Part shown: in pieces, positions 1-50,840 of the stretch | Numbering within the stretch: position 1 is the first letter of the stretch | How the letters are laid out: the number at the start of each line of letters is the position of its first letter | DNA from: Bhargavaea beijingensis | Lineage (GTDB): Bacteria > Bacillota > Bacilli > Bacillales_A > Planococcaceae | DNA length: 50,840 nucleotides | Reading direction: 5' to 3' | Assembly (NCBI RefSeq): GCF_900101985.1 | Contig: NZ_FNAR01000018.1 | Coordinates: forward strand, 1 to 50,840 | The notes under the pieces: generated by a model | Seen by the model: the letters and a program-made list of their open reading frames with translations, nothing else | The model's database searches: none | What the model was told of the DNA's origin: nothing | Program-made: the position numbers and the translations under genes

Positions 1-183
1 AGTGCCGAAGCGGCCTGAACAGCTGCGACAGGCATAAGACGAACGGCGACGCGGGTCCTGACCCGCATAGCTGGACGGCTTATGACCCGAGCAGTTGGCC
101 GCTGAGGCCGGACCATGGCACGTGAAAAGATTTCGGTACTATACAATGTCTCGTTTATCCGGTTTTGAGCGAACAAGCTCAAG
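1..183 (+). other. 23S-5S rRNA internal spacer with large imperfect hairpin
   Basis: The window starts inside the spacer between 23S and 5S rRNA; the usual 23S 3' end (GGACTTAACC-like) is not visible, so 23S lies upstream. Bases 9-15 (AGCGGCC) pair with 97-103 (GGCCGCT), 33-38 (CATAAG) with 79-84 (CTTATG), and 51-56 (GCGGGT) with 61-66 (ACCCGC), so 9-103 folds into one long interrupted hairpin with a GUCCU-containing tip at 55-59. The rest, to 183, resembles the ordinary Bacillales spacer just before 5S (AATGTCTCGTTTATCC, then a GAGC...GCTC hairpin). No protein is supported here. Confidence 0.7.
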
Positions 184-300
<117 letters not shown>

Positions 301-306
301 ACAAAG

Positions 307-333
307 CCGTCTCCTGATGGAGGCGGTTTTTTT
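307..333 (+). terminator. rRNA operon terminator
   Basis: CCGTCTCC and GGAGGCGG form a stem around a TGAT loop, followed by TTTTTTT. It lies seven bases after 5S rRNA and ends the rrn transcript. Confidence 0.92.
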
Positions 334-365
334 GTGCGGAAAAATGGGGCATATTCTATTCCGCC

Positions 366-438
366 GAGTGTTAAGAAAGGACGCCTGAGTGTTAAGAAAA
401 GCCCCTTGAGTGTTAAGCAAACCCGCACGAGTGTTAAG
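366..438. repeat. Four direct copies of GAGTGTTAAG at exact 21-bp pitch (array A)
   Basis: GAGTGTTAAG begins at 366, 387, 408 and 429. The ten bases are identical in all four copies. The eleven bases between copies vary, though they often start AAA or CAA. The array sits between the rrn terminator and the tsaE operon. The rest of this gap (439-592) holds a TTGCAA/TACAAT-like patch around 515-530 and the tsaE ribosome site; I see no convincing gene in it. Confidence 0.9.
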
Positions 439-592
439 ACGCAGCGCCCCAACCATAATCCCTCTCTCCCGCCGGAAAATCCTCCGCTGCTCGATGTTCC
501 TGCTCCGCTGTTTTTGCAAAACACTACAATTTACCGGCTTTATCCTTTAAACTTGGGAAAGCAAAGGCTACAGAAGATGGAGTGACCAGATC

Positions 593-1045
593 ATGAATCA
601 TACAATCGATGTCCAGTCACAGGCAGAGACCGCCAGGCTGGCCGAGAAATTGGCTTCTTTGCTTGAAGGCGGAGAGGTGATTACGCTGGAAGGGGACCTC
701 GGGGCGGGGAAGACGACCTTTACCCAAGCGCTGGCAAAAGGGCTTGGCATCAAACGGACTGTCAGCAGCCCGACGTTCACCATCCTGAAGCAGTACGAAG
801 GCCGGCTGCCGCTGAACCATTTCGATGTGTACCGGCTGGCGGACAGCGGGGAGGACCTTGGCTGGGATGAACTTTTTTACGGGAACGCGGTCAGCGTCGT
901 GGAATGGGCACAGTATATCGAAGAAGAACTGCCCGAGGAGCGGCTGGACATTCAAATCCGGCGACTTGATGAGGAAGGCCGGCGGTTTTCGTTTGTCCCG
1001 CACGGCCTCCGTTATGAATCGGTGATGAAGGAGCTTATGCGATGA
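593..1045 (+). CDS. tsaE: tRNA threonylcarbamoyladenosine biosynthesis ATPase TsaE
   Basis: TsaE is the small cytoplasmic ATPase of the TsaB-TsaD-TsaE complex that makes t6A at position 37 of ANN-decoding tRNAs. The 150-residue product has the family length. A P-loop, GDLGAGKTTFTQ, lies at about residues 36-47, and SSPTF and ILKQYEGRLPLNHFDVYRL are typical family blocks. A GGAG about ten bases upstream supports the ATG at 593. The stop overlaps the tsaB start by four bases (ATGA), so translation is probably coupled. The order tsaE-tsaB-rimI-tsaD matches B. subtilis ydiB-ydiC-ydiD-gcp; thiL, which precedes it there, is replaced here by an rRNA operon. Confidence 0.95.
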   Translation: MNHTIDVQSQAETARLAEKLASLLEGGEVITLEGDLGAGKTTFTQALAKGLGIKRTVSSPTFTILKQYEGRLPLNHFDVYRLADSGEDLGWDELFYGNAVSVVEWAQYIEEELPEERLDIQIRRLDEEGRRFSFVPHGLRYESVMKELMR

Positions 1046-1752
1046 TCTGGCTTGGATTGGATACGGCGAATGCGCCCTTGTCGGTTGCCCTCGTCAGGGA
1101 CGGGGAGCTGCTTGCGGAATTGAATTCGGCCATGGGGCTGAACCATTCGGAAGGTGCGATGCCTGCCGTGGAGCAACTGCTGAAGAGAGCCGGCCTCCGC
1201 CCGGCTGATATCGATGCCATTGCGGTTTCTGAAGGGCCCGGTTCTTATACGGGTGTCCGGATTGGCGTGACAATCGCAAAGACCCTTGCATGGACGCTGG
1301 ACAAGCCGCTTGTCGGTGTATCGAGCTTGCGTGTGCTCGCCTCGAACATTTTCACTTATGGTGTCACGATCTGTCCCCTGATTGATGCAAGGAGGGGCAA
1401 TGTATATGCCGGGCTTTACCGGAGAAGACATGAAGACGGCACGCTCGACTGCCTTCTGGAAGACCGTCACATGGCGTTGTCCGATCTTCTCGGCCAACTA
1501 AAGAAAGAAGGCAATCCGGTCGTCTTCGTAGGTGAAGGTGCCAGAAAAAATGAAGAGGCTTTGAAACAAGCGCTCGGGGAGCTCGGCAGGCGCGCGCACT
1601 TTACCCAAGACATCCCGAGGGCTTCCCTGCTCATCACTGAAGCCCAGAAGGCGGAGCCTGAAGCCGTTCATGCCTTTGCTCCCGAATACCGCCGAATCAC
1701 CGAGGCCGAGGCCAACTGGCAGAAGGCGAACAGGGAGGCCGGGGAGAAATGA
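1042..1752 (+). CDS. tsaB: tRNA threonylcarbamoyladenosine biosynthesis protein TsaB
   Basis: TsaB is the ASKHA-fold, catalytically inactive partner of TsaD and a scaffold for the t6A synthase. The 236-residue protein starts LGLDTANAPLSVAL and contains SEGPGSYTGVRIG at about residues 71-83, the usual TsaB signature. It lacks the HxxxH metal motif of TsaD, as expected. It overlaps tsaE and rimI by four bases at each side, so the four genes form a tightly coupled operon. Confidence 0.95.
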   Translation: MIWLGLDTANAPLSVALVRDGELLAELNSAMGLNHSEGAMPAVEQLLKRAGLRPADIDAIAVSEGPGSYTGVRIGVTIAKTLAWTLDKPLVGVSSLRVLASNIFTYGVTICPLIDARRGNVYAGLYRRRHEDGTLDCLLEDRHMALSDLLGQLKKEGNPVVFVGEGARKNEEALKQALGELGRRAHFTQDIPRASLLITEAQKAEPEAVHAFAPEYRRITEAEANWQKANREAGEK

Positions 1753-2222
1753 GCGGCAGCACCTCACCGGTCATCGGTTTCCGGCAAATGCAGATCATGG
1801 ATGTGCCGGCGGTCTACCGGGTGGAGACGGATGCGTTCAGCTCGCCATGGACCATGGAAGCATTCGAGCAGGAAATGTTGCAGAATGAGTATGCGTATTA
1901 CCTGCTTGCCCTGGACGGTGAGGAGATTGTCGGGTATTGCGGCGCCTGGCTGATCCTCGATGAATGCCATATCACCAACGTCGCTGTGCTGACGGCTTAC
2001 CGGGGACACGGGATCGGCGAGGCTCTGATGCGGGAAGTGATGAGGCGCACAGCCGGCAAAGGCGCACGCGTGATGACGCTTGAAGTGCGGGTATCCAATG
2101 ATCCGGCACTCGGGCTCTACCGCAAACTGGGCTTTAAAGAGGGCGGCATCCGCCGCAGGTATTATACGGACAATGGCGAAGATGCCCTTGTCATGTGGAC
2201 GGAGCTGAATGAAGATGAATGA
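1749..2222 (+). CDS. rimI: Ribosomal protein S18 alanine N-acetyltransferase RimI
   Basis: This is a GNAT-fold acetyltransferase of 157 residues. The acetyl-CoA-binding region [17 protein letters not shown] follows the family pattern (Q/R)xxGxG/A, and [24 protein letters not shown] is the C-terminal RimI block. The family acetylates the N-terminal alanine of ribosomal protein S18; in Bacillales this copy sits between tsaB and tsaD. The ATG at 1749 overlaps the tsaB stop. Its 3' end overlaps tsaD by 14 bases if the first tsaD ATG is used. Confidence 0.92.
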
Positions 2223-3237
2223 TATCCATATTCTCGGCATCGAGACGAGTTGTGACGAGACGGCGGCATCGGTCGTGAAAAACGGCCGCGAGATCCTTTC
2301 GAATGTCGTCGCATCGCAAATCGAGAGCCAGAAACGGTTCGGCGGCGTCGTGCCGGAAGTGGCGTCCCGTCTCCATGTCGAGCAGATTACACTCGTGATT
2401 GAAGAAGCGATGGAGCAGGCGGGCCTCCGGCCGGAAGATCTGGATGCGGTTGCCGTGACGGAAGGGCCGGGGCTTGTCGGAGCGCTTCTGATCGGTGTCA
2501 ATGCCGCAAAGGCGTTTGCGTTTGCACATGGGCTGCCGCTTATCGGGGTCCATCATATCGCCGGCCATGTGTATGCCAACCGGCTGGACGGCGGGATGGA
2601 GTTTCCCCTTGTGGCCCTGATCATTTCCGGCGGGCATACAGAACTGGTTTATATGGAGCGTGATGGCCAATTCGAGCTGATCGGCGAAACGCGGGATGAC
2701 GCAGCGGGAGAGGCGTACGACAAAGTCGCCCGCGTGCTTGGCCTGCCTTATCCGGGCGGCCCGCATATCGACCGGCTTGCGCATGAAGCGGAAGTTGCCG
2801 TCGAGTTCCCGCGTGCGCGTCTTGAGGAAGGTTCGTATGACTTCAGCTTCAGCGGGCTCAAGTCGGCGGTCATCAACCACGTCCACAATGCCCGGCAGAA
2901 GGGGCAGGAGGTCGGCACCGCAAGTGTGGCTGCCGGCTTCCAGGAAAGCGTCATCGACGTCGTCGTCGAGAAGACGGTCCGCGCAGCCAAAGAAAAAGGC
3001 GTTCGCCAGGTTATTGCGGCTGGCGGCGTATCGGCCAACAAGGGGCTTCGCGCAGCACTGGGGGAGGCATTGGAGAAACAAGGGATCCGTTTTTCCGTCC
3101 CGCCGCTTCATTTGTGCACGGATAATGCCGCGATGATTGCGGCTGCCGGCACCTCGATGTTCGAGGCCGGCATCCGGAGCGACATGTCGTTGAACGGCCG
3201 GCCGGGGATGGAATTGCTGTCCTGGTCGGCGGAATAA
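2209..3237 (+). CDS. tsaD: tRNA N6-adenosine threonylcarbamoyltransferase TsaD
   Basis: TsaD transfers the threonylcarbamoyl group from threonylcarbamoyl-AMP to A37 of tRNA. The 342-residue protein has the ASKHA N-terminus [10 protein letters not shown], the metal-binding HHIAGH at residues 115-120 (the HxxxH pair is H116 and H120), SGGHTELV and the late [12 protein letters not shown] and CTDNAAMIA blocks. ATG codons at 2209 and 2215 are both possible; the second gives [10 protein letters not shown], which fits homologues slightly better. It is the last gene of the t6A operon and is followed by a strong terminator. Confidence 0.96.
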
Positions 3238-3248
3238 ATCAAGAGAAA

Positions 3249-3283
3249 TGGAGAGTCCGGTCTGCCGGACTCTCCTTCTTTTC
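3249..3283 (+). terminator. Terminator of the t6A operon
   Basis: GAGAGTCCGG (3251-3260) and CCGGACTCTC (3265-3274) form a perfect ten-base-pair stem with a TCTG loop, followed by CTTCTTTTC. It lies just after the tsaD stop. Confidence 0.88.
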
Positions 3284-3335
3284 GCCAGAAAGCGTCAGGT
3301 TCTGTCAAGAGGGAACATTTGTACTTATGCACATT

Positions 3336-3495
3336 TGTTGATAACTTGTTGATAAGTGTGTGATTTCCCTGTTAGTTATCCGCTGTTATTCACAGTTCGG
3401 TGTGTAAAACTCCGAAAAAAGCTGTGGACGAAGTGGGTAACTCTGTGAATATCCCGATATACCGGCATTTTCGCTGTTTATAAATCTGTGGAAAT
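3336..3495. promoter_or_regulatory. Cluster of DnaA-box-like 9-mers between tsaD and the ABC-F gene
   Basis: Against the consensus TTATCCACA I see TTATTCACA at 3386-3394 (one mismatch), two TTATCAACA on the minus strand (3336-3344 and 3347-3355, eleven bases apart, one mismatch each), and ATATTCACA on the minus strand (3444-3452, two mismatches). Weaker matches are TTATCCGCT (3376-3384) and, on the minus strand, TCGTCCACA (3423-3431) and ATTTCCACA (3487-3495). The region is AT-rich and not coding. From memory, the gcp-ydiF gap of B. subtilis is one of its stable non-origin DnaA-binding regions, and this is the same gap. Confidence 0.72.
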
Positions 3496-3518
3496 TCCAA
3501 GAGATCTGTTGGAAATAA

Positions 3519-3548
3519 TAACTGCCGCAGAAAAGGATCTGCGGCAGT
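3519..3548 (-). terminator. Terminator of the ABC-F gene
   Basis: ACTGCCGCAG (3521-3530) pairs with CTGCGGCAGT (3539-3548). Read on the minus strand the stem is followed by TATTATTT. It lies about 20 bases after the stop of the ABC-F gene. Confidence 0.85.
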
Positions 3549-3567
3549 GCCTACGGATAGGCTGAGT

Positions 3568-5505
3568 TTATGCTTCGTCCAGTTCCATCTGCAGTTCCAG
3601 CCAGCGTTCCATGCACGCTTCATGCATGACAGATGCCCTGTCGAGCTGTTCCTGGATTTCCTGAAGCTTCACATGGTCGTCTGCATGTTCAGGTTGGTTC
3701 AGCTCTTCTTCCAGGCGCTTGGTCTCCGCTTCAAGCGCCGCCATTTCTTCCTCGGCCTCGGCAAGTGCACGGCGGATGCGGCGTTCTTCGCGCTGCGCTT
3801 CCCGGTCCAGCGGAGCATTGGCCTTTTTGGCCGGAGCGGCAGGGCGGACCGCCTGCTGTTCGTTGGCGATTTCCGCCAGCAGCTCTTCCTGTTCCCGCTT
3901 TTTCTCGACATAGTAATCGTAATCTCCGAGGAACTCTTCTGCGCCTTCGGGAGACAGCTCGATCACCTTTGTCGCGATCCGGTTGATGAAATACCGGTCG
4001 TGGGAGACGAAGAGGAGCGTACCCGGATAGTCGAGCAGCGCGTTCTCGAGAACTTCCTTGCTGTCAAGATCCAGGTGGTTCGTCGGCTCGTCGAGGACGA
4101 GCGTGTTGGATTTCTCGAGCACCAGCTTTGCGAGCGCCAGGCGCGCCTTCTCACCGCCTGAAAGCGTGCTGACAGGCTTTGTCACGTCGTCTCCGGTAAA
4201 GAGGAAGCGGCCGAGCAGGGTGCGGATATCCTTTTCGTTCATGGTCGGCCAGTCGTTCCAGATTTCCTCGAGGACAGTGCCGTTCCCGGTGAGCTCCGCC
4301 TGTTCCTGGTCGTAGAAGCCGAATTCGACATTCGTGCCGAGGCCGATCGTTCCGGCAAGCTTCGGGAGCCGGCCGGTCAGCGTTTTCAGCAATGTGGATT
4401 TGCCGACGCCGTTCGGGCCGATAAAGGCGATGCGGTCTTCCCGGTAGACCCGGAAATCAAGCTGCCTGGAGACGGGTTCCTCCCGGTAGCCGATCGCGAG
4501 GTCACGGACGGCCATGACATCATTGCCGCTTTTCCTGCCGATATGGAAAGTGAACGCAGCTGACTTTTCGTCACCCTCAGGTGCGTCCATCCAGTCGGTT
4601 TTCTCAAGCACTTTCCTCCGGCTCTGCGCCATCTTCGTCGTGGACGCCCGGGCGATGTTTTTCTGGATGAACGCCTCGAGTTTCGCTTTTTCGTCCATCT
4701 GCTTCTCATACATCTTCCGGTCGCGCTCATAGTTTTTGGCTTTCTGCTCGAGGTAGGCGCTGTAATTGCCGATGTACTTCGCCACTTTCCGCCGGGAGAC
4801 CTCGTAGACGATCGTCACGACCTGGTCGAGGAAATAGCGGTCGTGGGAGACGATGAGAATCGCCCCTTCATAGCCCTGCAGATATTTCTCGAGCCAGCTG
4901 AGCGTTTCGATGTCCAGGTGGTTGGTCGGCTCATCGAGGATGAGGAGGCCGGGCTTCGACAGCAGGAGCCGGGCGAGCGCGAGCCGTGTCCGCTGGCCGC
5001 CGGAAAGGGTCCGGATCGGTTTGTTGTAGTCTTCCGTATAAAACCGCATGCCGTGAAGGACGGAGCGGGTCTCGGATTCGTACTGGTAGCCGCCGGTTTC
5101 AGCGAAGCGGTGCTGCAGCGCGTCGTAGGCATCCATCACTTTCTTGTACTCGGTTTCGTCGCCGTAGACGGACGGGTCGGCCATTTTCTGCTCGAGCGAG
5201 CGGAGTTCCCTTTCCATGGCGAAAAGCGGTTCGAACACGGTCATCATTTCTTCCCAGATCGTGCGCTCCGAATCAAGCCCGCTATGCTGGTCAAGATAGC
5301 CGATCCGCACGTCTTTCGGGATGATGATGTCGCCCTCGTCGCGGCCCATCTCGCCGGTGATGATCTTAAGCAGCGTCGATTTGCCGGCGCCGTTTCGGCC
5401 GACGAGCGCCACACGGTCTCTGTGCTGCACTTCCAATTTAACGCCGGAGAGGATTTCCTCCCCGGCGAATGATTTCGTCACGTTGTTCACTTGAAGGACG
5501 ATCAT
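3568..5505 (-). CDS. ABC-F family ribosome-associated ATPase (YdiF-like)
   Basis: This is a soluble tandem ABC ATPase of 645 residues without membrane segments, as in ABC-F translation factors that act at the ribosomal E site. ABC1 has Walker A GRNGAGKST at residues 36-44 and signature LSGGQRTRLALARLL. A basic linker (around 250-310, KNYERDRKMYEKQ and QSRRKVLEK) follows. ABC2 has GPNGVGKST, LSGGEKARLALAKLV and LVLDEPTNHLDL. The end is a charged coiled-coil tail (about 540-645). It is convergent with tsaD in the place of B. subtilis ydiF. Nothing distinguishes a housekeeping role from antibiotic protection; I favour housekeeping because of the conserved position. Confidence 0.92.
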   Translation of the reverse strand: MIVLQVNNVTKSFAGEEILSGVKLEVQHRDRVALVGRNGAGKSTLLKIITGEMGRDEGDIIIPKDVRIGYLDQHSGLDSERTIWEEMMTVFEPLFAMERELRSLEQKMADPSVYGDETEYKKVMDAYDALQHRFAETGGYQYESETRSVLHGMRFYTEDYNKPIRTLSGGQRTRLALARLLLSKPGLLILDEPTNHLDIETLSWLEKYLQGYEGAILIVSHDRYFLDQVVTIVYEVSRRKVAKYIGNYSAYLEQKAKNYERDRKMYEKQMDEKAKLEAFIQKNIARASTTKMAQSRRKVLEKTDWMDAPEGDEKSAAFTFHIGRKSGNDVMAVRDLAIGYREEPVSRQLDFRVYREDRIAFIGPNGVGKSTLLKTLTGRLPKLAGTIGLGTNVEFGFYDQEQAELTGNGTVLEEIWNDWPTMNEKDIRTLLGRFLFTGDDVTKPVSTLSGGEKARLALAKLVLEKSNTLVLDEPTNHLDLDSKEVLENALLDYPGTLLFVSHDRYFINRIATKVIELSPEGAEEFLGDYDYYVEKKREQEELLAEIANEQQAVRPAAPAKKANAPLDREAQREERRIRRALAEAEEEMAALEAETKRLEEELNQPEHADDHVKLQEIQEQLDRASVMHEACMERWLELQMELDEA

Positions 5506-5636
5506 AGTCTACACCCCTATTCTTCTACAGTTTACTGGATAGGGGGCAGCCCGCGCAACGGCGCGACTTTACAGGAATCACGGGCTCAGGTAAGATGGTA
5601 ACGGCTCACGCACGGACGGTTTTGATGGAGGCTATC

Positions 5637-6293
5637 ATGAAAGATGAAATTCAACGGGTCCCGCAGGCGACCTCAAAGCGTCTGCCGCTGTACTACCGAT
5701 TTATCCAGAAGCTTGCCAACGAAGGGAAGGAGCGCGTCTCTTCCCAGGAACTGAGCGAGGCGATGAAGATCGACTCCGCCACGATCCGGAGGGATTTCTC
5801 CTATTTCGGAGCGCTCGGGAAGAAGGGCTACGGCTACGATGTCCGCCGGCTGCTGGAATTCTTCCGGAAGACGCTCGATCAGGATGAGGCGGTCAATATC
5901 GCGCTTGTAGGCGTCGGAAGCCTCGGCAATGCATTTCTGAAATATAATTTCGAGAAAAACCATAACACCCGGATTGTGGTGGCATTCGATCCCAATGCGG
6001 ACGAGGAAGGGACGATGTCAAACGGCATCCCGATCTTCCTGCCCGAGCGGCTGGAGGAAAAGCTGCCGGGCTTCGGCGTCCAGATGGCTGTCCTTACCGT
6101 CCCGGCACGCGCCGCACAGGACATGACCGACCGCCTGGCAGCGCTCGGCGTCAAAGGCATCCTGAACTTCGCCCCGGTACGCCTGAACGTTCCCGACGGA
6201 ATCCGTGTCCACTCGATCGATCTGTCTGTCGAGATGCAGGCGCTTATCTACGCCATCCGGAACGACGAAAAGAATTCACAAACATCCGTTTGA
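5637..6293 (+). CDS. rex: Redox-sensing transcriptional repressor Rex
   Basis: Rex senses the NADH/NAD+ ratio and represses fermentative and respiratory genes. The product has 218 residues from the ATG at 5637, chosen because GGAGG (5627-5631) precedes it by five bases and homologues begin close to [14 protein letters not shown]; a longer frame from 5595 has no such support. The winged helix covers about 1-80 ([21 protein letters not shown]), then a Rossmann fold with GVGSLG at 92-97. A domain-swapped C-terminal helix ([17 protein letters not shown]) ends the protein. It sits between ydiF and tatA as in B. subtilis. Confidence 0.95.
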
Positions 6294-6354
6294 TTAATTG
6301 GAGTTTGGTGTCATTTTGGTGTAGAATTGAACTATTAACAAGGGAGGTGCCGTC

Positions 6355-6546
6355 ATGTCACCAGGTCCATTGAGTCTGATCATCATCGCCATCGTCGCAC
6401 TCATCATCTTCGGGCCGAAAAAGCTTCCTGAGTTCGGCAAAGCGATCGGTTCGTCGCTCCGTGAATTCAAGAATGCCACGAAAGGCCTTGTGGACGACGA
6501 CGACGACAGCACGAAGAAAGCTGCCGACCAGAAAGACGCCAAGTGA
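6355..6546 (+). CDS. tatA: Sec-independent protein translocase subunit TatA
   Basis: This is a 63-residue Tat pore-forming subunit. One N-terminal membrane helix (about 6-20, [15 protein letters not shown]) is followed by the [14 protein letters not shown] hinge and amphipathic helix. A short acidic and basic tail ([15 protein letters not shown]) ends the protein. GGGAGGT ten bases before the ATG is a clear ribosome site. It is followed after 26 bases by tatC, so it corresponds to the TatAy-TatCy pair of B. subtilis, which exports folded, cofactor-containing proteins. Confidence 0.95.
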
Positions 6547-6572
6547 TGGCGCCCCGTTAGGACGTTATCGTT

Positions 6573-7376
6573 ATGAATGAAAAGCAACTTTCGATTATTG
6601 AGCATATAGAAGAATTGAGAAAACGGCTGATGATCATCGTCGTTTTCTTCTTGTTTGCGGTGGTGGCAGGATTTTTCCTGGCTCCTCCGGTCATCCAGTT
6701 CCTGCAGAGCAGCGATGAGGCGGAACAGTTCACGCTGAATGCTTTCAACGTGGCCGACCCGATGATCATTTATCTGAAGGTGATCGTCTTCGTCGGGTTC
6801 GTTCTCGTCTCGCCGGTGATCCTGTATCAGCTCTGGGCGTTTATCGCGCCGGGGCTGTCGCCGACGGAGCGGCGGGTGACCCTCAGCTACATCCCGTACG
6901 CCTTTCTCCTGTTTCTTGCCGGGATCAGCTTTTCGTACTTTATCCTGTTCCCGTACGTCATTTCATTTATGACAAGTCTGTCGGATACTTTGGCGATCCA
7001 GCAGACGATCGGAATCAACGAATACTTTAATTTCCTGTTCCAGATCACGGTGCCGTTCGGGATCGTCTTCCAACTGCCGGTCGTGCTTTTGTTCCTGTCA
7101 CGGCTCGGCATCCTGAATCCGGAGGTTCTCGTGAAGTTCAGGAAGTACAGTTATTTTGTTCTCTTTGTACTCGCGGCCTTTATCACGCCGCCCGACCTGT
7201 TCTCGCACCTGTTCACAACGGTGCCGCTCATCATCCTGTACGAGATCAGCGTCAGCATTTCCCGTGTCGGCTACCGGAAGTTCCTGAAGGCCGAGGAAAA
7301 GCGCCTGGAGGAAGAAAGGGAAGCGGAGCGGGAACGCATCCTCAAAGAACAGCAAGAACGCCTCAATGCGGACTGA
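6573..7376 (+). CDS. tatC: Sec-independent protein translocase subunit TatC
   Basis: TatC recognises twin-arginine signal peptides. The 267-residue product begins with the cytoplasmic segment containing IEHIEELRKRLM, has six hydrophobic segments typical of the family, and includes the conserved FIAPGLSPTERR and LFQLPVVLLFLSRLGI-type blocks. A highly charged C-terminal tail (KAEEKRLEEEREAERERI) extends past the last helix. The ribosome site is weak (AGGA), which suggests coupling to tatA. Its last codons form the left arm of the terminator. Confidence 0.95.
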   Translation: MNEKQLSIIEHIEELRKRLMIIVVFFLFAVVAGFFLAPPVIQFLQSSDEAEQFTLNAFNVADPMIIYLKVIVFVGFVLVSPVILYQLWAFIAPGLSPTERRVTLSYIPYAFLLFLAGISFSYFILFPYVISFMTSLSDTLAIQQTIGINEYFNFLFQITVPFGIVFQLPVVLLFLSRLGILNPEVLVKFRKYSYFVLFVLAAFITPPDLFSHLFTTVPLIILYEISVSISRVGYRKFLKAEEKRLEEEREAERERILKEQQERLNAD

Positions 7377-7394
7377 CCGCATGAGGCGTTTTTT
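7357..7394 (+). terminator. tatAC terminator
   Basis: AACGCCTCAATGCGG (7357-7371) pairs, with one bulged A, with CCGCATGAGGCGTT (7377-7390), followed by a T run to 7394. The left arm lies inside the tatC coding sequence. Confidence 0.88.
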
Positions 7395-7457
7395 GTGTGA
7401 GGGGAGGCCAAGCGGTACGCCGGACCCGATCCTCCGGTCATTTCGAGGACTCCCAAA

Positions 7458-7494
7458 ATAAAAGCCGCATTCCCCGCGCGGGAATGCGGCTTTG
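7458..7494 (-). terminator. Terminator of the CPBP protease gene
   Basis: AAAGCCGCATTCC and GGAATGCGGCTTT (7461-7493) form a long stem around a GC-rich loop, with a T-rich stretch after it on the minus strand (TTTTATTTTGG). It lies directly after the stop at 7498. Confidence 0.85.
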
Positions 7495-7497
7495 CAC

Positions 7498-8223
7498 TCA
7501 CTGCATATTTGCTATGCGCTCCATCTGGTCGATAAACTCCTGGATCTTGTCGATGTTCAGCTGGACCGCCATGACGAATCCATTCAGAAGCATATGCGCG
7601 ATGATCGATGTGATCAGACGCTTTGTCACATGGTAAAGGAATGCGAAGATGAATCCGGATGCGGCATACAGAAGAATGTGCGTAAAGTCCAAATGCACCG
7701 CCGCAAATACCAGCGAGCTTACCGCAGCCGCAACAAAGAAGTTCGTCCGGTCGACGAGTCCGCCAAATATGATCCGGCGGAAGATGAATTCCTCCAGAAT
7801 CGGGGCGAACAGCACGACTGCGACAATGGCGACGGGTGCCATGTCGGCAACCGACACGAGGGCCGCCGTGTTGTCGGAGCCGGGCTCGATGCCGAGCGCC
7901 TGCTCGATCATCCCGGCGGCACCCTGGCCGAACAGCACCATGAAGAATCCCGCAATCCCGAGGACGATGGCCACCCACAGAGGGGACCGCTTGCCTTTGG
8001 GCGTCTTGAAATAGTGCTTGTCCCTGCCGGAGAGGAGCAGTGCCGCAATGGTCGTGATGCCAAATGCGATGAACATCCACCAGCCGGAAGCGGCAAGATA
8101 GGCCTCCTGAGGGGTACGGCCGTCAGATACGAACGGAATCACGAGCGGCAATCCGACTACGGCGGACAGCTGGGCGATGATGTAGATGATGAAAATCCAT
8201 AAGGAAGTATGTGATTTTTTCAC
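7498..8223 (-). CDS. ydiL: CPBP family intramembrane glutamic endopeptidase (YdiL-like)
   Basis: This is a polytopic membrane protein of 241 residues in the CAAX-protease and bacteriocin-processing (ABI/CPBP) family. The active-site motifs are all present: E144-E145 with R149 (LEEFIFRR), H177 in FAAVHLD, and H210 with N214 (HMLLNG). In B. subtilis the gene upstream of groES in the opposite direction is ydiL, and the arrangement here is the same. Substrates are not known. It starts with MKKSHTSLW, a short cytoplasmic tail before the first helix. Confidence 0.88.
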   Translation of the reverse strand: MKKSHTSLWIFIIYIIAQLSAVVGLPLVIPFVSDGRTPQEAYLAASGWWMFIAFGITTIAALLLSGRDKHYFKTPKGKRSPLWVAIVLGIAGFFMVLFGQGAAGMIEQALGIEPGSDNTAALVSVADMAPVAIVAVVLFAPILEEFIFRRIIFGGLVDRTNFFVAAAVSSLVFAAVHLDFTHILLYAASGFIFAFLYHVTKRLITSIIAHMLLNGFVMAVQLNIDKIQEFIDQMERIANMQ

Positions 8224-8314
8224 GTGGAGAATCCTTTCCTGAAGCTTATCCTTCTCTCCCGATTGTAGAGGGTATGAAGGGAAAGTTCAAAGCGGAAACT
8301 TTTAGACTTTCCGC

Positions 8315-8343
8315 TTGCAAAATGGAAGGGGATTCATTATGAT
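8315..8343 (+). promoter_or_regulatory. SigA promoter of groESL
   Basis: TTGCAA (8315-8320), a 17-base spacer and TATGAT (8338-8343) give a good SigA promoter. The start point expected near 8350 places the CIRCE operator across and just after it. Confidence 0.85.
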
Positions 8344-8353
8344 AAGAATTGTG

Positions 8354-8380
8354 TTAGCACTCCCCAACATTGAGTGCTAA
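8354..8380. promoter_or_regulatory. CIRCE operator (HrcA binding site)
   Basis: TTAGCACTC (8354-8362), nine bases, then GAGTGCTAA (8372-8380) is a perfect match to the CIRCE inverted repeat bound by the heat-shock repressor HrcA. It lies at the groESL transcription start, so groESL should be HrcA-controlled. hrcA itself is not in the window. Confidence 0.97.
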
Positions 8381-8422
8381 CAAACGACAAATAACGACAT
8401 CAGATTGAGGAGGGTGTTTCAC

Positions 8423-8707
8423 GTGTTGAAACCACTGGGCGATCGAATCATCATCGAATTGATCGAAGCTGAAGAAACGACTTCGAGCGGAATCGTACTT
8501 CCTGACTCCGCGAAGGAAAAGCCTCAGGAAGGCAAGGTCATCGCAGTCGGCACCGGCCGTTACCTCGACAACGGCACGAAAGTCGGGCTTGAAGTTAAAG
8601 AAGGCGACCGGATCATCTTCTCAAAATATGCCGGCACTGAAGTGAAATACGAAGGGGAAGAGTACCTCATTCTCCGTGAAAACGACGTATTGGCCATCCT
8701 CGGCTGA
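8423..8707 (+). CDS. groES: Co-chaperonin GroES
   Basis: GroES caps the GroEL folding chamber. The 94-residue protein reads [18 protein letters not shown] and ends [11 protein letters not shown], matching Bacillus GroES in length and sequence. I chose the GTG at 8423, because it gives the family N-terminus MLKPLGDR and a GGAGGG sits eight bases upstream; a longer frame from a TTG at 8405 would run through that ribosome site. The mobile loop (residues 17-32, [16 protein letters not shown]) is present. It is cotranscribed with groEL 58 bases downstream. Confidence 0.97.
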
Positions 8708-8735
8708 GCCGGGCTTGGATGAAACTCTTTAATAA

Positions 8736-10397
<1,662 letters not shown>

Positions 10398-10414
10398 TAA
10401 CCATTTTTAAAAAC

Positions 10415-10455
10415 AAAGCGCCAACTCCGGTTTTACAGGAGTTGGCGCTTTTTGC
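10415..10455 (+). terminator. groESL terminator
   Basis: AAAGCGCCAACTCC (10415-10428) and GGAGTTGGCGCTTT (10438-10451) form a 14-base-pair stem followed by TTTTTG. Confidence 0.93.
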
Positions 10456-10460
10456 AACTC

Positions 10461-10562
10461 GTGATATTCACAACAGAGGGTGAGGACCTGATAGATATGT
10501 TAATGAAAGCATTGGAAGAGGGGCAAAGCATGAATTCAAATGTTTATATAGAAAGTCTATAA
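10461..10562 (+). other. Short unexplained open frame, possible gene remnant
   Basis: A frame opening with GTG at 10461 (or ATG at 10497) runs 33 codons to TAA; it includes TTEGEDLIDMLMKALEEGQ and then SMNSNVYIESL. It reads like a piece of a real protein but has no ribosome site, and nothing matching continues on either side. I do not recognise the family. The rest of the 10456-10690 gap holds no other feature that I can see. Confidence 0.2.
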
Positions 10563-10692
10563 AATTTCATTACGGATGCGTGCTTAGGACCTTTCGGTAG
10601 CAGGACATCTATGAATGGTTTCCATGGCGTTGATCTTTGGAATCCCGGGCTAGCTGGTCCGTCTGTCCGGCCACAACTATGCTAGTAATATG

Positions 10693-10726
10693 AAAAGAGG
10701 CCAACCAGGAGGTTGACCTCTTTTTG
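10693..10726 (-). terminator. Terminator of the SurA-N lipoprotein gene
   Basis: AAAGAGGCCAACC and GGTTGACCTCTTT (10694-10723) form the stem. On the minus strand it is followed by TTTTCATATT. It lies just downstream of the lipoprotein stop at 10736. Confidence 0.85.
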
Positions 10727-10735
10727 TATGATCTT

Positions 10736-11491
10736 TTATATCTTAATATCGATCTTCGCATTTTCCTTCAGCTTATCAACCTGCTGGACAAGTTGTTGCT
10801 GCTGTTTTTGCTGTTGAAGGGATTGTTCGATTTGCGGTTTCATTTCTTCTAGCTTTGGTACTTCTTGATTCGCAGCCTTGCCTTGCTCCGCGAATTGATC
10901 ATAGGTTTGTTTGATTTCTTCATCGGTGATGTCACCTGCCGGCAATTCTTTCTCAACGTACTGTTGAAGTTGAATGTCTTCGGCTATTTGAGCCTTAAGT
11001 GATTTCATGTTCATGCCGGATTGTTCAAGGGCCGCTTCAAATTCTTTTTCTGTCTTGAATTGGGCTTTCACTTCGTCCAGCCGCTTGTTGATATCGTCCT
11101 TTGATGCCTCATAGCCTTTTTTATCCGCCTCTTGCAGGAGAAGTGTTTGTCCGACCAAGCTTTCGATCGTTTGGTTTTTTATTTGCTCTGCCGCTTCTTT
11201 AGAAGTGGGGTCTTGTCCCATTTGCTGCATCTGTCCCTGGGAAGCTGCCAAAGCGCTATTGTATTGGTTTCCTAGAATGTTTTGATCGTTCACTGTGGCA
11301 ACGGTTTTCTTTTCATCGACCTGCTGTGCTTCCAATTTCTTTTGCATGTCTTCCATTTGTTCCTGCTGCGCGGTTTCATCTGTTTTCGTTTGATCTTCAT
11401 TTTTAGCTTGATCGTTTTCTTCATTTCCTCCGCATGCCGCCAGAACTACAGCCAAAAAGCTGGTCATTAATATAGTGGTGAATTTTCTCAT
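10736..11491 (-). CDS. Lipoprotein with SurA N-terminal-type domain (PrsA/SurA-like, no PPIase domain)
   Basis: The 251-residue protein starts at the ATG at 11491, giving MRKFTTILMTSF and then a lipobox (LAVVLAAC, Cys at about 20), so it should be a diacylglyceryl-anchored extracytoplasmic lipoprotein. A Gln/Glu/Lys-rich linker leads to a SurA-N-like helical region (VATVNDQNILGNQYNSAL, then IKNQTIESLVGQTLLLQEAD). The helical tail PKLEEMKPQIEQSLQQQKQQ follows where a parvulin PPIase would normally be inserted. It is therefore likely a chaperone-like exported protein without prolyl isomerase activity. GC content (about 47 percent in a sampled line) is below that of neighbours. It is monocistronic. 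Confidence 0.8.
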   Translation of the reverse strand: MRKFTTILMTSFLAVVLAACGGNEENDQAKNEDQTKTDETAQQEQMEDMQKKLEAQQVDEKKTVATVNDQNILGNQYNSALAASQGQMQQMGQDPTSKEAAEQIKNQTIESLVGQTLLLQEADKKGYEASKDDINKRLDEVKAQFKTEKEFEAALEQSGMNMKSLKAQIAEDIQLQQYVEKELPAGDITDEEIKQTYDQFAEQGKAANQEVPKLEEMKPQIEQSLQQQKQQQQLVQQVDKLKENAKIDIKI

Positions 11492-11717
11492 GAATAACGA
11501 TCCCCTTCCATTAGAGAAGTTTCTCATCTAGTCGCATTATAAAGTAACGCTTACGAAAAAAAAGGCTTTTAGGCGATTCTTAATTCAATTGTAAAAGGAT
11601 TGAAATCCACATTACAGTCAGGGGCCTGTTTATGGAAACCATCCGTTTTCTTAAAAAACGATGGAAGATTCCGTTAGTTCATTATATATTTACTTATAGA
11701 AGGTGAGCAGGAGAAGT

Positions 11718-11879
11718 ATGGAGTCTCACGTAGCCGAAGTTATACGCAACCGGCTGACAGAGTATGATACACGGCCGGGAGTTCCTGCACTCCTTGCCAA
11801 TCAGATGATAATGGCGTCTATAGTCAAACAAATGACAGATACCCCGAGGAGACCATATGGACACGAAGAGAATGATTGA
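11718..11879 (+). CDS. Small 53-residue ORF overlapping the TPR-peptidase gene start
   Basis: ATG at 11718 is preceded by AGGAG with a four-base gap. The frame runs 53 codons, beginning MESHVAEVIRNRLTEYDTRP and ending RRPYGHEEND. Its last 23 bases overlap the start of the large TPR gene at 11857 in another frame, an arrangement that suggests translational coupling. It has no signal peptide, no double-glycine leader motif and no membrane segment. I do not recognise the family. A real small protein is plausible from the ribosome site and coupling, but unproven. Confidence 0.45.
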   Translation: MESHVAEVIRNRLTEYDTRPGVPALLANQMIMASIVKQMTDTPRRPYGHEEND

Positions 11880-14800
11880 ATTGCTGGAGCGGCATCAATA
11901 TCAGGAGGCCATACCCCTTTTTGCGCAAGCGTTCCAAGACCTTGAATCCATCAGACTGTCAACCATCCGAACATTCCTTGACCAGCCCGAGGAAACGATC
12001 GCTGAGCTTCTGGTGATCATGGACACTGCACTGATGGGGCAGTGGGGCAGAATCGCTGCACGTTACAGTTACCGGAAGCTGAAGACGCCGAATGCGCTCA
12101 TCTGGTATTGCCAGGAGTTAATCGATGAACACGAACTGGTCGAAGCGGAAACTCTTTTGAAAAAGCTGGAGACGAGTGACCTGCCCGGCAAAACTGCGGA
12201 AAAACTGTATTCCACGATGGCAGGCCTGCTGGTCCGGATGCGACGATTCAATGAGGCGGCTCACTACTTGGAGAAATACGCCGAACTGACATCGGAGCCC
12301 ATCTCGATCGAGCGGGCTTTTTATCATCTCCATCGGGGGGACTGGACGGAGGCCGTTCAGCTTCTGGAAGAAGGGAAACAGGACAAGAAAAACGGGAATA
12401 TGGCCTATGTCATCCTTGCGCAGCATTACAGTGTGCGGGGGGATTTGGAGCAGGCCGATCGGGTCGTTGAAGAAGGCCTGAACACGTATCCGGGCTTCCC
12501 GAAGCTGCTGGCGGAAAAAGTCAGGATTCTTTACGCCCGGGAGGAATGGTCCCCGATGAGGGAGATCATCAACATGCTCAATGAGATCTCGCCCTATCAC
12601 GATTACCGCAATCTTTTCGGATATTACGAAGCCGTCAGTCTGTATGAAGAACGCAAGTGGGGAGAACTTGAACAGCTTCTCGCTATCCGTCCGGAGATCC
12701 GGAAACAATCGCCTTTCAAGAAGTTCAGCCGCCATAAAGCCCACGCTTCAAAAAAGCTGGCTTACCGGCAAGTTGTCCAGCACTTTAACTACTGTCTGCC
12801 GGCCAGTGCCGAAATGCTCCTCAGTATGTTCTCCACTGAAATCAGCCAGGACGAAATTGCCGAAGCCGTTTTTGAAACGAACGGTTCAAGTGTCTCCAAA
12901 GTCATCCGGTTTTTCAGGAAGAAAGGGTTCCACAGTGTCCTTTTCCATGGAAGTGAAGAACGCTTTAAGAAACTGATTGATTCCGGGGCAGGTGTTTTGA
13001 TCACCATTGACTATCCGGTTGAATCCCATGTCCAGCTCCTCACCGGATATGACGATCATCTTGAAGTATTTACCGTGCAGGATCCGAATTTCCGCGAGTT
13101 GCTGGCTGTGGGTTATGACGAGCTGGACAAGGAATTCGGAAACAACCATGCGTTGTCATTGGCGGTTGTGCCTGCAGGGGAAAAAAACAAGCTCGATTTT
13201 CTGGGCGGAAAGGAGCACGAAATTGCCGGCAGGATGCTGCTTCTTACAGAAAACTGTGACCAGCCGCTGCGGCCTGAAGACACTGAATGGATCATAGCGC
13301 ATCGGGAAAATCCGATTGTTGCGATCTACAGCGTCAAATACCTTTCGGGCATGATTGATGAAAACACGCTGGACGGCATGATTCAAGTTGTCCATCAAGC
13401 GGTCCCAGATCCTGTTTACCGGAGTCTGATCATTGCACTGGCCTTTGTCCAGGCCAATAAGGAAGAGATGGCGGGAAAAGCGCTGGACGGTTTGGCAGGC
13501 GTCTCGCAAAATCCGACCTACTGGTATCTGCAGGGGAGAGTCAGTGCTGATCAAGGGGAGTTTCAACAAGCTGCCGTGGAGTTCCGCAGGGCGGCCGAAC
13601 TGGAACCGACGGATTACACGCTCTGGTCCTATCAGGCCATCTCCGTTTCCCATGCCGGCGATTTTCCTGAAGGGCTGCGGCTTTCCGGGATTGCCCTTGA
13701 TATGAACGGGGATGATGACTTTGTACTGGTCAATCACGGCTTGATCCTGTTTGATGCAGGACGGCATGAGGAAGCCAGGCGGTATTTGGCTAAAGCCCTC
13801 CGGAATAAAAAAGAAAGCGCCCATATCTGGTATGAAAGAGCCAATTGCGATATCCGGCTTGAGAGGTTCCATCAAGCCGAAAGAGGTTTCAACGTTGCCA
13901 TTTCCCTGAAGCCGGACTACCCTGAACCTTACCGGGAACTCGCTCGGATGTATGAAGTACATGAAGGTGCGGAAGCCGCCGAAGCAGTCCTCAGAAAAGG
14001 CCTGGCAGCAACAGGAGATTCGTATCTTCTGCTCATGGAATTGGGGGAGCTTGGCGAACGTTCAAAGAAGATTGAACTGGCCCGGTGTTGTTATACGAAA
14101 GCATCGGAAATGGACCCTGAAGAGCCGCAGGCTTGGATGGGCCTGGCATCGCTCGGAATGGAAGAAGGAAACCTCAATGAATTCTTTGTGACCATGAACA
14201 GGCTGAAGGAACGTTTCGGCGAACGTCCCGACTTCTTGATTAATGGAGGAAAGTTGATCTGGGAAGCTGCGGGACAGTCGGAGGATCAGGAGAAATACAT
14301 GGAGCAGGGGCTATCTTTCATGGAAAAAGGCATCCGGATGGCCGGAACGAATCTTGGAGAGGCGCTTGAAATCTATGGCGATCTGATTCAGAACTCCCCT
14401 TATTGCAGGAGGGGGATCCGGTTCCTTGAAGGCCAGTTGAGCGGGAAAGAGGACAATCGCCTGTATCTTCTCTATGCAGGCATCCTCCATGGGGAAAGGG
14501 GCAATTACGGAAAGGCGACGAACGACCTGAACAAGGCACTGAAACTCAAAGAGGACACCCTGACCCTGTACAGTCTCGGGGACATCCATTTCAGGATGGA
14601 AGATTATGAACAGGCAACCGGCTACTTTAAGCGGGCTCTCGAGATTGAACCTGCCTGCGAGCAGGCCTTGCTGGGCATGGCCTCCGTTGCCAGCCAGTCG
14701 GAAAACCGGCAAGAAGAGCTTCATTATTTATTGGAAGCGTTCCATGTCAATCCCTATTCCATTCCGATGGAAGCGACCGCCGAACTGATGGATCACGAAC

Positions 14801-16032
14801 AGCTTAAACAGTTCCTGGATCAGATTCAAAACCTGAATAGGAAAAAGTTCGATAAAGCCTTCCTGTATGATAGTATGGCGATCATTTACGGGAAACTCGG
14901 CCAATTGGATCAGGAAGGAAAGCATCTGGCCAAGGCATTGGAAGCTTCACCCGAAATGCCGCAACTGCTCCATCATCAGGCAAAGTTCCTGTTCAGGAAG
15001 GGAGAGCAAAAGCAGGCCCGGAAGCTTCTCATGGAGTTAATCGGAAGTCATGTCGACCAGCGGGAATTGTACGAAACGCTTATTGAATTCTACGGAAAAT
15101 CCGCCCGGCTCAAAAATCAGATCGGGTCACTGAAGCTTTCAAAACAGGAGAAAAGCATCGCTTACATGAATAGTGCCGCCGCTTTTGAAAAAGTGGCCCT
15201 CCCGATGCTGGGCGAGCAGTCCGGCGAAGGAAAACAAGGCGTCTTCACAAAGTGGATCGGGGCTACAAAAACCACTCTGCAGTTGGGCTTCTTGATCGAC
15301 CTTTATGAAACCGCCATTAAGATGGACCGGGATAATCTGGAGGCCGCCGCCTGGTTTGCAGACTTTTATATGGCGGTCTTCCTGGTCGGCGACGCCATCA
15401 AGGTCCTTGAGGATGCACTTGCCCACCGTTGGGATGACGACCTTGCCTATAAGCTTGTTTTGTTGTATATCCATGAGCAGGAGACATTCAGTGAGAAGAA
15501 GCGGGAGCGGCATCTGTCGAAGGCGCAGTCTCTATTGGATAAGCTGCAAAGCCGTTATAAAGAACCGGACTATTTATTCCAGCTTGGGTTCTCCTCGTTG
15601 CTGCAGGAAAATTACCCAAAGGCTGAAGAAGCTTTTCTTGAATGCTTAAAGCTGGATCCTGAAACCGGGAATATCCACTTTTTCCTCGGTAAAGTATATG
15701 CGGAAATGGAGCAATATCCGAAAGCGGAGCAGGAGCTGAAGCAGGCCATTGAGTTGGCTCCGGGAGACCCGGATGCATGGAATGAGCTCGGAATCGTGTA
15801 TCGGCTACAGGGAAAGACCGACGAAGCACTGGAATGTGCCGATCAGGCGGTTGCCATTCAGCCGGACGATCTGTTTGTCCAATACAACCGGGCTTGTTAT
15901 CTCGCGGTGCTTGGACGTTTCGAAGAGTCGTCCCGGCAGCTAAAACAGGTTTTCGAACGGGACGAAGATGGGTACTTCCAGGAGCTCTCTTCCGAAGACG
16001 AAGATCTGGAACCGTTAAAAAGTGTGTTATGA
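11857..16032 (+). CDS. Giant TPR protein with embedded C39-like cysteine peptidase domain
   Basis: The 1391-residue protein is cytoplasmic by appearance, with no signal peptide or membrane helix. Residues 1-300 are TPR-like helical repeats. A papain-fold, C39-like domain then covers about 300-440, with Q308, C313 (HFNYCLPASAEMLL), H391 (ESHVQLLTGYDD) and D409 (VQDPN) in the spacing expected of a peptidase C39 triad. About 900 residues of further TPRs follow, many with canonical A-x-x-x-Y-x-K-A-L blocks (GNYGKATNDLNKALKL; NYPKAEEAFLECLKL). The combination suggests that the TPR superhelix presents substrates or partners to a cysteine peptidase, or that the domain is a binding module. Substrate unknown. 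A terminator follows. Confidence 0.85.
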   Translation: MDTKRMIELLERHQYQEAIPLFAQAFQDLESIRLSTIRTFLDQPEETIAELLVIMDTALMGQWGRIAARYSYRKLKTPNALIWYCQELIDEHELVEAETLLKKLETSDLPGKTAEKLYSTMAGLLVRMRRFNEAAHYLEKYAELTSEPISIERAFYHLHRGDWTEAVQLLEEGKQDKKNGNMAYVILAQHYSVRGDLEQADRVVEEGLNTYPGFPKLLAEKVRILYAREEWSPMREIINMLNEISPYHDYRNLFGYYEAVSLYEERKWGELEQLLAIRPEIRKQSPFKKFSRHKAHASKKLAYRQVVQHFNYCLPASAEMLLSMFSTEISQDEIAEAVFETNGSSVSKVIRFFRKKGFHSVLFHGSEERFKKLIDSGAGVLITIDYPVESHVQLLTGYDDHLEVFTVQDPNFRELLAVGYDELDKEFGNNHALSLAVVPAGEKNKLDFLGGKEHEIAGRMLLLTENCDQPLRPEDTEWIIAHRENPIVAIYSVKYLSGMIDENTLDGMIQVVHQAVPDPVYRSLIIALAFVQANKEEMAGKALDGLAGVSQNPTYWYLQGRVSADQGEFQQAAVEFRRAAELEPTDYTLWSYQAISVSHAGDFPEGLRLSGIALDMNGDDDFVLVNHGLILFDAGRHEEARRYLAKALRNKKESAHIWYERANCDIRLERFHQAERGFNVAISLKPDYPEPYRELARMYEVHEGAEAAEAVLRKGLAATGDSYLLLMELGELGERSKKIELARCCYTKASEMDPEEPQAWMGLASLGMEEGNLNEFFVTMNRLKERFGERPDFLINGGKLIWEAAGQSEDQEKYMEQGLSFMEKGIRMAGTNLGEALEIYGDLIQNSPYCRRGIRFLEGQLSGKEDNRLYLLYAGILHGERGNYGKATNDLNKALKLKEDTLTLYSLGDIHFRMEDYEQATGYFKRALEIEPACEQALLGMASVASQSENRQEELHYLLEAFHVNPYSIPMEATAELMDHEQLKQFLDQIQNLNRKKFDKAFLYDSMAIIYGKLGQLDQEGKHLAKALEASPEMPQLLHHQAKFLFRKGEQKQARKLLMELIGSHVDQRELYETLIEFYGKSARLKNQIGSLKLSKQEKSIAYMNSAAAFEKVALPMLGEQSGEGKQGVFTKWIGATKTTLQLGFLIDLYETAIKMDRDNLEAAAWFADFYMAVFLVGDAIKVLEDALAHRWDDDLAYKLVLLYIHEQETFSEKKRERHLSKAQSLLDKLQSRYKEPDYLFQLGFSSLLQENYPKAEEAFLECLKLDPETGNIHFFLGKVYAEMEQYPKAEQELKQAIELAPGDPDAWNELGIVYRLQGKTDEALECADQAVAIQPDDLFVQYNRACYLAVLGRFEESSRQLKQVFERDEDGYFQELSSEDEDLEPLKSVL

Positions 16033-16120
16033 CGTTCTTATCACTGGTCCTGGCGGCGCTGCTTTTCCGTCTGCCATGAATGCGGACCATTTGAGAAAGC
16101 TCCTGCCTATGCGGCAATTA

Positions 16121-16156
16121 GATGACTCCGGTACTGAGCCGGGGTCATCTTTTTTT
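16121..16156 (+). terminator. Terminator of the TPR-peptidase gene
   Basis: GATGACTCCGG (16121-16131) pairs with CCGGGGTCATC (ending 16149), then TTTTTTT. It lies about 90 bases after the stop. Confidence 0.88.
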
Positions 16157-16220
16157 AGGTTTCATTGAAATCGGCGGTTGCTGAACTCGTAAATGTACCA
16201 GCTGCTTGAGCACATCGAAG

Positions 16221-16303
16221 GTGTGACATCTGATCTGTCACATGGAGGACCACAAACCCCCGAACCGGGACTTTTTTCAAAAATGTCCGTCGTTCGGGGG
16301 TCC
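16221..16303. other. Two hairpins in the hpaB1 upstream region
   Basis: GTGTGACAT/GTCACAT (16221-16242) is a small hairpin. ACCCCCGAAC (16256-16265) pairs with GTTCGGGGGT (16292-16301), with an inner GGAC/GTCC step and a T-rich loop. Both lie upstream of the predicted hpaB1 promoter, so they are not part of its leader; the second could be a secondary terminator for the TPR gene. Function uncertain. Confidence 0.4.
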
Positions 16304-16356
16304 GTTCATCATCAGATACCAGGCCTTATTACTAGTTAAATCCGCCCCACTACCCA

Positions 16357-16386
16357 TTGACGATGATAATCATTATCAGTTAAAGT
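16357..16386 (+). promoter_or_regulatory. Promoter with perfect Fur box upstream of hpaB1
   Basis: TGATAATCATTATCA at 16364-16378 is an exact 7-1-7 Fur box. It fills the spacer between TTGACG (16357-16362) and a weak -10 (TAAAGT, 16381-16386), so bound Fur would block RNA polymerase. The half-sites differ from PerR (TTATAAT) and Zur (TCGTAAT) consensus. This predicts induction of the downstream monooxygenase gene when iron is scarce. Confidence 0.85.
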
Positions 16387-16419
16387 GATGGTGTTCATTA
16401 GTATGAGGGGGTTTTAAGA

Positions 16420-17970
16420 ATGGTAGTGGGTCAGAAGGAAACAGTGAAAGCACCGCTGACGGGCGCAGAATATCTGGAAAGTTTGAAAGACGGCAGAGAA
16501 GTTTGGCTTCATGGAGAAAAAGTTGATGATGTGACCACTCATCCGGCATTCCGCAACAGTGCCCGTTCTATTGCAAGGTTATATGATGCCCTGCATGATC
16601 CGAAGTACAAAGATATTTTGACGAGAGAAACCGACACCGGAAGTGGCGGATATACACAGCGCTTTTTTCAACTGGACAAAAGTCCGGCCGAATTGCTGAA
16701 AACCAGAGATGCAATCGCCGAATGGTCCAGACTTACTTATGGACAAATGGGCAGATCACCGGATTACAAAGCTTCATTTTTAGCAACCTTGGGCGCAAAC
16801 CCTGAGTATTACGGGGAATATGCAGACAATGCGAGAAGATGGTACAAAGAAGCGCAAGAAAAAAACTGGTTTTTCAACCATGCGATTGTCAATCCGCCGG
16901 TTGACCGGGACAAGCCGATGGATGAAGTGAGTGATGTATTTGTTCATAAAGTGGGCGAAACGGATGAAGGGATTTTAGTCAGCGGTGCAAAGATGGTTGC
17001 AACGGGTTCGGCACTTACAAACTATAACTTTATCGCAAATAACGGGACAGTCCCGATTCCAAGTGAAGAGTTTGCGCTTGTGTTTATTGCGGATATGTCC
17101 ACACCGGGCATTAAACTCATCAGCCGTCCATCGTATGAATTTAACGCGGCAGTTACAGGAAGCCCATTCGACTATCCGCTTAGCAGCCGATTTGACGAGA
17201 ATGATACGGTTATTGTGTTTGATCGTGCGCTGATTCCATGGGAGAACCTCCTCATTAATGGGGATATTGAGAAGGCGAATAGCTTTTTCTCTGAAAGTGG
17301 ATTCCTTCACCGCTTTACTTTTCACGGAGTGACGCGACTGGCCGTTAAACTTGATTTCATATCAGGCTTATTGATCAAAGCGTTAAAAGCAAATGGTACG
17401 GATAAATTCCGCGGAGTACAGGCAAATATCGGAGAAGTGATTGCGTATCGAAATATGTTCTGGGCGATGAGTGACGCGATGGCCTTAAATCCGAATGAAG
17501 GTGCAAAAGGCACAGTTTTGCCTAATCTTGACTATGGACTTTCCTATCGGGTATTCATGTCGGATGGCTGGCCGAGAGTGAAAGACATCATTGAAAAGAT
17601 CGTAGCAGGAAGTCTGATCGTCCATCCTTCCAGTACAAACGATTTCAATCATCCGGAACTGCGTCCTTACATTGATAAATTGTATCGGGGTTCAAATAAT
17701 ATTGATGCAGTAGAGAAAATCAAAGTGATTAAATTGCTATGGGATGCAATAGGGACGGAATTTGGCGGCCGCCATGAATTGTACGAACGAAATTATGCAG
17801 GAAATAACGAAAGTATTCGTTTGGAGAACTTGTTTATGGCTCAAGCAACTGGACAAGCGGAAGATTTCGAGAAATTCGCCCAAGAATGTATGGACGATTA
17901 CGACCTGGCGGGCTGGGTGAATCCAACTTGGATCAATCCTGGTGATGTCAGTGTCACATTAAAGAAATAA
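16420..17970 (+). CDS. 4-hydroxyphenylacetate 3-hydroxylase (HpaB) family flavin monooxygenase 1
   Basis: This is a 516-residue HpaB-type, two-component FADH2-dependent monooxygenase, with an acyl-CoA dehydrogenase-like fold. HpaB_N runs from LTGAEYLESLKDGREVWL; the active-site region contains TYGQMGRSPDYKASF, HAIVNPPVDRD and DRALIPWENLLI; the C-terminal HpaB domain follows. Such enzymes hydroxylate phenols ortho to the OH and need a separate flavin reductase, which is not in the window. A GAGGGGG ribosome site precedes the ATG. Sampled GC is about 45 percent against roughly 55 percent nearby, a sign of transfer. The Fur box upstream is unusual for a catabolic enzyme and could point to catechol chemistry under iron limitation. 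Confidence 0.87.
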   Translation: MVVGQKETVKAPLTGAEYLESLKDGREVWLHGEKVDDVTTHPAFRNSARSIARLYDALHDPKYKDILTRETDTGSGGYTQRFFQLDKSPAELLKTRDAIAEWSRLTYGQMGRSPDYKASFLATLGANPEYYGEYADNARRWYKEAQEKNWFFNHAIVNPPVDRDKPMDEVSDVFVHKVGETDEGILVSGAKMVATGSALTNYNFIANNGTVPIPSEEFALVFIADMSTPGIKLISRPSYEFNAAVTGSPFDYPLSSRFDENDTVIVFDRALIPWENLLINGDIEKANSFFSESGFLHRFTFHGVTRLAVKLDFISGLLIKALKANGTDKFRGVQANIGEVIAYRNMFWAMSDAMALNPNEGAKGTVLPNLDYGLSYRVFMSDGWPRVKDIIEKIVAGSLIVHPSSTNDFNHPELRPYIDKLYRGSNNIDAVEKIKVIKLLWDAIGTEFGGRHELYERNYAGNNESIRLENLFMAQATGQAEDFEKFAQECMDDYDLAGWVNPTWINPGDVSVTLKK

Positions 17971-18044
17971 AGCATGGTATCCATTGCCGCCAACCCATGT
18001 ATTGCGTAACAAAGCAGGGGAAGTCCCCGGCGCATAGGGCTCAT

Positions 18045-18089
18045 GAGGCTTCTCAGTTGTTGTGCCAACGACTGGGAGGCTTCTTTTTT
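18045..18089 (+). terminator. hpaB1 terminator
   Basis: GAGGCTTCTCAGTTGTTG (18045-18062) pairs along all 18 bases, allowing G-U pairs, with CAACGACTGGGAGGCTTC (18066-18083), then TTTTTTG. Confidence 0.92.
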
Positions 18090-18166
18090 GGCGTTTCTGC
18101 TATAATCGAAGGTGAGTGGAGTCGGACTTTTCAAAACACTCGTTCCTGCAGAAGGAGGGGGACCAC

Positions 18167-18652
18167 ATGGAAATCATCTATTTCGCAGGCGGATGTCTAT
18201 GGGGCGTGCTGGCTTTTATCAAAACCTTGCCTGGAGTGAAGTTTACGGAAGCGGGAAGGGCCAATGGGACAAGCCATACACTGGATGGCGAGTACGATGG
18301 GTATGCCGAGTGTGTGAAAACAGGATTTGATCCGGCGGAGGTTACCGTCAGAGAACTGATGGGGTATTTCTTTGAAATCATCGATCCGTACAGCCTGAAT
18401 CGACAAGGACAGGATGTAGGGGAGAAATACAGAACAGGCGTGTACAGTGAACAGGAAAAGCATCTGAAGGAAGCAAAAGCATTCCTCGGTGAACGGAGTG
18501 ATTCCGGCCGCATCGTTGTCGAAGTGCTGCCCCTGACCAACTATGTGAGAAGTGCAGAAGAACACCAGGATCGGCTGGCCAGATATCCGGGCGATTATTG
18601 CCATATCCCTGGTGAAATCTTATGCCGATATGTAAAAGAACCCCCCCGGTGA
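18167..18652 (+). CDS. Divergent peptide methionine sulfoxide reductase MsrA
   Basis: This 161-residue protein is recognisably MsrA, which reduces methionine-S-sulfoxide in proteins. The catalytic block is FAGGCLWG (Cys10; GCFWG in most members). YFFEIIDPYSLNRQGQDVG and YRTGVYSEQE correspond to the family's F-W..HDPT..N.QG.D.G and YRS.I blocks, but with DPY replacing the usual DPT. The typical Y.GG block is also altered (EAGRANGTSHTLDGEYDGYAE). GAAGGAGGGGG just upstream supports the ATG at 18167. It is a sequence-divergent subfamily and I am less sure of substrate than of fold. It is convergent with the hpaB2 operon. Confidence 0.82.
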   Translation: MEIIYFAGGCLWGVLAFIKTLPGVKFTEAGRANGTSHTLDGEYDGYAECVKTGFDPAEVTVRELMGYFFEIIDPYSLNRQGQDVGEKYRTGVYSEQEKHLKEAKAFLGERSDSGRIVVEVLPLTNYVRSAEEHQDRLARYPGDYCHIPGEILCRYVKEPPR

Positions 18653-18681
18653 CCAGAAATGGTGACCAAGGGAGCTTGAAA

Positions 18682-19173
18682 TTAAGAAGTGAAACACAGC
18701 ACGATAATCCGGTATGGAACAGTCTGGGCAGGGATGCTACGGGTTGTCGGACCGTAATGGACAATCAGATCCTGATTTCCCGGGTATCTCGAAAAAGGCT
18801 GACCGTTGGTTAAAAGGATTTGGGTGTCGGGGGACAAATTTAGTTTAAGTTCGCCATCGCTGCTCACCAATTGGTTGTCGAAGTGGTCCACTTTGATATT
18901 CTGGTCGGGTTTATCCTTCACAAAGACCATCGCCTGGTATTGAGGAGGATAGATGAGGATCACCGGCAAATCCCCATTAAAATAGCCGGTCACCCGGTCT
19001 CCCACACGGATGATTTCATGATCCACGAAATAAGTGGAGGGGGTCACCACGAAATTGACGATGGACCCCCTGCCATTTTCGACTGTGAATAATTTGTAGC
19101 AACCTCTATTAAAGCCGGGATTAAAATCACTGATCGCCGTGACCGTTCCGTGAAACGAATAGAAGTTCGTCAT
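18682..19173 (-). CDS. Conserved hypothetical protein, beta-rich, paired with hpaB2
   Basis: This 163-residue protein has no signal peptide or membrane helix. It alternates short hydrophobic and polar stretches (FHGTVTAISDFN, GCYKLFTVENGRGSIVNFVV, VGDRVTGYFNGDLPVILIY, PPQYQAMVFVK), which suggests an OB-like beta barrel. I recall similar uncharacterised proteins in Bacilli and Clostridia but no function. Its ATG overlaps the stop of the upstream hpaB2 gene by four bases, so it is translationally coupled to that monooxygenase. Confidence 0.7.
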   Translation of the reverse strand: MTNFYSFHGTVTAISDFNPGFNRGCYKLFTVENGRGSIVNFVVTPSTYFVDHEIIRVGDRVTGYFNGDLPVILIYPPQYQAMVFVKDKPDQNIKVDHFDNQLVSSDGELKLNLSPDTQILLTNGQPFSRYPGNQDLIVHYGPTTRSIPAQTVPYRIIVLCFTS

Positions 19174-20621
19174 TCAGCGCCTCCAAGCCCCAGAAACTCA
19201 CCGGCTGCATCTGCATACGGCGCCTTAGGATAGTCCCAATAAAACTGACTTGCGAGCCGGACCGGGTCACCGAAAAAGTACCGTTCGTATTGTGTTTCCC
19301 TGGTCCCGAATGAACTCATCGTCAGGTCCCAGGCCAATCGGAACACTTTGACCCGGTCTTCTGCTGACTTTGTGGCACCTTGGAGGTACTGGTCCAGATC
19401 CTTTCTGATAGGCGAGTGAAATGCGTTTTCGGTCGGCAGCGTGATCATTCCGCTGGCACCCATGATCTGAATGATTTCCGCGAAACGGGGATACAGTTTC
19501 GGGAACGTCAAACTCGCCACATTCAGCGGGATCACATTGGGCCGCATCACCCCGTACTTGTCGGGGGCGGCGCCATTTTCCGCTTTCTCCAAAAGCGCCC
19601 TCATCGTTTCCAGGCCAACCATGATCTCGGCCATTTTCTCCTGGATATGCGGATAGTCACTGATTTTGATGGTTTCAACCAGTAACTGTGCCACGCCCAA
19701 GAGGAATTCGGTTTTGACAATCTGTCTCGTGATGACCTGATGTTTGGCGAATGCATGAAAGGAACTTTGTGTGATGAATTCTTCCGCAACTTCACCATTG
19801 TTAAAATAAAATACCCGATCCCATGGAACCAGTACGTTGTCGAACGCGACAATGGTATCCATTTCCTCAAAGCGCGAACTCAAAGGGTGATCAAAACGGG
19901 ACATGCCTCCCATGAAGGTGTCGCGGCAAAGGAATCTCAATCCCTCTGTATTGGAGGGAATGGAGAACGCAAACGCCTCATCTTCATTAAATAAAAATCT
20001 GCCGACACTTACAACGAGCACTTCATCGGTCAGTCCGCCCTGCGTTGCAAGCAATCGCGCCCCTTTAACAACGATACCGTCATCCTTCACGTTAACAACT
20101 TTCAACGCAATGGGCTCTTTGCTGCTTTCGATATAAATTTGGGAGCGGTTTACCTGGGGGCTGATAAACGTATGAGTAAACGACAAGTCCTTTTCTCTGG
20201 CAAGTTTATAAAACGCAGTCAGGTTTTCCGGAAAGCAGTTTTCCTTTCCTTCCAGAAAACTCGAGGAAGAAGCAAAACTCATCAGGACAGTGTTCAGGTA
20301 ATCCGGGCTTCTTCCCATCATTCCGTGTGTCTGTTTGGCCCACAGTGCCGTCGCTTTCCGCTTCTTGATTAACTCTTCCAGGCTTTTTGGCTGCATATAC
20401 GACAGACCGATGCGGTTGCCGGTGTCGGGCGACAGGAAGGTCATGTCATTCTGGAATTCGGGATTAAGCTGCAAATCGTACAGTGCGGCTTTTTCACGAA
20501 GAATTCCTTTAAATACAGGGTGCTCAGAAATGGGCCCTTCCACTTTCTTGCCATCAAACCAAACTTCATTATTCAGTTGATCAATCCTATGCGTGTACGT
20601 TTTGCCGTCAATTGCTCCCAC
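19170..20621 (-). CDS. 4-hydroxyphenylacetate 3-hydroxylase (HpaB) family flavin monooxygenase 2 (YoaI-like)
   Basis: This is a second HpaB-family monooxygenase, 483 residues, the length of B. subtilis YoaI. It starts from a GTG at 20621 (MGAIDGKTYTHRIDQLN) with GGAAG a few bases upstream. It shares with the first copy the pattern TALWAKQTHGMMGRSPDYLN, the HTFISPQVNR block, HPLSSRFEEMDTIVAFDNVL and VPWDRVF, but the two are far from identical and differ in GC, so they are not a recent duplication. The residue set for FAD binding appears intact. It leads a two-gene minus-strand operon with the OB-like hypothetical gene. No flavin reductase is adjacent. Confidence 0.86.
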   Translation of the reverse strand: MGAIDGKTYTHRIDQLNNEVWFDGKKVEGPISEHPVFKGILREKAALYDLQLNPEFQNDMTFLSPDTGNRIGLSYMQPKSLEELIKKRKATALWAKQTHGMMGRSPDYLNTVLMSFASSSSFLEGKENCFPENLTAFYKLAREKDLSFTHTFISPQVNRSQIYIESSKEPIALKVVNVKDDGIVVKGARLLATQGGLTDEVLVVSVGRFLFNEDEAFAFSIPSNTEGLRFLCRDTFMGGMSRFDHPLSSRFEEMDTIVAFDNVLVPWDRVFYFNNGEVAEEFITQSSFHAFAKHQVITRQIVKTEFLLGVAQLLVETIKISDYPHIQEKMAEIMVGLETMRALLEKAENGAAPDKYGVMRPNVIPLNVASLTFPKLYPRFAEIIQIMGASGMITLPTENAFHSPIRKDLDQYLQGATKSAEDRVKVFRLAWDLTMSSFGTRETQYERYFFGDPVRLASQFYWDYPKAPYADAAGEFLGLGGAE

Positions 20622-20891
20622 ACATTCACTTCCTTCGGCATTCTGATTTTATGTAGCCGGCCCATGCACATTGTTCAGCAGCAAGGAAGGGAAATCGCTT
20701 GGTTTTATGGTATGCAGGCAATCGTCACGATGATAACGGCTGCTTTTAGCATTACAAAAAGTGGAAGACAACATTAAGATTGTGAGAATTGAACTATTTG
20801 ATTGTCGCTGTGTATTGTTAAACTGAATATAGGAAATCTGCCAAATGGCCGGATTGTACATAAATACACCAAGAAAAATGGGGATTTCACC

Positions 20892-21944
20892 ATGTTGAGG
20901 ATTCTGAAAATCGCCGGCGCGTTTGTCGGTGTCATCGTGGGTGCAGGGTTTGCATCCGGACAAGAAGTATTGCAGTACTTTACCAGCTTTGGGTACAAGG
21001 GGACCCTTGCCGCAGTGCTCGCAACCGCACTGTTCGCTTATCTCGGAATGGTCTTGACGAGCATCGGGAGCAAACTGAAAGCGGAATCGCACAAAACCGC
21101 GATCTACAAGATCAGCGGACGCTACCTTGGCGTCATCGTCGATGCCATTATCATCTTCACGCTATTCGGAGTCGGTGTCGTGATGATTGCCGGAGCGGGC
21201 TCCACGCTCAATCAGCAGTTCGGGCTCCCCGTATTCATGGGAAGCCTGGTCATGACGGTTCTCGTCGCACTGGCGATGATGATGAAGGTCGATAAAGTAA
21301 TCGGCGTCATCGCAAGCATCACGCCGTTTCTCTTGATCTTCATCATCATCATATCGGTGTACAGCCTGAGCACCATGGACACATCGTTTGCCGCACTCAA
21401 TCCGATCGCGGAAAGCCAGGAAAAGTCGTTTCCAAACTGGTTGGTCTCCGCCATCAATTACGTTTCCTTTAACATCGCAGTCGGGGCGGGGATGGCGCTG
21501 GTGACAGGCGGATCCGAAAAGAACCCGCGCATTGCAGGCATCGGCGGCCTGATCGGCGGGCTCGCCATCGGAGTCATGATCATCCTGTCCCATCTGGCGA
21601 TTTTCGCCGAGATCGAAACTGTGACATCGTATGACCTTCCATTGTTGAAGATTGTGGAAGACATTTCGCCGGTTCTCGCAGTCTTCATGGCCATCGTGCT
21701 GTTCGGAATGGTATTCAACACGGCGCTCGGCATGTTCTACGGGTTTGTCGCCAGATTCTTTGAGATGGAGACGAAAAAAGCCCATATCGCCACAATCATC
21801 ACATTGGTCATCGGATTTGTCCTGAGCTTCGTCGGCTTTACGACATTGGTCGCCAAGTTCTATTCCCTCATCGGCTACCTGGGCCTGTTCCTGATCGTTG
21901 CGCTGATCTATGCGCCGTTCAAGTTGAAGCGGGAAATGAAATAA
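20892..21944 (+). CDS. YkvI family membrane protein, LeuT/APC-fold-like transporter
   Basis: The 350-residue product has about ten hydrophobic segments. It begins MLRILKIAGAFVGVIVGAGF and then SGQEVLQYF, which recalls the broken first helix of APC-superfamily transporters. I chose the ATG at 20892; a longer frame exists, but its first 30 residues look non-coding. Homologues are annotated as YkvI or simply membrane protein; substrate unknown. The gap from hpaB2 (20622-20891) is a divergent promoter region without a clear operator. Confidence 0.8.
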   Translation: MLRILKIAGAFVGVIVGAGFASGQEVLQYFTSFGYKGTLAAVLATALFAYLGMVLTSIGSKLKAESHKTAIYKISGRYLGVIVDAIIIFTLFGVGVVMIAGAGSTLNQQFGLPVFMGSLVMTVLVALAMMMKVDKVIGVIASITPFLLIFIIIISVYSLSTMDTSFAALNPIAESQEKSFPNWLVSAINYVSFNIAVGAGMALVTGGSEKNPRIAGIGGLIGGLAIGVMIILSHLAIFAEIETVTSYDLPLLKIVEDISPVLAVFMAIVLFGMVFNTALGMFYGFVARFFEMETKKAHIATIITLVIGFVLSFVGFTTLVAKFYSLIGYLGLFLIVALIYAPFKLKREMK

Positions 21945-21953
21945 ACCATACAA

Positions 21954-21985
21954 AAAACCTCCTCAGTGACTGGGGAGGTTTTATT
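21954..21985 (+). terminator. ykvI-like gene terminator
   Basis: AACCTCC (21956-21962) and GGAGGTT (21974-21980) form the stem, followed by TTATT. It lies directly after the stop. Confidence 0.78.
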
Positions 21986-22017
21986 GATGTTAGGGCAATT
22001 TATGATCTGTCGTCTAT

Positions 22018-22147
22018 ATGTTTGCCGATTCGGCATATTCCGAAGAACGTTACAAAACACGCAAGAACCCGATTGTGAAGGAAGTCGTGATCAAGAATCG
22101 TGTCGAGCTTTATCAAAAAGGCAATCCCCTTATTAAGATGAATAAGC
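22018..22147 (+). pseudogene. Possible gene remnant
   Basis: A frame from ATG 22018 reads MFADSAYSEERYKTRKNP and goes on with IVKEVVIKNRVELYQKGNPL to about 22147, where it runs into the terminator stem of the next gene. The composition looks like real coding sequence, but there is no ribosome site and no domain that I recognise. It is probably the broken end of a lost gene; confidence is low. Confidence 0.25.
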
Positions 22148-22182
22148 CCCCCCTGGCAACTGCTCGCAGTTGCCAGGGGGGC
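22146..22182 (-). terminator. yoxD terminator
   Basis: GCCCCCCCTGGCAACTGC and GCAGTTGCCAGGGGGGC form a near-perfect 17-base-pair stem with a two- to four-base loop. On the minus strand it is followed by the moderately T-rich TTATTCATCTT. Confidence 0.75.
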
Positions 22183-22196
22183 TGTTGTTGTTTCTG

Positions 22197-22913
22197 TTAC
22201 GGGTTAGTCGACCAGAGTCCGGCATGTTTCAGCACGACACGAGGGTGAAGTTTCAGCTGTGCCACCATGAGCTCTGCAAGGTCTTCCGGCTGCATGACTT
22301 TTTCCGGGTTGCCGTCGGTCAGGTTGAGTTCGACCGCCATGTCTGTAGCAACTGTGCTCGGTGTCAGTGTAGTCACACGGATGTTTTTCTTACGGACTTC
22401 CAGCATCAGCGACTCGCTCATGCCGATGACGGCTGCTTTCGAAGCCGAATAGGCACTCGTTACCGGCGCACCTTTCTGGCCGGCTGTGGAGGAGATGTTG
22501 ATGATATCGCCGGTGTTTCGCTCCAGCATTTCCGGGAGTACGGCGCGTGTGGTGTAGTAGACGCCTTTTACATTGACATCAATGATCTCGGTCCATTCCT
22601 CAGGAGCCAGGTCCATGAATCCGCCAAACTTCGAGATGCCGGCGTTGTTGACAAGAATATCAATTGGGCCGAGTTCACCACGGATCGATTCGACCGCAGC
22701 TGTAACGGACTCTAGATCCGAGATATCAGCCGCGGCAAATGCGACCTTTACATCGAATCCTTTTAATTCTTCTGCCACCTTCTGAAGATTTTCTGGTGTG
22801 CGGCCGACCAGGCCGACATGGATGCCTTCTTTTGCAAAAGCGATGGCGGTTGCACGGCCGATTCCACGGCCGGCACCTGTAATCAGTGCCACTTTATTTG
22901 AGATTGTCTGCAT
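22197..22913 (-). CDS. yoxD: 3-ketoacyl-ACP reductase-like SDR YoxD
   Basis: This is a classical short-chain dehydrogenase/reductase of 238 residues. The cofactor motif TGAGRGIG lies at residues 12-19 and NNAG follows strand 4. The catalytic Ser and the YSASK motif (Tyr and Lys) follow, and the end is AGLWSTNP. Length and sequence agree with B. subtilis YoxD as I remember it. The ATG at 22913 follows GGAGAGGAG. The substrate is unproven; a FabG-like annotation is customary. It is monocistronic. Confidence 0.87.
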
Positions 22914-23287
22914 GATGTTGCTCCTCTCCAAGGTTAATGAGAACAACTTAAAGTGTACGTTAACGGGCGATTGTCTTGGTAGCTAAACGCTTTTATGTGT
23001 ATTGGACCAAGGTAACCCTTAAGATAAAGATCCACTTAACTTCTTAGACATCGCTTTAAGAACTTTCAGTGAACATCCGGCCCGCTGCATAAAATAGGAT
23101 GTATAATAGAAGAGAACAGGGACAAACTAATGAAAAAATATTGTGTATATCGAGAAAGTTAAGGTGTGCGATTTGAAATAGGCCTGTTTTTACATGTGCA
23201 ACCCAACGTTCTCGCAAAAGCAAAATCCCTTAATTTCGTCCGGAAAATGAATATTTGATGTCTTTCGGCGAGACGGTGGCATATCTG

Positions 23288-23341
23288 TTGACTTAACCGC
23301 AGGTCTATATAATAATGAATATGTGATTAGAATAATTATAG
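23288..23341 (+). promoter_or_regulatory. ahpC promoter and PerR-like box
   Basis: TTGACT (23288-23293), a 17-base spacer and AATAAT (23311-23316) form a SigA promoter. TTAGAATAATTATAG at 23327-23341 is a 7-1-7 palindrome that matches the PerR consensus TTATAATNATTATAA at all but two positions and would cover the start region. The rest of the 22914-23287 gap contains no gene that I can support. Confidence 0.75.
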
Positions 23342-23413
23342 TTAAGTAGGGCAAGTTGAAATTCGTGAGGCCTGAACGACTATAAACACATCTAAAATAG
23401 GAGGAATATAACT

Positions 23414-23983
23414 ATGTCTCTCATCGGCAAAACAATCGAACCATTCAAAGCAAGCGCGTATCATGCGGGTACAGGCGAATTCATCGAGGTAACAGACGAA
23501 AGCATGAAGGGCAAGTGGAGCATCGTTTGCTTCTACCCGGCTGACTTCACATTCGTATGCCCGACTGAACTGAGCGACCTGCAAAAAGAGTATGCGACAC
23601 TGAAAGAACTGGACACTGAAGTTTACTCTGTTTCGACGGACACTCACTTCACGCACAAAGCATGGCACGATCACTCCGAAGCGATCAGCACGCTGGAGTA
23701 CATCATGATCGGTGACCCTTCCCAGAAGATTGCCCGCAGCTTCGACGTGCTGGATGAAGAAGAAGGCCTCGCACAGCGCGGCACGTTCATCATCGACCCG
23801 GATGGCGTCGTGCAGGCAGCTGAGATCAACGCTGACGGCATCGGCCGTGACGCGAGCACGCTTGTGAACAAGATCAAAGCGGCTCAATACGTCCGCAACA
23901 ACCCGGGCGAAGTCTGCCCTGCAAAATGGCAGGAAGGCGAAGAAACACTGAAGCCAAGCCTTGACCTCGTAGGTAAGATTTAA
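23414..23983 (+). CDS. ahpC: Alkyl hydroperoxide reductase subunit C (peroxiredoxin)
   Basis: AhpC is a typical two-cysteine peroxiredoxin that reduces H2O2 and organic hydroperoxides. The 189-residue protein has the peroxidatic C49 in FTFVCPTE and the resolving cysteine in GEVCPAKW near the C-terminus, both intact, along with the GGIG-less bacterial AhpC layout ([16 protein letters not shown]). A strong AGGAGGA site precedes the ATG. ahpF follows after 11 bases, and a PerR-like box precedes the promoter. Confidence 0.96.
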
Positions 23984-23994
23984 GGAGAGATAAT

Positions 23995-25545
23995 ATGGCA
24001 TTAGATGCACAGATCAAACAGCAGCTGGCCCAATATCTCGAACTGATGGAGGGCGACGTGGTCCTCAAGGTCAGCGCCGGATCCGACAAGGCGTCCCAGG
24101 AAATGACAGCTCTGACCGATGAACTGGCAGCGATGTCTTCCCGAATCAAAGTGGAACAGGCTGAGCTGGATCGTACGCCGAGCTTTACCGTGGATCGTCC
24201 CGGAGAAGAAACCGGCATCGTCTTTGCCGGCACGCCGCTTGGCCACGAATTCACTTCCCTCGTCCTTGCCCTTCTACAGGTAAGCGGGCGCGCGCCGAAA
24301 GTGGATGAGAAAGTGGTCAAGCAAGTGAAGAACCTCAAAGATGAGCTTCACTTCGTGTCCTACATCAGCCTGACTTGCCAGAACTGCCCTGAAGTGGTGC
24401 AGGCACTCAACACGATGAGTGTCCTGAACCCGAACATCACCCACACGATGGTGGACGGAGCGGTGTTCAAGGAAGAAGTCGAGAGCAAGAACATCATGGC
24501 TGTACCGACCGTTTACCTGAACGGCGAGCCGTTCACGAACGGACGCAAGACGATCGAAGAAATCCTTGCAGAGCTTGGAAGCACCGAAGACGCTTCCGAA
24601 TTCGAGAACAAAGAGCCGTTTGATGTCCTCGTTGTCGGCGGCGGCCCTGCAGGCGCGAGCGCGGCAATCTACGCGGCGCGCAAGGGCATCCGTACGGGCA
24701 TCGTTGCCGAGCGATTTGGCGGACAGATCCTGGACACGGCAGCGATCGAGAACTTCATCAGCGTGAAGCGTACCGAAGGGCCGAAACTCGCGGCGAACCT
24801 TGAAGAGCACGTCAAGGAATATAACGTCGACGTGATGAACCTTCAGCGCGCAAAACGCCTTGAGAAAAAGGAACTCATCGAGATCGAGCTGGAAAACGGT
24901 GCGGTCCTGAAAAGCAAGTCCGTGATTCTCGCGACAGGCGCGCGCTGGCGCAATATCGGCGTGCCTGGCGAAGCGGAATTCCGGAACAAAGGCGTGGCTT
25001 ACTGCCCGCACTGTGACGGCCCGCTGTTCGAAGGCAAAGACGTGGCTGTCGTCGGCGGAGGCAACTCCGGAATCGAGGCGGCAATCGACCTCGCGGGCAT
25101 CACAAACCATGTGACGGTCCTCGAGTTCGGTTCCGAGCTGAGAGCGGACTCCGTCCTTCAGGAACGCCTTTACAGCCTGCCGAACGTCACGGTCGTGAAA
25201 AACGCCCAGACGACGGAAATCACAGGCACGGATAAGGTGGACGGCATCACCTACATCGACCGGGAAACCGGCGAAGAAAAGCATGTTGAACTGGCGGGCG
25301 TCTTTGTCCAGATCGGCCTCGTGCCGAATACGGACTGGCTCGGCGACTCGGTCGAACGCAACAAGGCCGGCGAGATTGTGGTCGACAAGCGCGGCGCGAC
25401 GAACGTTCCTGGCGTATTCGCGGCGGGAGACTGCTCGGACAGCGCGTTCAAGCAGATCATCATCTCGATGGGCGCGGGTGCCACCGCATCCCTGAGCGCG
25501 TTCGATTACATCGTCCGCAGCCAGGTCGAGACTGCAAAAGCATAA
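23995..25545 (+). CDS. ahpF: Alkyl hydroperoxide reductase subunit F (NADH-dependent)
   Basis: AhpF is the flavoprotein that recharges AhpC with NADH. The 516-residue product has the N-terminal tandem thioredoxin-fold domain with CQNC (in LTCQNCPEVVQAL, about residue 129), the FAD motif VVGGGPAGASAA near 213, the redox CPHC (AYCPHCDGP, about 340) and the NAD motif VVGGGNSGIEAA. The end contains GVFAAGDCSD. All redox cysteines are present. It is the second gene of the PerR-like-box operon and is followed by a terminator. Confidence 0.96.
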   Translation: MALDAQIKQQLAQYLELMEGDVVLKVSAGSDKASQEMTALTDELAAMSSRIKVEQAELDRTPSFTVDRPGEETGIVFAGTPLGHEFTSLVLALLQVSGRAPKVDEKVVKQVKNLKDELHFVSYISLTCQNCPEVVQALNTMSVLNPNITHTMVDGAVFKEEVESKNIMAVPTVYLNGEPFTNGRKTIEEILAELGSTEDASEFENKEPFDVLVVGGGPAGASAAIYAARKGIRTGIVAERFGGQILDTAAIENFISVKRTEGPKLAANLEEHVKEYNVDVMNLQRAKRLEKKELIEIELENGAVLKSKSVILATGARWRNIGVPGEAEFRNKGVAYCPHCDGPLFEGKDVAVVGGGNSGIEAAIDLAGITNHVTVLEFGSELRADSVLQERLYSLPNVTVVKNAQTTEITGTDKVDGITYIDRETGEEKHVELAGVFVQIGLVPNTDWLGDSVERNKAGEIVVDKRGATNVPGVFAAGDCSDSAFKQIIISMGAGATASLSAFDYIVRSQVETAKA

Positions 25546-25551
25546 ATGGAA

Positions 25552-25580
25552 GGGAGCAGGGGGGACCTGCTCCCTTTTTT
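25552..25580 (+). terminator. ahpCF terminator
   Basis: GGGAGCAGG (25552-25560) and CCTGCTCCC (25566-25574) form the stem, followed by TTTTTT. Confidence 0.93.
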
Positions 25581-25594
25581 ATATACAAACCCAG

Positions 25595-25636
25595 ATATCC
25601 CGCGGCTGCCGTCTGTCTGACGGCGCCGCGGATATT
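25595..25636. other. Second strong hairpin downstream of ahpF
   Basis: ATATCCCGCGG, CTGCCGTC, a TGTCT loop, GACGGC, GCCGCGGATAT give a long GC-rich hairpin, followed by TTTGATTGT. It could act as a back-up terminator. No gene is associated with it. Confidence 0.55.
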
Positions 25637-25752
25637 TGATTGTTAGCTTGGCGGTTTTCGGGATTTTTCGGTAGAGTCATAGAAGGTTACGGAAAAATCG
25701 AAACCATTCCAATCGATGAACGTATAGATGGTACAGAAAGGGGGGATCCCCC

Positions 25753-28152
25753 GTGAGTGAGGAAATCAATGAAATTCTGAAACGTCTCTCCGGCATGGAA
25801 GAAGAAATGCGGGCGATGAGACGGGAAATGCAGTCTTTAAAAGCCGGGGAAGGCGATGACCCGCCGAAAAGTGTTCCGGAAGGCCTGGATGAGGAGGAAA
25901 TTCGAGAAGCGGTTCCTGAACAGGCAGTGGAACCTGCGGCGGCGGAACCATCTCCGGCAACACCGGCAGACGATGATCCTGCGCCGGAAAAACCGGAAGA
26001 AGTTCCAGAGGCCGCCGCCCATCCGCCGTCCCTGTCGGAAATGATGGCGAGCATCGGGCTCAGCAGCGCGAAGGGCTCTGAAGGTGAACCGGTTCATGCG
26101 CAGAAAGCCGAGCCGGAGCGGTCTGAAGAGCCGGCAACCGGAGAACTGGGACAACCGGAACCGCGCGAGACGCCGGAAAAGCCGGCAGGCACCTACGGCT
26201 GGCTGCGGCAACCGGGTGAAGAAAGCCGGGAGCGGCCGGACCGGGAAGAGCGCATGCCGGTTCCACCACCGCCGAAACCGGTGTTCAAGGAACAAAAGCC
26301 GTTCGACTTCGAGCGGCAGTTTGCCGTCTGGCTGCCGAGGGTGTTCATGGTCATCCTGCTGCTCGGCGTGCTCTGGGGGCTTAAAGTCAGCTTTGATATG
26401 GGCTGGATCACCGAGGGGGTCAGGGTGGTCCTCGGCTATCTGGCATCCGTGCTGCTCGGTTACCTCGGCTACCGCTCCATCCGGGACGCGCGTCGCGGTT
26501 TCGGCCTGACTCTCTGGGGCGGGACAATCGCCCTCGGAATCCTGACGACGTTCGCAGCAAACCAGTTGTACGGCTATTTGCCGCTCATACCGGCATTCCT
26601 CATCGGCATTGCCTATATTGCGGCAGGCATCTACGCTTCCATCCGGACCCGATCGGAAACGCTCACCGTATTCACCGCGATCGCGGGTTTCCTTCTTCCC
26701 TTTTTATTGGAAGGGGAAGGGGCGTCTGCGGTCATGTTCTGTTCGTATGTCCTGATTTTGTTCCTGTCTTTGTTTGTTGTATCGATTCGGAGCCGTCACC
26801 GGGTGACATTCTACGCCCTGTTCCTTCTCTTTAATGTGACGCTCTATATGTATCTGCTCCTGGACGGCGTGCGTGGCGGGCATGAGAATCTGATTGCGGC
26901 GACCGCGCTGATCCAGCACCTGGCGCTGTTGTTCTTCTATCTGAGGGGGAGCATTCCGCGGTTCCTGTTCACGGAGGTGCTGCTGTATGTCAACTTCGTG
27001 TTCGGCCTCATGTGGATCCTGCTGTTTGATGAACCGCTCCTGCAGACGGCCTACGGCGTTTTGGCGGTTCTCTACGCGGCACTGGCCGTCTATGCCTATT
27101 TGCTGAAGGATTCTGCACTCCAGGACATCCTGTCGACCATGGCCGTGGCGGCATCCGCCGTCTTTATCCTCAGCTTCCGGATGGATGAACCGGCCTTCAA
27201 GCTGATGCTCATCTTCGTGGTCGGAGCGGCCGGCATCTGGGCGGGTCTCCGATCCGGCGCGATGCGGACGCTTGCGGTGTCAGGCGGGCTGTATGCATTC
27301 GGAGCGTTGTCCGCTTTCTCGTTCGGCTGGTTCCACGAGATTTTCTCCGCGGAACATGCCGTATGGCTCATGTTTATCGGGACCCTGATGCTGGTTTACG
27401 CTGCGTTTTACCAGCATCCGCCCGCCCGGGTCAAGACCCCGCAGATCGATGCTGCACTGATCGCGGGACAAATCGTTGTCCTGGTTTATCTGTTCCGGCT
27501 GTCGGGTGCCCTTCTCCGGGATATGGATCTCGCATTCGGGCCGGAGTCGCACCTCCGGATCGGAATCCTGGGCCTGCTGGCATTCGGCAGCACATTCCTG
27601 CGGCGGAGCCCGCACGGCCGATATGTCGCCATCGCCGGAATGGCGGAGTTCTATGTGCTGGGCATCCTCCTGTTATTCCTGCCGATGACCGGCTGGCAGG
27701 GAGGCGGCTACTGGCTCAGCCTGATCGTCAGCCTGCTGTTCGCGGCAGGAGTGACCGATCTGCTCGTCAAAGCGATCCGCGGGCGGAAGGTCTCCAATAA
27801 TGGGCCGGAAGTGCCTGCAATTGCGTTCCTGCTCCAGATTTTCTATTTCTTCCTGATGAACAAATGGCTCTTCTCTGGCGTCAGGGAATTTGGCTGGGAA
27901 CATGAGACAGTGCTTTTCATCCATACTTTCCTCCTCTTCCTGTTCGCGTTCATTTCGATCTCAGTGGGCGGGAAACAGGATTGGAAAGCGGTTCGGATTG
28001 CAGGGTTCGTCCTGCTGGCCATCTGCTTCCTGAAACTTTTCATCGTTGACCTGGCTTCCGTTTCGGTCGTCATCCGCGCCATCCTCTTCACCGCGGTCGG
28101 CGCGGCGGGCCTCGTCTATTCGAGAACCTTGCAGAAAGAGGATGGGGAATAA
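25753..28152 (+). CDS. DUF2339 family polytopic membrane protein
   Basis: The 799-residue protein starts at a GTG (25753) with an AGGGGGGA site upstream. Residues 1-30 (MSEEINEILKRLSGMEEE...) form a short coiled coil. About 160 residues rich in Pro and Glu follow (AEPSPATPADDDPAPEKPEE), predicted to be disordered and cytoplasmic. Some twenty closely spaced hydrophobic segments then follow (from about residue 195: VWLPRVFMVILLLGVLWGL). This layout is that of DUF2339 membrane proteins, whose function is unknown. It is monocistronic. The long Pro/Glu tract could be an interaction tether. Confidence 0.85.
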   Translation: MSEEINEILKRLSGMEEEMRAMRREMQSLKAGEGDDPPKSVPEGLDEEEIREAVPEQAVEPAAAEPSPATPADDDPAPEKPEEVPEAAAHPPSLSEMMASIGLSSAKGSEGEPVHAQKAEPERSEEPATGELGQPEPRETPEKPAGTYGWLRQPGEESRERPDREERMPVPPPPKPVFKEQKPFDFERQFAVWLPRVFMVILLLGVLWGLKVSFDMGWITEGVRVVLGYLASVLLGYLGYRSIRDARRGFGLTLWGGTIALGILTTFAANQLYGYLPLIPAFLIGIAYIAAGIYASIRTRSETLTVFTAIAGFLLPFLLEGEGASAVMFCSYVLILFLSLFVVSIRSRHRVTFYALFLLFNVTLYMYLLLDGVRGGHENLIAATALIQHLALLFFYLRGSIPRFLFTEVLLYVNFVFGLMWILLFDEPLLQTAYGVLAVLYAALAVYAYLLKDSALQDILSTMAVAASAVFILSFRMDEPAFKLMLIFVVGAAGIWAGLRSGAMRTLAVSGGLYAFGALSAFSFGWFHEIFSAEHAVWLMFIGTLMLVYAAFYQHPPARVKTPQIDAALIAGQIVVLVYLFRLSGALLRDMDLAFGPESHLRIGILGLLAFGSTFLRRSPHGRYVAIAGMAEFYVLGILLLFLPMTGWQGGGYWLSLIVSLLFAAGVTDLLVKAIRGRKVSNNGPEVPAIAFLLQIFYFFLMNKWLFSGVREFGWEHETVLFIHTFLLFLFAFISISVGGKQDWKAVRIAGFVLLAICFLKLFIVDLASVSVVIRAILFTAVGAAGLVYSRTLQKEDGE

Positions 28153-28240
28153 CGAGAATGATCCGGGGCTGTCCGGAAAGTCAGTGACGCCCCTTTGCTT
28201 CCGGAGAGATCCGGAAGTTTTTTTATTTGGCCGTAGGCCG

Positions 28241-28386
28241 GTTTCGTCATTCACTTCAATGGTTTCGTCATTCGCTTGCCGGGTTTCGTCATTGGAGGCG
28301 CCGGCCCGGGCGAATGCCGAAACCGGAGGGACGAATGACGAGACCAAGCCCGCGAATGCCGAAACCAAGCCCACAAATGACGAAAC
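28241..28386. repeat. Orientation-switching 21-bp-pitch motif array (array B)
   Basis: GTTTCGTCATT(C) starts at 28241, 28262 and 28283 in the forward direction. Its reverse complement (GAATGNCGAAAC-like) starts at 28312, 28333, 28354 and 28375; the last two copies vary by a base or so. Pitch is exactly 21 bases within each half. Bases between copies vary but are GC-rich and often CAAGCCC. The two halves can pair as a large cruciform or RNA hairpin around 28295-28311. The array fills the gap between the DUF2339 and SDR genes; no gene lies in this gap. Confidence 0.9.
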
Positions 28387-28479
28387 CGCCGAATCCTCTG
28401 CCGGCCCCACATTATCCCCGGCCAGACTGTCTAACCATCGCCACCTCGGGTATAAGATGAGGAAGAGGGAGGCATCAGT

Positions 28480-29181
28480 ATGGAATACTTGAACGGAAAA
28501 ACAGCAATCGTGACGGGAGCAAGCAGCGGGATCGGGAAGGCGATTGCCAGGCGGCTTGCTAAAGAGGGGATGAATGTCGTGCTGGCGGCGAGAAGTGCCG
28601 AAAAGCTGGCGGACGTGGAAGAGGCGATCAACAGCGGCGGGAGCGGGGAAGCAATTGCGGTCCCTACGGACATGGCCGACCAGTCAAGTGTCAGGGCACT
28701 TGTCCAACAGGCCAAAGAGGCGTACAGTGCGGTCGATATCCTCGTCAATAATGCCGGACAGATGCTTGCAGGGACGGTTCGTTCCGGAAAAACGGACGAA
28801 TGGGACAGCATGATCGACGTCAACATCAAGGGCGTCCTGTACGGTGTGGATGCCGTCCTGCCGGAGATGATCCGGCGGGGGTCCGGGCATATCCTGAACA
28901 TCGACTCCGTCTCGGGCCACGAAGTGACAAAGACGAGTACCGTGTACAGCGCGACCAAGTTCGCTGTCCGGGCAATCTCGATGGGACTTGAAAAGGAACT
29001 GGCCCGCACCGGCGTACGCGTGACCAACATCTCACCGGGCATGGTCGATACCCCGCTGATGGGATCCAGAAGCGTCGACCGGAAAATTCTCGATCCGGAA
29101 AACATTGCGGATGCCATTGTCTACGCACTCGCCCAGCCGGCCCACGTCAACGTGAACGAAATCACCATACGGCCGGTCTGA
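28480..29181 (+). CDS. SDR family NAD(P)-dependent oxidoreductase (YdfG-like)
   Basis: This is a classical SDR of 233 residues. TGASSGIG is at about residues 12-19, ARS at 38-40 (a basic residue favouring NADP), NNAG, an IDSVSG block with the catalytic Ser, and YSATK with the catalytic Tyr and Lys. The C-terminal HVNVNEITIRPV resembles the YdfG/3-hydroxy acid dehydrogenase group. GAGGGAGG sits ten bases before the ATG. No neighbour indicates the substrate. Confidence 0.85.
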   Translation: MEYLNGKTAIVTGASSGIGKAIARRLAKEGMNVVLAARSAEKLADVEEAINSGGSGEAIAVPTDMADQSSVRALVQQAKEAYSAVDILVNNAGQMLAGTVRSGKTDEWDSMIDVNIKGVLYGVDAVLPEMIRRGSGHILNIDSVSGHEVTKTSTVYSATKFAVRAISMGLEKELARTGVRVTNISPGMVDTPLMGSRSVDRKILDPENIADAIVYALAQPAHVNVNEITIRPV

Positions 29182-29241
29182 ATGTCGATGGAAATGCAGG
29201 TCAGTGGCTGTCCGAAAGCGGATAGTCATTGCAGCATTTAG

Positions 29242-29351
29242 AAAACGGCACGGACGCCGGGAGACACCTGCGGGAAAAGCCGGGCCCGAGATCCGCTTCA
29301 CGCGGAGCTCGAACCCCGGCCCGCGGTGAGCGACCAGAATCCGTGCCGTTT
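29242..29351. repeat. 110-bp structured repeat-like element with AAACGGCACGGA terminal inverted repeats
   Basis: AAACGGCACGGA (29243-29254) and TCCGTGCCGTTT (29340-29351) are perfect inverted ends. Inside, CCGGGAGACACCTGCGGG, CCCGAGATCCGC/GCGGAGCTCG and CCCGGCCCGCGGTGAGCGA resemble the common structured interspersed element of Bacillaceae with GAGAC..CTGCGGGA and CGCGGAAAGCGA blocks. It lies between convergent genes and may also serve as a two-way terminator. The resemblance is from memory, not from a search. Confidence 0.6.
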
Positions 29352-29375
29352 GCTATTCACTTATTTGCGCAATGC

Positions 29376-30674
29376 TCACACGGGAACGCTTCCCGGAGCG
29401 GGCTGATCGACTTTCGGAGTATCGGCGTCGCCGCCCGATTGGAAAATGGCGCCTTTGCGGAATGTGAGCGTCGCGATGGCAGCCACATAGACAATGCCCA
29501 GTCCGGCCAACATGTAGATCACTTGCGTATAGGAACCGGAAAATGCCTCGACGAGGAAGCCGATGGAGAGCGGTGCGACGAATCCGGCAAACTGTCCGCC
29601 GAACTGGACCATGCCAACCGCCGAACCGCCGACGGCGTCAGGCAGTTTTTTCATCGGCAGCGTGGTGACAAGCACGATGCCGGTGCCGGTAAAGATCGGC
29701 AGAAGGGATTGGTAAGCTACGAATAGAGTGATATTCGGTGCATTGAACATAAGATAAACGAACAACGTCAGCCCTGCGCCGCACAGCATTCCGAGCAGCT
29801 TTTCTCGTCCGGCAAACACTTTGTCCACCAGATAGCCGGCAAGAAGGACGAAAACGATACTGCTGGCGGCCGGGATCATCTGCAGCATGCCGAGTGACAT
29901 GAGGTCAAGCCCGCGTACCTGGACCAGGTAGGTGGGAAGCCAGGAAGCCGTCCCCCAGTTGATGCAATAGACAGCAAAGGAAGCGATCAGAAGGCTCCAC
30001 ATCATCGGGGTGCGGAAAAGCTGGCGGACCGAGACGTTCTGGGCTCCTTCATTGACTGCGCTTTCATTCGTTGGCGAAGCGGAATCGTCTTCGTAGGGAA
30101 CAAGATTGGGTTTAAGGAATTTGTAGAAGAGGATGCCCACGACGACACCGACAGCCCCAAAGATCAGAAACATTTGCCGCCATCCGATACTCACCATCAT
30201 CGACGTCGCGACGATCGGCGTCACGACACCCGCAAAGGCGGCGGCTGTCATCAGGATCGACATGGAGCGGGAGCGGCTTTTCACCGGGAAGGAGTCGTTG
30301 ATCATTTTGGCGCTCGCCGGGATAAATCCGCCTTCCCCGAGCCCGAATACAAAGCGGATCGCCACAAGGACAGACAGCGACCAGGCGACCGCGGTCAAAC
30401 CGGTGAAAATCGACCAGGCGATAATACAGCCGACAAGGGTGTACCGGGCGCCGAACCGGTCTGCCAGCCAGCCGCCCGGCATTTGCATGATGGCATATCC
30501 GAGGAAGAAAGAACTGAGAATCAGGCCGGTGGAGGATGCGCTGAGCTGGAGGTCTTCTGACATGGGCAACACAGCGTAATTGATGAAGAACCTGTCGAGA
30601 TTGGCCAGTGTATACCCGATGAACAAGATGAAAAGAATGGAGCGGCGGTTGCTTGCAATCTTTTGTTGCTGCAT
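29376..30674 (-). CDS. MFS transporter, ACS (anion:cation symporter)-like
   Basis: This major facilitator has 432 residues from the ATG at 30674; a longer frame begins with an unlikely TTG. It has twelve hydrophobic segments. Loop 2-3 carries GGWLADRFGARYT, the A-motif of MFS. LDRFFINYAV in helix 1 and GLGEGGFIPASAKMI in helix 4-5 are typical of the glucarate/hexuronate/phthalate (ACS) group, which imports organic anions with protons or sodium. The C-terminus is hydrophilic (GGDADTPKVDQPAPG). No catabolic genes are adjacent, so the substrate is open. Confidence 0.85.
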   Translation of the reverse strand: MQQQKIASNRRSILFILFIGYTLANLDRFFINYAVLPMSEDLQLSASSTGLILSSFFLGYAIMQMPGGWLADRFGARYTLVGCIIAWSIFTGLTAVAWSLSVLVAIRFVFGLGEGGFIPASAKMINDSFPVKSRSRSMSILMTAAAFAGVVTPIVATSMMVSIGWRQMFLIFGAVGVVVGILFYKFLKPNLVPYEDDSASPTNESAVNEGAQNVSVRQLFRTPMMWSLLIASFAVYCINWGTASWLPTYLVQVRGLDLMSLGMLQMIPAASSIVFVLLAGYLVDKVFAGREKLLGMLCGAGLTLFVYLMFNAPNITLFVAYQSLLPIFTGTGIVLVTTLPMKKLPDAVGGSAVGMVQFGGQFAGFVAPLSIGFLVEAFSGSYTQVIYMLAGLGIVYVAAIATLTFRKGAIFQSGGDADTPKVDQPAPGSVPV

Positions 30675-30879
30675 CTCATCCCTGCTTTCCGTTTTATTAT
30701 TCTGAATAGTATCTACATCGGTTGTTCCGTGCAATAGGGGTTCTTCTACAAATTCAGCTTTTAAAATGTCTGTCTTTCTATCGGTTTGTTCGGCGGAACA
30801 ACCGGTTCTGAATTATTGAACTGTTCTTTGCGTTTCCGTAAGATGGAAGGTAATACATCCGAGGAAGGAGGCGGCCGTC

Positions 30880-31395
30880 ATGTCGGATCCGACCATTTTT
30901 GAAAACCTCAAGGTCGCTTTTGAAAATCATTTTTACAACCTGGACAATCTGGACGGCAGAATCCTGATCACGGGACGGTCGGACCTCATGGACCTTGCTG
31001 ATTTGTCACGGACGCTCGTCGTCCGGTTTGTCCGGACTGACCGGACGGAAGTTCCTGTGGAAGTGGAGTTGTGCGCATCCGCGCGCGATCTAGCCGGTGA
31101 AATTCTCGAGGTGGAGGAAGCCGAGCCTGGAGTGACGCTCCGGGTGCGGTTCGACAAGCCGGTCACTGACCCTGCGAAACAGTGCGAACGGATTGGCGCC
31201 ATGCTTGCAGATCTGTGGGAACGCGACATCCGGCTCACCCAGACACTGAGCTTCGACTACCCGCAAGGAGACAAGGGGTGGACCAACCGGGTGGAGGCGG
31301 AGTTCAACACCCGACTTGACGAAGAACACATGGGGTCCATCAGAGAATTTGCCGAATCAGTGATGATTGCAGCAGAGAAGATGGCCGCGATTTAG
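30880..31395 (+). CDS. Conserved hypothetical protein
   Basis: This is a 171-residue soluble protein that I do not recognise. It starts at ATG 30880 after AAGGAGG. The sequence begins MSDPTIFENLKVAFENHFYN, has an acidic middle (EVPVEVELCASARDLAGEIL) and ends with a helical region containing LDEEHMGSIREFAESVMIAA. No signal peptide or metal motif is visible. It is 15 bases upstream of the metallo-hydrolase gene, so the two probably form an operon. Confidence 0.6.
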   Translation: MSDPTIFENLKVAFENHFYNLDNLDGRILITGRSDLMDLADLSRTLVVRFVRTDRTEVPVEVELCASARDLAGEILEVEEAEPGVTLRVRFDKPVTDPAKQCERIGAMLADLWERDIRLTQTLSFDYPQGDKGWTNRVEAEFNTRLDEEHMGSIREFAESVMIAAEKMAAI

Positions 31396-31410
31396 CAAGA
31401 GGGGAAGGGA

Positions 31411-32400
31411 GTGGGGACATTGGCGGAAGCCATCAGACAACAGGCCTATACCATTTATCCGATTATCCAGCCGGCGGATTATCCGTCTTTAAAAACGATT
31501 AACTTCTACCTGATCCAAAGGGAAGGCGGTCTTGCCCTGATTGATGCGGGAGTGGACAGTGATTCCTGTATGGGGCGCCTTGAAGACACCTTAAAACAGG
31601 CAGGTGCTGACATCCGTGACCTGGATGCCATTTTACTGACGCACCATCATGAGGACCATGCGGGACTCGTACCACGCCTTTTGGAGATCAAAGATATACC
31701 GGTTTATGCCCATCGGGACGCGGTTCCAAGACTGAAGATGGACCGGAACTTCTTGGAGATGCGGCTTGAGTTTTTCATGCGGCTTTATCGGGAAATGGGG
31801 TGTGGAGAGATGGGGGCGGAACGCTTTGCCCGGCTTGAACAGACATTGCGGAAAGCGCCGCAGCATGCACTTCAAGCTGAGATCAACGAAATTGGCGAGG
31901 GAGATCAGATATTCGGCTTCGAAGTGATCGAGACGCCCGGCCACTCGCCGGACAGCATCACCTTCCTGGATGCAGCAGGACGGACGGCATTTACGGGGGA
32001 TGTGCTGATCAGCGGTTCCTCCGTCAATGCGATCATCGATCCTACGCCCAACGGCAGCCGGCTCCCATCAGTGAGCCAGCAGCGCCGGTCTCTCGAAAGG
32101 CTGGCCGGTCTTGGTGCAGACATTCTCTACACGGGTCATCATGAGCCGATCCGCATCATCACCGGACTTGTCAGCGACCGGATTTCCAGGATGGAGCGGA
32201 AATGCGAAAAGCTATTGAAGCTGATCGGGAGCGGCATTTCGGTTCCTGCCCGGATTACCGAAGCTTATTACCGTGACCTGTACAGGACACAGTTTCCGCT
32301 CGTCATGTCAGAGATCATCGGGCACCTCGACTATCTCGAGGAACAGGGAAAAGTCACAAAAACGATGAGTGATGGGGTGTGGCACTATCAAAACGCATGA
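31411..32400 (+). CDS. MBL-fold metallo-hydrolase with C-terminal winged helix
   Basis: This 329-residue metallo-beta-lactamase-fold hydrolase has the di-zinc motif THHHEDHAG (H78-x-H80-x-D82-H83). The later ligands are in ETPGHSPDSITF and YTGHHEPI. The C-terminal 50 residues (IGHLDYLEEQGKVTKTMSDG) resemble the winged-helix tail of the LACTB2/RNase-like or glyoxalase-like MBL group. The start is a GTG at 31411 with GAGGGGAAGGGA upstream. Catalytic substrate not deducible. It is probably cotranscribed with the preceding hypothetical gene. Confidence 0.85.
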   Translation: MGTLAEAIRQQAYTIYPIIQPADYPSLKTINFYLIQREGGLALIDAGVDSDSCMGRLEDTLKQAGADIRDLDAILLTHHHEDHAGLVPRLLEIKDIPVYAHRDAVPRLKMDRNFLEMRLEFFMRLYREMGCGEMGAERFARLEQTLRKAPQHALQAEINEIGEGDQIFGFEVIETPGHSPDSITFLDAAGRTAFTGDVLISGSSVNAIIDPTPNGSRLPSVSQQRRSLERLAGLGADILYTGHHEPIRIITGLVSDRISRMERKCEKLLKLIGSGISVPARITEAYYRDLYRTQFPLVMSEIIGHLDYLEEQGKVTKTMSDGVWHYQNA

Positions 32401-32591
32401 CAAGTAAGCCGATGGTGCTCTCATTTACGAACATCAATTCTCAATTCGAGTAATTACATACGGTATAGAGGCCATGGTGGACCTTATATGGGAGAATGTG
32501 CAGCAACAATCTGAAGGGGAGACAATCCTTTGTCCGACTCAAATTGTTTGCAAGTTTGCCGGAGGTTCATTATACTTGGTTTTGAAGTTGT

Positions 32592-32606
32592 TTAGAATGA
32601 TTATAG
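32592..32606. promoter_or_regulatory. PerR-like box upstream of the catalase gene
   Basis: TTAGAATGATTATAG is identical to the box at ahpC except for the central base. A further half-site, ATTCTAA, follows at 32617-32623. A -10-like TAGTAT lies near 32667. The gap 32401-32591 shows no gene or other site. Confidence 0.72.
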
Positions 32607-32699
32607 AAAGAAACTCATTCTAAAAAGAGATCCCATACTACTTTTAAAACATTCAGATAAGTGGTAGTATAAGGGTAGCGAAACCACAAGGAGGTTTTC

Positions 32700-34355
32700 A
32701 TGTTGGCGGAAGACAAAAAGAGGAATGGTTCAAACGAGCAAACCGGGCGCGAGGCGATCACGACTCGACAGGGACATCCTGTAATCGACAACCAGAACAT
32801 CAAAACGCTCGGCAACCGCGGTCCTGCGATGATGGAGAACTACCACTTCATCGAGAAAATGTCTCACTTTGACCGGGAAGAGGTCCCGGAGCGCGTCGTC
32901 CATGCGCGCGGTACGGGCGCATTCGGTTACTTTGAGACATATGGCAAAGTCGGTGACGATCCGGTCGAGAAGTACACGCGCGCGAAAGTATTCCAGGGTG
33001 CGGGCAAAAAGACGCCTGTCCTCGTCCGCTTCTCCACGGTAGCAGGCGCGAAGGACACGCCTGAAACAGACCGTGATCCGCGTGGCTTTGCGGTGAAATT
33101 CTATACCGAAGACGGCAACTGGGACCTCGTCGGAAACAACCTGAAAATCTTCTTTATCCGCGATGCCATGAAGTTCCCTGACATGATCCATGCCTTCAAG
33201 GCAGACCCGGCGTCGAACGTCCCGGATCCGCGCCGCATGTTCGACTTTGTATCCCGCTCGCCTGAAGCCACACATATGATCACATTCCTGTTTTCCCCGT
33301 GGGGACGTCCCGCGACATACCGCCACATGCAGGGATCCGGCGTCAACACCTACAAGTGGGTCAACGACAAGGGCGAAGCGGTCCTCGTCAAGTACCACTG
33401 GGAGCCGAAGCAGGGCATCCGCAACCTGACGACAAAAGAAGCGATGGAAATCCAGGGGAAAAACCATTCCCATGCCACACAGGATCTTTATGAAGCAATC
33501 GAGCGCGGCGAATTCCCTGAGTGGGAGCTCTACGTGCAGATCATGGAAGATGGATACCACCCAGAGCTCGACTTCGATCCGCTTGATGACACGAAACTCT
33601 GGCCGGAGGATCAGTTCCCATGGTTGCCTGTCGGCAAAATGGTCCTGAACGAAAACCCGACAGACTTCCACTCGCAAATCGAGCAGGCCGGATTCGGTAC
33701 CGGTGTCCTCGTCGACGGAATGGACTTTTCCGACGACAAGATGCTCCAGGGCCGGACGTTCTCGTACTCCGATACACAGCGTTACCGGATCGGCGCGAAC
33801 TATCTCCAGCTCCCGGTCAACGCACCGAAGGCGAAAGTCCGCACCAACCAGCACCGCGGCCAGATGAGCATGCGCACGCCGGAAGAAGCGGGCGGCAACC
33901 CGCACGTCAACTACGAGCCGTCCATGATCGGCGGCCTGCAGGAAGCCGACAAGTCCGAACGTACGCCCCACAACCCTGAATATAGCGGCAAGGTCATGAG
34001 CGAGCCGATCGACCGCCCGAACAACTACGGGCAGGCCGGCGAAACCTACCGTGCGTTTGACGAGTGGGAACGGGAGGAACTCATCTCCAACCTGTCTGAT
34101 GTGCTTGCAATCTGCGACAAGCGCATCCAGGATGCGATGATCCACCACTTCACACAGGCGGACGAAGACTATGGCCGCCGCGTGAAGGAAGGCATCGAAG
34201 CGAAGATGAAGGAACTTGAAGAAAAAGGTGACGACAACCGCATCCCTGGCCAGGAAGCCAGCATCAAGTCGAAATACGGCGAAGGCGGCACGACTGCCCA
34301 GAACGAAGCGGTCGATGAAGCCGCCGAAAAAGGCCACGAAGCAGACCCATACTGA
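32700..34355 (+). CDS. Monofunctional haem catalase (KatX-like, long form)
   Basis: This clade 3-type catalase has 551 residues. The distal His is H68 in RVVHARG, the distal Asn is in [12 protein letters not shown] (146-147), and the proximal Tyr lies in [14 protein letters not shown]. The C-terminal 60 residues are a hydrophilic Glu/Lys-rich tail ([19 protein letters not shown]) that the 483-residue KatA type lacks. As far as I recall, it is closer to B. subtilis KatX (547 residues) than to KatA. A strong AAGGAGG ribosome site and a PerR-like box suggest vegetative, peroxide-induced expression rather than the forespore control of KatX. Confidence 0.93.
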
Positions 34356-34398
34356 TTTCCTGGATAGGCTGTCCACCATTCAGGCAATGCAGCGCAAC

Positions 34399-34430
34399 GC
34401 GATGTTCCCAGACGGGAACATCGCTTTTTA
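34399..34430 (+). terminator. Catalase gene terminator
   Basis: GCGATGTTCCC (34399-34409) and GGGAACATCGC form a strong stem, followed by TTTTTA. Confidence 0.9.
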
Positions 34431-34474
34431 AAATGGTGTTGTTCCGGGTAGGGAAGAGAGAAGGAGGGTGCAGG

Positions 34475-35062
34475 ATGGCATGGTTTGCGAATTTTTATGA
34501 GCCGATGATCCGGCCGCTTGAAGCGGCGGTTTTCAGGAAGATCAGGAAAGAGATAGCTGGACGGGCAGAAGGACACGTTCTGGAAGCCGGCTCGGGAACA
34601 GGGCTCGACTTTGCCCATTACATACATGCGACACACGTGGCCGCCATCGAGCCGGATGAGGAAATGGCCAAACAGTCACTGGGGAAAATCAGAGAGGCTC
34701 CTGTGCCGATCACGTTATATGCCGCTTCGGCGGAAGCCCTGCCTTTTCCGGATCATTCATTCGATGCGGTTGTCGCGACTCTCGTCTTCTGCACCATTCC
34801 TGATCCGAAACTGGCATTTCAGGAACTCGGAAGGACAGCAAAGCCTGGAGCGCGGCTCTTTTTATTCGAGCATGTGGAAATGCCGGGCCGCCGGATGGCC
34901 AACCTGCAGCGGACGATGACGCCCGCCTGGTCGAAAGTGGCCGGAGGCTGCCGCCTGGATTGCAGGTCCGTTGCCATGGCTGAACAAGCCGGATTCCGGA
35001 TGATCCGATCACGGTCATTTGCCCGCGGACTGTTTGTCGTCGCTGAATTTATAAATGACTGA
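34475..35062 (+). CDS. Class I SAM-dependent methyltransferase
   Basis: This 195-residue methyltransferase has motif I VLEAGSGTGLDF, the acidic end of strand 2 (AAIEPDEEM), motif II/III DHSFDAVVATLVFCTIPDP and KPGARLFLFEHVEMPG. It resembles the UbiE/Methyltransf_11 group of small-molecule methyltransferases. The ATG at 34475 is chosen because GGAGGG lies seven bases before it; a longer frame begins inside the upstream terminator region. The substrate is unknown. Confidence 0.82.
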   Translation: MAWFANFYEPMIRPLEAAVFRKIRKEIAGRAEGHVLEAGSGTGLDFAHYIHATHVAAIEPDEEMAKQSLGKIREAPVPITLYAASAEALPFPDHSFDAVVATLVFCTIPDPKLAFQELGRTAKPGARLFLFEHVEMPGRRMANLQRTMTPAWSKVAGGCRLDCRSVAMAEQAGFRMIRSRSFARGLFVVAEFIND

Positions 35063-35072
35063 ACATTTCATG

Positions 35073-35107
35073 TTGACAGACTACGTAGGTGCCGTTAAGC
35101 TTAGAGT
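35073..35107 (+). promoter_or_regulatory. Likely promoter of the SAM-riboswitch operon
   Basis: TTGACA (35073-35078) is a consensus -35. The -10 is poorer (TAAGCT at 35096, or TAGAGT at 35102). It lies about 30 bases before the riboswitch aptamer. Confidence 0.5.
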
Positions 35108-35131
35108 AATCTTACTAATTGAATAAACATT

Positions 35132-35239
35132 GACCTTATCAAGAGCCGGGGGAGGAATCTGGTCCTACGATCCCGCAGCAACCGTTACAGATGTAACAAG
35201 GTGCTCATTCCAGCAAGCGCATGCTTGAAAGATGAGGGT
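35132..35239 (+). promoter_or_regulatory. SAM-I (S-box) riboswitch aptamer
   Basis: The stretch contains the S-box blocks in order: CTTATCAAGAG (35135), GGGGGAGGAATCTGG, CAGCAACC, AAGGTGCT, CCAGCAAGC and GAAAGATGAGG. ACCTTATC at 35133-35140 and GATGAGGGT at 35231-35239 close helix P1. It binds S-adenosylmethionine and normally switches transcription off when SAM is plentiful. It leads the monooxygenase-symporter operon. Confidence 0.95.
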
Positions 35240-35249
35240 GGAATAGATG

Positions 35250-35290
35250 AAATCGCCTCTTCCCCCTCGGGAAGGGGCGATTTGCATGTC
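35250..35290 (+). terminator. Riboswitch expression-platform hairpin
   Basis: AAATCGCCTCTTCCC (35250-35264) and GGAAGGGGCGATTT (about 35270-35283) form a strong stem. It is followed only by TTTGCATG, so the U-tract is shorter than in typical S-box terminators. It sits 10 bases after P1, where the terminator should be. Confidence 0.68.
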
Positions 35291-35399
35291 GGGTTCAAAA
35301 CCGGCGGTTGCACAAGGAAGCCGGGAATCGGCAACCTCTATTCCGACTAATCTGATTAAGGAAGTTAGTAAGGAAGGACATGAAAGGGGAGATTTCTTA

Positions 35400-36776
35400 A
35401 TGGGGAAGAAAAAGCACATCCACTTAAATGGTTTTGTTCAAAACTCTCCGTCACCGCATTCGACGGGGCTGTGGAAGCATGAAAAAGACCTAGGGACGAA
35501 GCACAATCGGCTGAGTTACTGGACGGAAACAGCCAAAGTATTGGAACGCGGAAAATTCGATGCGGTCTTTATCGCGGACGTGCTGGGAACCTATTCGGTA
35601 TACGGGGACAGCCATGAGGCCGCGGTCCGCCATGCCGTTCAATTGCCAGCCCATGACCCGCTGCTGATGATCTCAGCCATGGCCCAGGTGACCGAACACA
35701 TCGGCTTTGCACCGACAGTTTCTACAACCTATGCCCACCCTTATGCATTGGCGCGACAGCTTTCAACGCTGGATCACCTGACGGAAGGCCGTCTCGGTTG
35801 GAATGTCGTCACTTCCTATCTGGAAAGCGAAGCGGTCAATCTCGGGCTGTCAGGCCGTCTCCCGAAAAATCAGCGCTACGACCGTGCGGATGAATTTTTG
35901 GAGGTGGTGTACAAACTCTGGGAGCATAGTTGGGAAGATGATGCGGTGGTTTATGACAGAGAAGGGGACACATTTGCCGATCCTTCCAGCGTTCATCCGA
36001 TTCGGCATCACGGTGAATTCTTTGATGTCCCGGGAATCCATCTGACCGAACCTTCCCCTCAGCGGACACCGGTGCTGTTTCAAGCGGGGGCCTCACCGCG
36101 GGGGCGGGATTTTGCGGCCAAGCACGCAGAGGCGGTGTTCACGAAGGGACATTCCCTGCAGGCGCTGAAGGATTACTCCGCGGATTTGCGGAAACGCACT
36201 GCCGCTTTTGGCAGGAAGCCGCATGACATCCGGATTTTCCCGATGATCCTGCCGATTGTCGGTTCCACGGAGGAAGAAGCACACGCCAAATACGCGGACC
36301 TGAAAAATCATGTGAGCTATGAAGGGACCGCTGCACTTCTTTCCGGCCACACAGGGATCGACTTTTCGAAATACGATCCGGACCAGTACATCGAGGATAT
36401 CGAGACGGATGCAGTGCAGGGGAATCTGGACATGTACACGAAAGACCCGGACAAGAAGTGGACGTTGCGGGAGGCGATCCTGAACCATGGCCTCGGAAAC
36501 GGAACCGCCAAATTGATCGGGACTCCTGAACAGATTGCGGACCGTATCGAAGAATGGGCAACCGTGGGCGATGCAGACGGCTTTAATATCGCACAAAGCT
36601 ATTCACTGGAGACATTCCGGGAGTTTGTGGATCATGTCGTTCCGGAGTTGCAGAAACGGGGGATCTACCGGACGGAATATGAGGGAAAGACGCTGCGGGA
36701 AAATCTCTTCGGCACAGATTCGCCGCGCCTTCCTGACAGCCACCCTGCAAAACAGCTTTCTGTATTGGTGAAGTAA
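35400..36776 (+). CDS. NtaA/SnaA/DszA-family FMN-dependent monooxygenase (LLM class)
   Basis: This is a flavin monooxygenase of the luciferase-like class, 458 residues. It starts with MGKKKHIHLNGFVQNSPSPH and has GLWKHEKDLGTKHNRLSYW, AVFIADVLGTYSVYG, YAHPYALARQLSTLDHLTEG and GWNVVTSYLESEAVNLG, which are typical of nitrilotriacetate/dibenzothiophene-sulfone monooxygenase A. These enzymes use reduced FMN from a separate reductase to cleave C-N or C-S bonds. The ATG at 35400 follows AGGGGAG; an in-frame extension back to 35247 would lie inside the riboswitch region and is not convincing. SAM-riboswitch control implies a role in sulfur scavenging. Confidence 0.87.
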   Translation: MGKKKHIHLNGFVQNSPSPHSTGLWKHEKDLGTKHNRLSYWTETAKVLERGKFDAVFIADVLGTYSVYGDSHEAAVRHAVQLPAHDPLLMISAMAQVTEHIGFAPTVSTTYAHPYALARQLSTLDHLTEGRLGWNVVTSYLESEAVNLGLSGRLPKNQRYDRADEFLEVVYKLWEHSWEDDAVVYDREGDTFADPSSVHPIRHHGEFFDVPGIHLTEPSPQRTPVLFQAGASPRGRDFAAKHAEAVFTKGHSLQALKDYSADLRKRTAAFGRKPHDIRIFPMILPIVGSTEEEAHAKYADLKNHVSYEGTAALLSGHTGIDFSKYDPDQYIEDIETDAVQGNLDMYTKDPDKKWTLREAILNHGLGNGTAKLIGTPEQIADRIEEWATVGDADGFNIAQSYSLETFREFVDHVVPELQKRGIYRTEYEGKTLRENLFGTDSPRLPDSHPAKQLSVLVK

Positions 36777-36802
36777 AAGCCGGAAAGGGAAGGGGGGACG
36801 AC

Positions 36803-38305
36803 ATGGATACGGTCAAACTGTTTACTTGGATCGGCTTTGCTGTATTTCTGGTGATCATGCTGATTCTCGGTTACATCGGAACGAAGAAAACGAAAAACAT
36901 CCGGGACTTCGCGATTGGAGGAGGAAATCTCGGACCCGTCGTCCTGGGGCTGTCTTTCGCTGCGACCTACCTGAGTGCCGCGACTTTCCTCGGTTATCCG
37001 GGCTGGTCACACGAGTGGGGGCTGACCAATCTTTGGCTGGCATTGGCCATGATCGGAGGGGGCGCGATCGGGGTTTTGATGGTCGCCAAAAAGATCCGCT
37101 TGCTGAATGAAGAGCAGAAATCCCTTTCCTTGCCGGATTGGCTGGGGGATTACTACAAGAGTGACCTGCTGCGGGTGGGGACCGGCCTGATTTTACTGTT
37201 CAACGTCTTCTACATTGCTGCCCAGTTTGTGGCGGGAGCCAGAATCTTTGAATACTTACTGGGGATGGATTATCGCACCGGGCTGATCCTGATCACCGTC
37301 ATTGTGGTGCTGTATGTTTTCGGCGGCGGAGCGTTTGCGGATATTTACACGGATGCCGTCCAAGTGATCCTGATGGCGATTGCGGGGATTGCTATATTCA
37401 TATCCGGTATCGTGATTTTTTGGAAAAACGGCATCTCGGCCACGTTTGCCGGAATCGCCGACAATCTGGCCGCACAGGATGCGAACCTGGTGGCCGTCTT
37501 TAATCCTGATTCCGCTCACTTCTATTCAATCGGCGCAGTAATCGGAGCGATCTGCATCCAATGGGCGTTTGCTTCCGCTCCACATCTCTTTAATAAAGTA
37601 TTGGGACTGAAAAATGAAAAAGATTTGGGGAAAATGATTTTGACTTACGTCATCACCGCTTCGCTTTGTGTGTTGGTCCTTTTTGGAGGGTTATACAGCA
37701 GAGTGGCGCTGGGATCCGCAGATGTGGTAGCGGATTTGGCTTTGATGGAGTATGTGGCTTGGGCATTTCCGGCTATCGTAGTCGCGATGTTCGGAGTTGT
37801 GATCCTGGCTGCAGCAATGTCAACGACCGATGGGTTGTTCGTATCCATATCCACGGTGTTTGCAAACGATTTATTCCTGAAATTCCTTGTCAGGCGGGGG
37901 CATGTCCGCGTCGATGAGGAAAAGGCGGAGAAGATCGCCTTGCAGATCAGCAGGCTGACTGTTCCGGTTGTGGGGATCATTGCCCTTCTCATTGTCATGA
38001 AACCGCCTGTTTATATGGGGGACATTATGTGGATCGGCATTTCCGGTGTCGCGGCAGGGACATTGGGCCCGATACTTTATGCGGTTTACGGTAGGCGGAA
38101 GGCTTCTGCCAGGGCAGCCGAGGGCTCGATGATTATCGGGCTCGTTGCTTATCTGATCCTGTATTTCGGCGGCCTGATCCCGAGTACAATGACTGCCGGC
38201 GCAGTGGCAACCGGAATCGGGATTGCAACGATGGCCATACTGGCCAATGTCCTGGCGACAGAGAACAAAAAGATTCGGCTGGCCGACGCTGAACAAGGAC
38301 GATGA
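36803..38305 (+). CDS. SSS family sodium:solute symporter
   Basis: This 500-residue polytopic protein begins MDTVKLFTWIGFAVFLVIML and has some thirteen hydrophobic segments. SSS signatures are visible: GGGNLGPVVLGLSFAATYLS, AATFLGYPGWSHEWG, and VILAAAMSTTDGLFVSIST near the end (the conserved Ser-Thr pair of the Na2 site). It resembles PanF/SglT-type sodium symporters; substrate unproven. It lies 26 bases after the monooxygenase with an AAGGGGGG site, so it is likely the uptake system for the sulfur compound that the enzyme oxidises. Confidence 0.87.
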   Translation: MDTVKLFTWIGFAVFLVIMLILGYIGTKKTKNIRDFAIGGGNLGPVVLGLSFAATYLSAATFLGYPGWSHEWGLTNLWLALAMIGGGAIGVLMVAKKIRLLNEEQKSLSLPDWLGDYYKSDLLRVGTGLILLFNVFYIAAQFVAGARIFEYLLGMDYRTGLILITVIVVLYVFGGGAFADIYTDAVQVILMAIAGIAIFISGIVIFWKNGISATFAGIADNLAAQDANLVAVFNPDSAHFYSIGAVIGAICIQWAFASAPHLFNKVLGLKNEKDLGKMILTYVITASLCVLVLFGGLYSRVALGSADVVADLALMEYVAWAFPAIVVAMFGVVILAAAMSTTDGLFVSISTVFANDLFLKFLVRRGHVRVDEEKAEKIALQISRLTVPVVGIIALLIVMKPPVYMGDIMWIGISGVAAGTLGPILYAVYGRRKASARAAEGSMIIGLVAYLILYFGGLIPSTMTAGAVATGIGIATMAILANVLATENKKIRLADAEQGR

Positions 38306-38317
38306 GGGGGAAGAGGC

Positions 38318-38452
38318 ATGTTTGTCAATGAAATGCTGACTGTCTGGCTTTACGGTTCTGTCATCACGTATATCATCGTCGGATTTGCATTGTGGAAATG
38401 GTATTTCAAAGAAAATCACTCAGTTGGAAAAAAAGAAAAAGGGAGAGTTTAA
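38318..38452 (+). CDS. Symporter small accessory protein (44 residues, one membrane helix)
   Basis: This short protein starts MFVNEMLTVWLYGSVITYII, has one membrane helix at about residues 10-30, then a basic tail (KKEKGRV). AGGGGGAAGAGG precedes the ATG. It is 12 bases after the SSS symporter stop and ends one base before the next gene, so it is plainly part of the operon. A family of such small accessory proteins beside SSS symporters is, to my knowledge, recognised in current annotation; a stabilising or gating role is inferred. Confidence 0.78.
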   Translation: MFVNEMLTVWLYGSVITYIIVGFALWKWYFKENHSVGKKEKGRV

Positions 38453-38453
38453 G

Positions 38454-39122
38454 ATGGCGGCTACCACCAAAACAGACAGCCTGTATAAAAAGGAATACTT
38501 CGGACGAATCGCTGAACTGAAAAAATACGCGCCGGAAGCATTTGAAGCGTTCTTCAAGTTCAATGACCGGGCATTGGCGGAAGGAAAACTAACCGTAAGA
38601 TTAAAAGAACTGATTGCGGTTGCCGTGGCCCACATCACCGGTTGCCCGTATTGCATCGACCTGCATGTCACCAATGCCAAAAAGAATCATTCTTCCAAGG
38701 AAGAAGTGGCGGAAGCCATCTTTGTCGCGACCGCACTAAAGGCGGGCTCCGCTCTTGCCCACGGCGTGAACGGGCTGAATGCCTACGACAACAGCGGGGA
38801 CGGGGAGTTCTATAAGGCTTCCTACTTCAATCGCCTGCCGGAGTTCGCCGAGTTGGACAAAGCATCCTTTAAAACGTTCGCGGATTTTGACGGCACTGCC
38901 CTTAAAGCGGGGAAGTTGAGCGCGAAAGAAAAGGAACTGATCGCCGTTGCTGCTGCACATACCACCGGTTGCGCCTACTGCATCGACCTTCACACGAAAA
39001 ACGCTAAAAAGGCCGGCGCAGGCCTTGAAGAGGTTGCCGAGGCGATTTTCGTAGCGGTTGCGCTAAAAGCGGGTTCTGCAATCGCGCATAGTGTGAATGC
39101 ATTGAACGCTTACGACCATTAA
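38454..39122 (+). CDS. Tandem AhpD/carboxymuconolactone decarboxylase-family protein
   Basis: This 222-residue protein has two very similar CMD/AhpD-type repeats. Repeat 1 carries CPYC at 64-67 in AHITGCPYCIDLHVTNAKK. Repeat 2 carries CAYC at 173-176 in AHTTGCAYCIDLHTKNAKK. Each is followed by the EEVAEAIFVA-ALKAGSA helix. Both CxxC pairs and the following His are intact, so both halves could be redox active as in AhpD, a thiol-disulfide peroxidase. Most family members have a single domain and oligomerise. It ends the riboswitch operon and may protect it from peroxide made by the flavin monooxygenase. Confidence 0.87.
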   Translation: MAATTKTDSLYKKEYFGRIAELKKYAPEAFEAFFKFNDRALAEGKLTVRLKELIAVAVAHITGCPYCIDLHVTNAKKNHSSKEEVAEAIFVATALKAGSALAHGVNGLNAYDNSGDGEFYKASYFNRLPEFAELDKASFKTFADFDGTALKAGKLSAKEKELIAVAAAHTTGCAYCIDLHTKNAKKAGAGLEEVAEAIFVAVALKAGSAIAHSVNALNAYDH

Positions 39123-39136
39123 TCAAGAATTTCAAA

Positions 39137-39186
39137 GACGGTTCCGTATCCTTTTTTGTAGGATGCGGAACCGTCTCTTTTTCTTT
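39137..39186 (+). terminator. Terminator of the SAM-riboswitch operon
   Basis: GACGGTTCCGTATCC (39137-39151) and GGATGCGGAACCGTC (39161-39175) form a long stem, then TCTTTTTCTTTCC. Confidence 0.92.
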
Positions 39187-39417
39187 CCGCCCCTTGAAGA
39201 TACTGGCGGATTCACTTTTTGGAATAGTACGGAATTATGGTTTTCTATTGCAATCATTTAGCAGAACTGATTATACTTTAAAACAGTGAATCGCTAAAGA
39301 AACGACCCTTTGACAATTACGAAAGCGATTCCATGGATTTCCGGAAGATTGCACATCGGAATGTTTTTGTTTTTGTACAGGGTTGATGAAGCAAGCAAGG
39401 GGTAAAACACACATACA

Positions 39418-39452
39418 TGAAAACGTGTTCAGCCGTTTTGAAAACGTTTTGA
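39418..39452. promoter_or_regulatory. Two cre-like sites upstream of gltS1
   Basis: TGAAAACGTGTTCA (39418-39431) and TGAAAACGTTTTGA (39439-39452) each match the CcpA cre consensus TGWAANCGNTNWCA with one mismatch. They are 21 bases apart from start to start. CcpA control of glutamate uptake is plausible but untested. The other part of the 39187-39558 gap shows no gene. Confidence 0.5.
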
Positions 39453-39558
39453 TCGTTGCGGTTGTCTGGACCGCTTTACGGTCCGCGGGGGGGCGATCTC
39501 TGATCGGATGCGGACGGGTCCGGAAACCGTATCATTTTTTTGCGAAAGGTGACGAAAT

Positions 39559-40746
39559 ATGATTGAGATTAACCAGATTACAACATTGTTCCTGGCAGTG
39601 GCCCTCTACCTGTTGGGAATGGCTCTCGTTAACCGGATCGGCTTCCTGGACCGGTTCCTCATTCCGGCGCCGGTCGTCGGCGGCCTGATTTTCGCCATCC
39701 TGGCATATATTCTGCAATCGACGGGCGTTGTGGAGATTGCTTTGGATACCTCCCTGCAGTCGCTCTTCATGATCGCGTTCTTTACGACGGTCGGACTGGG
39801 CGCCAGTATGAAACTGATCAAGCTTGGCGGGAAACTGCTCATCATTTACCTGATCTTCTGCGGGATTCTTATCTTCATGCAGAATGTCATCGGTGTCTCG
39901 CTTTCCAAAGTGTTCGGTATCGACCCGCTTCTTGGAGTCATGAGCGGTGCGGTCTCGATGAGCGGCGGCCATGGCGGCGCGGCCGCTTACGGCCAGACGA
40001 TCGAAGAGTTGGGCGTTTCTTCCGCAGTTACGATTGGTATGGCCGCAGCTACTCTCGGCCTGATTTTCGGTAGCTTGTCAGGCGGTCCGACGGCAAGATA
40101 CCTTATTAAAAAGCATGACTTGAAGCCGGCTCAAGGGAAAGTCGAAGAGTACGTCGAAGACGAGGAAAAGCCGGTCACCGAGCGCTCGTTCATGATCCAG
40201 ATCGCGCTGATCACCCTATCGATGGCGGGCGGAACCATGATTGGGGAACTGTTTTCCGAGGCGACAGGATTTGTCCTGCCGGCTTATATCGGAGCGATGT
40301 TCGTTGCCGTCATTGTCAGGAACCTTGTTGACCGAACGCTTCCCGGCACTGTCAATATGAAGGAGATCAACCTGATCGGCGAGATCTCGCTGGCGATCTT
40401 CCTATCGATGGCTCTGATGAGCATCAAGATTTGGGAAGTTGCCGGACTGGCACTGCCGCTTCTCGGAATCGTTCTTGTTCAGGTATTGTTTGTCGTCCTG
40501 TTTGCCATTTTCGTAGTCTTCCGTTTCCTCGGCAAGGACTATGATGCGGCTGTCATGATCTCCGGTATGCTCGGCCACGGGCTGGGTGCCACGCCAAACG
40601 CGATGGCGAACATGGGAGCGACCGTCAACAAGTTCGGCCCGTCCCGCACCGCATTCCTGGTTGTGCCGATTGTCGGAGGTTTCCTGCAAGATGTCATATT
40701 TAGCGCGCCGATCATCATCACGACCATCAATATGTTTGCGCCTTAA
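39559..40746 (+). CDS. gltS: Sodium/glutamate symporter GltS (copy 1)
   Basis: This 395-residue transporter belongs to the GltS (ESS) family. It starts MIEINQITTLFLAVALYLLG, has two halves of hydrophobic segments and the paired glycine-rich re-entrant motifs VSMSGGHGGAAAYGQ and the second-half GHGLGATPNAMANM, both hallmarks of sodium:glutamate symporters. A hydrophilic loop (KKHDLKPAQGKVEEYVEDEE) joins the halves. AAAGGTGA precedes the ATG. It is monocistronic with its own terminator. A close paralogue lies at 42769. Confidence 0.93.
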   Translation: MIEINQITTLFLAVALYLLGMALVNRIGFLDRFLIPAPVVGGLIFAILAYILQSTGVVEIALDTSLQSLFMIAFFTTVGLGASMKLIKLGGKLLIIYLIFCGILIFMQNVIGVSLSKVFGIDPLLGVMSGAVSMSGGHGGAAAYGQTIEELGVSSAVTIGMAAATLGLIFGSLSGGPTARYLIKKHDLKPAQGKVEEYVEDEEKPVTERSFMIQIALITLSMAGGTMIGELFSEATGFVLPAYIGAMFVAVIVRNLVDRTLPGTVNMKEINLIGEISLAIFLSMALMSIKIWEVAGLALPLLGIVLVQVLFVVLFAIFVVFRFLGKDYDAAVMISGMLGHGLGATPNAMANMGATVNKFGPSRTAFLVVPIVGGFLQDVIFSAPIIITTINMFAP

Positions 40747-40758
40747 AAGATTCAATCT

Positions 40759-40802
40759 AAAAACCTTTCAGCCGGAGCAACTTCGGGCTGAAAGGTTTTT
40801 TG
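40759..40802 (+). terminator. gltS1 terminator
   Basis: AAACCTTTCAGCC and GGCTGAAAGGTTT flank a GGAGCAACTTCG loop, followed by a T run to 40801. It may also serve the convergent LysR gene. Confidence 0.9.
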
Positions 40803-40812
40803 TGTCCGCATA

Positions 40813-41715
40813 CTAACAGGCAGGGGGTGAGGAAGAGCGGAATCGCCCGATCACCAGATCGAAAAAGTTTAAAACGGATTCCGGGAAATGCCTGGTTGTC
40901 ACATAACAAAAATAAACGGTGCGCTTCAGATGATCATCGTTGATCAGCCGGCAGGACAATGTTGGGGGAAGGTCTCCGGATAAATAGTTTTCGGGCAGCA
41001 GGGCGATGCCCATTTTTTGCTCGACCAGTTTCTTTGCCATTTCAAATCGTTCAATCTGGAACTGGATATCGGGTTTGACTCCGGCCGAGCTAAAAGCGGA
41101 TATAATCTGATTGCGCGTCCTGAATGAAGGCATGCCAAGTACAAGCGGGAACTTGCACAAATCAGCCAGCCGGATGGACTCCCCCTGACTTAATGGGTGA
41201 TCCCGCGGAAAGACGGCCACGAATCTTTCTTCATAGAGAGGAACTGCCTGAACCTGGTCATTGACCAGTTCCTGATTGGTCACCGCTGCATGCACATCAT
41301 AGCGCAACAGGGCATCCAGCACCGTTTCATTATACAAAGTATCCATGACGGTGAATGTATTATTGGGGTAGGTTTCCCTATGAACCGCCATCAGGGCGGT
41401 GAACCATTTATGGGCAGATTCAATCATTCCGATCCGGATTTCTGCCCGGTCCCCATTGATGTTTTCCCGGATTTCTTCGTTCAGCATCTTCACCTGCTGG
41501 AGAATGGCGGCGGACCGTTCATACAGCAAACTGCCGGTATCCGTCAGGCGGAATTCACGGGTGGTCCGTTCCAGCAGCGGAGCACCAAGCTCCCTTTCCA
41601 GATTCTGAATCGACTTGCTGAGTGAGGGCTGCGAGATGTGCAGGGCTGCTGCCGCTTTTGAAAAGCTCCCCTGGCTGACAACTTTGATAAAGTACTCCAT
41701 CTGTCTGAGATCCAT
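40813..41715 (-). CDS. LysR family transcriptional regulator
   Basis: This is a LysR-type regulator of 300 residues. The N-terminal winged helix-turn-helix reads MDLRQMEYFIKVVSQGSFSK and then AAAALHISQPSLSKSIQNLE, followed by a linker helix and the two-lobed effector domain (RIGMIESAHKWF; EERFVAVFPRDHPLS; MGIALLPENYL). GAGGGG precedes the ATG. It is divergent from hutG-gltS2 and convergent with gltS1, so I infer that it regulates one or both glutamate genes. The effector is unknown; a histidine or glutamate pathway intermediate is plausible. Confidence 0.9.
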   Translation of the reverse strand: MDLRQMEYFIKVVSQGSFSKAAAALHISQPSLSKSIQNLERELGAPLLERTTREFRLTDTGSLLYERSAAILQQVKMLNEEIRENINGDRAEIRIGMIESAHKWFTALMAVHRETYPNNTFTVMDTLYNETVLDALLRYDVHAAVTNQELVNDQVQAVPLYEERFVAVFPRDHPLSQGESIRLADLCKFPLVLGMPSFRTRNQIISAFSSAGVKPDIQFQIERFEMAKKLVEQKMGIALLPENYLSGDLPPTLSCRLINDDHLKRTVYFCYVTTRHFPESVLNFFDLVIGRFRSSSPPAC

Positions 41716-41771
41716 TTTTCCCCTCCATCCGATTTATAGTTTGAGGTTATAGTTTTATTGAAAAGCGGTAT

Positions 41772-41800
41772 TTGGATTTATAATTCAATCTTATTATACT
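41772..41800 (+). promoter_or_regulatory. Promoter of the hutG-gltS2 operon
   Basis: TTGGAT (41772-41777), a 17-base spacer and TATACT (41795-41800) form a SigA-type promoter in the divergent region. The AT-rich repeats TTATAG at 41738 and 41751, thirteen bases apart, may belong to a LysR site. Confidence 0.6.
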
Positions 41801-41833
41801 GAAAACAGTTCTCGTTTTGGAGGGATGGTTAAA

Positions 41834-42772
41834 ATGTTTAAAGAAAGCGATTTCAATATATGGTCTGGCCGGACCGACAGTGATACAAACCATGAAAGTT
41901 TCCGGTATCACCAGGTCATCCGGCCTGCATCAGAACTTAAAGACGCTCACATGCCGGTGACGCTGATCGGCTTCGAGTGTGATGAAGGGGTCAGGCGCAA
42001 TAAGGGCCGGTTGGGTGCCCGAAAGGCTCCCGATGAGATCAGAAAACAACTTGCCGGCATGCCTTGGAGAGCCGGCGATCATGACCTGTTTGATGCAGGA
42101 ACGGTTTCCTGTGTAGGGGAAGAGCTGGAAGCTGCCCAAACAGAACTTGGAGAACAGCTGGCGGGAATACTGGATGCAGGATCACATGCCGTCATTATGG
42201 GCGGGGGGCATGAAACGTTATACGGGCATTATCTTGGCATCCGCAAGCATGCGGGTGAAGATGCAGTGATCGGCATGGTAAACATCGACGCCCATTTCGA
42301 TCTCCGCGAATATGACGAGCAGCCATCATCCGGGACGATGTTCAAACAGATTCTTGATCACGACCCCAACGCCAAGTATTTTGTCTGCGGCATCCAAGAG
42401 TATGGGAATACAACGGAACTGTTTAGCCGCGCGGAACAGTTGGGCGTCACTTATATGATGGAAGAAGAGACTGCACCGGAAACTTGCCGGAAGCCGCTTG
42501 ACGAATTTATGGAAAGCTGTGACGTGGTTCTGCTCACTTTGTGCATGGATGTCATCAGCGCTGCGGATGCTCCGGGGGTCAGCGCGCCTTCCGTTTTTGG
42601 CCTGCATCCCAAAACCGTCAGGGCGTTGATCCGGTCTGTCTGCGCGCATCCCAAGACGACAAGCTTTAATCTATCCGAAGTCAATCCTGACCTTGACGAG
42701 GGAGGCCGGACAGTCCGGCTTGGCGCATCTTTTGTCAATGAAGCAGTGATGGCATTTAAGAAAGGTGAATGA
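41834..42772 (+). CDS. hutG: Formimidoylglutamase HutG
   Basis: HutG hydrolyses N-formimidoyl-L-glutamate to glutamate and formamide in histidine breakdown. The 312-residue protein belongs to the arginase superfamily. Manganese-ligand motifs are GGGHETLYGH, NIDAHFDLRE and the third block CMDVISAADAPGVSAPS, where APGVSAP is typical of HutG. The ATG at 41834 is preferred because the TTGGAGGG site is immediately next to the alternative ATG at 41825. The stop overlaps gltS2 by four bases. Other hut genes are not in the window, so it is detached from a full hut operon. Confidence 0.9.
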   Translation: MFKESDFNIWSGRTDSDTNHESFRYHQVIRPASELKDAHMPVTLIGFECDEGVRRNKGRLGARKAPDEIRKQLAGMPWRAGDHDLFDAGTVSCVGEELEAAQTELGEQLAGILDAGSHAVIMGGGHETLYGHYLGIRKHAGEDAVIGMVNIDAHFDLREYDEQPSSGTMFKQILDHDPNAKYFVCGIQEYGNTTELFSRAEQLGVTYMMEEETAPETCRKPLDEFMESCDVVLLTLCMDVISAADAPGVSAPSVFGLHPKTVRALIRSVCAHPKTTSFNLSEVNPDLDEGGRTVRLGASFVNEAVMAFKKGE

Positions 42773-43959
42773 ATATGATTGAAATCAACCAGATCACCAC
42801 TCTGTTTCTTGCAGTGCTTCTTTTCCTCATCGGAACGGCACTTGTTAACCGGATCGGATTCCTGAACCGGTTTCTCATTCCGGCGCCGGTCGTGGGCGGA
42901 TTGATCTTTGCCATCTTGGCGTTTGTATTCAAATCAGCAGGGATTGTTGAGATTGTTTTGGATACGTCGCTGCAAACCCTGTTTATGGTGGCCTTTTTCA
43001 CGACGGTCGGCCTCGGTGCGAGCTTCAAGCTCATCAAACTCGGGGGCAAGCTTCTGATTATTTACTGGGTTGTGTGCGGTGTGATGGCACTCATGCAAAA
43101 TGTGATCGGCATCTCGTTTGCCCGTCTGTTCGGAATCGAACCGCTTTTGGGCGTCATGGCGGGAACGGTTTCAATGTCCGGCGGTCATGGCGGGGCGGCG
43201 GCATACGGCCAGACCATTGAACAGCTCGGAATCACTTCAGCCCTAACCATCGGGATGGCTGCCGCCACTCTCGGCCTGATTTTCGGAAGTCTGTCCGGTG
43301 GTCCGGTTGCCCGGTATCTGATCAACAAACACGACCTGAAGCCTGCATCGGGAAAGGTTGAAGAATACACCGGGGAGGATGAAAAGCCGATCAGGGAGCG
43401 CTCCTTTATGATCCAGATCGGGATGATCACGCTCGCGATGGCCGGCGGGACATATATCGGCGAACTCTTTACGAATGCGACGGGCTTTGTGTTGCCGTCT
43501 TATGTCGGTGCGATGTTCATGGCTGTGATCATCCGGAACCTGGCGGACCGATTCGTGCCGGGAACGATCAACATGAGGGAAATCGATTTGATCGGCAATG
43601 CCTCACTCGCCATTTTCCTGTCGATGGCACTGATGAGCATCAAGCTCTGGGAAATCGTCGGCCTTGCGCTGCCGCTGCTGGGGATCGTGCTTGTCCAAGT
43701 CACCTTTATCGTCCTGTTTTCCGTATTCGTGCTTTTCCGCCTGCTCGGCAAGGACTATGATGCGGCGGTCATGATTTCAGGATTCCTCGGACACGGACTG
43801 GGGGCAACGCCAAATGCGATGGCGAATATGTCCGCCACAGTCAGCAAGTATGGCCCTTCCCGAACGGCCTTCCTCATTGTTCCGATTGTCGGAGCTTTCC
43901 TGATTGATGTATTCTCCGCTCCGATTATCATTACCACGATTAACCTGTTGGCACCGTGA
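42769..43959 (+). CDS. gltS: Sodium/glutamate symporter GltS (copy 2)
   Basis: This second GltS has 396 residues. It starts MNMIEINQITTLFLAVLLFL and has the same SGGHGGAAAYGQ and LGATPNAMANM re-entrant motifs. By eye it is close to the first copy along its whole length, so the two are recent paralogues that flank a LysR gene and hutG. The ATG at 42769 overlaps the hutG stop; 42775 is an alternative. Coupling to hutG suggests that it moves glutamate (or formimidoylglutamate) linked to histidine use, and that the two copies differ in regulation. Confidence 0.92.
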   Translation: MNMIEINQITTLFLAVLLFLIGTALVNRIGFLNRFLIPAPVVGGLIFAILAFVFKSAGIVEIVLDTSLQTLFMVAFFTTVGLGASFKLIKLGGKLLIIYWVVCGVMALMQNVIGISFARLFGIEPLLGVMAGTVSMSGGHGGAAAYGQTIEQLGITSALTIGMAAATLGLIFGSLSGGPVARYLINKHDLKPASGKVEEYTGEDEKPIRERSFMIQIGMITLAMAGGTYIGELFTNATGFVLPSYVGAMFMAVIIRNLADRFVPGTINMREIDLIGNASLAIFLSMALMSIKLWEIVGLALPLLGIVLVQVTFIVLFSVFVLFRLLGKDYDAAVMISGFLGHGLGATPNAMANMSATVSKYGPSRTAFLIVPIVGAFLIDVFSAPIIITTINLLAP

Positions 43960-44089
43960 TGAAGATCCCGGACTTTTCAGTTCGGGTCAGACTGTAGACA
44001 AACTGGATGACTCTTTTGTCTATTGGGGTAAATCCAATACGATCGGTAACCGGCAAATAGTCCCGTTTGGCCGAAGCGATGAGATCAGG

Positions 44090-44123
44090 AAAGCCGCCCG
44101 GCAGAAAAGTCTGCGGGCGGCTT
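44090..44123. terminator. Bidirectional terminator-like hairpin between gltS2 and the GTPase gene
   Basis: AAGCCGCCCG (44091-44100) and GGGCGGCTT (44115-44123) form a long stem extended by GCAG/CTGC. The T-tracts on both sides are weak (CTTGTAT on plus, TTTCC on minus). Confidence 0.65.
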
Positions 44124-44142
44124 CTTGTATGGACAACCCGAT

Positions 44143-46071
44143 CTATAGGAGGTGCATCGCCGCTTCCGCTTCATGCCAGGGAACGGAATAGCCTTTGCCC
44201 CTTGCGCAGAAGACCGATGATGAGGAATAGTCGGGGTCGGCCTCTTTGTCATAGCCGATCCGCGCCTTGACTTGCTCCGGATTGTGGCAAGCTTCGTAGC
44301 CGCCGGAGCGAAGGGAAATGGCGCCTTTTCCGTTGGTGAAAGAAGCGAATATAGACGGATAGTCCATGAATGTGGAAACCGGGACACGCGCATCGATCCG
44401 CGTGGCTTCTCCGTCGGTATCCGGGTTCCCGAACTGTCCGTGCGCTTTCCGGATGTCGTTCAGTACACGGCCCATCAGTTCGGTCGCCACTTTGATCTTC
44501 ACATCGTACACCGGCTCGAGCAGGATCGTTTCCGCTTTCTCAAGGCCTTGCCGGAGGGCGCGGAGGGACGCTTCCCTGAAATCTCCGCCGGATGTGTATT
44601 CATTGTGCGCGCGTCCGGTGATCAGGGTGATTTCCAGGTCCGTGAGCGGTGATCCCGTCAGCAGGCCGCGGTGCGGTTTCCCGGTGAGCACCTGACCGAC
44701 GAGGTTTTGGTAGCCTGGGGCAAGTTCATTCGGATGGCAGTCGCTCTTGAATGTAATGCCCGATCCGCATTCTGCAGGGCTGATCGCCAGATGGACTTCC
44801 GCATAGTGGCGGAGCGGTTCAAAATGACCGTAGCCCCTGACCGCGGAGCGGACCGTTTCTTTATAGAGGATCGACGGTTCTCCGAATGTGATGATCTCTC
44901 GAAATCGGTCGGAAACGACTTCTTTCAACACGTCCAACTGGATGAGGCCCATGACATGGACGCGAATCTCCCTGGCATGCTCTTCCCATGTGACGGAGAG
45001 TGAAGGATCTTCCGCGTCCAGCTGCATGAAATGGGCAAGCATATCTTTCGGATGGATGGAGTCGCCAAAATGGACGGCAGCCGACAGGGAAGGGGTGAGC
45101 GAAAAGGCGGCCCGTCCTGTTTCGGCTCCGAGCGGCTCGCCGGCCTTGATGCCGGAAAGCCCCATGACCGCCACCAGTTCGCCCGTGTTCGCCGTATCCT
45201 GGACGGTGTACTTGTGTCCGCTGTATTTCCGGATCTGCGTGACTTTCCGGGGTTCACCTGCAATCCGGACTTCATCCCGGACTGACAGGCGGCCGCCGGT
45301 CATCTTCAGGAAGGTGATTCGCTGGCCGCCTTCGTCATGGCGGATTTTATAGACCCGGGCTGCAAATGGCCCGTCCTCATCCAGGCGGTTCCCGCCGGAA
45401 AGCCGGTCCAGCCATGTGAAGAATTCGGTGACGCCGACGTCCTTTAGCGCCGAGCCGCTGCCGGCGGGGAAGATCCGCCCTGATGCCGTCATACGGCGCA
45501 TGGCCCGGATCCACATTTCCTCATCGAAGCCTTCCTCGAAGTAATGTTCAAGAAGGGTTTCATCACGCTCCGCCATCCACTCGATGACATCAGGAGTCAG
45601 CCCGTCATCCAGGAGAACCGCATCTTCGGACAGGGATTTCCGGATCTCGCGCAGGGCAGCTTCCCGGTCCGCACCTTCCCGGTCGTTTTTGTTGATGAAG
45701 ATGAATGTCGGGACACGGTTTTTCCGGAGCAGGTCCCATACTGTCTCGGTATGGCCCTCGACGCCATCCGCCGCACTGACCACGAGGATGGCCGCATCCA
45801 TCACACGGATCGCCCGCTCCATTTCCGGGGAGAAATCGATGTGGCCCGGCGTGTCGATCAGCGTATACTCAGTCCCGTTGTGGCGGAACACGGCCTGGTC
45901 GGCGAAGACGGTGATTCCCCGGTTTTTCTCGATTCCATGGCCGTCAAGAAAGGCATCTTTGTGGTCGACCCGCCCCCGGGTACGGATTGCTTTCATATGA
46001 AAGAGCAGCTGCTCGGAGAAAGTCGTTTTTCCGGCATCCACATGGGCGAGGATGCCGATTGTTTTATACAT
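44143..46071 (-). CDS. TetM/EF-G-like translational GTPase
   Basis: This 642-residue translational GTPase resembles tetracycline ribosomal-protection proteins and EF-G. The G domain carries G1 AHVDAGKTT, G3 DTPGHID and G4 NKND. The effector region GIEKNRGITVFADQ follows the TetM pattern (ERQRGITIQ). Domain IV and V blocks (LLEPVYDVKIKVATELMG, FTNGKG) are present. The loop that in TetM carries YYSPVSTPADF reads HNEYTSGGDF here, so the drug-displacing tip is not conserved and resistance cannot be assumed. AAGGA six bases before the ATG at 46071 fixes the start. It probably acts in translation; its exact role is unknown. Confidence 0.83.
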   Translation of the reverse strand: MYKTIGILAHVDAGKTTFSEQLLFHMKAIRTRGRVDHKDAFLDGHGIEKNRGITVFADQAVFRHNGTEYTLIDTPGHIDFSPEMERAIRVMDAAILVVSAADGVEGHTETVWDLLRKNRVPTFIFINKNDREGADREAALREIRKSLSEDAVLLDDGLTPDVIEWMAERDETLLEHYFEEGFDEEMWIRAMRRMTASGRIFPAGSGSALKDVGVTEFFTWLDRLSGGNRLDEDGPFAARVYKIRHDEGGQRITFLKMTGGRLSVRDEVRIAGEPRKVTQIRKYSGHKYTVQDTANTGELVAVMGLSGIKAGEPLGAETGRAAFSLTPSLSAAVHFGDSIHPKDMLAHFMQLDAEDPSLSVTWEEHAREIRVHVMGLIQLDVLKEVVSDRFREIITFGEPSILYKETVRSAVRGYGHFEPLRHYAEVHLAISPAECGSGITFKSDCHPNELAPGYQNLVGQVLTGKPHRGLLTGSPLTDLEITLITGRAHNEYTSGGDFREASLRALRQGLEKAETILLEPVYDVKIKVATELMGRVLNDIRKAHGQFGNPDTDGEATRIDARVPVSTFMDYPSIFASFTNGKGAISLRSGGYEACHNPEQVKARIGYDKEADPDYSSSSVFCARGKGYSVPWHEAEAAMHLL

Positions 46072-46123
46072 ATCCATTCCTTCTTCCTGGCCGGATTCTG
46101 CTCAATAGTATAGCAGACTCTCC

Positions 46124-47203
46124 TCAGGCTTGCGGTCCGCCTTCCATTCGGATGCGGAATGCATCCCCGCCTTTGACATGCCGGAGAACCGGCAGGTCGT
46201 CTCCGATTACCCGCCCGATGACATTCACTTTTTCATCCCCGGGCAGATCTCGCTTGGTGATCTGAAGCTCTCCCTCATACCGTCCGTACCGGTAATTGTC
46301 GATGGTGACGGAACCGGCAGGCCGCGCCGCCGTGTTGGCGGGTTCGACCGGCCGCTTCCCGGCATTGCCGTACAGCCGGGACTCTGCGGAGCGGATCACA
46401 TCACGCGCCGCATCCTGCCGGTTTGTATGCTCCGGAACGGGCAGGGCATCGGCTGCATCCGGGAAAGCCGGTACGGCATGGATCAGGTAGACACCCTCCG
46501 CATGGCTGCTGAACTGTTCAAGCGAGCGTTCACTTAATGAGGGATCGCCGATATAGATGTGGTCCGTACACCCGCTGTTCAGGAGATCGAGATAAGCGGA
46601 AAAGGACGTGCGTTCCCTGTGGTCTTCCAGTGTGGGAAGCCCTTTGAAGAGGGGGCCCCGCCGTTCACCGTCGCCGGGAACGAATGCCATGACTTTCAGC
46701 CCTTCGCTCTTCAGCCAACGGTTTCGCTCCCGGAAATCCTCCAGACCAAGCCCGGTTTCAGGTCTCGGATAGAAATTGTGCCATGCTTCGGCCGAAGAAA
46801 GGCGGAGCCCGCAATTCTTCAGCCTTCGGAGGCTTTCCCCGGTGAGTGTGCTGGCATTCAGGACGACCGTCATCCGCTGTGAAAGGGCGGCTGTTTCTAC
46901 TTCACTGATGCCATAGTCCACCCGTAGCCCGGTCACTCCCCAGTCAAGCAGGCGGTCGGCCGTCCTGAAAGTGAGGCCGAGATGGCCGAGCGAGGCAGGG
47001 GAGATGTCTGCGGTCAGTTCCATTCCATAGGTTGCGGCGAGTTTGCCAAGTGCCCGGAGCCGGCCGGCATGTTGTTCAGGGTCCTCTTCCGGAATATGCA
47101 GGGAAGTGAAGATTCCGCGGAAACCGGCCGCCCGCATCTTTCGGATGTACGCTTCCTGTTTTTCGGAATTGGTGTCGTTCAGGTACACAGAGATTCCTAA
47201 CAT
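46124..47203 (-). CDS. mupG: 6-phospho-N-acetylmuramidase MupG (DUF871)
   Basis: The 359-residue protein starts MLGISVYLNDTNSEKQEAYI and continues GFRGIFTSLHIPEED, a TIM-barrel of the DUF871/MupG family. MupG cleaves MurNAc-6P-GlcNAc taken up by MurP into MurNAc-6P and GlcNAc. The characteristic LRVDYGIS, NASTL and WHNFYPRPETGL segments are present, and a small C-terminal beta domain (GRYEGELQI; KVNVIGRVI) follows. It is the last gene of the murQ-murP-mupG unit on the minus strand; a hairpin with a T-rich tract separates it from murP. The setting matches the S. aureus mup cluster. Confidence 0.9.
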   Translation of the reverse strand: MLGISVYLNDTNSEKQEAYIRKMRAAGFRGIFTSLHIPEEDPEQHAGRLRALGKLAATYGMELTADISPASLGHLGLTFRTADRLLDWGVTGLRVDYGISEVETAALSQRMTVVLNASTLTGESLRRLKNCGLRLSSAEAWHNFYPRPETGLGLEDFRERNRWLKSEGLKVMAFVPGDGERRGPLFKGLPTLEDHRERTSFSAYLDLLNSGCTDHIYIGDPSLSERSLEQFSSHAEGVYLIHAVPAFPDAADALPVPEHTNRQDAARDVIRSAESRLYGNAGKRPVEPANTAARPAGSVTIDNYRYGRYEGELQITKRDLPGDEKVNVIGRVIGDDLPVLRHVKGGDAFRIRMEGGPQA

Positions 47204-47235
47204 AAACAGCTTCCTTTCTATATGGAACTCAAGAA

Positions 47236-47284
47236 AACAAAAGCAGGGGGAGAGGCCCGATGGCGGACGTTCTCCCCCTGCTTC
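47236..47284 (-). terminator. Intercistronic terminator between murP and mupG
   Basis: AAGCAGGGGGAGA (47241-47253) pairs over 13 bases with TCTCCCCCTGCTT (47271-47283). On the minus strand it is followed by TTGTTTTCTTG. It lies between the murP stop and the mupG start, with no promoter that I can see after it. Confidence 0.78.
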
Positions 47285-47299
47285 TATGGGTGGATCGGA

Positions 47300-48667
47300 T
47301 CAGAAGCCTTCGTCCATTTCCTTCCTGAAGCCGAAGAAATACGTGAAGATGAATCCGGCTGTATAGGTGATGACAAGTCCGAAGAAATACATCAGGTACT
47401 TGTTTTCCACGATCAGCGGAATGAGGGACAGCCCCGACACCCCGATGCCGCTCGCCGCCGTATGCATGATTGCCTGGTAAGCGCCACCGACGGCAGCACC
47501 CATGCAGGCAGTGATGAACGGCCGGCCGAGCGGGAGCGTCACCCCGTACAAGAGCGGTTCCCCGATGCCGAGGAAGCCTGCCGGAAGGCCGCCCTTGATG
47601 ACGTTCTTCAGGCGCTGGTTCCGGGACTTCACGAAGATGGCGATTGATGCGCCGACCTGGCCGGCACCTGCCATTGCCAGGATCGGGAGCAGGGACGTCG
47701 CATTCATGGAGTTGATCAGCTCCATATGGATCGGAGTGAGTCCGTGGTGAAGGCCAAGCATGACGAGCGGCAGGAAGAATCCGGCGAGCAGTCCGCCCGC
47801 AACGGGACCGCCGACTTCCAGAATGGCGTGGATGCCCCTTGTGATGCCGTCAGACAAGACGCCTGCGACCGGCATGACCGCCACGATCGTCAGCAGCCCG
47901 ACGGATAAAACCGTAAGGAGCGGCGTAACGATGATGTCCACGGCGTTCGGGATGAACCGTCTATAAAAGCGCTCAAAGACGACCATCAGCCAGGCGGCGA
48001 ACATGGCGCCAAACAGACCGCCGCGGCCGGGAAGCAAGTTTTCGCCGAACAGGACAATATCCGCGAGTCCGGGATGAATGGTGATGATTCCCGCAATCGC
48101 CCCGAGCACCGGCGTTCCCCCGAATTCTTTTGCGGTGTTCCAGCCGACGACAATCGCCAGGTAACCGAAGATGCTTCCGCCGAGGAGCGTGAGGATCTGA
48201 ATCCAGGTTTCAGTTTCTTCTACTCCTGTGTTCTTCGCAAAACCGGCAATCCCGTTGATGATCCCGGAAGCGACCAGCCCGGGAATGAGGGGGATGAAGA
48301 TGCTTCCGATTTTTCTGAGCAAGTTTTTGACAGGCGTGTTATTTTTCTTTTTCAGTTCCGCCTTTTTCAGGCTGACCGCATCATCTTCACCGGCATCTAC
48401 GGTTTCTCCCATCCGTATGCCGGTCATTTTCGTGATGTGGTCGGACACTTTGTTCACGGTGCCCGGGCCGACGACGACCTGAAGCGTTTCGTCCTCGATG
48501 ACCCCCATGACGCCGTCCACACTTTTCAGTGCCTGGATATCAGCCTTGCTGTCATCTTTCAGATCCAGCCGGACACGGGTCATACAGTGGGTGAAGGAAC
48601 GGATGTTGCCGCCGCCGCCGATATGGTCCAGGATCCCCCTTGCGAGCTTTTCTTCTTTTTTCATCAT
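47300..48667 (-). CDS. murP: PTS MurNAc-specific transporter subunit IIBC MurP
   Basis: MurP is the PTS IIBC permease that imports and phosphorylates MurNAc or MurNAc-GlcNAc. The 455-residue product has an N-terminal IIB domain with the phospho-cysteine C28 (SFTHCMTRVRL), a linker, and then the IIC domain with about ten hydrophobic segments. Blocks such as GGTPVLGAIAGIITIHPGL and GIGEPLLYGVTLPLGRPF belong to the glucose-sucrose IIC family. No IIA domain is fused, so it borrows one from elsewhere. A GGAGGGG site precedes ATG 48667 (or 48664). It is 12 bases downstream of murQ. Confidence 0.92.
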   Translation of the reverse strand: MMKKEEKLARGILDHIGGGGNIRSFTHCMTRVRLDLKDDSKADIQALKSVDGVMGVIEDETLQVVVGPGTVNKVSDHITKMTGIRMGETVDAGEDDAVSLKKAELKKKNNTPVKNLLRKIGSIFIPLIPGLVASGIINGIAGFAKNTGVEETETWIQILTLLGGSIFGYLAIVVGWNTAKEFGGTPVLGAIAGIITIHPGLADIVLFGENLLPGRGGLFGAMFAAWLMVVFERFYRRFIPNAVDIIVTPLLTVLSVGLLTIVAVMPVAGVLSDGITRGIHAILEVGGPVAGGLLAGFFLPLVMLGLHHGLTPIHMELINSMNATSLLPILAMAGAGQVGASIAIFVKSRNQRLKNVIKGGLPAGFLGIGEPLLYGVTLPLGRPFITACMGAAVGGAYQAIMHTAASGIGVSGLSLIPLIVENKYLMYFFGLVITYTAGFIFTYFFGFRKEMDEGF

Positions 48668-48679
48668 TTCCCCTCCAGA

Positions 48680-49567
48680 TCATCTCTGAGTTTCTCTGAT
48701 AAACCCCTTCGCTTCTTTCAAGCGCGCATTCGCTTCCTCGAGCGGACAGCCGAGAAGAAGCATCACGATGGCCGGCTTGACCTGTTCACCGGCTTTTTCG
48801 TAGGCTTCCTCCGCCGTTTCAAAGTCCACGCCGGCTGCTTCCATGATGATCTGTTTGGCGCGCCTGACCAGCTTTTCATTGGTCGGCTGCACGTCGACCA
48901 TCAGGTTGCCGTAGACTTTACCGATTCCTGTCATGGCGATGGTGGAAATCATGTTCAGCACCAGCTTCTGGGCAGTTCCGGCTTTCAGGCGGGTCGAGCC
49001 GGTGATGACTTCCGGCCCGGTCACGACTTCGATGGCCACGTCGGCGATGCGTCCGATTTCGGAGCCTTCGTTGTTGCTGAGGGCCACGGTTTTCGCACCC
49101 GATTCCTTTGCCCGGCCAAGCACCCCGATGACGTAAGGGGTGCGGCCGCTTGCGGCGATTCCGACGACGACATCATCCGGGCCGACAGACAGGGAAGCGA
49201 TGTCATCGGCGCCCTGTTCCGCATCGTCCTCGGCTCCTTCGATCGCCGTCGTGATCGCTTGTTCACCGCCTGCGATCAGACCGCGGACCATGCCGGGTTC
49301 CACGCCGAATGTCGGCGGGCATTCGGACGCATCGAGAATGCCGAGCCTGCCGCTTGTGCCGGCACCGGCATAAATCAGGCGGCCGCCTTTTTGAAAGGCT
49401 TGGATCACAAGTCTGACAGCGTTTTCAATTGAACCGATCTCTTTCCGGATGGCTTCCGGAATCCCGGCATCCTCTTCGACCATGAGCAGCAGGCGCTCCC
49501 TGACCGGCAGCGTATCGATGTTCATGCTCTTCGGATTCCTTGCCTCTGTCGTGAGTTTTTCCAGCAT
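48680..49567 (-). CDS. murQ: N-acetylmuramic acid 6-phosphate etherase MurQ
   Basis: MurQ cleaves the lactyl ether of MurNAc-6P, yielding GlcNAc-6P and lactate. The 295-residue protein has the SIS domain motifs AGAGTSGRLGILDASECPPT and GIAASGRTPYVIGVL, and the conserved TEARNP near the N-terminus. AGGTGA precedes ATG 49567, which I prefer to the in-frame ATG at 49600; the latter lies in the predicted operator and has no ribosome site. It is the first gene of a unit with its own promoter. Confidence 0.95.
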   Translation of the reverse strand: MLEKLTTEARNPKSMNIDTLPVRERLLLMVEEDAGIPEAIRKEIGSIENAVRLVIQAFQKGGRLIYAGAGTSGRLGILDASECPPTFGVEPGMVRGLIAGGEQAITTAIEGAEDDAEQGADDIASLSVGPDDVVVGIAASGRTPYVIGVLGRAKESGAKTVALSNNEGSEIGRIADVAIEVVTGPEVITGSTRLKAGTAQKLVLNMISTIAMTGIGKVYGNLMVDVQPTNEKLVRRAKQIIMEAAGVDFETAEEAYEKAGEQVKPAIVMLLLGCPLEEANARLKEAKGFIRETQR

Positions 49568-49583
49568 GTCTTCACCTACTGTT

Positions 49584-49634
49584 ATGAAATTATGTTTCAT
49601 GAATTCATTCTATTAAAAAGAAATTAATTGTCAA
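49584..49634 (-). promoter_or_regulatory. murQ promoter with candidate MurR operator
   Basis: On the minus strand TTGACA (49634-49629), a 16-base spacer and TAGAAT (49612-49607) give a SigA promoter. The inverted repeat ATGAAA-CATAA-TTTCAT (plus-strand coordinates 49584-49600) covers the predicted start point and resembles the TGAAA..TTTCA sites bound by RpiR-family repressors, so it is the candidate MurR operator. Confidence 0.72.
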
Positions 49635-49663
49635 TATGTAGAATATTTTTTCTTTGGATGTCA

Positions 49664-49705
49664 AAAAAATCCCGGCAGGAAAAGCCTGATGGCCAATGCC
49701 TAGCC
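49664..49705 (-). terminator. murR terminator-like hairpin
   Basis: On the minus strand CAGG-CTTTT-CCTG is followed by CCGGGATTTTTTTG. An outer CCGG/CCGG step may extend it. The T run is good but the stem is short. Confidence 0.6.
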
Positions 49706-49710
49706 GGTGA

Positions 49711-50559
49711 TTATCTGCGGAGGCGGAGGACTTCGTTCCGGGCCTCATGATACTGATCGATGACGGATTCGCCGATTGCGTGAAAAAGGCTGAGGTAAAG
49801 GGCGTCGATGAGGGTCAGCTGGGTCATCCTTGAGGAGATGCTGCCGATCCGGTGGTCCTGTTCTACGACCGGGGTGCACAGCCGGATATCCGCTTCCCTG
49901 TAGAGCGGAGATTTGTCCAGGTTGGTGATGGCGATGACCGTGGCCCCTTTGGATTTTGCGAAGCGCGCAAGCTCCAGCACGTCTTTGGTTTTTCCGGAGT
50001 TGCTGATCGCAAAAAACACGGAATGCTTGTCCAGGTAGGGGATCGCCGACAGCATGAAGTGGAAGTCATGATGGCTCTGGCATGGATATCCGAGCTTTGT
50101 GAATTTATAATAGGCGTCTGTTGCGGCCGTAGCCGATCCGCCCACGCCGTAGAACAGGAGCCGGTCCGCGTCCTTCAGAACACTGACGGCTTTTTCGAAT
50201 TCCTTGCGGTCGAGGGAGGAGGGGATCGCCTCGATGGCCGACTTGTTGACGTGGGTGACTTTCCGGAACAGATCGTACGGCGCGTCCTGATGATGGAGAA
50301 TATCGAAATCCGTCAGATTCATGCCGGTAAGCGTCAGGTCCTTGACGAGTTCCAGCTTAAAGGACTTGAAGCTGCCGATGCCGATCGATTTGCAGAAGCG
50401 GACGACACTCGATTCGCTGACGCCGCTGTTTTTGGACAGATCCCGAGTCGTCATGTTGGGCACCAGGTCGGGATGCTTCAGGATGTATTCCCCGATGGCC
50501 CGTTCGGCGCCGGACAGGCTCGGGAGGCTTTGTTCAATGCGGTTAAGTAGTGAACTCAT
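49711..50559 (-). CDS. murR: MurR/RpiR family transcriptional regulator
   Basis: This is an RpiR-type regulator of 282 residues. The N-terminal helix-turn-helix domain (about 1-80) contains MTTRDLSKNSGVSESSVVRF and then CKSIGIGSFKSFKLEL. A SIS sugar-phosphate-binding domain follows (about 120-260) with LLFYGVGGSATAATDAYYKF and ISNSGKTKDVLELA. By location and family it should sense MurNAc-6P and repress murQ-murP-mupG. It is transcribed separately upstream, with about 140 bases carrying the promoter and operator in between. Confidence 0.9.
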   Translation of the reverse strand: MSSLLNRIEQSLPSLSGAERAIGEYILKHPDLVPNMTTRDLSKNSGVSESSVVRFCKSIGIGSFKSFKLELVKDLTLTGMNLTDFDILHHQDAPYDLFRKVTHVNKSAIEAIPSSLDRKEFEKAVSVLKDADRLLFYGVGGSATAATDAYYKFTKLGYPCQSHHDFHFMLSAIPYLDKHSVFFAISNSGKTKDVLELARFAKSKGATVIAITNLDKSPLYREADIRLCTPVVEQDHRIGSISSRMTQLTLIDALYLSLFHAIGESVIDQYHEARNEVLRLRR

Positions 50560-50689
50560 GGTCGGTACCTTCCTTGTTCTGGACTGGCCCGCCGGCCGGA
50601 TATCGCGGGCGGGCGTGATTGCGTCCAGTATATCAGACAGCGGGCGACCCGCCTCTGTTAAAATGAATGAGGAAGCGGAGAGCCCCCAT

Positions 50690-50840
50690 GTTCGCGTGCG
50701 AATCCCAAAAGTTTGCGTACGAAAAAAGGGGTGCCTCCCGTGTTCGCGTACGAATCCCGGAAGTTTGCGTACGAAAAAAGGGGTGCCTCCCGTGTTTGCG
50801 TACGAATCCCGGAAGTTTGTGTACGAAAAAAGGGGTGCCT
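50690..50840. repeat. 52-bp tandem array with GTTTGCGTACGAA motifs at 21/31-bp pitch (array C)
   Basis: G-T-T-T/C-G-C-G-T-A-C-G-A-A copies start at about 50690, 50711, 50742, 50763, 50794 and 50815, so spacing alternates 21 and 31 bases (a 52-bp unit). Between them lie ATCCCGGAA-type bases and an AAAAGGGGTGCCTCCCG segment. The array runs to the window end and may continue. It lies upstream of murR; a GC-rich segment (50560-50689) separates it from that gene and contains no gene that I can see. Confidence 0.88.

Follow-up and report, generated by a model that had tools for sequence, protein, structure and literature searches.

Phased 21-bp repeat arrays in Bhargavaea beijingensis and their linkage to genes for NERD-domain proteins

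The short-motif arrays of Bhargavaea beijingensis and the genes for proteins with a nuclease-related domain (NERD) point to a previously undescribed gene-plus-repeat system. What was observed directly is the linkage of arrays to NERD genes, different motifs at different paralogues, the co-variation of proteins and motifs, the match of dispersed arrays to NERD motifs of their own genome, the conservation of motifs beside free spacers, and the gain and loss of whole units. The arrays are probably phased binding sites of a sequence-specific NERD protein family. In the predicted mechanism, each NERD paralogue would read its own 10–14-bp motif, arrays of which would adjoin its gene, and further arrays of the same motif would be found between genes at a few to tens of other sites, for the most part where the neighbouring genes are convergent or codirectional. 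The protein would bind the motif, its copies stacking on the same side of the DNA at intervals of two helical turns (20–21 bp). Its nuclease domain may cut or nick near the motif, and repair between neighbouring units could then lead to gain or loss of units and perhaps to their spread.

Three phased arrays in the window

The window, a stretch of 50,840 nt, contains three arrays with a 21-bp pitch. These had been noticed in a preliminary description of the sequence and were confirmed (Table 1).

Table 1. Positions of the repeat arrays in the window
Feature	Position	Strand	Description
Array A	366..438	+	Four exact GAGTGTTAAG, 21-bp pitch
Array B, left arm	28241..28294	-	Three GAATGACGAAAC units read on the minus strand, 21-bp pitch
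Array B, centre	28295..28311	.	17 bp between the inverted arms, start-to-start 29 bp; recurrent length, free sequence
Array B, right arm	28312..28386	+	Four GAATGACGAAAC units, 21-bp pitch
Array C	50691..50827	+	Six TT(T/C)GCGTACGAA units at 21/31-bp pitch, truncated by the contig end

The units of array A start at 366, 387, 408 and 429 (spacings of 21, 21 and 21 bp), and the array is flanked by a 5S rRNA gene (185–300) with a terminator on one side and by a called gene (593–1045) on the other. In plus-strand letters, array B reads GTTTCGTCATT(C/G) at 28241, 28262 and 28283 and its reverse complement at 28312, 28333, 28354 and 28375; two of the seven units are exact, and five have one mismatch. 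Motif B may resemble the Spo0A box. An array is present at the same site in genomes G004 and G007 and absent from G003 and G006, and in the array-free genomes the two genes are aligned ∼60–80 bp apart. Array C, with units starting at 50691, 50712, 50743, 50764, 50795 and 50816 (spacings of 21, 31, 21, 31 and 21 bp), lies upstream of an RpiR-type regulator gene (49711–50559, minus strand). The spacers had been described as variable in all three arrays; this applies to arrays A and B but not to array C, because the whole 52-bp double unit of the latter is a 94% tandem repeat.

Two three-copy lag-21 arrays (A and B) were observed in the window, compared with none in 100 dinucleotide-preserving shuffles. 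Exact 10-mer pairs at lag 21 also numbered two, against a mean of 0.05 and a maximum of one in the same shuffles. No Rfam family matched at the arrays, only 5S rRNA and a SAM riboswitch reaching the threshold in the window.

Array families in the genome and its relatives

Motif A forms 14 phased pairs genome-wide (13 at 21 bp and one at 22 bp), motif B has 89 exact copies and motif C has 11 copies, with zero matches to the reversed-pattern control in each case. At least 10 motif families sharing the 21-bp pitch are present in the Bhargavaea genome. In a 660-kb sample, which consists of 35 stretches including the window and is array-enriched because the stretches were picked around A, B and C sites, 58 three-copy arrays were found at lag 21, and at none of the other lags between 12 and 89 did their number exceed five. 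The rule proposed for the three arrays (a conserved motif, a free spacer, a pitch of two helical turns and a location between genes) holds genome-wide and in relatives, with arrays of 2 to about 37 units, motifs of 10–14 bp and spacers of 7–11 bp. Called genes overlap 34 of the 40 three-copy arrays by <30%; the greater overlap of the other six may be a simple gene-caller artefact on period-21 sequence.

Among the intergenic arrays with known context in this genome, 12 of 32 lie in convergent, 18 in codirectional and 2 in divergent gaps, compared with 29, 114 and 44, respectively, of 187 gaps of ≥150 bp. In other Planococcaceae stretches, 11 of the 14 arrays are convergent.

Arrays with the shifted A motifs GAGTGTTAAGCAA or GAGTGTTACG occur in sister species; motif A differs between species and is largely uniform within each of them. 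The mean length of A arrays is 2.7 units in this genome (n = 13) and 4.3 units in G006 (n = 12; p = 7e-4). Where both flanks were called codirectional, all five A arrays of this genome point with the genes, whereas those of the sister species comprise two sense and four antisense arrays; array orientation was therefore dropped as a sign of RNA function. At two pairs of loci, an A array beside a gene in G006 is replaced, at the same side of the homologous gene in this genome, by an array of another family; the gene call is uncertain for the pair L267/L062, and for L278/L057 the neighbours on the far side are not the same.

Linkage of arrays to NERD genes

A strict array, defined as three copies at 20/21-bp pitch outside the NERD gene and within ±1.5 kb, was present at 18 of 30 NERD loci and in 12 of 185 unselected Planococcaceae windows of equal size (Fisher p = 5e-11). 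The 30 loci were those best placed among 66 matches to PF08378 from 10 genomes, 8 of which had been chosen since arrays were already seen there. Same-genome controls, which address this choice for 27 loci, gave arrays at 17 of 27 NERD loci and in 12 of 129 control windows (p = 8e-9). All NERD tests, including these, were devised after the link had been noticed, and there is dependence between rows with orthologues or species in common. At a looser threshold, arrays accompany all eight further NERD loci taken from the match list, flanking five of these on either side; L342 and L346, two of the eight, had lain near arrays already known. Among the 12 loci without a strict array, L311, L312, L313 and L339 encode shorter proteins (226–260 aa), L317 is broken, L315 sits where a contig ends, L338 has a loose match only, and L327 was missed by the strict detector, its C array having a 21/31 pitch; L316, L329, L331 and L340 lack a strict array without explanation. 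L320 and L337, the two NERD loci whose arrays have a pitch of 20 bp, group as sisters in the NERD tree.

A NERD profile search of this genome gave nine matches. Seven intact genes adjoin different families (B, C, D, E, F, G and H), the E-family gene also having a D-like array. One further gene lies at a contig start with a truncated array judged by eye, and one match is a relic with arrays on both flanks. Outside Planococcaceae, 10 NERD loci were read, drawn from nine other Bacilli families; strict 21-bp arrays accompany 5 of them, and repeats of 41 or 42 bp another 2. A restriction of the arrays to Planococcaceae was withdrawn after this finding; it had been suggested by unselected stretches of other families, which contained no arrays at lags 19–22, in 307 kb and in 398 kb. 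The suggestion that a multimeric protein binds the arrays has gained candidates in the array-linked NERD proteins.

Features of the NERD proteins

The NERD domain (PF08378) scored above the Pfam cut-off of 22.1 bits in all 10 proteins scanned. The proteins consist of an N-terminal nuclease-related domain with PD-(D/E)xK residues, a four-cysteine zinc ribbon and a variable C-terminal part. In 16 diverse NERDs, E35, D70, E83, K85, Q118, C221, C224 and C238 are invariant and C241 is nearly so. D70, E83 and K85 correspond to the catalytic D and ExK of the PD-(D/E)xK superfamily and are the presumed catalytic residues. The C-terminal part may be a helix-turn-helix; it gave no match in the PDB and only single weak matches in Pfam, and an AlphaFold2 model had a mean pLDDT of 33. 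No transposase model was found in the Pfam scan of the 10 proteins. PADLOC indicated a weak likeness of the NERD regions to PglW (E = 2.5e-4), and NCBIfam a likeness to MAD6 (E = 1.4e-4), far below the cut-off.

NERD proteins are widespread and almost unstudied, and the function of bacterial NERDs had, to the knowledge of the authors of the SmdA study, been unstudied before that work (PMC9040797, available text). SmdA of Staphylococcus is a NERD membrane protein without several of the conserved NERD residues; it has the NERD domain in common with the array-linked proteins and differs in that no repeat partner is mentioned in the available text (PMC9040797).

Specificity of NERD paralogues for motifs

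Paralogous NERDs go with different motifs, and related NERDs with related motifs. NERD identity correlated with motif similarity across 29 loci (Mantel r = 0.49, p = 1e-4), and the correlation was weak when close orthologues were left out (r = 0.20, p = 0.002, 21 loci). Of 18 dispersed arrays, 10 were matched best by a NERD motif of their own genome (permutation p = 4e-4), whereas the other eight were better fitted by the NERD motif of another genome, only part of the NERD loci of each genome having been read for this test.

Arrays B and C of the window have their proposed partner genes elsewhere in this genome. The proposed partner of motif B is a 320-aa protein (G000:C41:184535-185497; L335:1411-2373), and that of motif C is a 371-aa protein (G000:C18:37822-38937; L327:1273-2388), whose gene has motif C 50 bp downstream. 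No intact NERD partner was found in this genome for families A, I, J and M; for A, only a broken NERD was found, which is related to the A-type NERD of a sister species. G006, where A arrays are longer, contains an intact NERD (L346) flanked by arrays of GAATGTTAAGCAA, one base different from its dispersed motif GAGTGTTAAGCAA; the contrast with the shorter A arrays here is in keeping with a loss of the A partner.

Constraint and turnover of array units

Orthologous B arrays differ at 64 of 741 motif sites and at 181 of 550 spacer sites; this, together with recurrent distances between arms, supports the proposal that motif and phase are under selection. The spacers (33%) diverge faster than the flanks (18%). 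The centre distance of inverted B arms is 29 bp in 15 of 21 pairs, 17–19 bp in 5 and 21 bp in 1, the 17–19-bp class being shorter than 29 bp by about one helical turn. In the same orientation, 114 of 125 B distances are 21 bp and 7 are 42 bp. Whole 21-bp units have been gained or lost between species. Several B arrays sit at identical sites in several species and are therefore old, and no recent array move was seen.

Alternative explanations

Array-bound NERDs may serve the host as boundary, roadblock or chromosome-structuring sites between transcription units, the nuclease fold being structural or rarely active, which we regard as possible though less likely than not. The constraint on motif and spacing, the share of convergent gaps (12/32 versus 29/187 gaps, and 11/14 in other Planococcaceae stretches) and the window B site, with an array between the genes in three genomes and none in two, favour such a role. 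However, convergent gaps are also those that best tolerate neutral or selfish repeats, at least 10 motif families in one genome, and arrays that are present or absent between species, are unusual for one host task, and the invariant catalytic-type residues suggest that nuclease activity may have been retained. The arrays could also be selfish repeats, the NERD protein cutting at or near its motif and repair expanding and homogenising the arrays and copying them to new sites. This possibility, which we consider somewhat doubtful, is consistent with genes that have their own repeats next to them, in many cases on either side, with gains and losses of 21-bp units, with spacers that diverge faster than flanks, with a motif A that is species-specific yet largely uniform within species, and with the two pairs of loci at which G006 and this genome carry arrays of different families; against it, several B arrays are too widely shared at the same sites to be young, and viral contigs yielded no A or B motif pairs, nor did viral contigs, plasmids or phages yield any relative of the B-partner protein. 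The same absences led us to reject a phage or plasmid origin. It is likewise conceivable, if rather doubtful, that the NERD paralogues, each with its own motif, constitute a new class of genomic drive element that writes and spreads phased arrays across the chromosome by cleavage and repair; each genome would then carry several independent nuclease–motif pairs, which would diverge, exchange sites and eventually be lost, orphan arrays staying behind.

A defence-type system, in which arrays mark or titrate a nuclease acting on foreign DNA, appears unlikely. NERD domains are listed for the Mokosh type I and Nhi-like defence systems (PMC10952713, available text), and there is the weak similarity to PglW and MAD6, but no PADLOC or NCBIfam model reached its cut-off or a strong score in the scanned proteins, and the 20 flanking proteins scanned revealed no defence neighbourhood. 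These 20 proteins are functionally mixed apart from three NERDs, and a regulon was rejected on this basis. Neutral minisatellites without a partner, linked to NERD genes through shared array-rich neighbourhoods, would gain and lose whole units by slippage between repeats; they are quite improbable in view of spacers that drift while motif and length hold, the same-genome linkage and the protein–motif co-variation. That the arrays act in RNA, as transcript hairpins or 3′-end structures, is very improbable: folding is strong on both strands for nine B arrays (z −5.8 to −12.8) and the codirectional A arrays here point with the genes, but only F exceeds z = −3 among 13 non-B arrays folded, mirrored spacers in B show no complementarity (although mirrored B units resemble each other slightly more than shuffled ones do, fraction 0.017), and the sister-species A arrays have mixed orientation. 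An RNA guide reading the motif was rejected, since each of the 89 exact B copies belongs to an array or is adjacent to one, and none is solitary (by eye, from coordinates). The heptad-repeat peptides considered in the preliminary description can hardly be upheld; 21 bp equal seven codons and 6 of 40 arrays overlap called open frames, but one frame of the B unit contains a stop (GAA TGA), the reading frame is lost at spacings of 22 and 24 bp, and a single array can contain arms of opposite orientation.

Comparison with known repeat systems

Taken as binding sites of NERD proteins, the arrays are best read as having a REP/RAYT-like organisation with an unrelated enzyme and repeat. REP, BIME and REPIN repeats pair with RAYT transposases (PMC2817692 and PMC3116915, available text). 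The likeness consists in a gene that has short repeats of its own on its flanks (here 18 of 30 NERD loci, several on both sides), in cognate repeats dispersed between genes in several families per genome, and in repeat–protein co-evolution, which here is weak without close orthologues and is accompanied by the own-genome match of 10 of 18 arrays. In contrast, RAYTs are IS200/IS605-type transposases, whereas the partner here is a NERD with a zinc ribbon, and REPs are palindromic, whereas the motifs here are non-palindromic, 10–14 bp long and set at a fixed 20–21-bp pitch. In a hairpin test, arrays A, D and H folded no better than shuffles, and B folded via its inverted arms. The NERD–array system would be a second, enzymatically unrelated case of gene-plus-dispersed-repeat logic beside REP/RAYT, and it would account for a large class of intergenic repeats in Bacilli that have lacked an explanation. 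Dozens of NERD paralogues gain a predicted DNA target, which makes binding and cleavage directly testable, and the motif–paralogue pairs form a natural set for studying how a DNA-reading protein changes specificity.

Plasmid iterons and ParR/ParB-type centromere arrays also have a short motif repeated at approximately two helical turns and bound by a protein encoded alongside. They are confined to one locus of a replicon, whereas the present arrays occupy tens of sites on the chromosome and go with a protein of nuclease type. The DNA uptake sequences of Neisseriaceae occur as dialects (PMC3630211, available text). Like the present motifs, uptake sequences are short, genome-wide uniform and lineage-specific in version; they are not known to form phased arrays or to flank a gene of their own. 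The pneumococcal BOX, RUP and SPRITE elements are likewise Gram-positive repeat families with slow present movement, and they differ in that neither a partner protein nor a 21-bp pitch is mentioned in the available text (PMC3049150).

No description of a NERD–array pairing was found among the titles and abstract openings of the matches listed from the open-access literature, and an earlier description is possible. CRISPR arrays have cas genes, repeats of ∼23–50 bp and longer spacers, unlike the 10–14-bp repeats and 7–11-bp spacers described here. The Pfam scans of the flanking and NERD proteins contained no Cas family, and PADLOC gave one weak Cas10a match, to L078 (E = 0.0066).

Phased arrays in the genome of B. 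beijingensis

The three arrays of the window, A (366-438), B (28241-28386) and C (50690-50840), were all recovered as the preliminary description had reported them. The 2.99-Mb genome contains 89 exact copies of motif B, 14 phased pairs of motif A and 11 copies of motif C, whereas the reversed-pattern control yielded none for each motif. In a 660-kb sample consisting of 35 stretches of this genome picked around A, B and C sites, 144 pairs matching at 11 of 12 bases were found at lag 21; the counts at the remaining lags between 8 and 41 ranged from 0 to 14. The same pitch was found in families absent from the preliminary description, namely D (GAGTGCTTCGAAA), E (GAGTGGTTACC), F (GAAAGATCAATAA), G (CGCGCATAGA), H (GAATGTCTCAATA) and others. 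The assembly is probably interrupted at C arrays, because the contig of the window (at 50840) and contig C38 (at its start, L073:9-103) both terminate within such arrays.

A typical B array consists of two arms, GTTTCGTCATTC units followed by reverse-complement units, with a unit of 21 bp. The distances between same-orientation B neighbours (n = 125) were 21 bp in 114 cases, 42 bp in seven, 48 bp in two, and 22 and 24 bp in one case each; in a set of 24 A and D arrays, 78 of 80 counted spacings were 21 bp. The centres between B arms (n = 21) measured 29 bp in 15 arrays, 17-19 bp in five and 21 bp in one, and clustered weakly modulo 10.5 bp (P = 0.014, with the 29-bp class entered once and an arbitrary uniform null). 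The profile of 171 B units, picked at no more than two mismatches, contains the strong blocks AATG and GAAA.

According to gene calls made by a simple purpose-written hexamer caller, 34 of 40 three-copy arrays overlap called genes by <30%. These 34 arrays lie between convergent (12), codirectional (18), divergent (2) or unknown (2) neighbours, compared with 29 convergent, 114 codirectional and 44 divergent pairs among 187 gaps of at least 150 bp. In unselected stretches of other Planococcaceae genomes, 14 arrays have a called gene on each side, and 11 of these lie in convergent gaps.

Association of NERD genes with the arrays

Three of the ten proteins flanking arrays of non-B families (one of the ten also adjoins a B array) are nuclease-related domain (NERD) proteins, each with a different motif family. 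A NERD search of ten genomes, eight of which had been picked for arrays already seen in them, gave 66 matches, 30 of which were extracted as loci. A strict detector identified an array of 20- or 21-bp pitch, lying beyond the NERD gene itself, in 18 of the 30 loci, compared with 12 of 185 equal-size windows from Planococcaceae stretches sampled without selection (p = 5e-11). The association held in a same-genome control that left out the B. beijingensis genome, with proportions of 17/27 and 12/129, respectively (p = 8e-9). Strict arrays were absent from four loci encoding short NERD proteins of 226-260 aa (L311, L312, L313 and L339), a broken NERD locus (L317), a locus at a contig end (L315), and L316, L329, L331, L338 and L340; the detector also misses L327, whose C array has a 21/31 pitch. 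All of eight additional loci taken from the NERD matches, two of which (L342 and L346) lie near arrays known beforehand, contain arrays at a looser setting, five of them on both sides.

A profile of 16 NERDs gave nine matches in the B. beijingensis genome.

NERD genes of B. beijingensis and their adjacent arrays
NERD gene	Locus	Adjacent arrays
B	L335	B arrays on both sides
C	L327	C array 50 bp downstream
D	L078	D cluster
E	L342, L079	E arrays and D-like array
F	L341	between F arrays
G	L083	G array(s)
H	L088	H array(s)
Eighth	L315	contig start; two ATATGG-like units, by eye
Ninth (relic)	L349 (G000:C38:63700-65800)	GAGTGACGATTC-like arrays on both sides

The relic retains only the zinc ribbon and C-terminal part, with stops. 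Its nearest relative among the NERDs compared (50% over 155 residues) is that of locus L346 in the related Bhargavaea genome G006, which sits between GAATGTTAAGCAA arrays. No intact NERD partner of motif A was found in the B. beijingensis genome, where A arrays have on average fewer units than those of G006 (2.7, n = 13, versus 4.3, n = 12; p = 7e-4).

NERD identity and motif similarity are correlated across 29 loci (r = 0.49, p = 1e-4), with L342 entered by its D-like array and not its E array; after removal of close orthologues, the correlation was r = 0.20 (21 loci, p = 0.002). Of 18 dispersed arrays, 10 were matched best by a NERD motif from their own genome (permutation p = 4e-4), and three of the remaining eight by the NERD motif of a sister-species orthologue.

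In the 16-NERD alignment, G31, G34, E35, D70, E83, K85, G89, P115 and Q118 are invariant, as are cysteines 221, 224 and 238, with 241 nearly so. NERD was the sole domain supported by the Pfam scan. Profile positions ~218-260 gave weak PDB matches to zinc ribbons of ribosomal and other proteins (best E = 0.0016). The last 70 residues may, judged by eye, form a helix-turn-helix; this region obtained no PDB support and no Pfam support (one member, E = 0.03). An AlphaFold2 model from two sequences had a mean pLDDT of 33. Searches of viral contigs, plasmids and phages yielded no relative of the B-partner NERD.

Distribution and evolution of the arrays

Six of eight genomes in the genus contain exact B pairs, which are absent from all 253 genomes examined from 18 other genera of the family. 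The 37 stretches from named genomes with an exact B pair comprise 30 from Bhargavaea and seven from Planctomycetota or Verrucomicrobiota MAGs (L147, L155, L159, L160, L163, L170 and L174); by our own estimate, ~0.002 hits are expected by chance, and some of these MAG stretches carry the pair inside 7-bp repeats such as GAATGACGAATGACGAAACC.

Forty unselected stretches of other Planococcaceae genomes (767 kb; two are from the same genus) contain three-copy arrays with lineage-specific motifs, 12 of them at lag 21 and four at lag 20. No three-copy array at lags 19 to 22 was found in 20 stretches from other families (307 kb) or in 20 further stretches from other Bacilli families (398 kb). This first suggested a Planococcaceae-specific trait, an idea that was dropped after NERD loci elsewhere showed arrays: ten such loci from nine other Bacilli families include five with strict 21-bp arrays, two with 41- or 42-bp repeats, one with a loose 21-bp array and two without an array. 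NERD profile matches (E < 1e-15, some partial) were obtained in 52 of 200 Bacilli genomes, including 17 of 17 Planococcaceae. A very long array of ~37 GAATACCCGCGGAAGCA units is present in genome G026 (L185:13982-14758), and no matching motif was found at the G026 NERD loci examined.

Comparison of orthologous B arrays between sister species shows differences of entire 21-bp units as well as some smaller gaps. In ten B-array alignments, 64 of 741 motif sites, 181 of 550 spacer sites and 163 of 900 flanking sites differ; the p value of 3e-28 overstates independence, because the alignments have some loci and related species in common. Spacer likeness is barely higher between adjacent units (0.40) than between different arms (0.34). 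At the window B site, arrays are present in the related genomes G004 and G007, whereas G003 and G006 contain no array and the two genes are close together; G007 carries two tandem B arrays ~270 bp apart (L236). The prevailing form of motif A is GAGTGTTAAGAAA in B. beijingensis and GAGTGTTAAGCAA in G006; in both G005 and G007 it is GAGTGTTACG.

Possible mechanism and relation to known systems

PD-(D/E)xK folds are usually nucleases. Each NERD would bind its own motif, and neighbouring NERDs would stack on one helical face, two turns apart; spacer sequence would be free and spacer length fixed. If the protein nicks or cuts near the motif and neighbouring units then anneal, both the exact gain or loss of units and the fast change of spacers would result. 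The host may profit from NERD-array pairs, as boundaries between genes or in defence, or the pairs may be selfish.

As far as described in the parts of PMC2817692 and PMC3116915 considered here, REP/RAYT systems combine a repeat-flanked gene, dispersed cognate repeats and co-evolution, and the NERD arrays resemble them in all three. Two features that define REP/RAYT, its class of transposase and its palindromic repeat, are absent; the NERD-array system therefore resembles REP/RAYT in its organisation without belonging to it. Regarding NERD itself, the portions considered of three papers state that its function in bacteria had never been studied to the authors' knowledge (PMC9040797), list it in two defence systems (PMC10952713) and name it among putative CRISPR auxiliary genes (PMC10910872); these portions do not mention phased arrays.

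The window also contains a SAM riboswitch (35133-35238; RF00162, 82.5 bits) and, downstream of an SDR gene, a ~155-bp MITE-like element unrelated to the arrays (29203-29358), which is dispersed in G004 and also in G007, where the matches listed include about twelve partial or complete copies at 82-91%.
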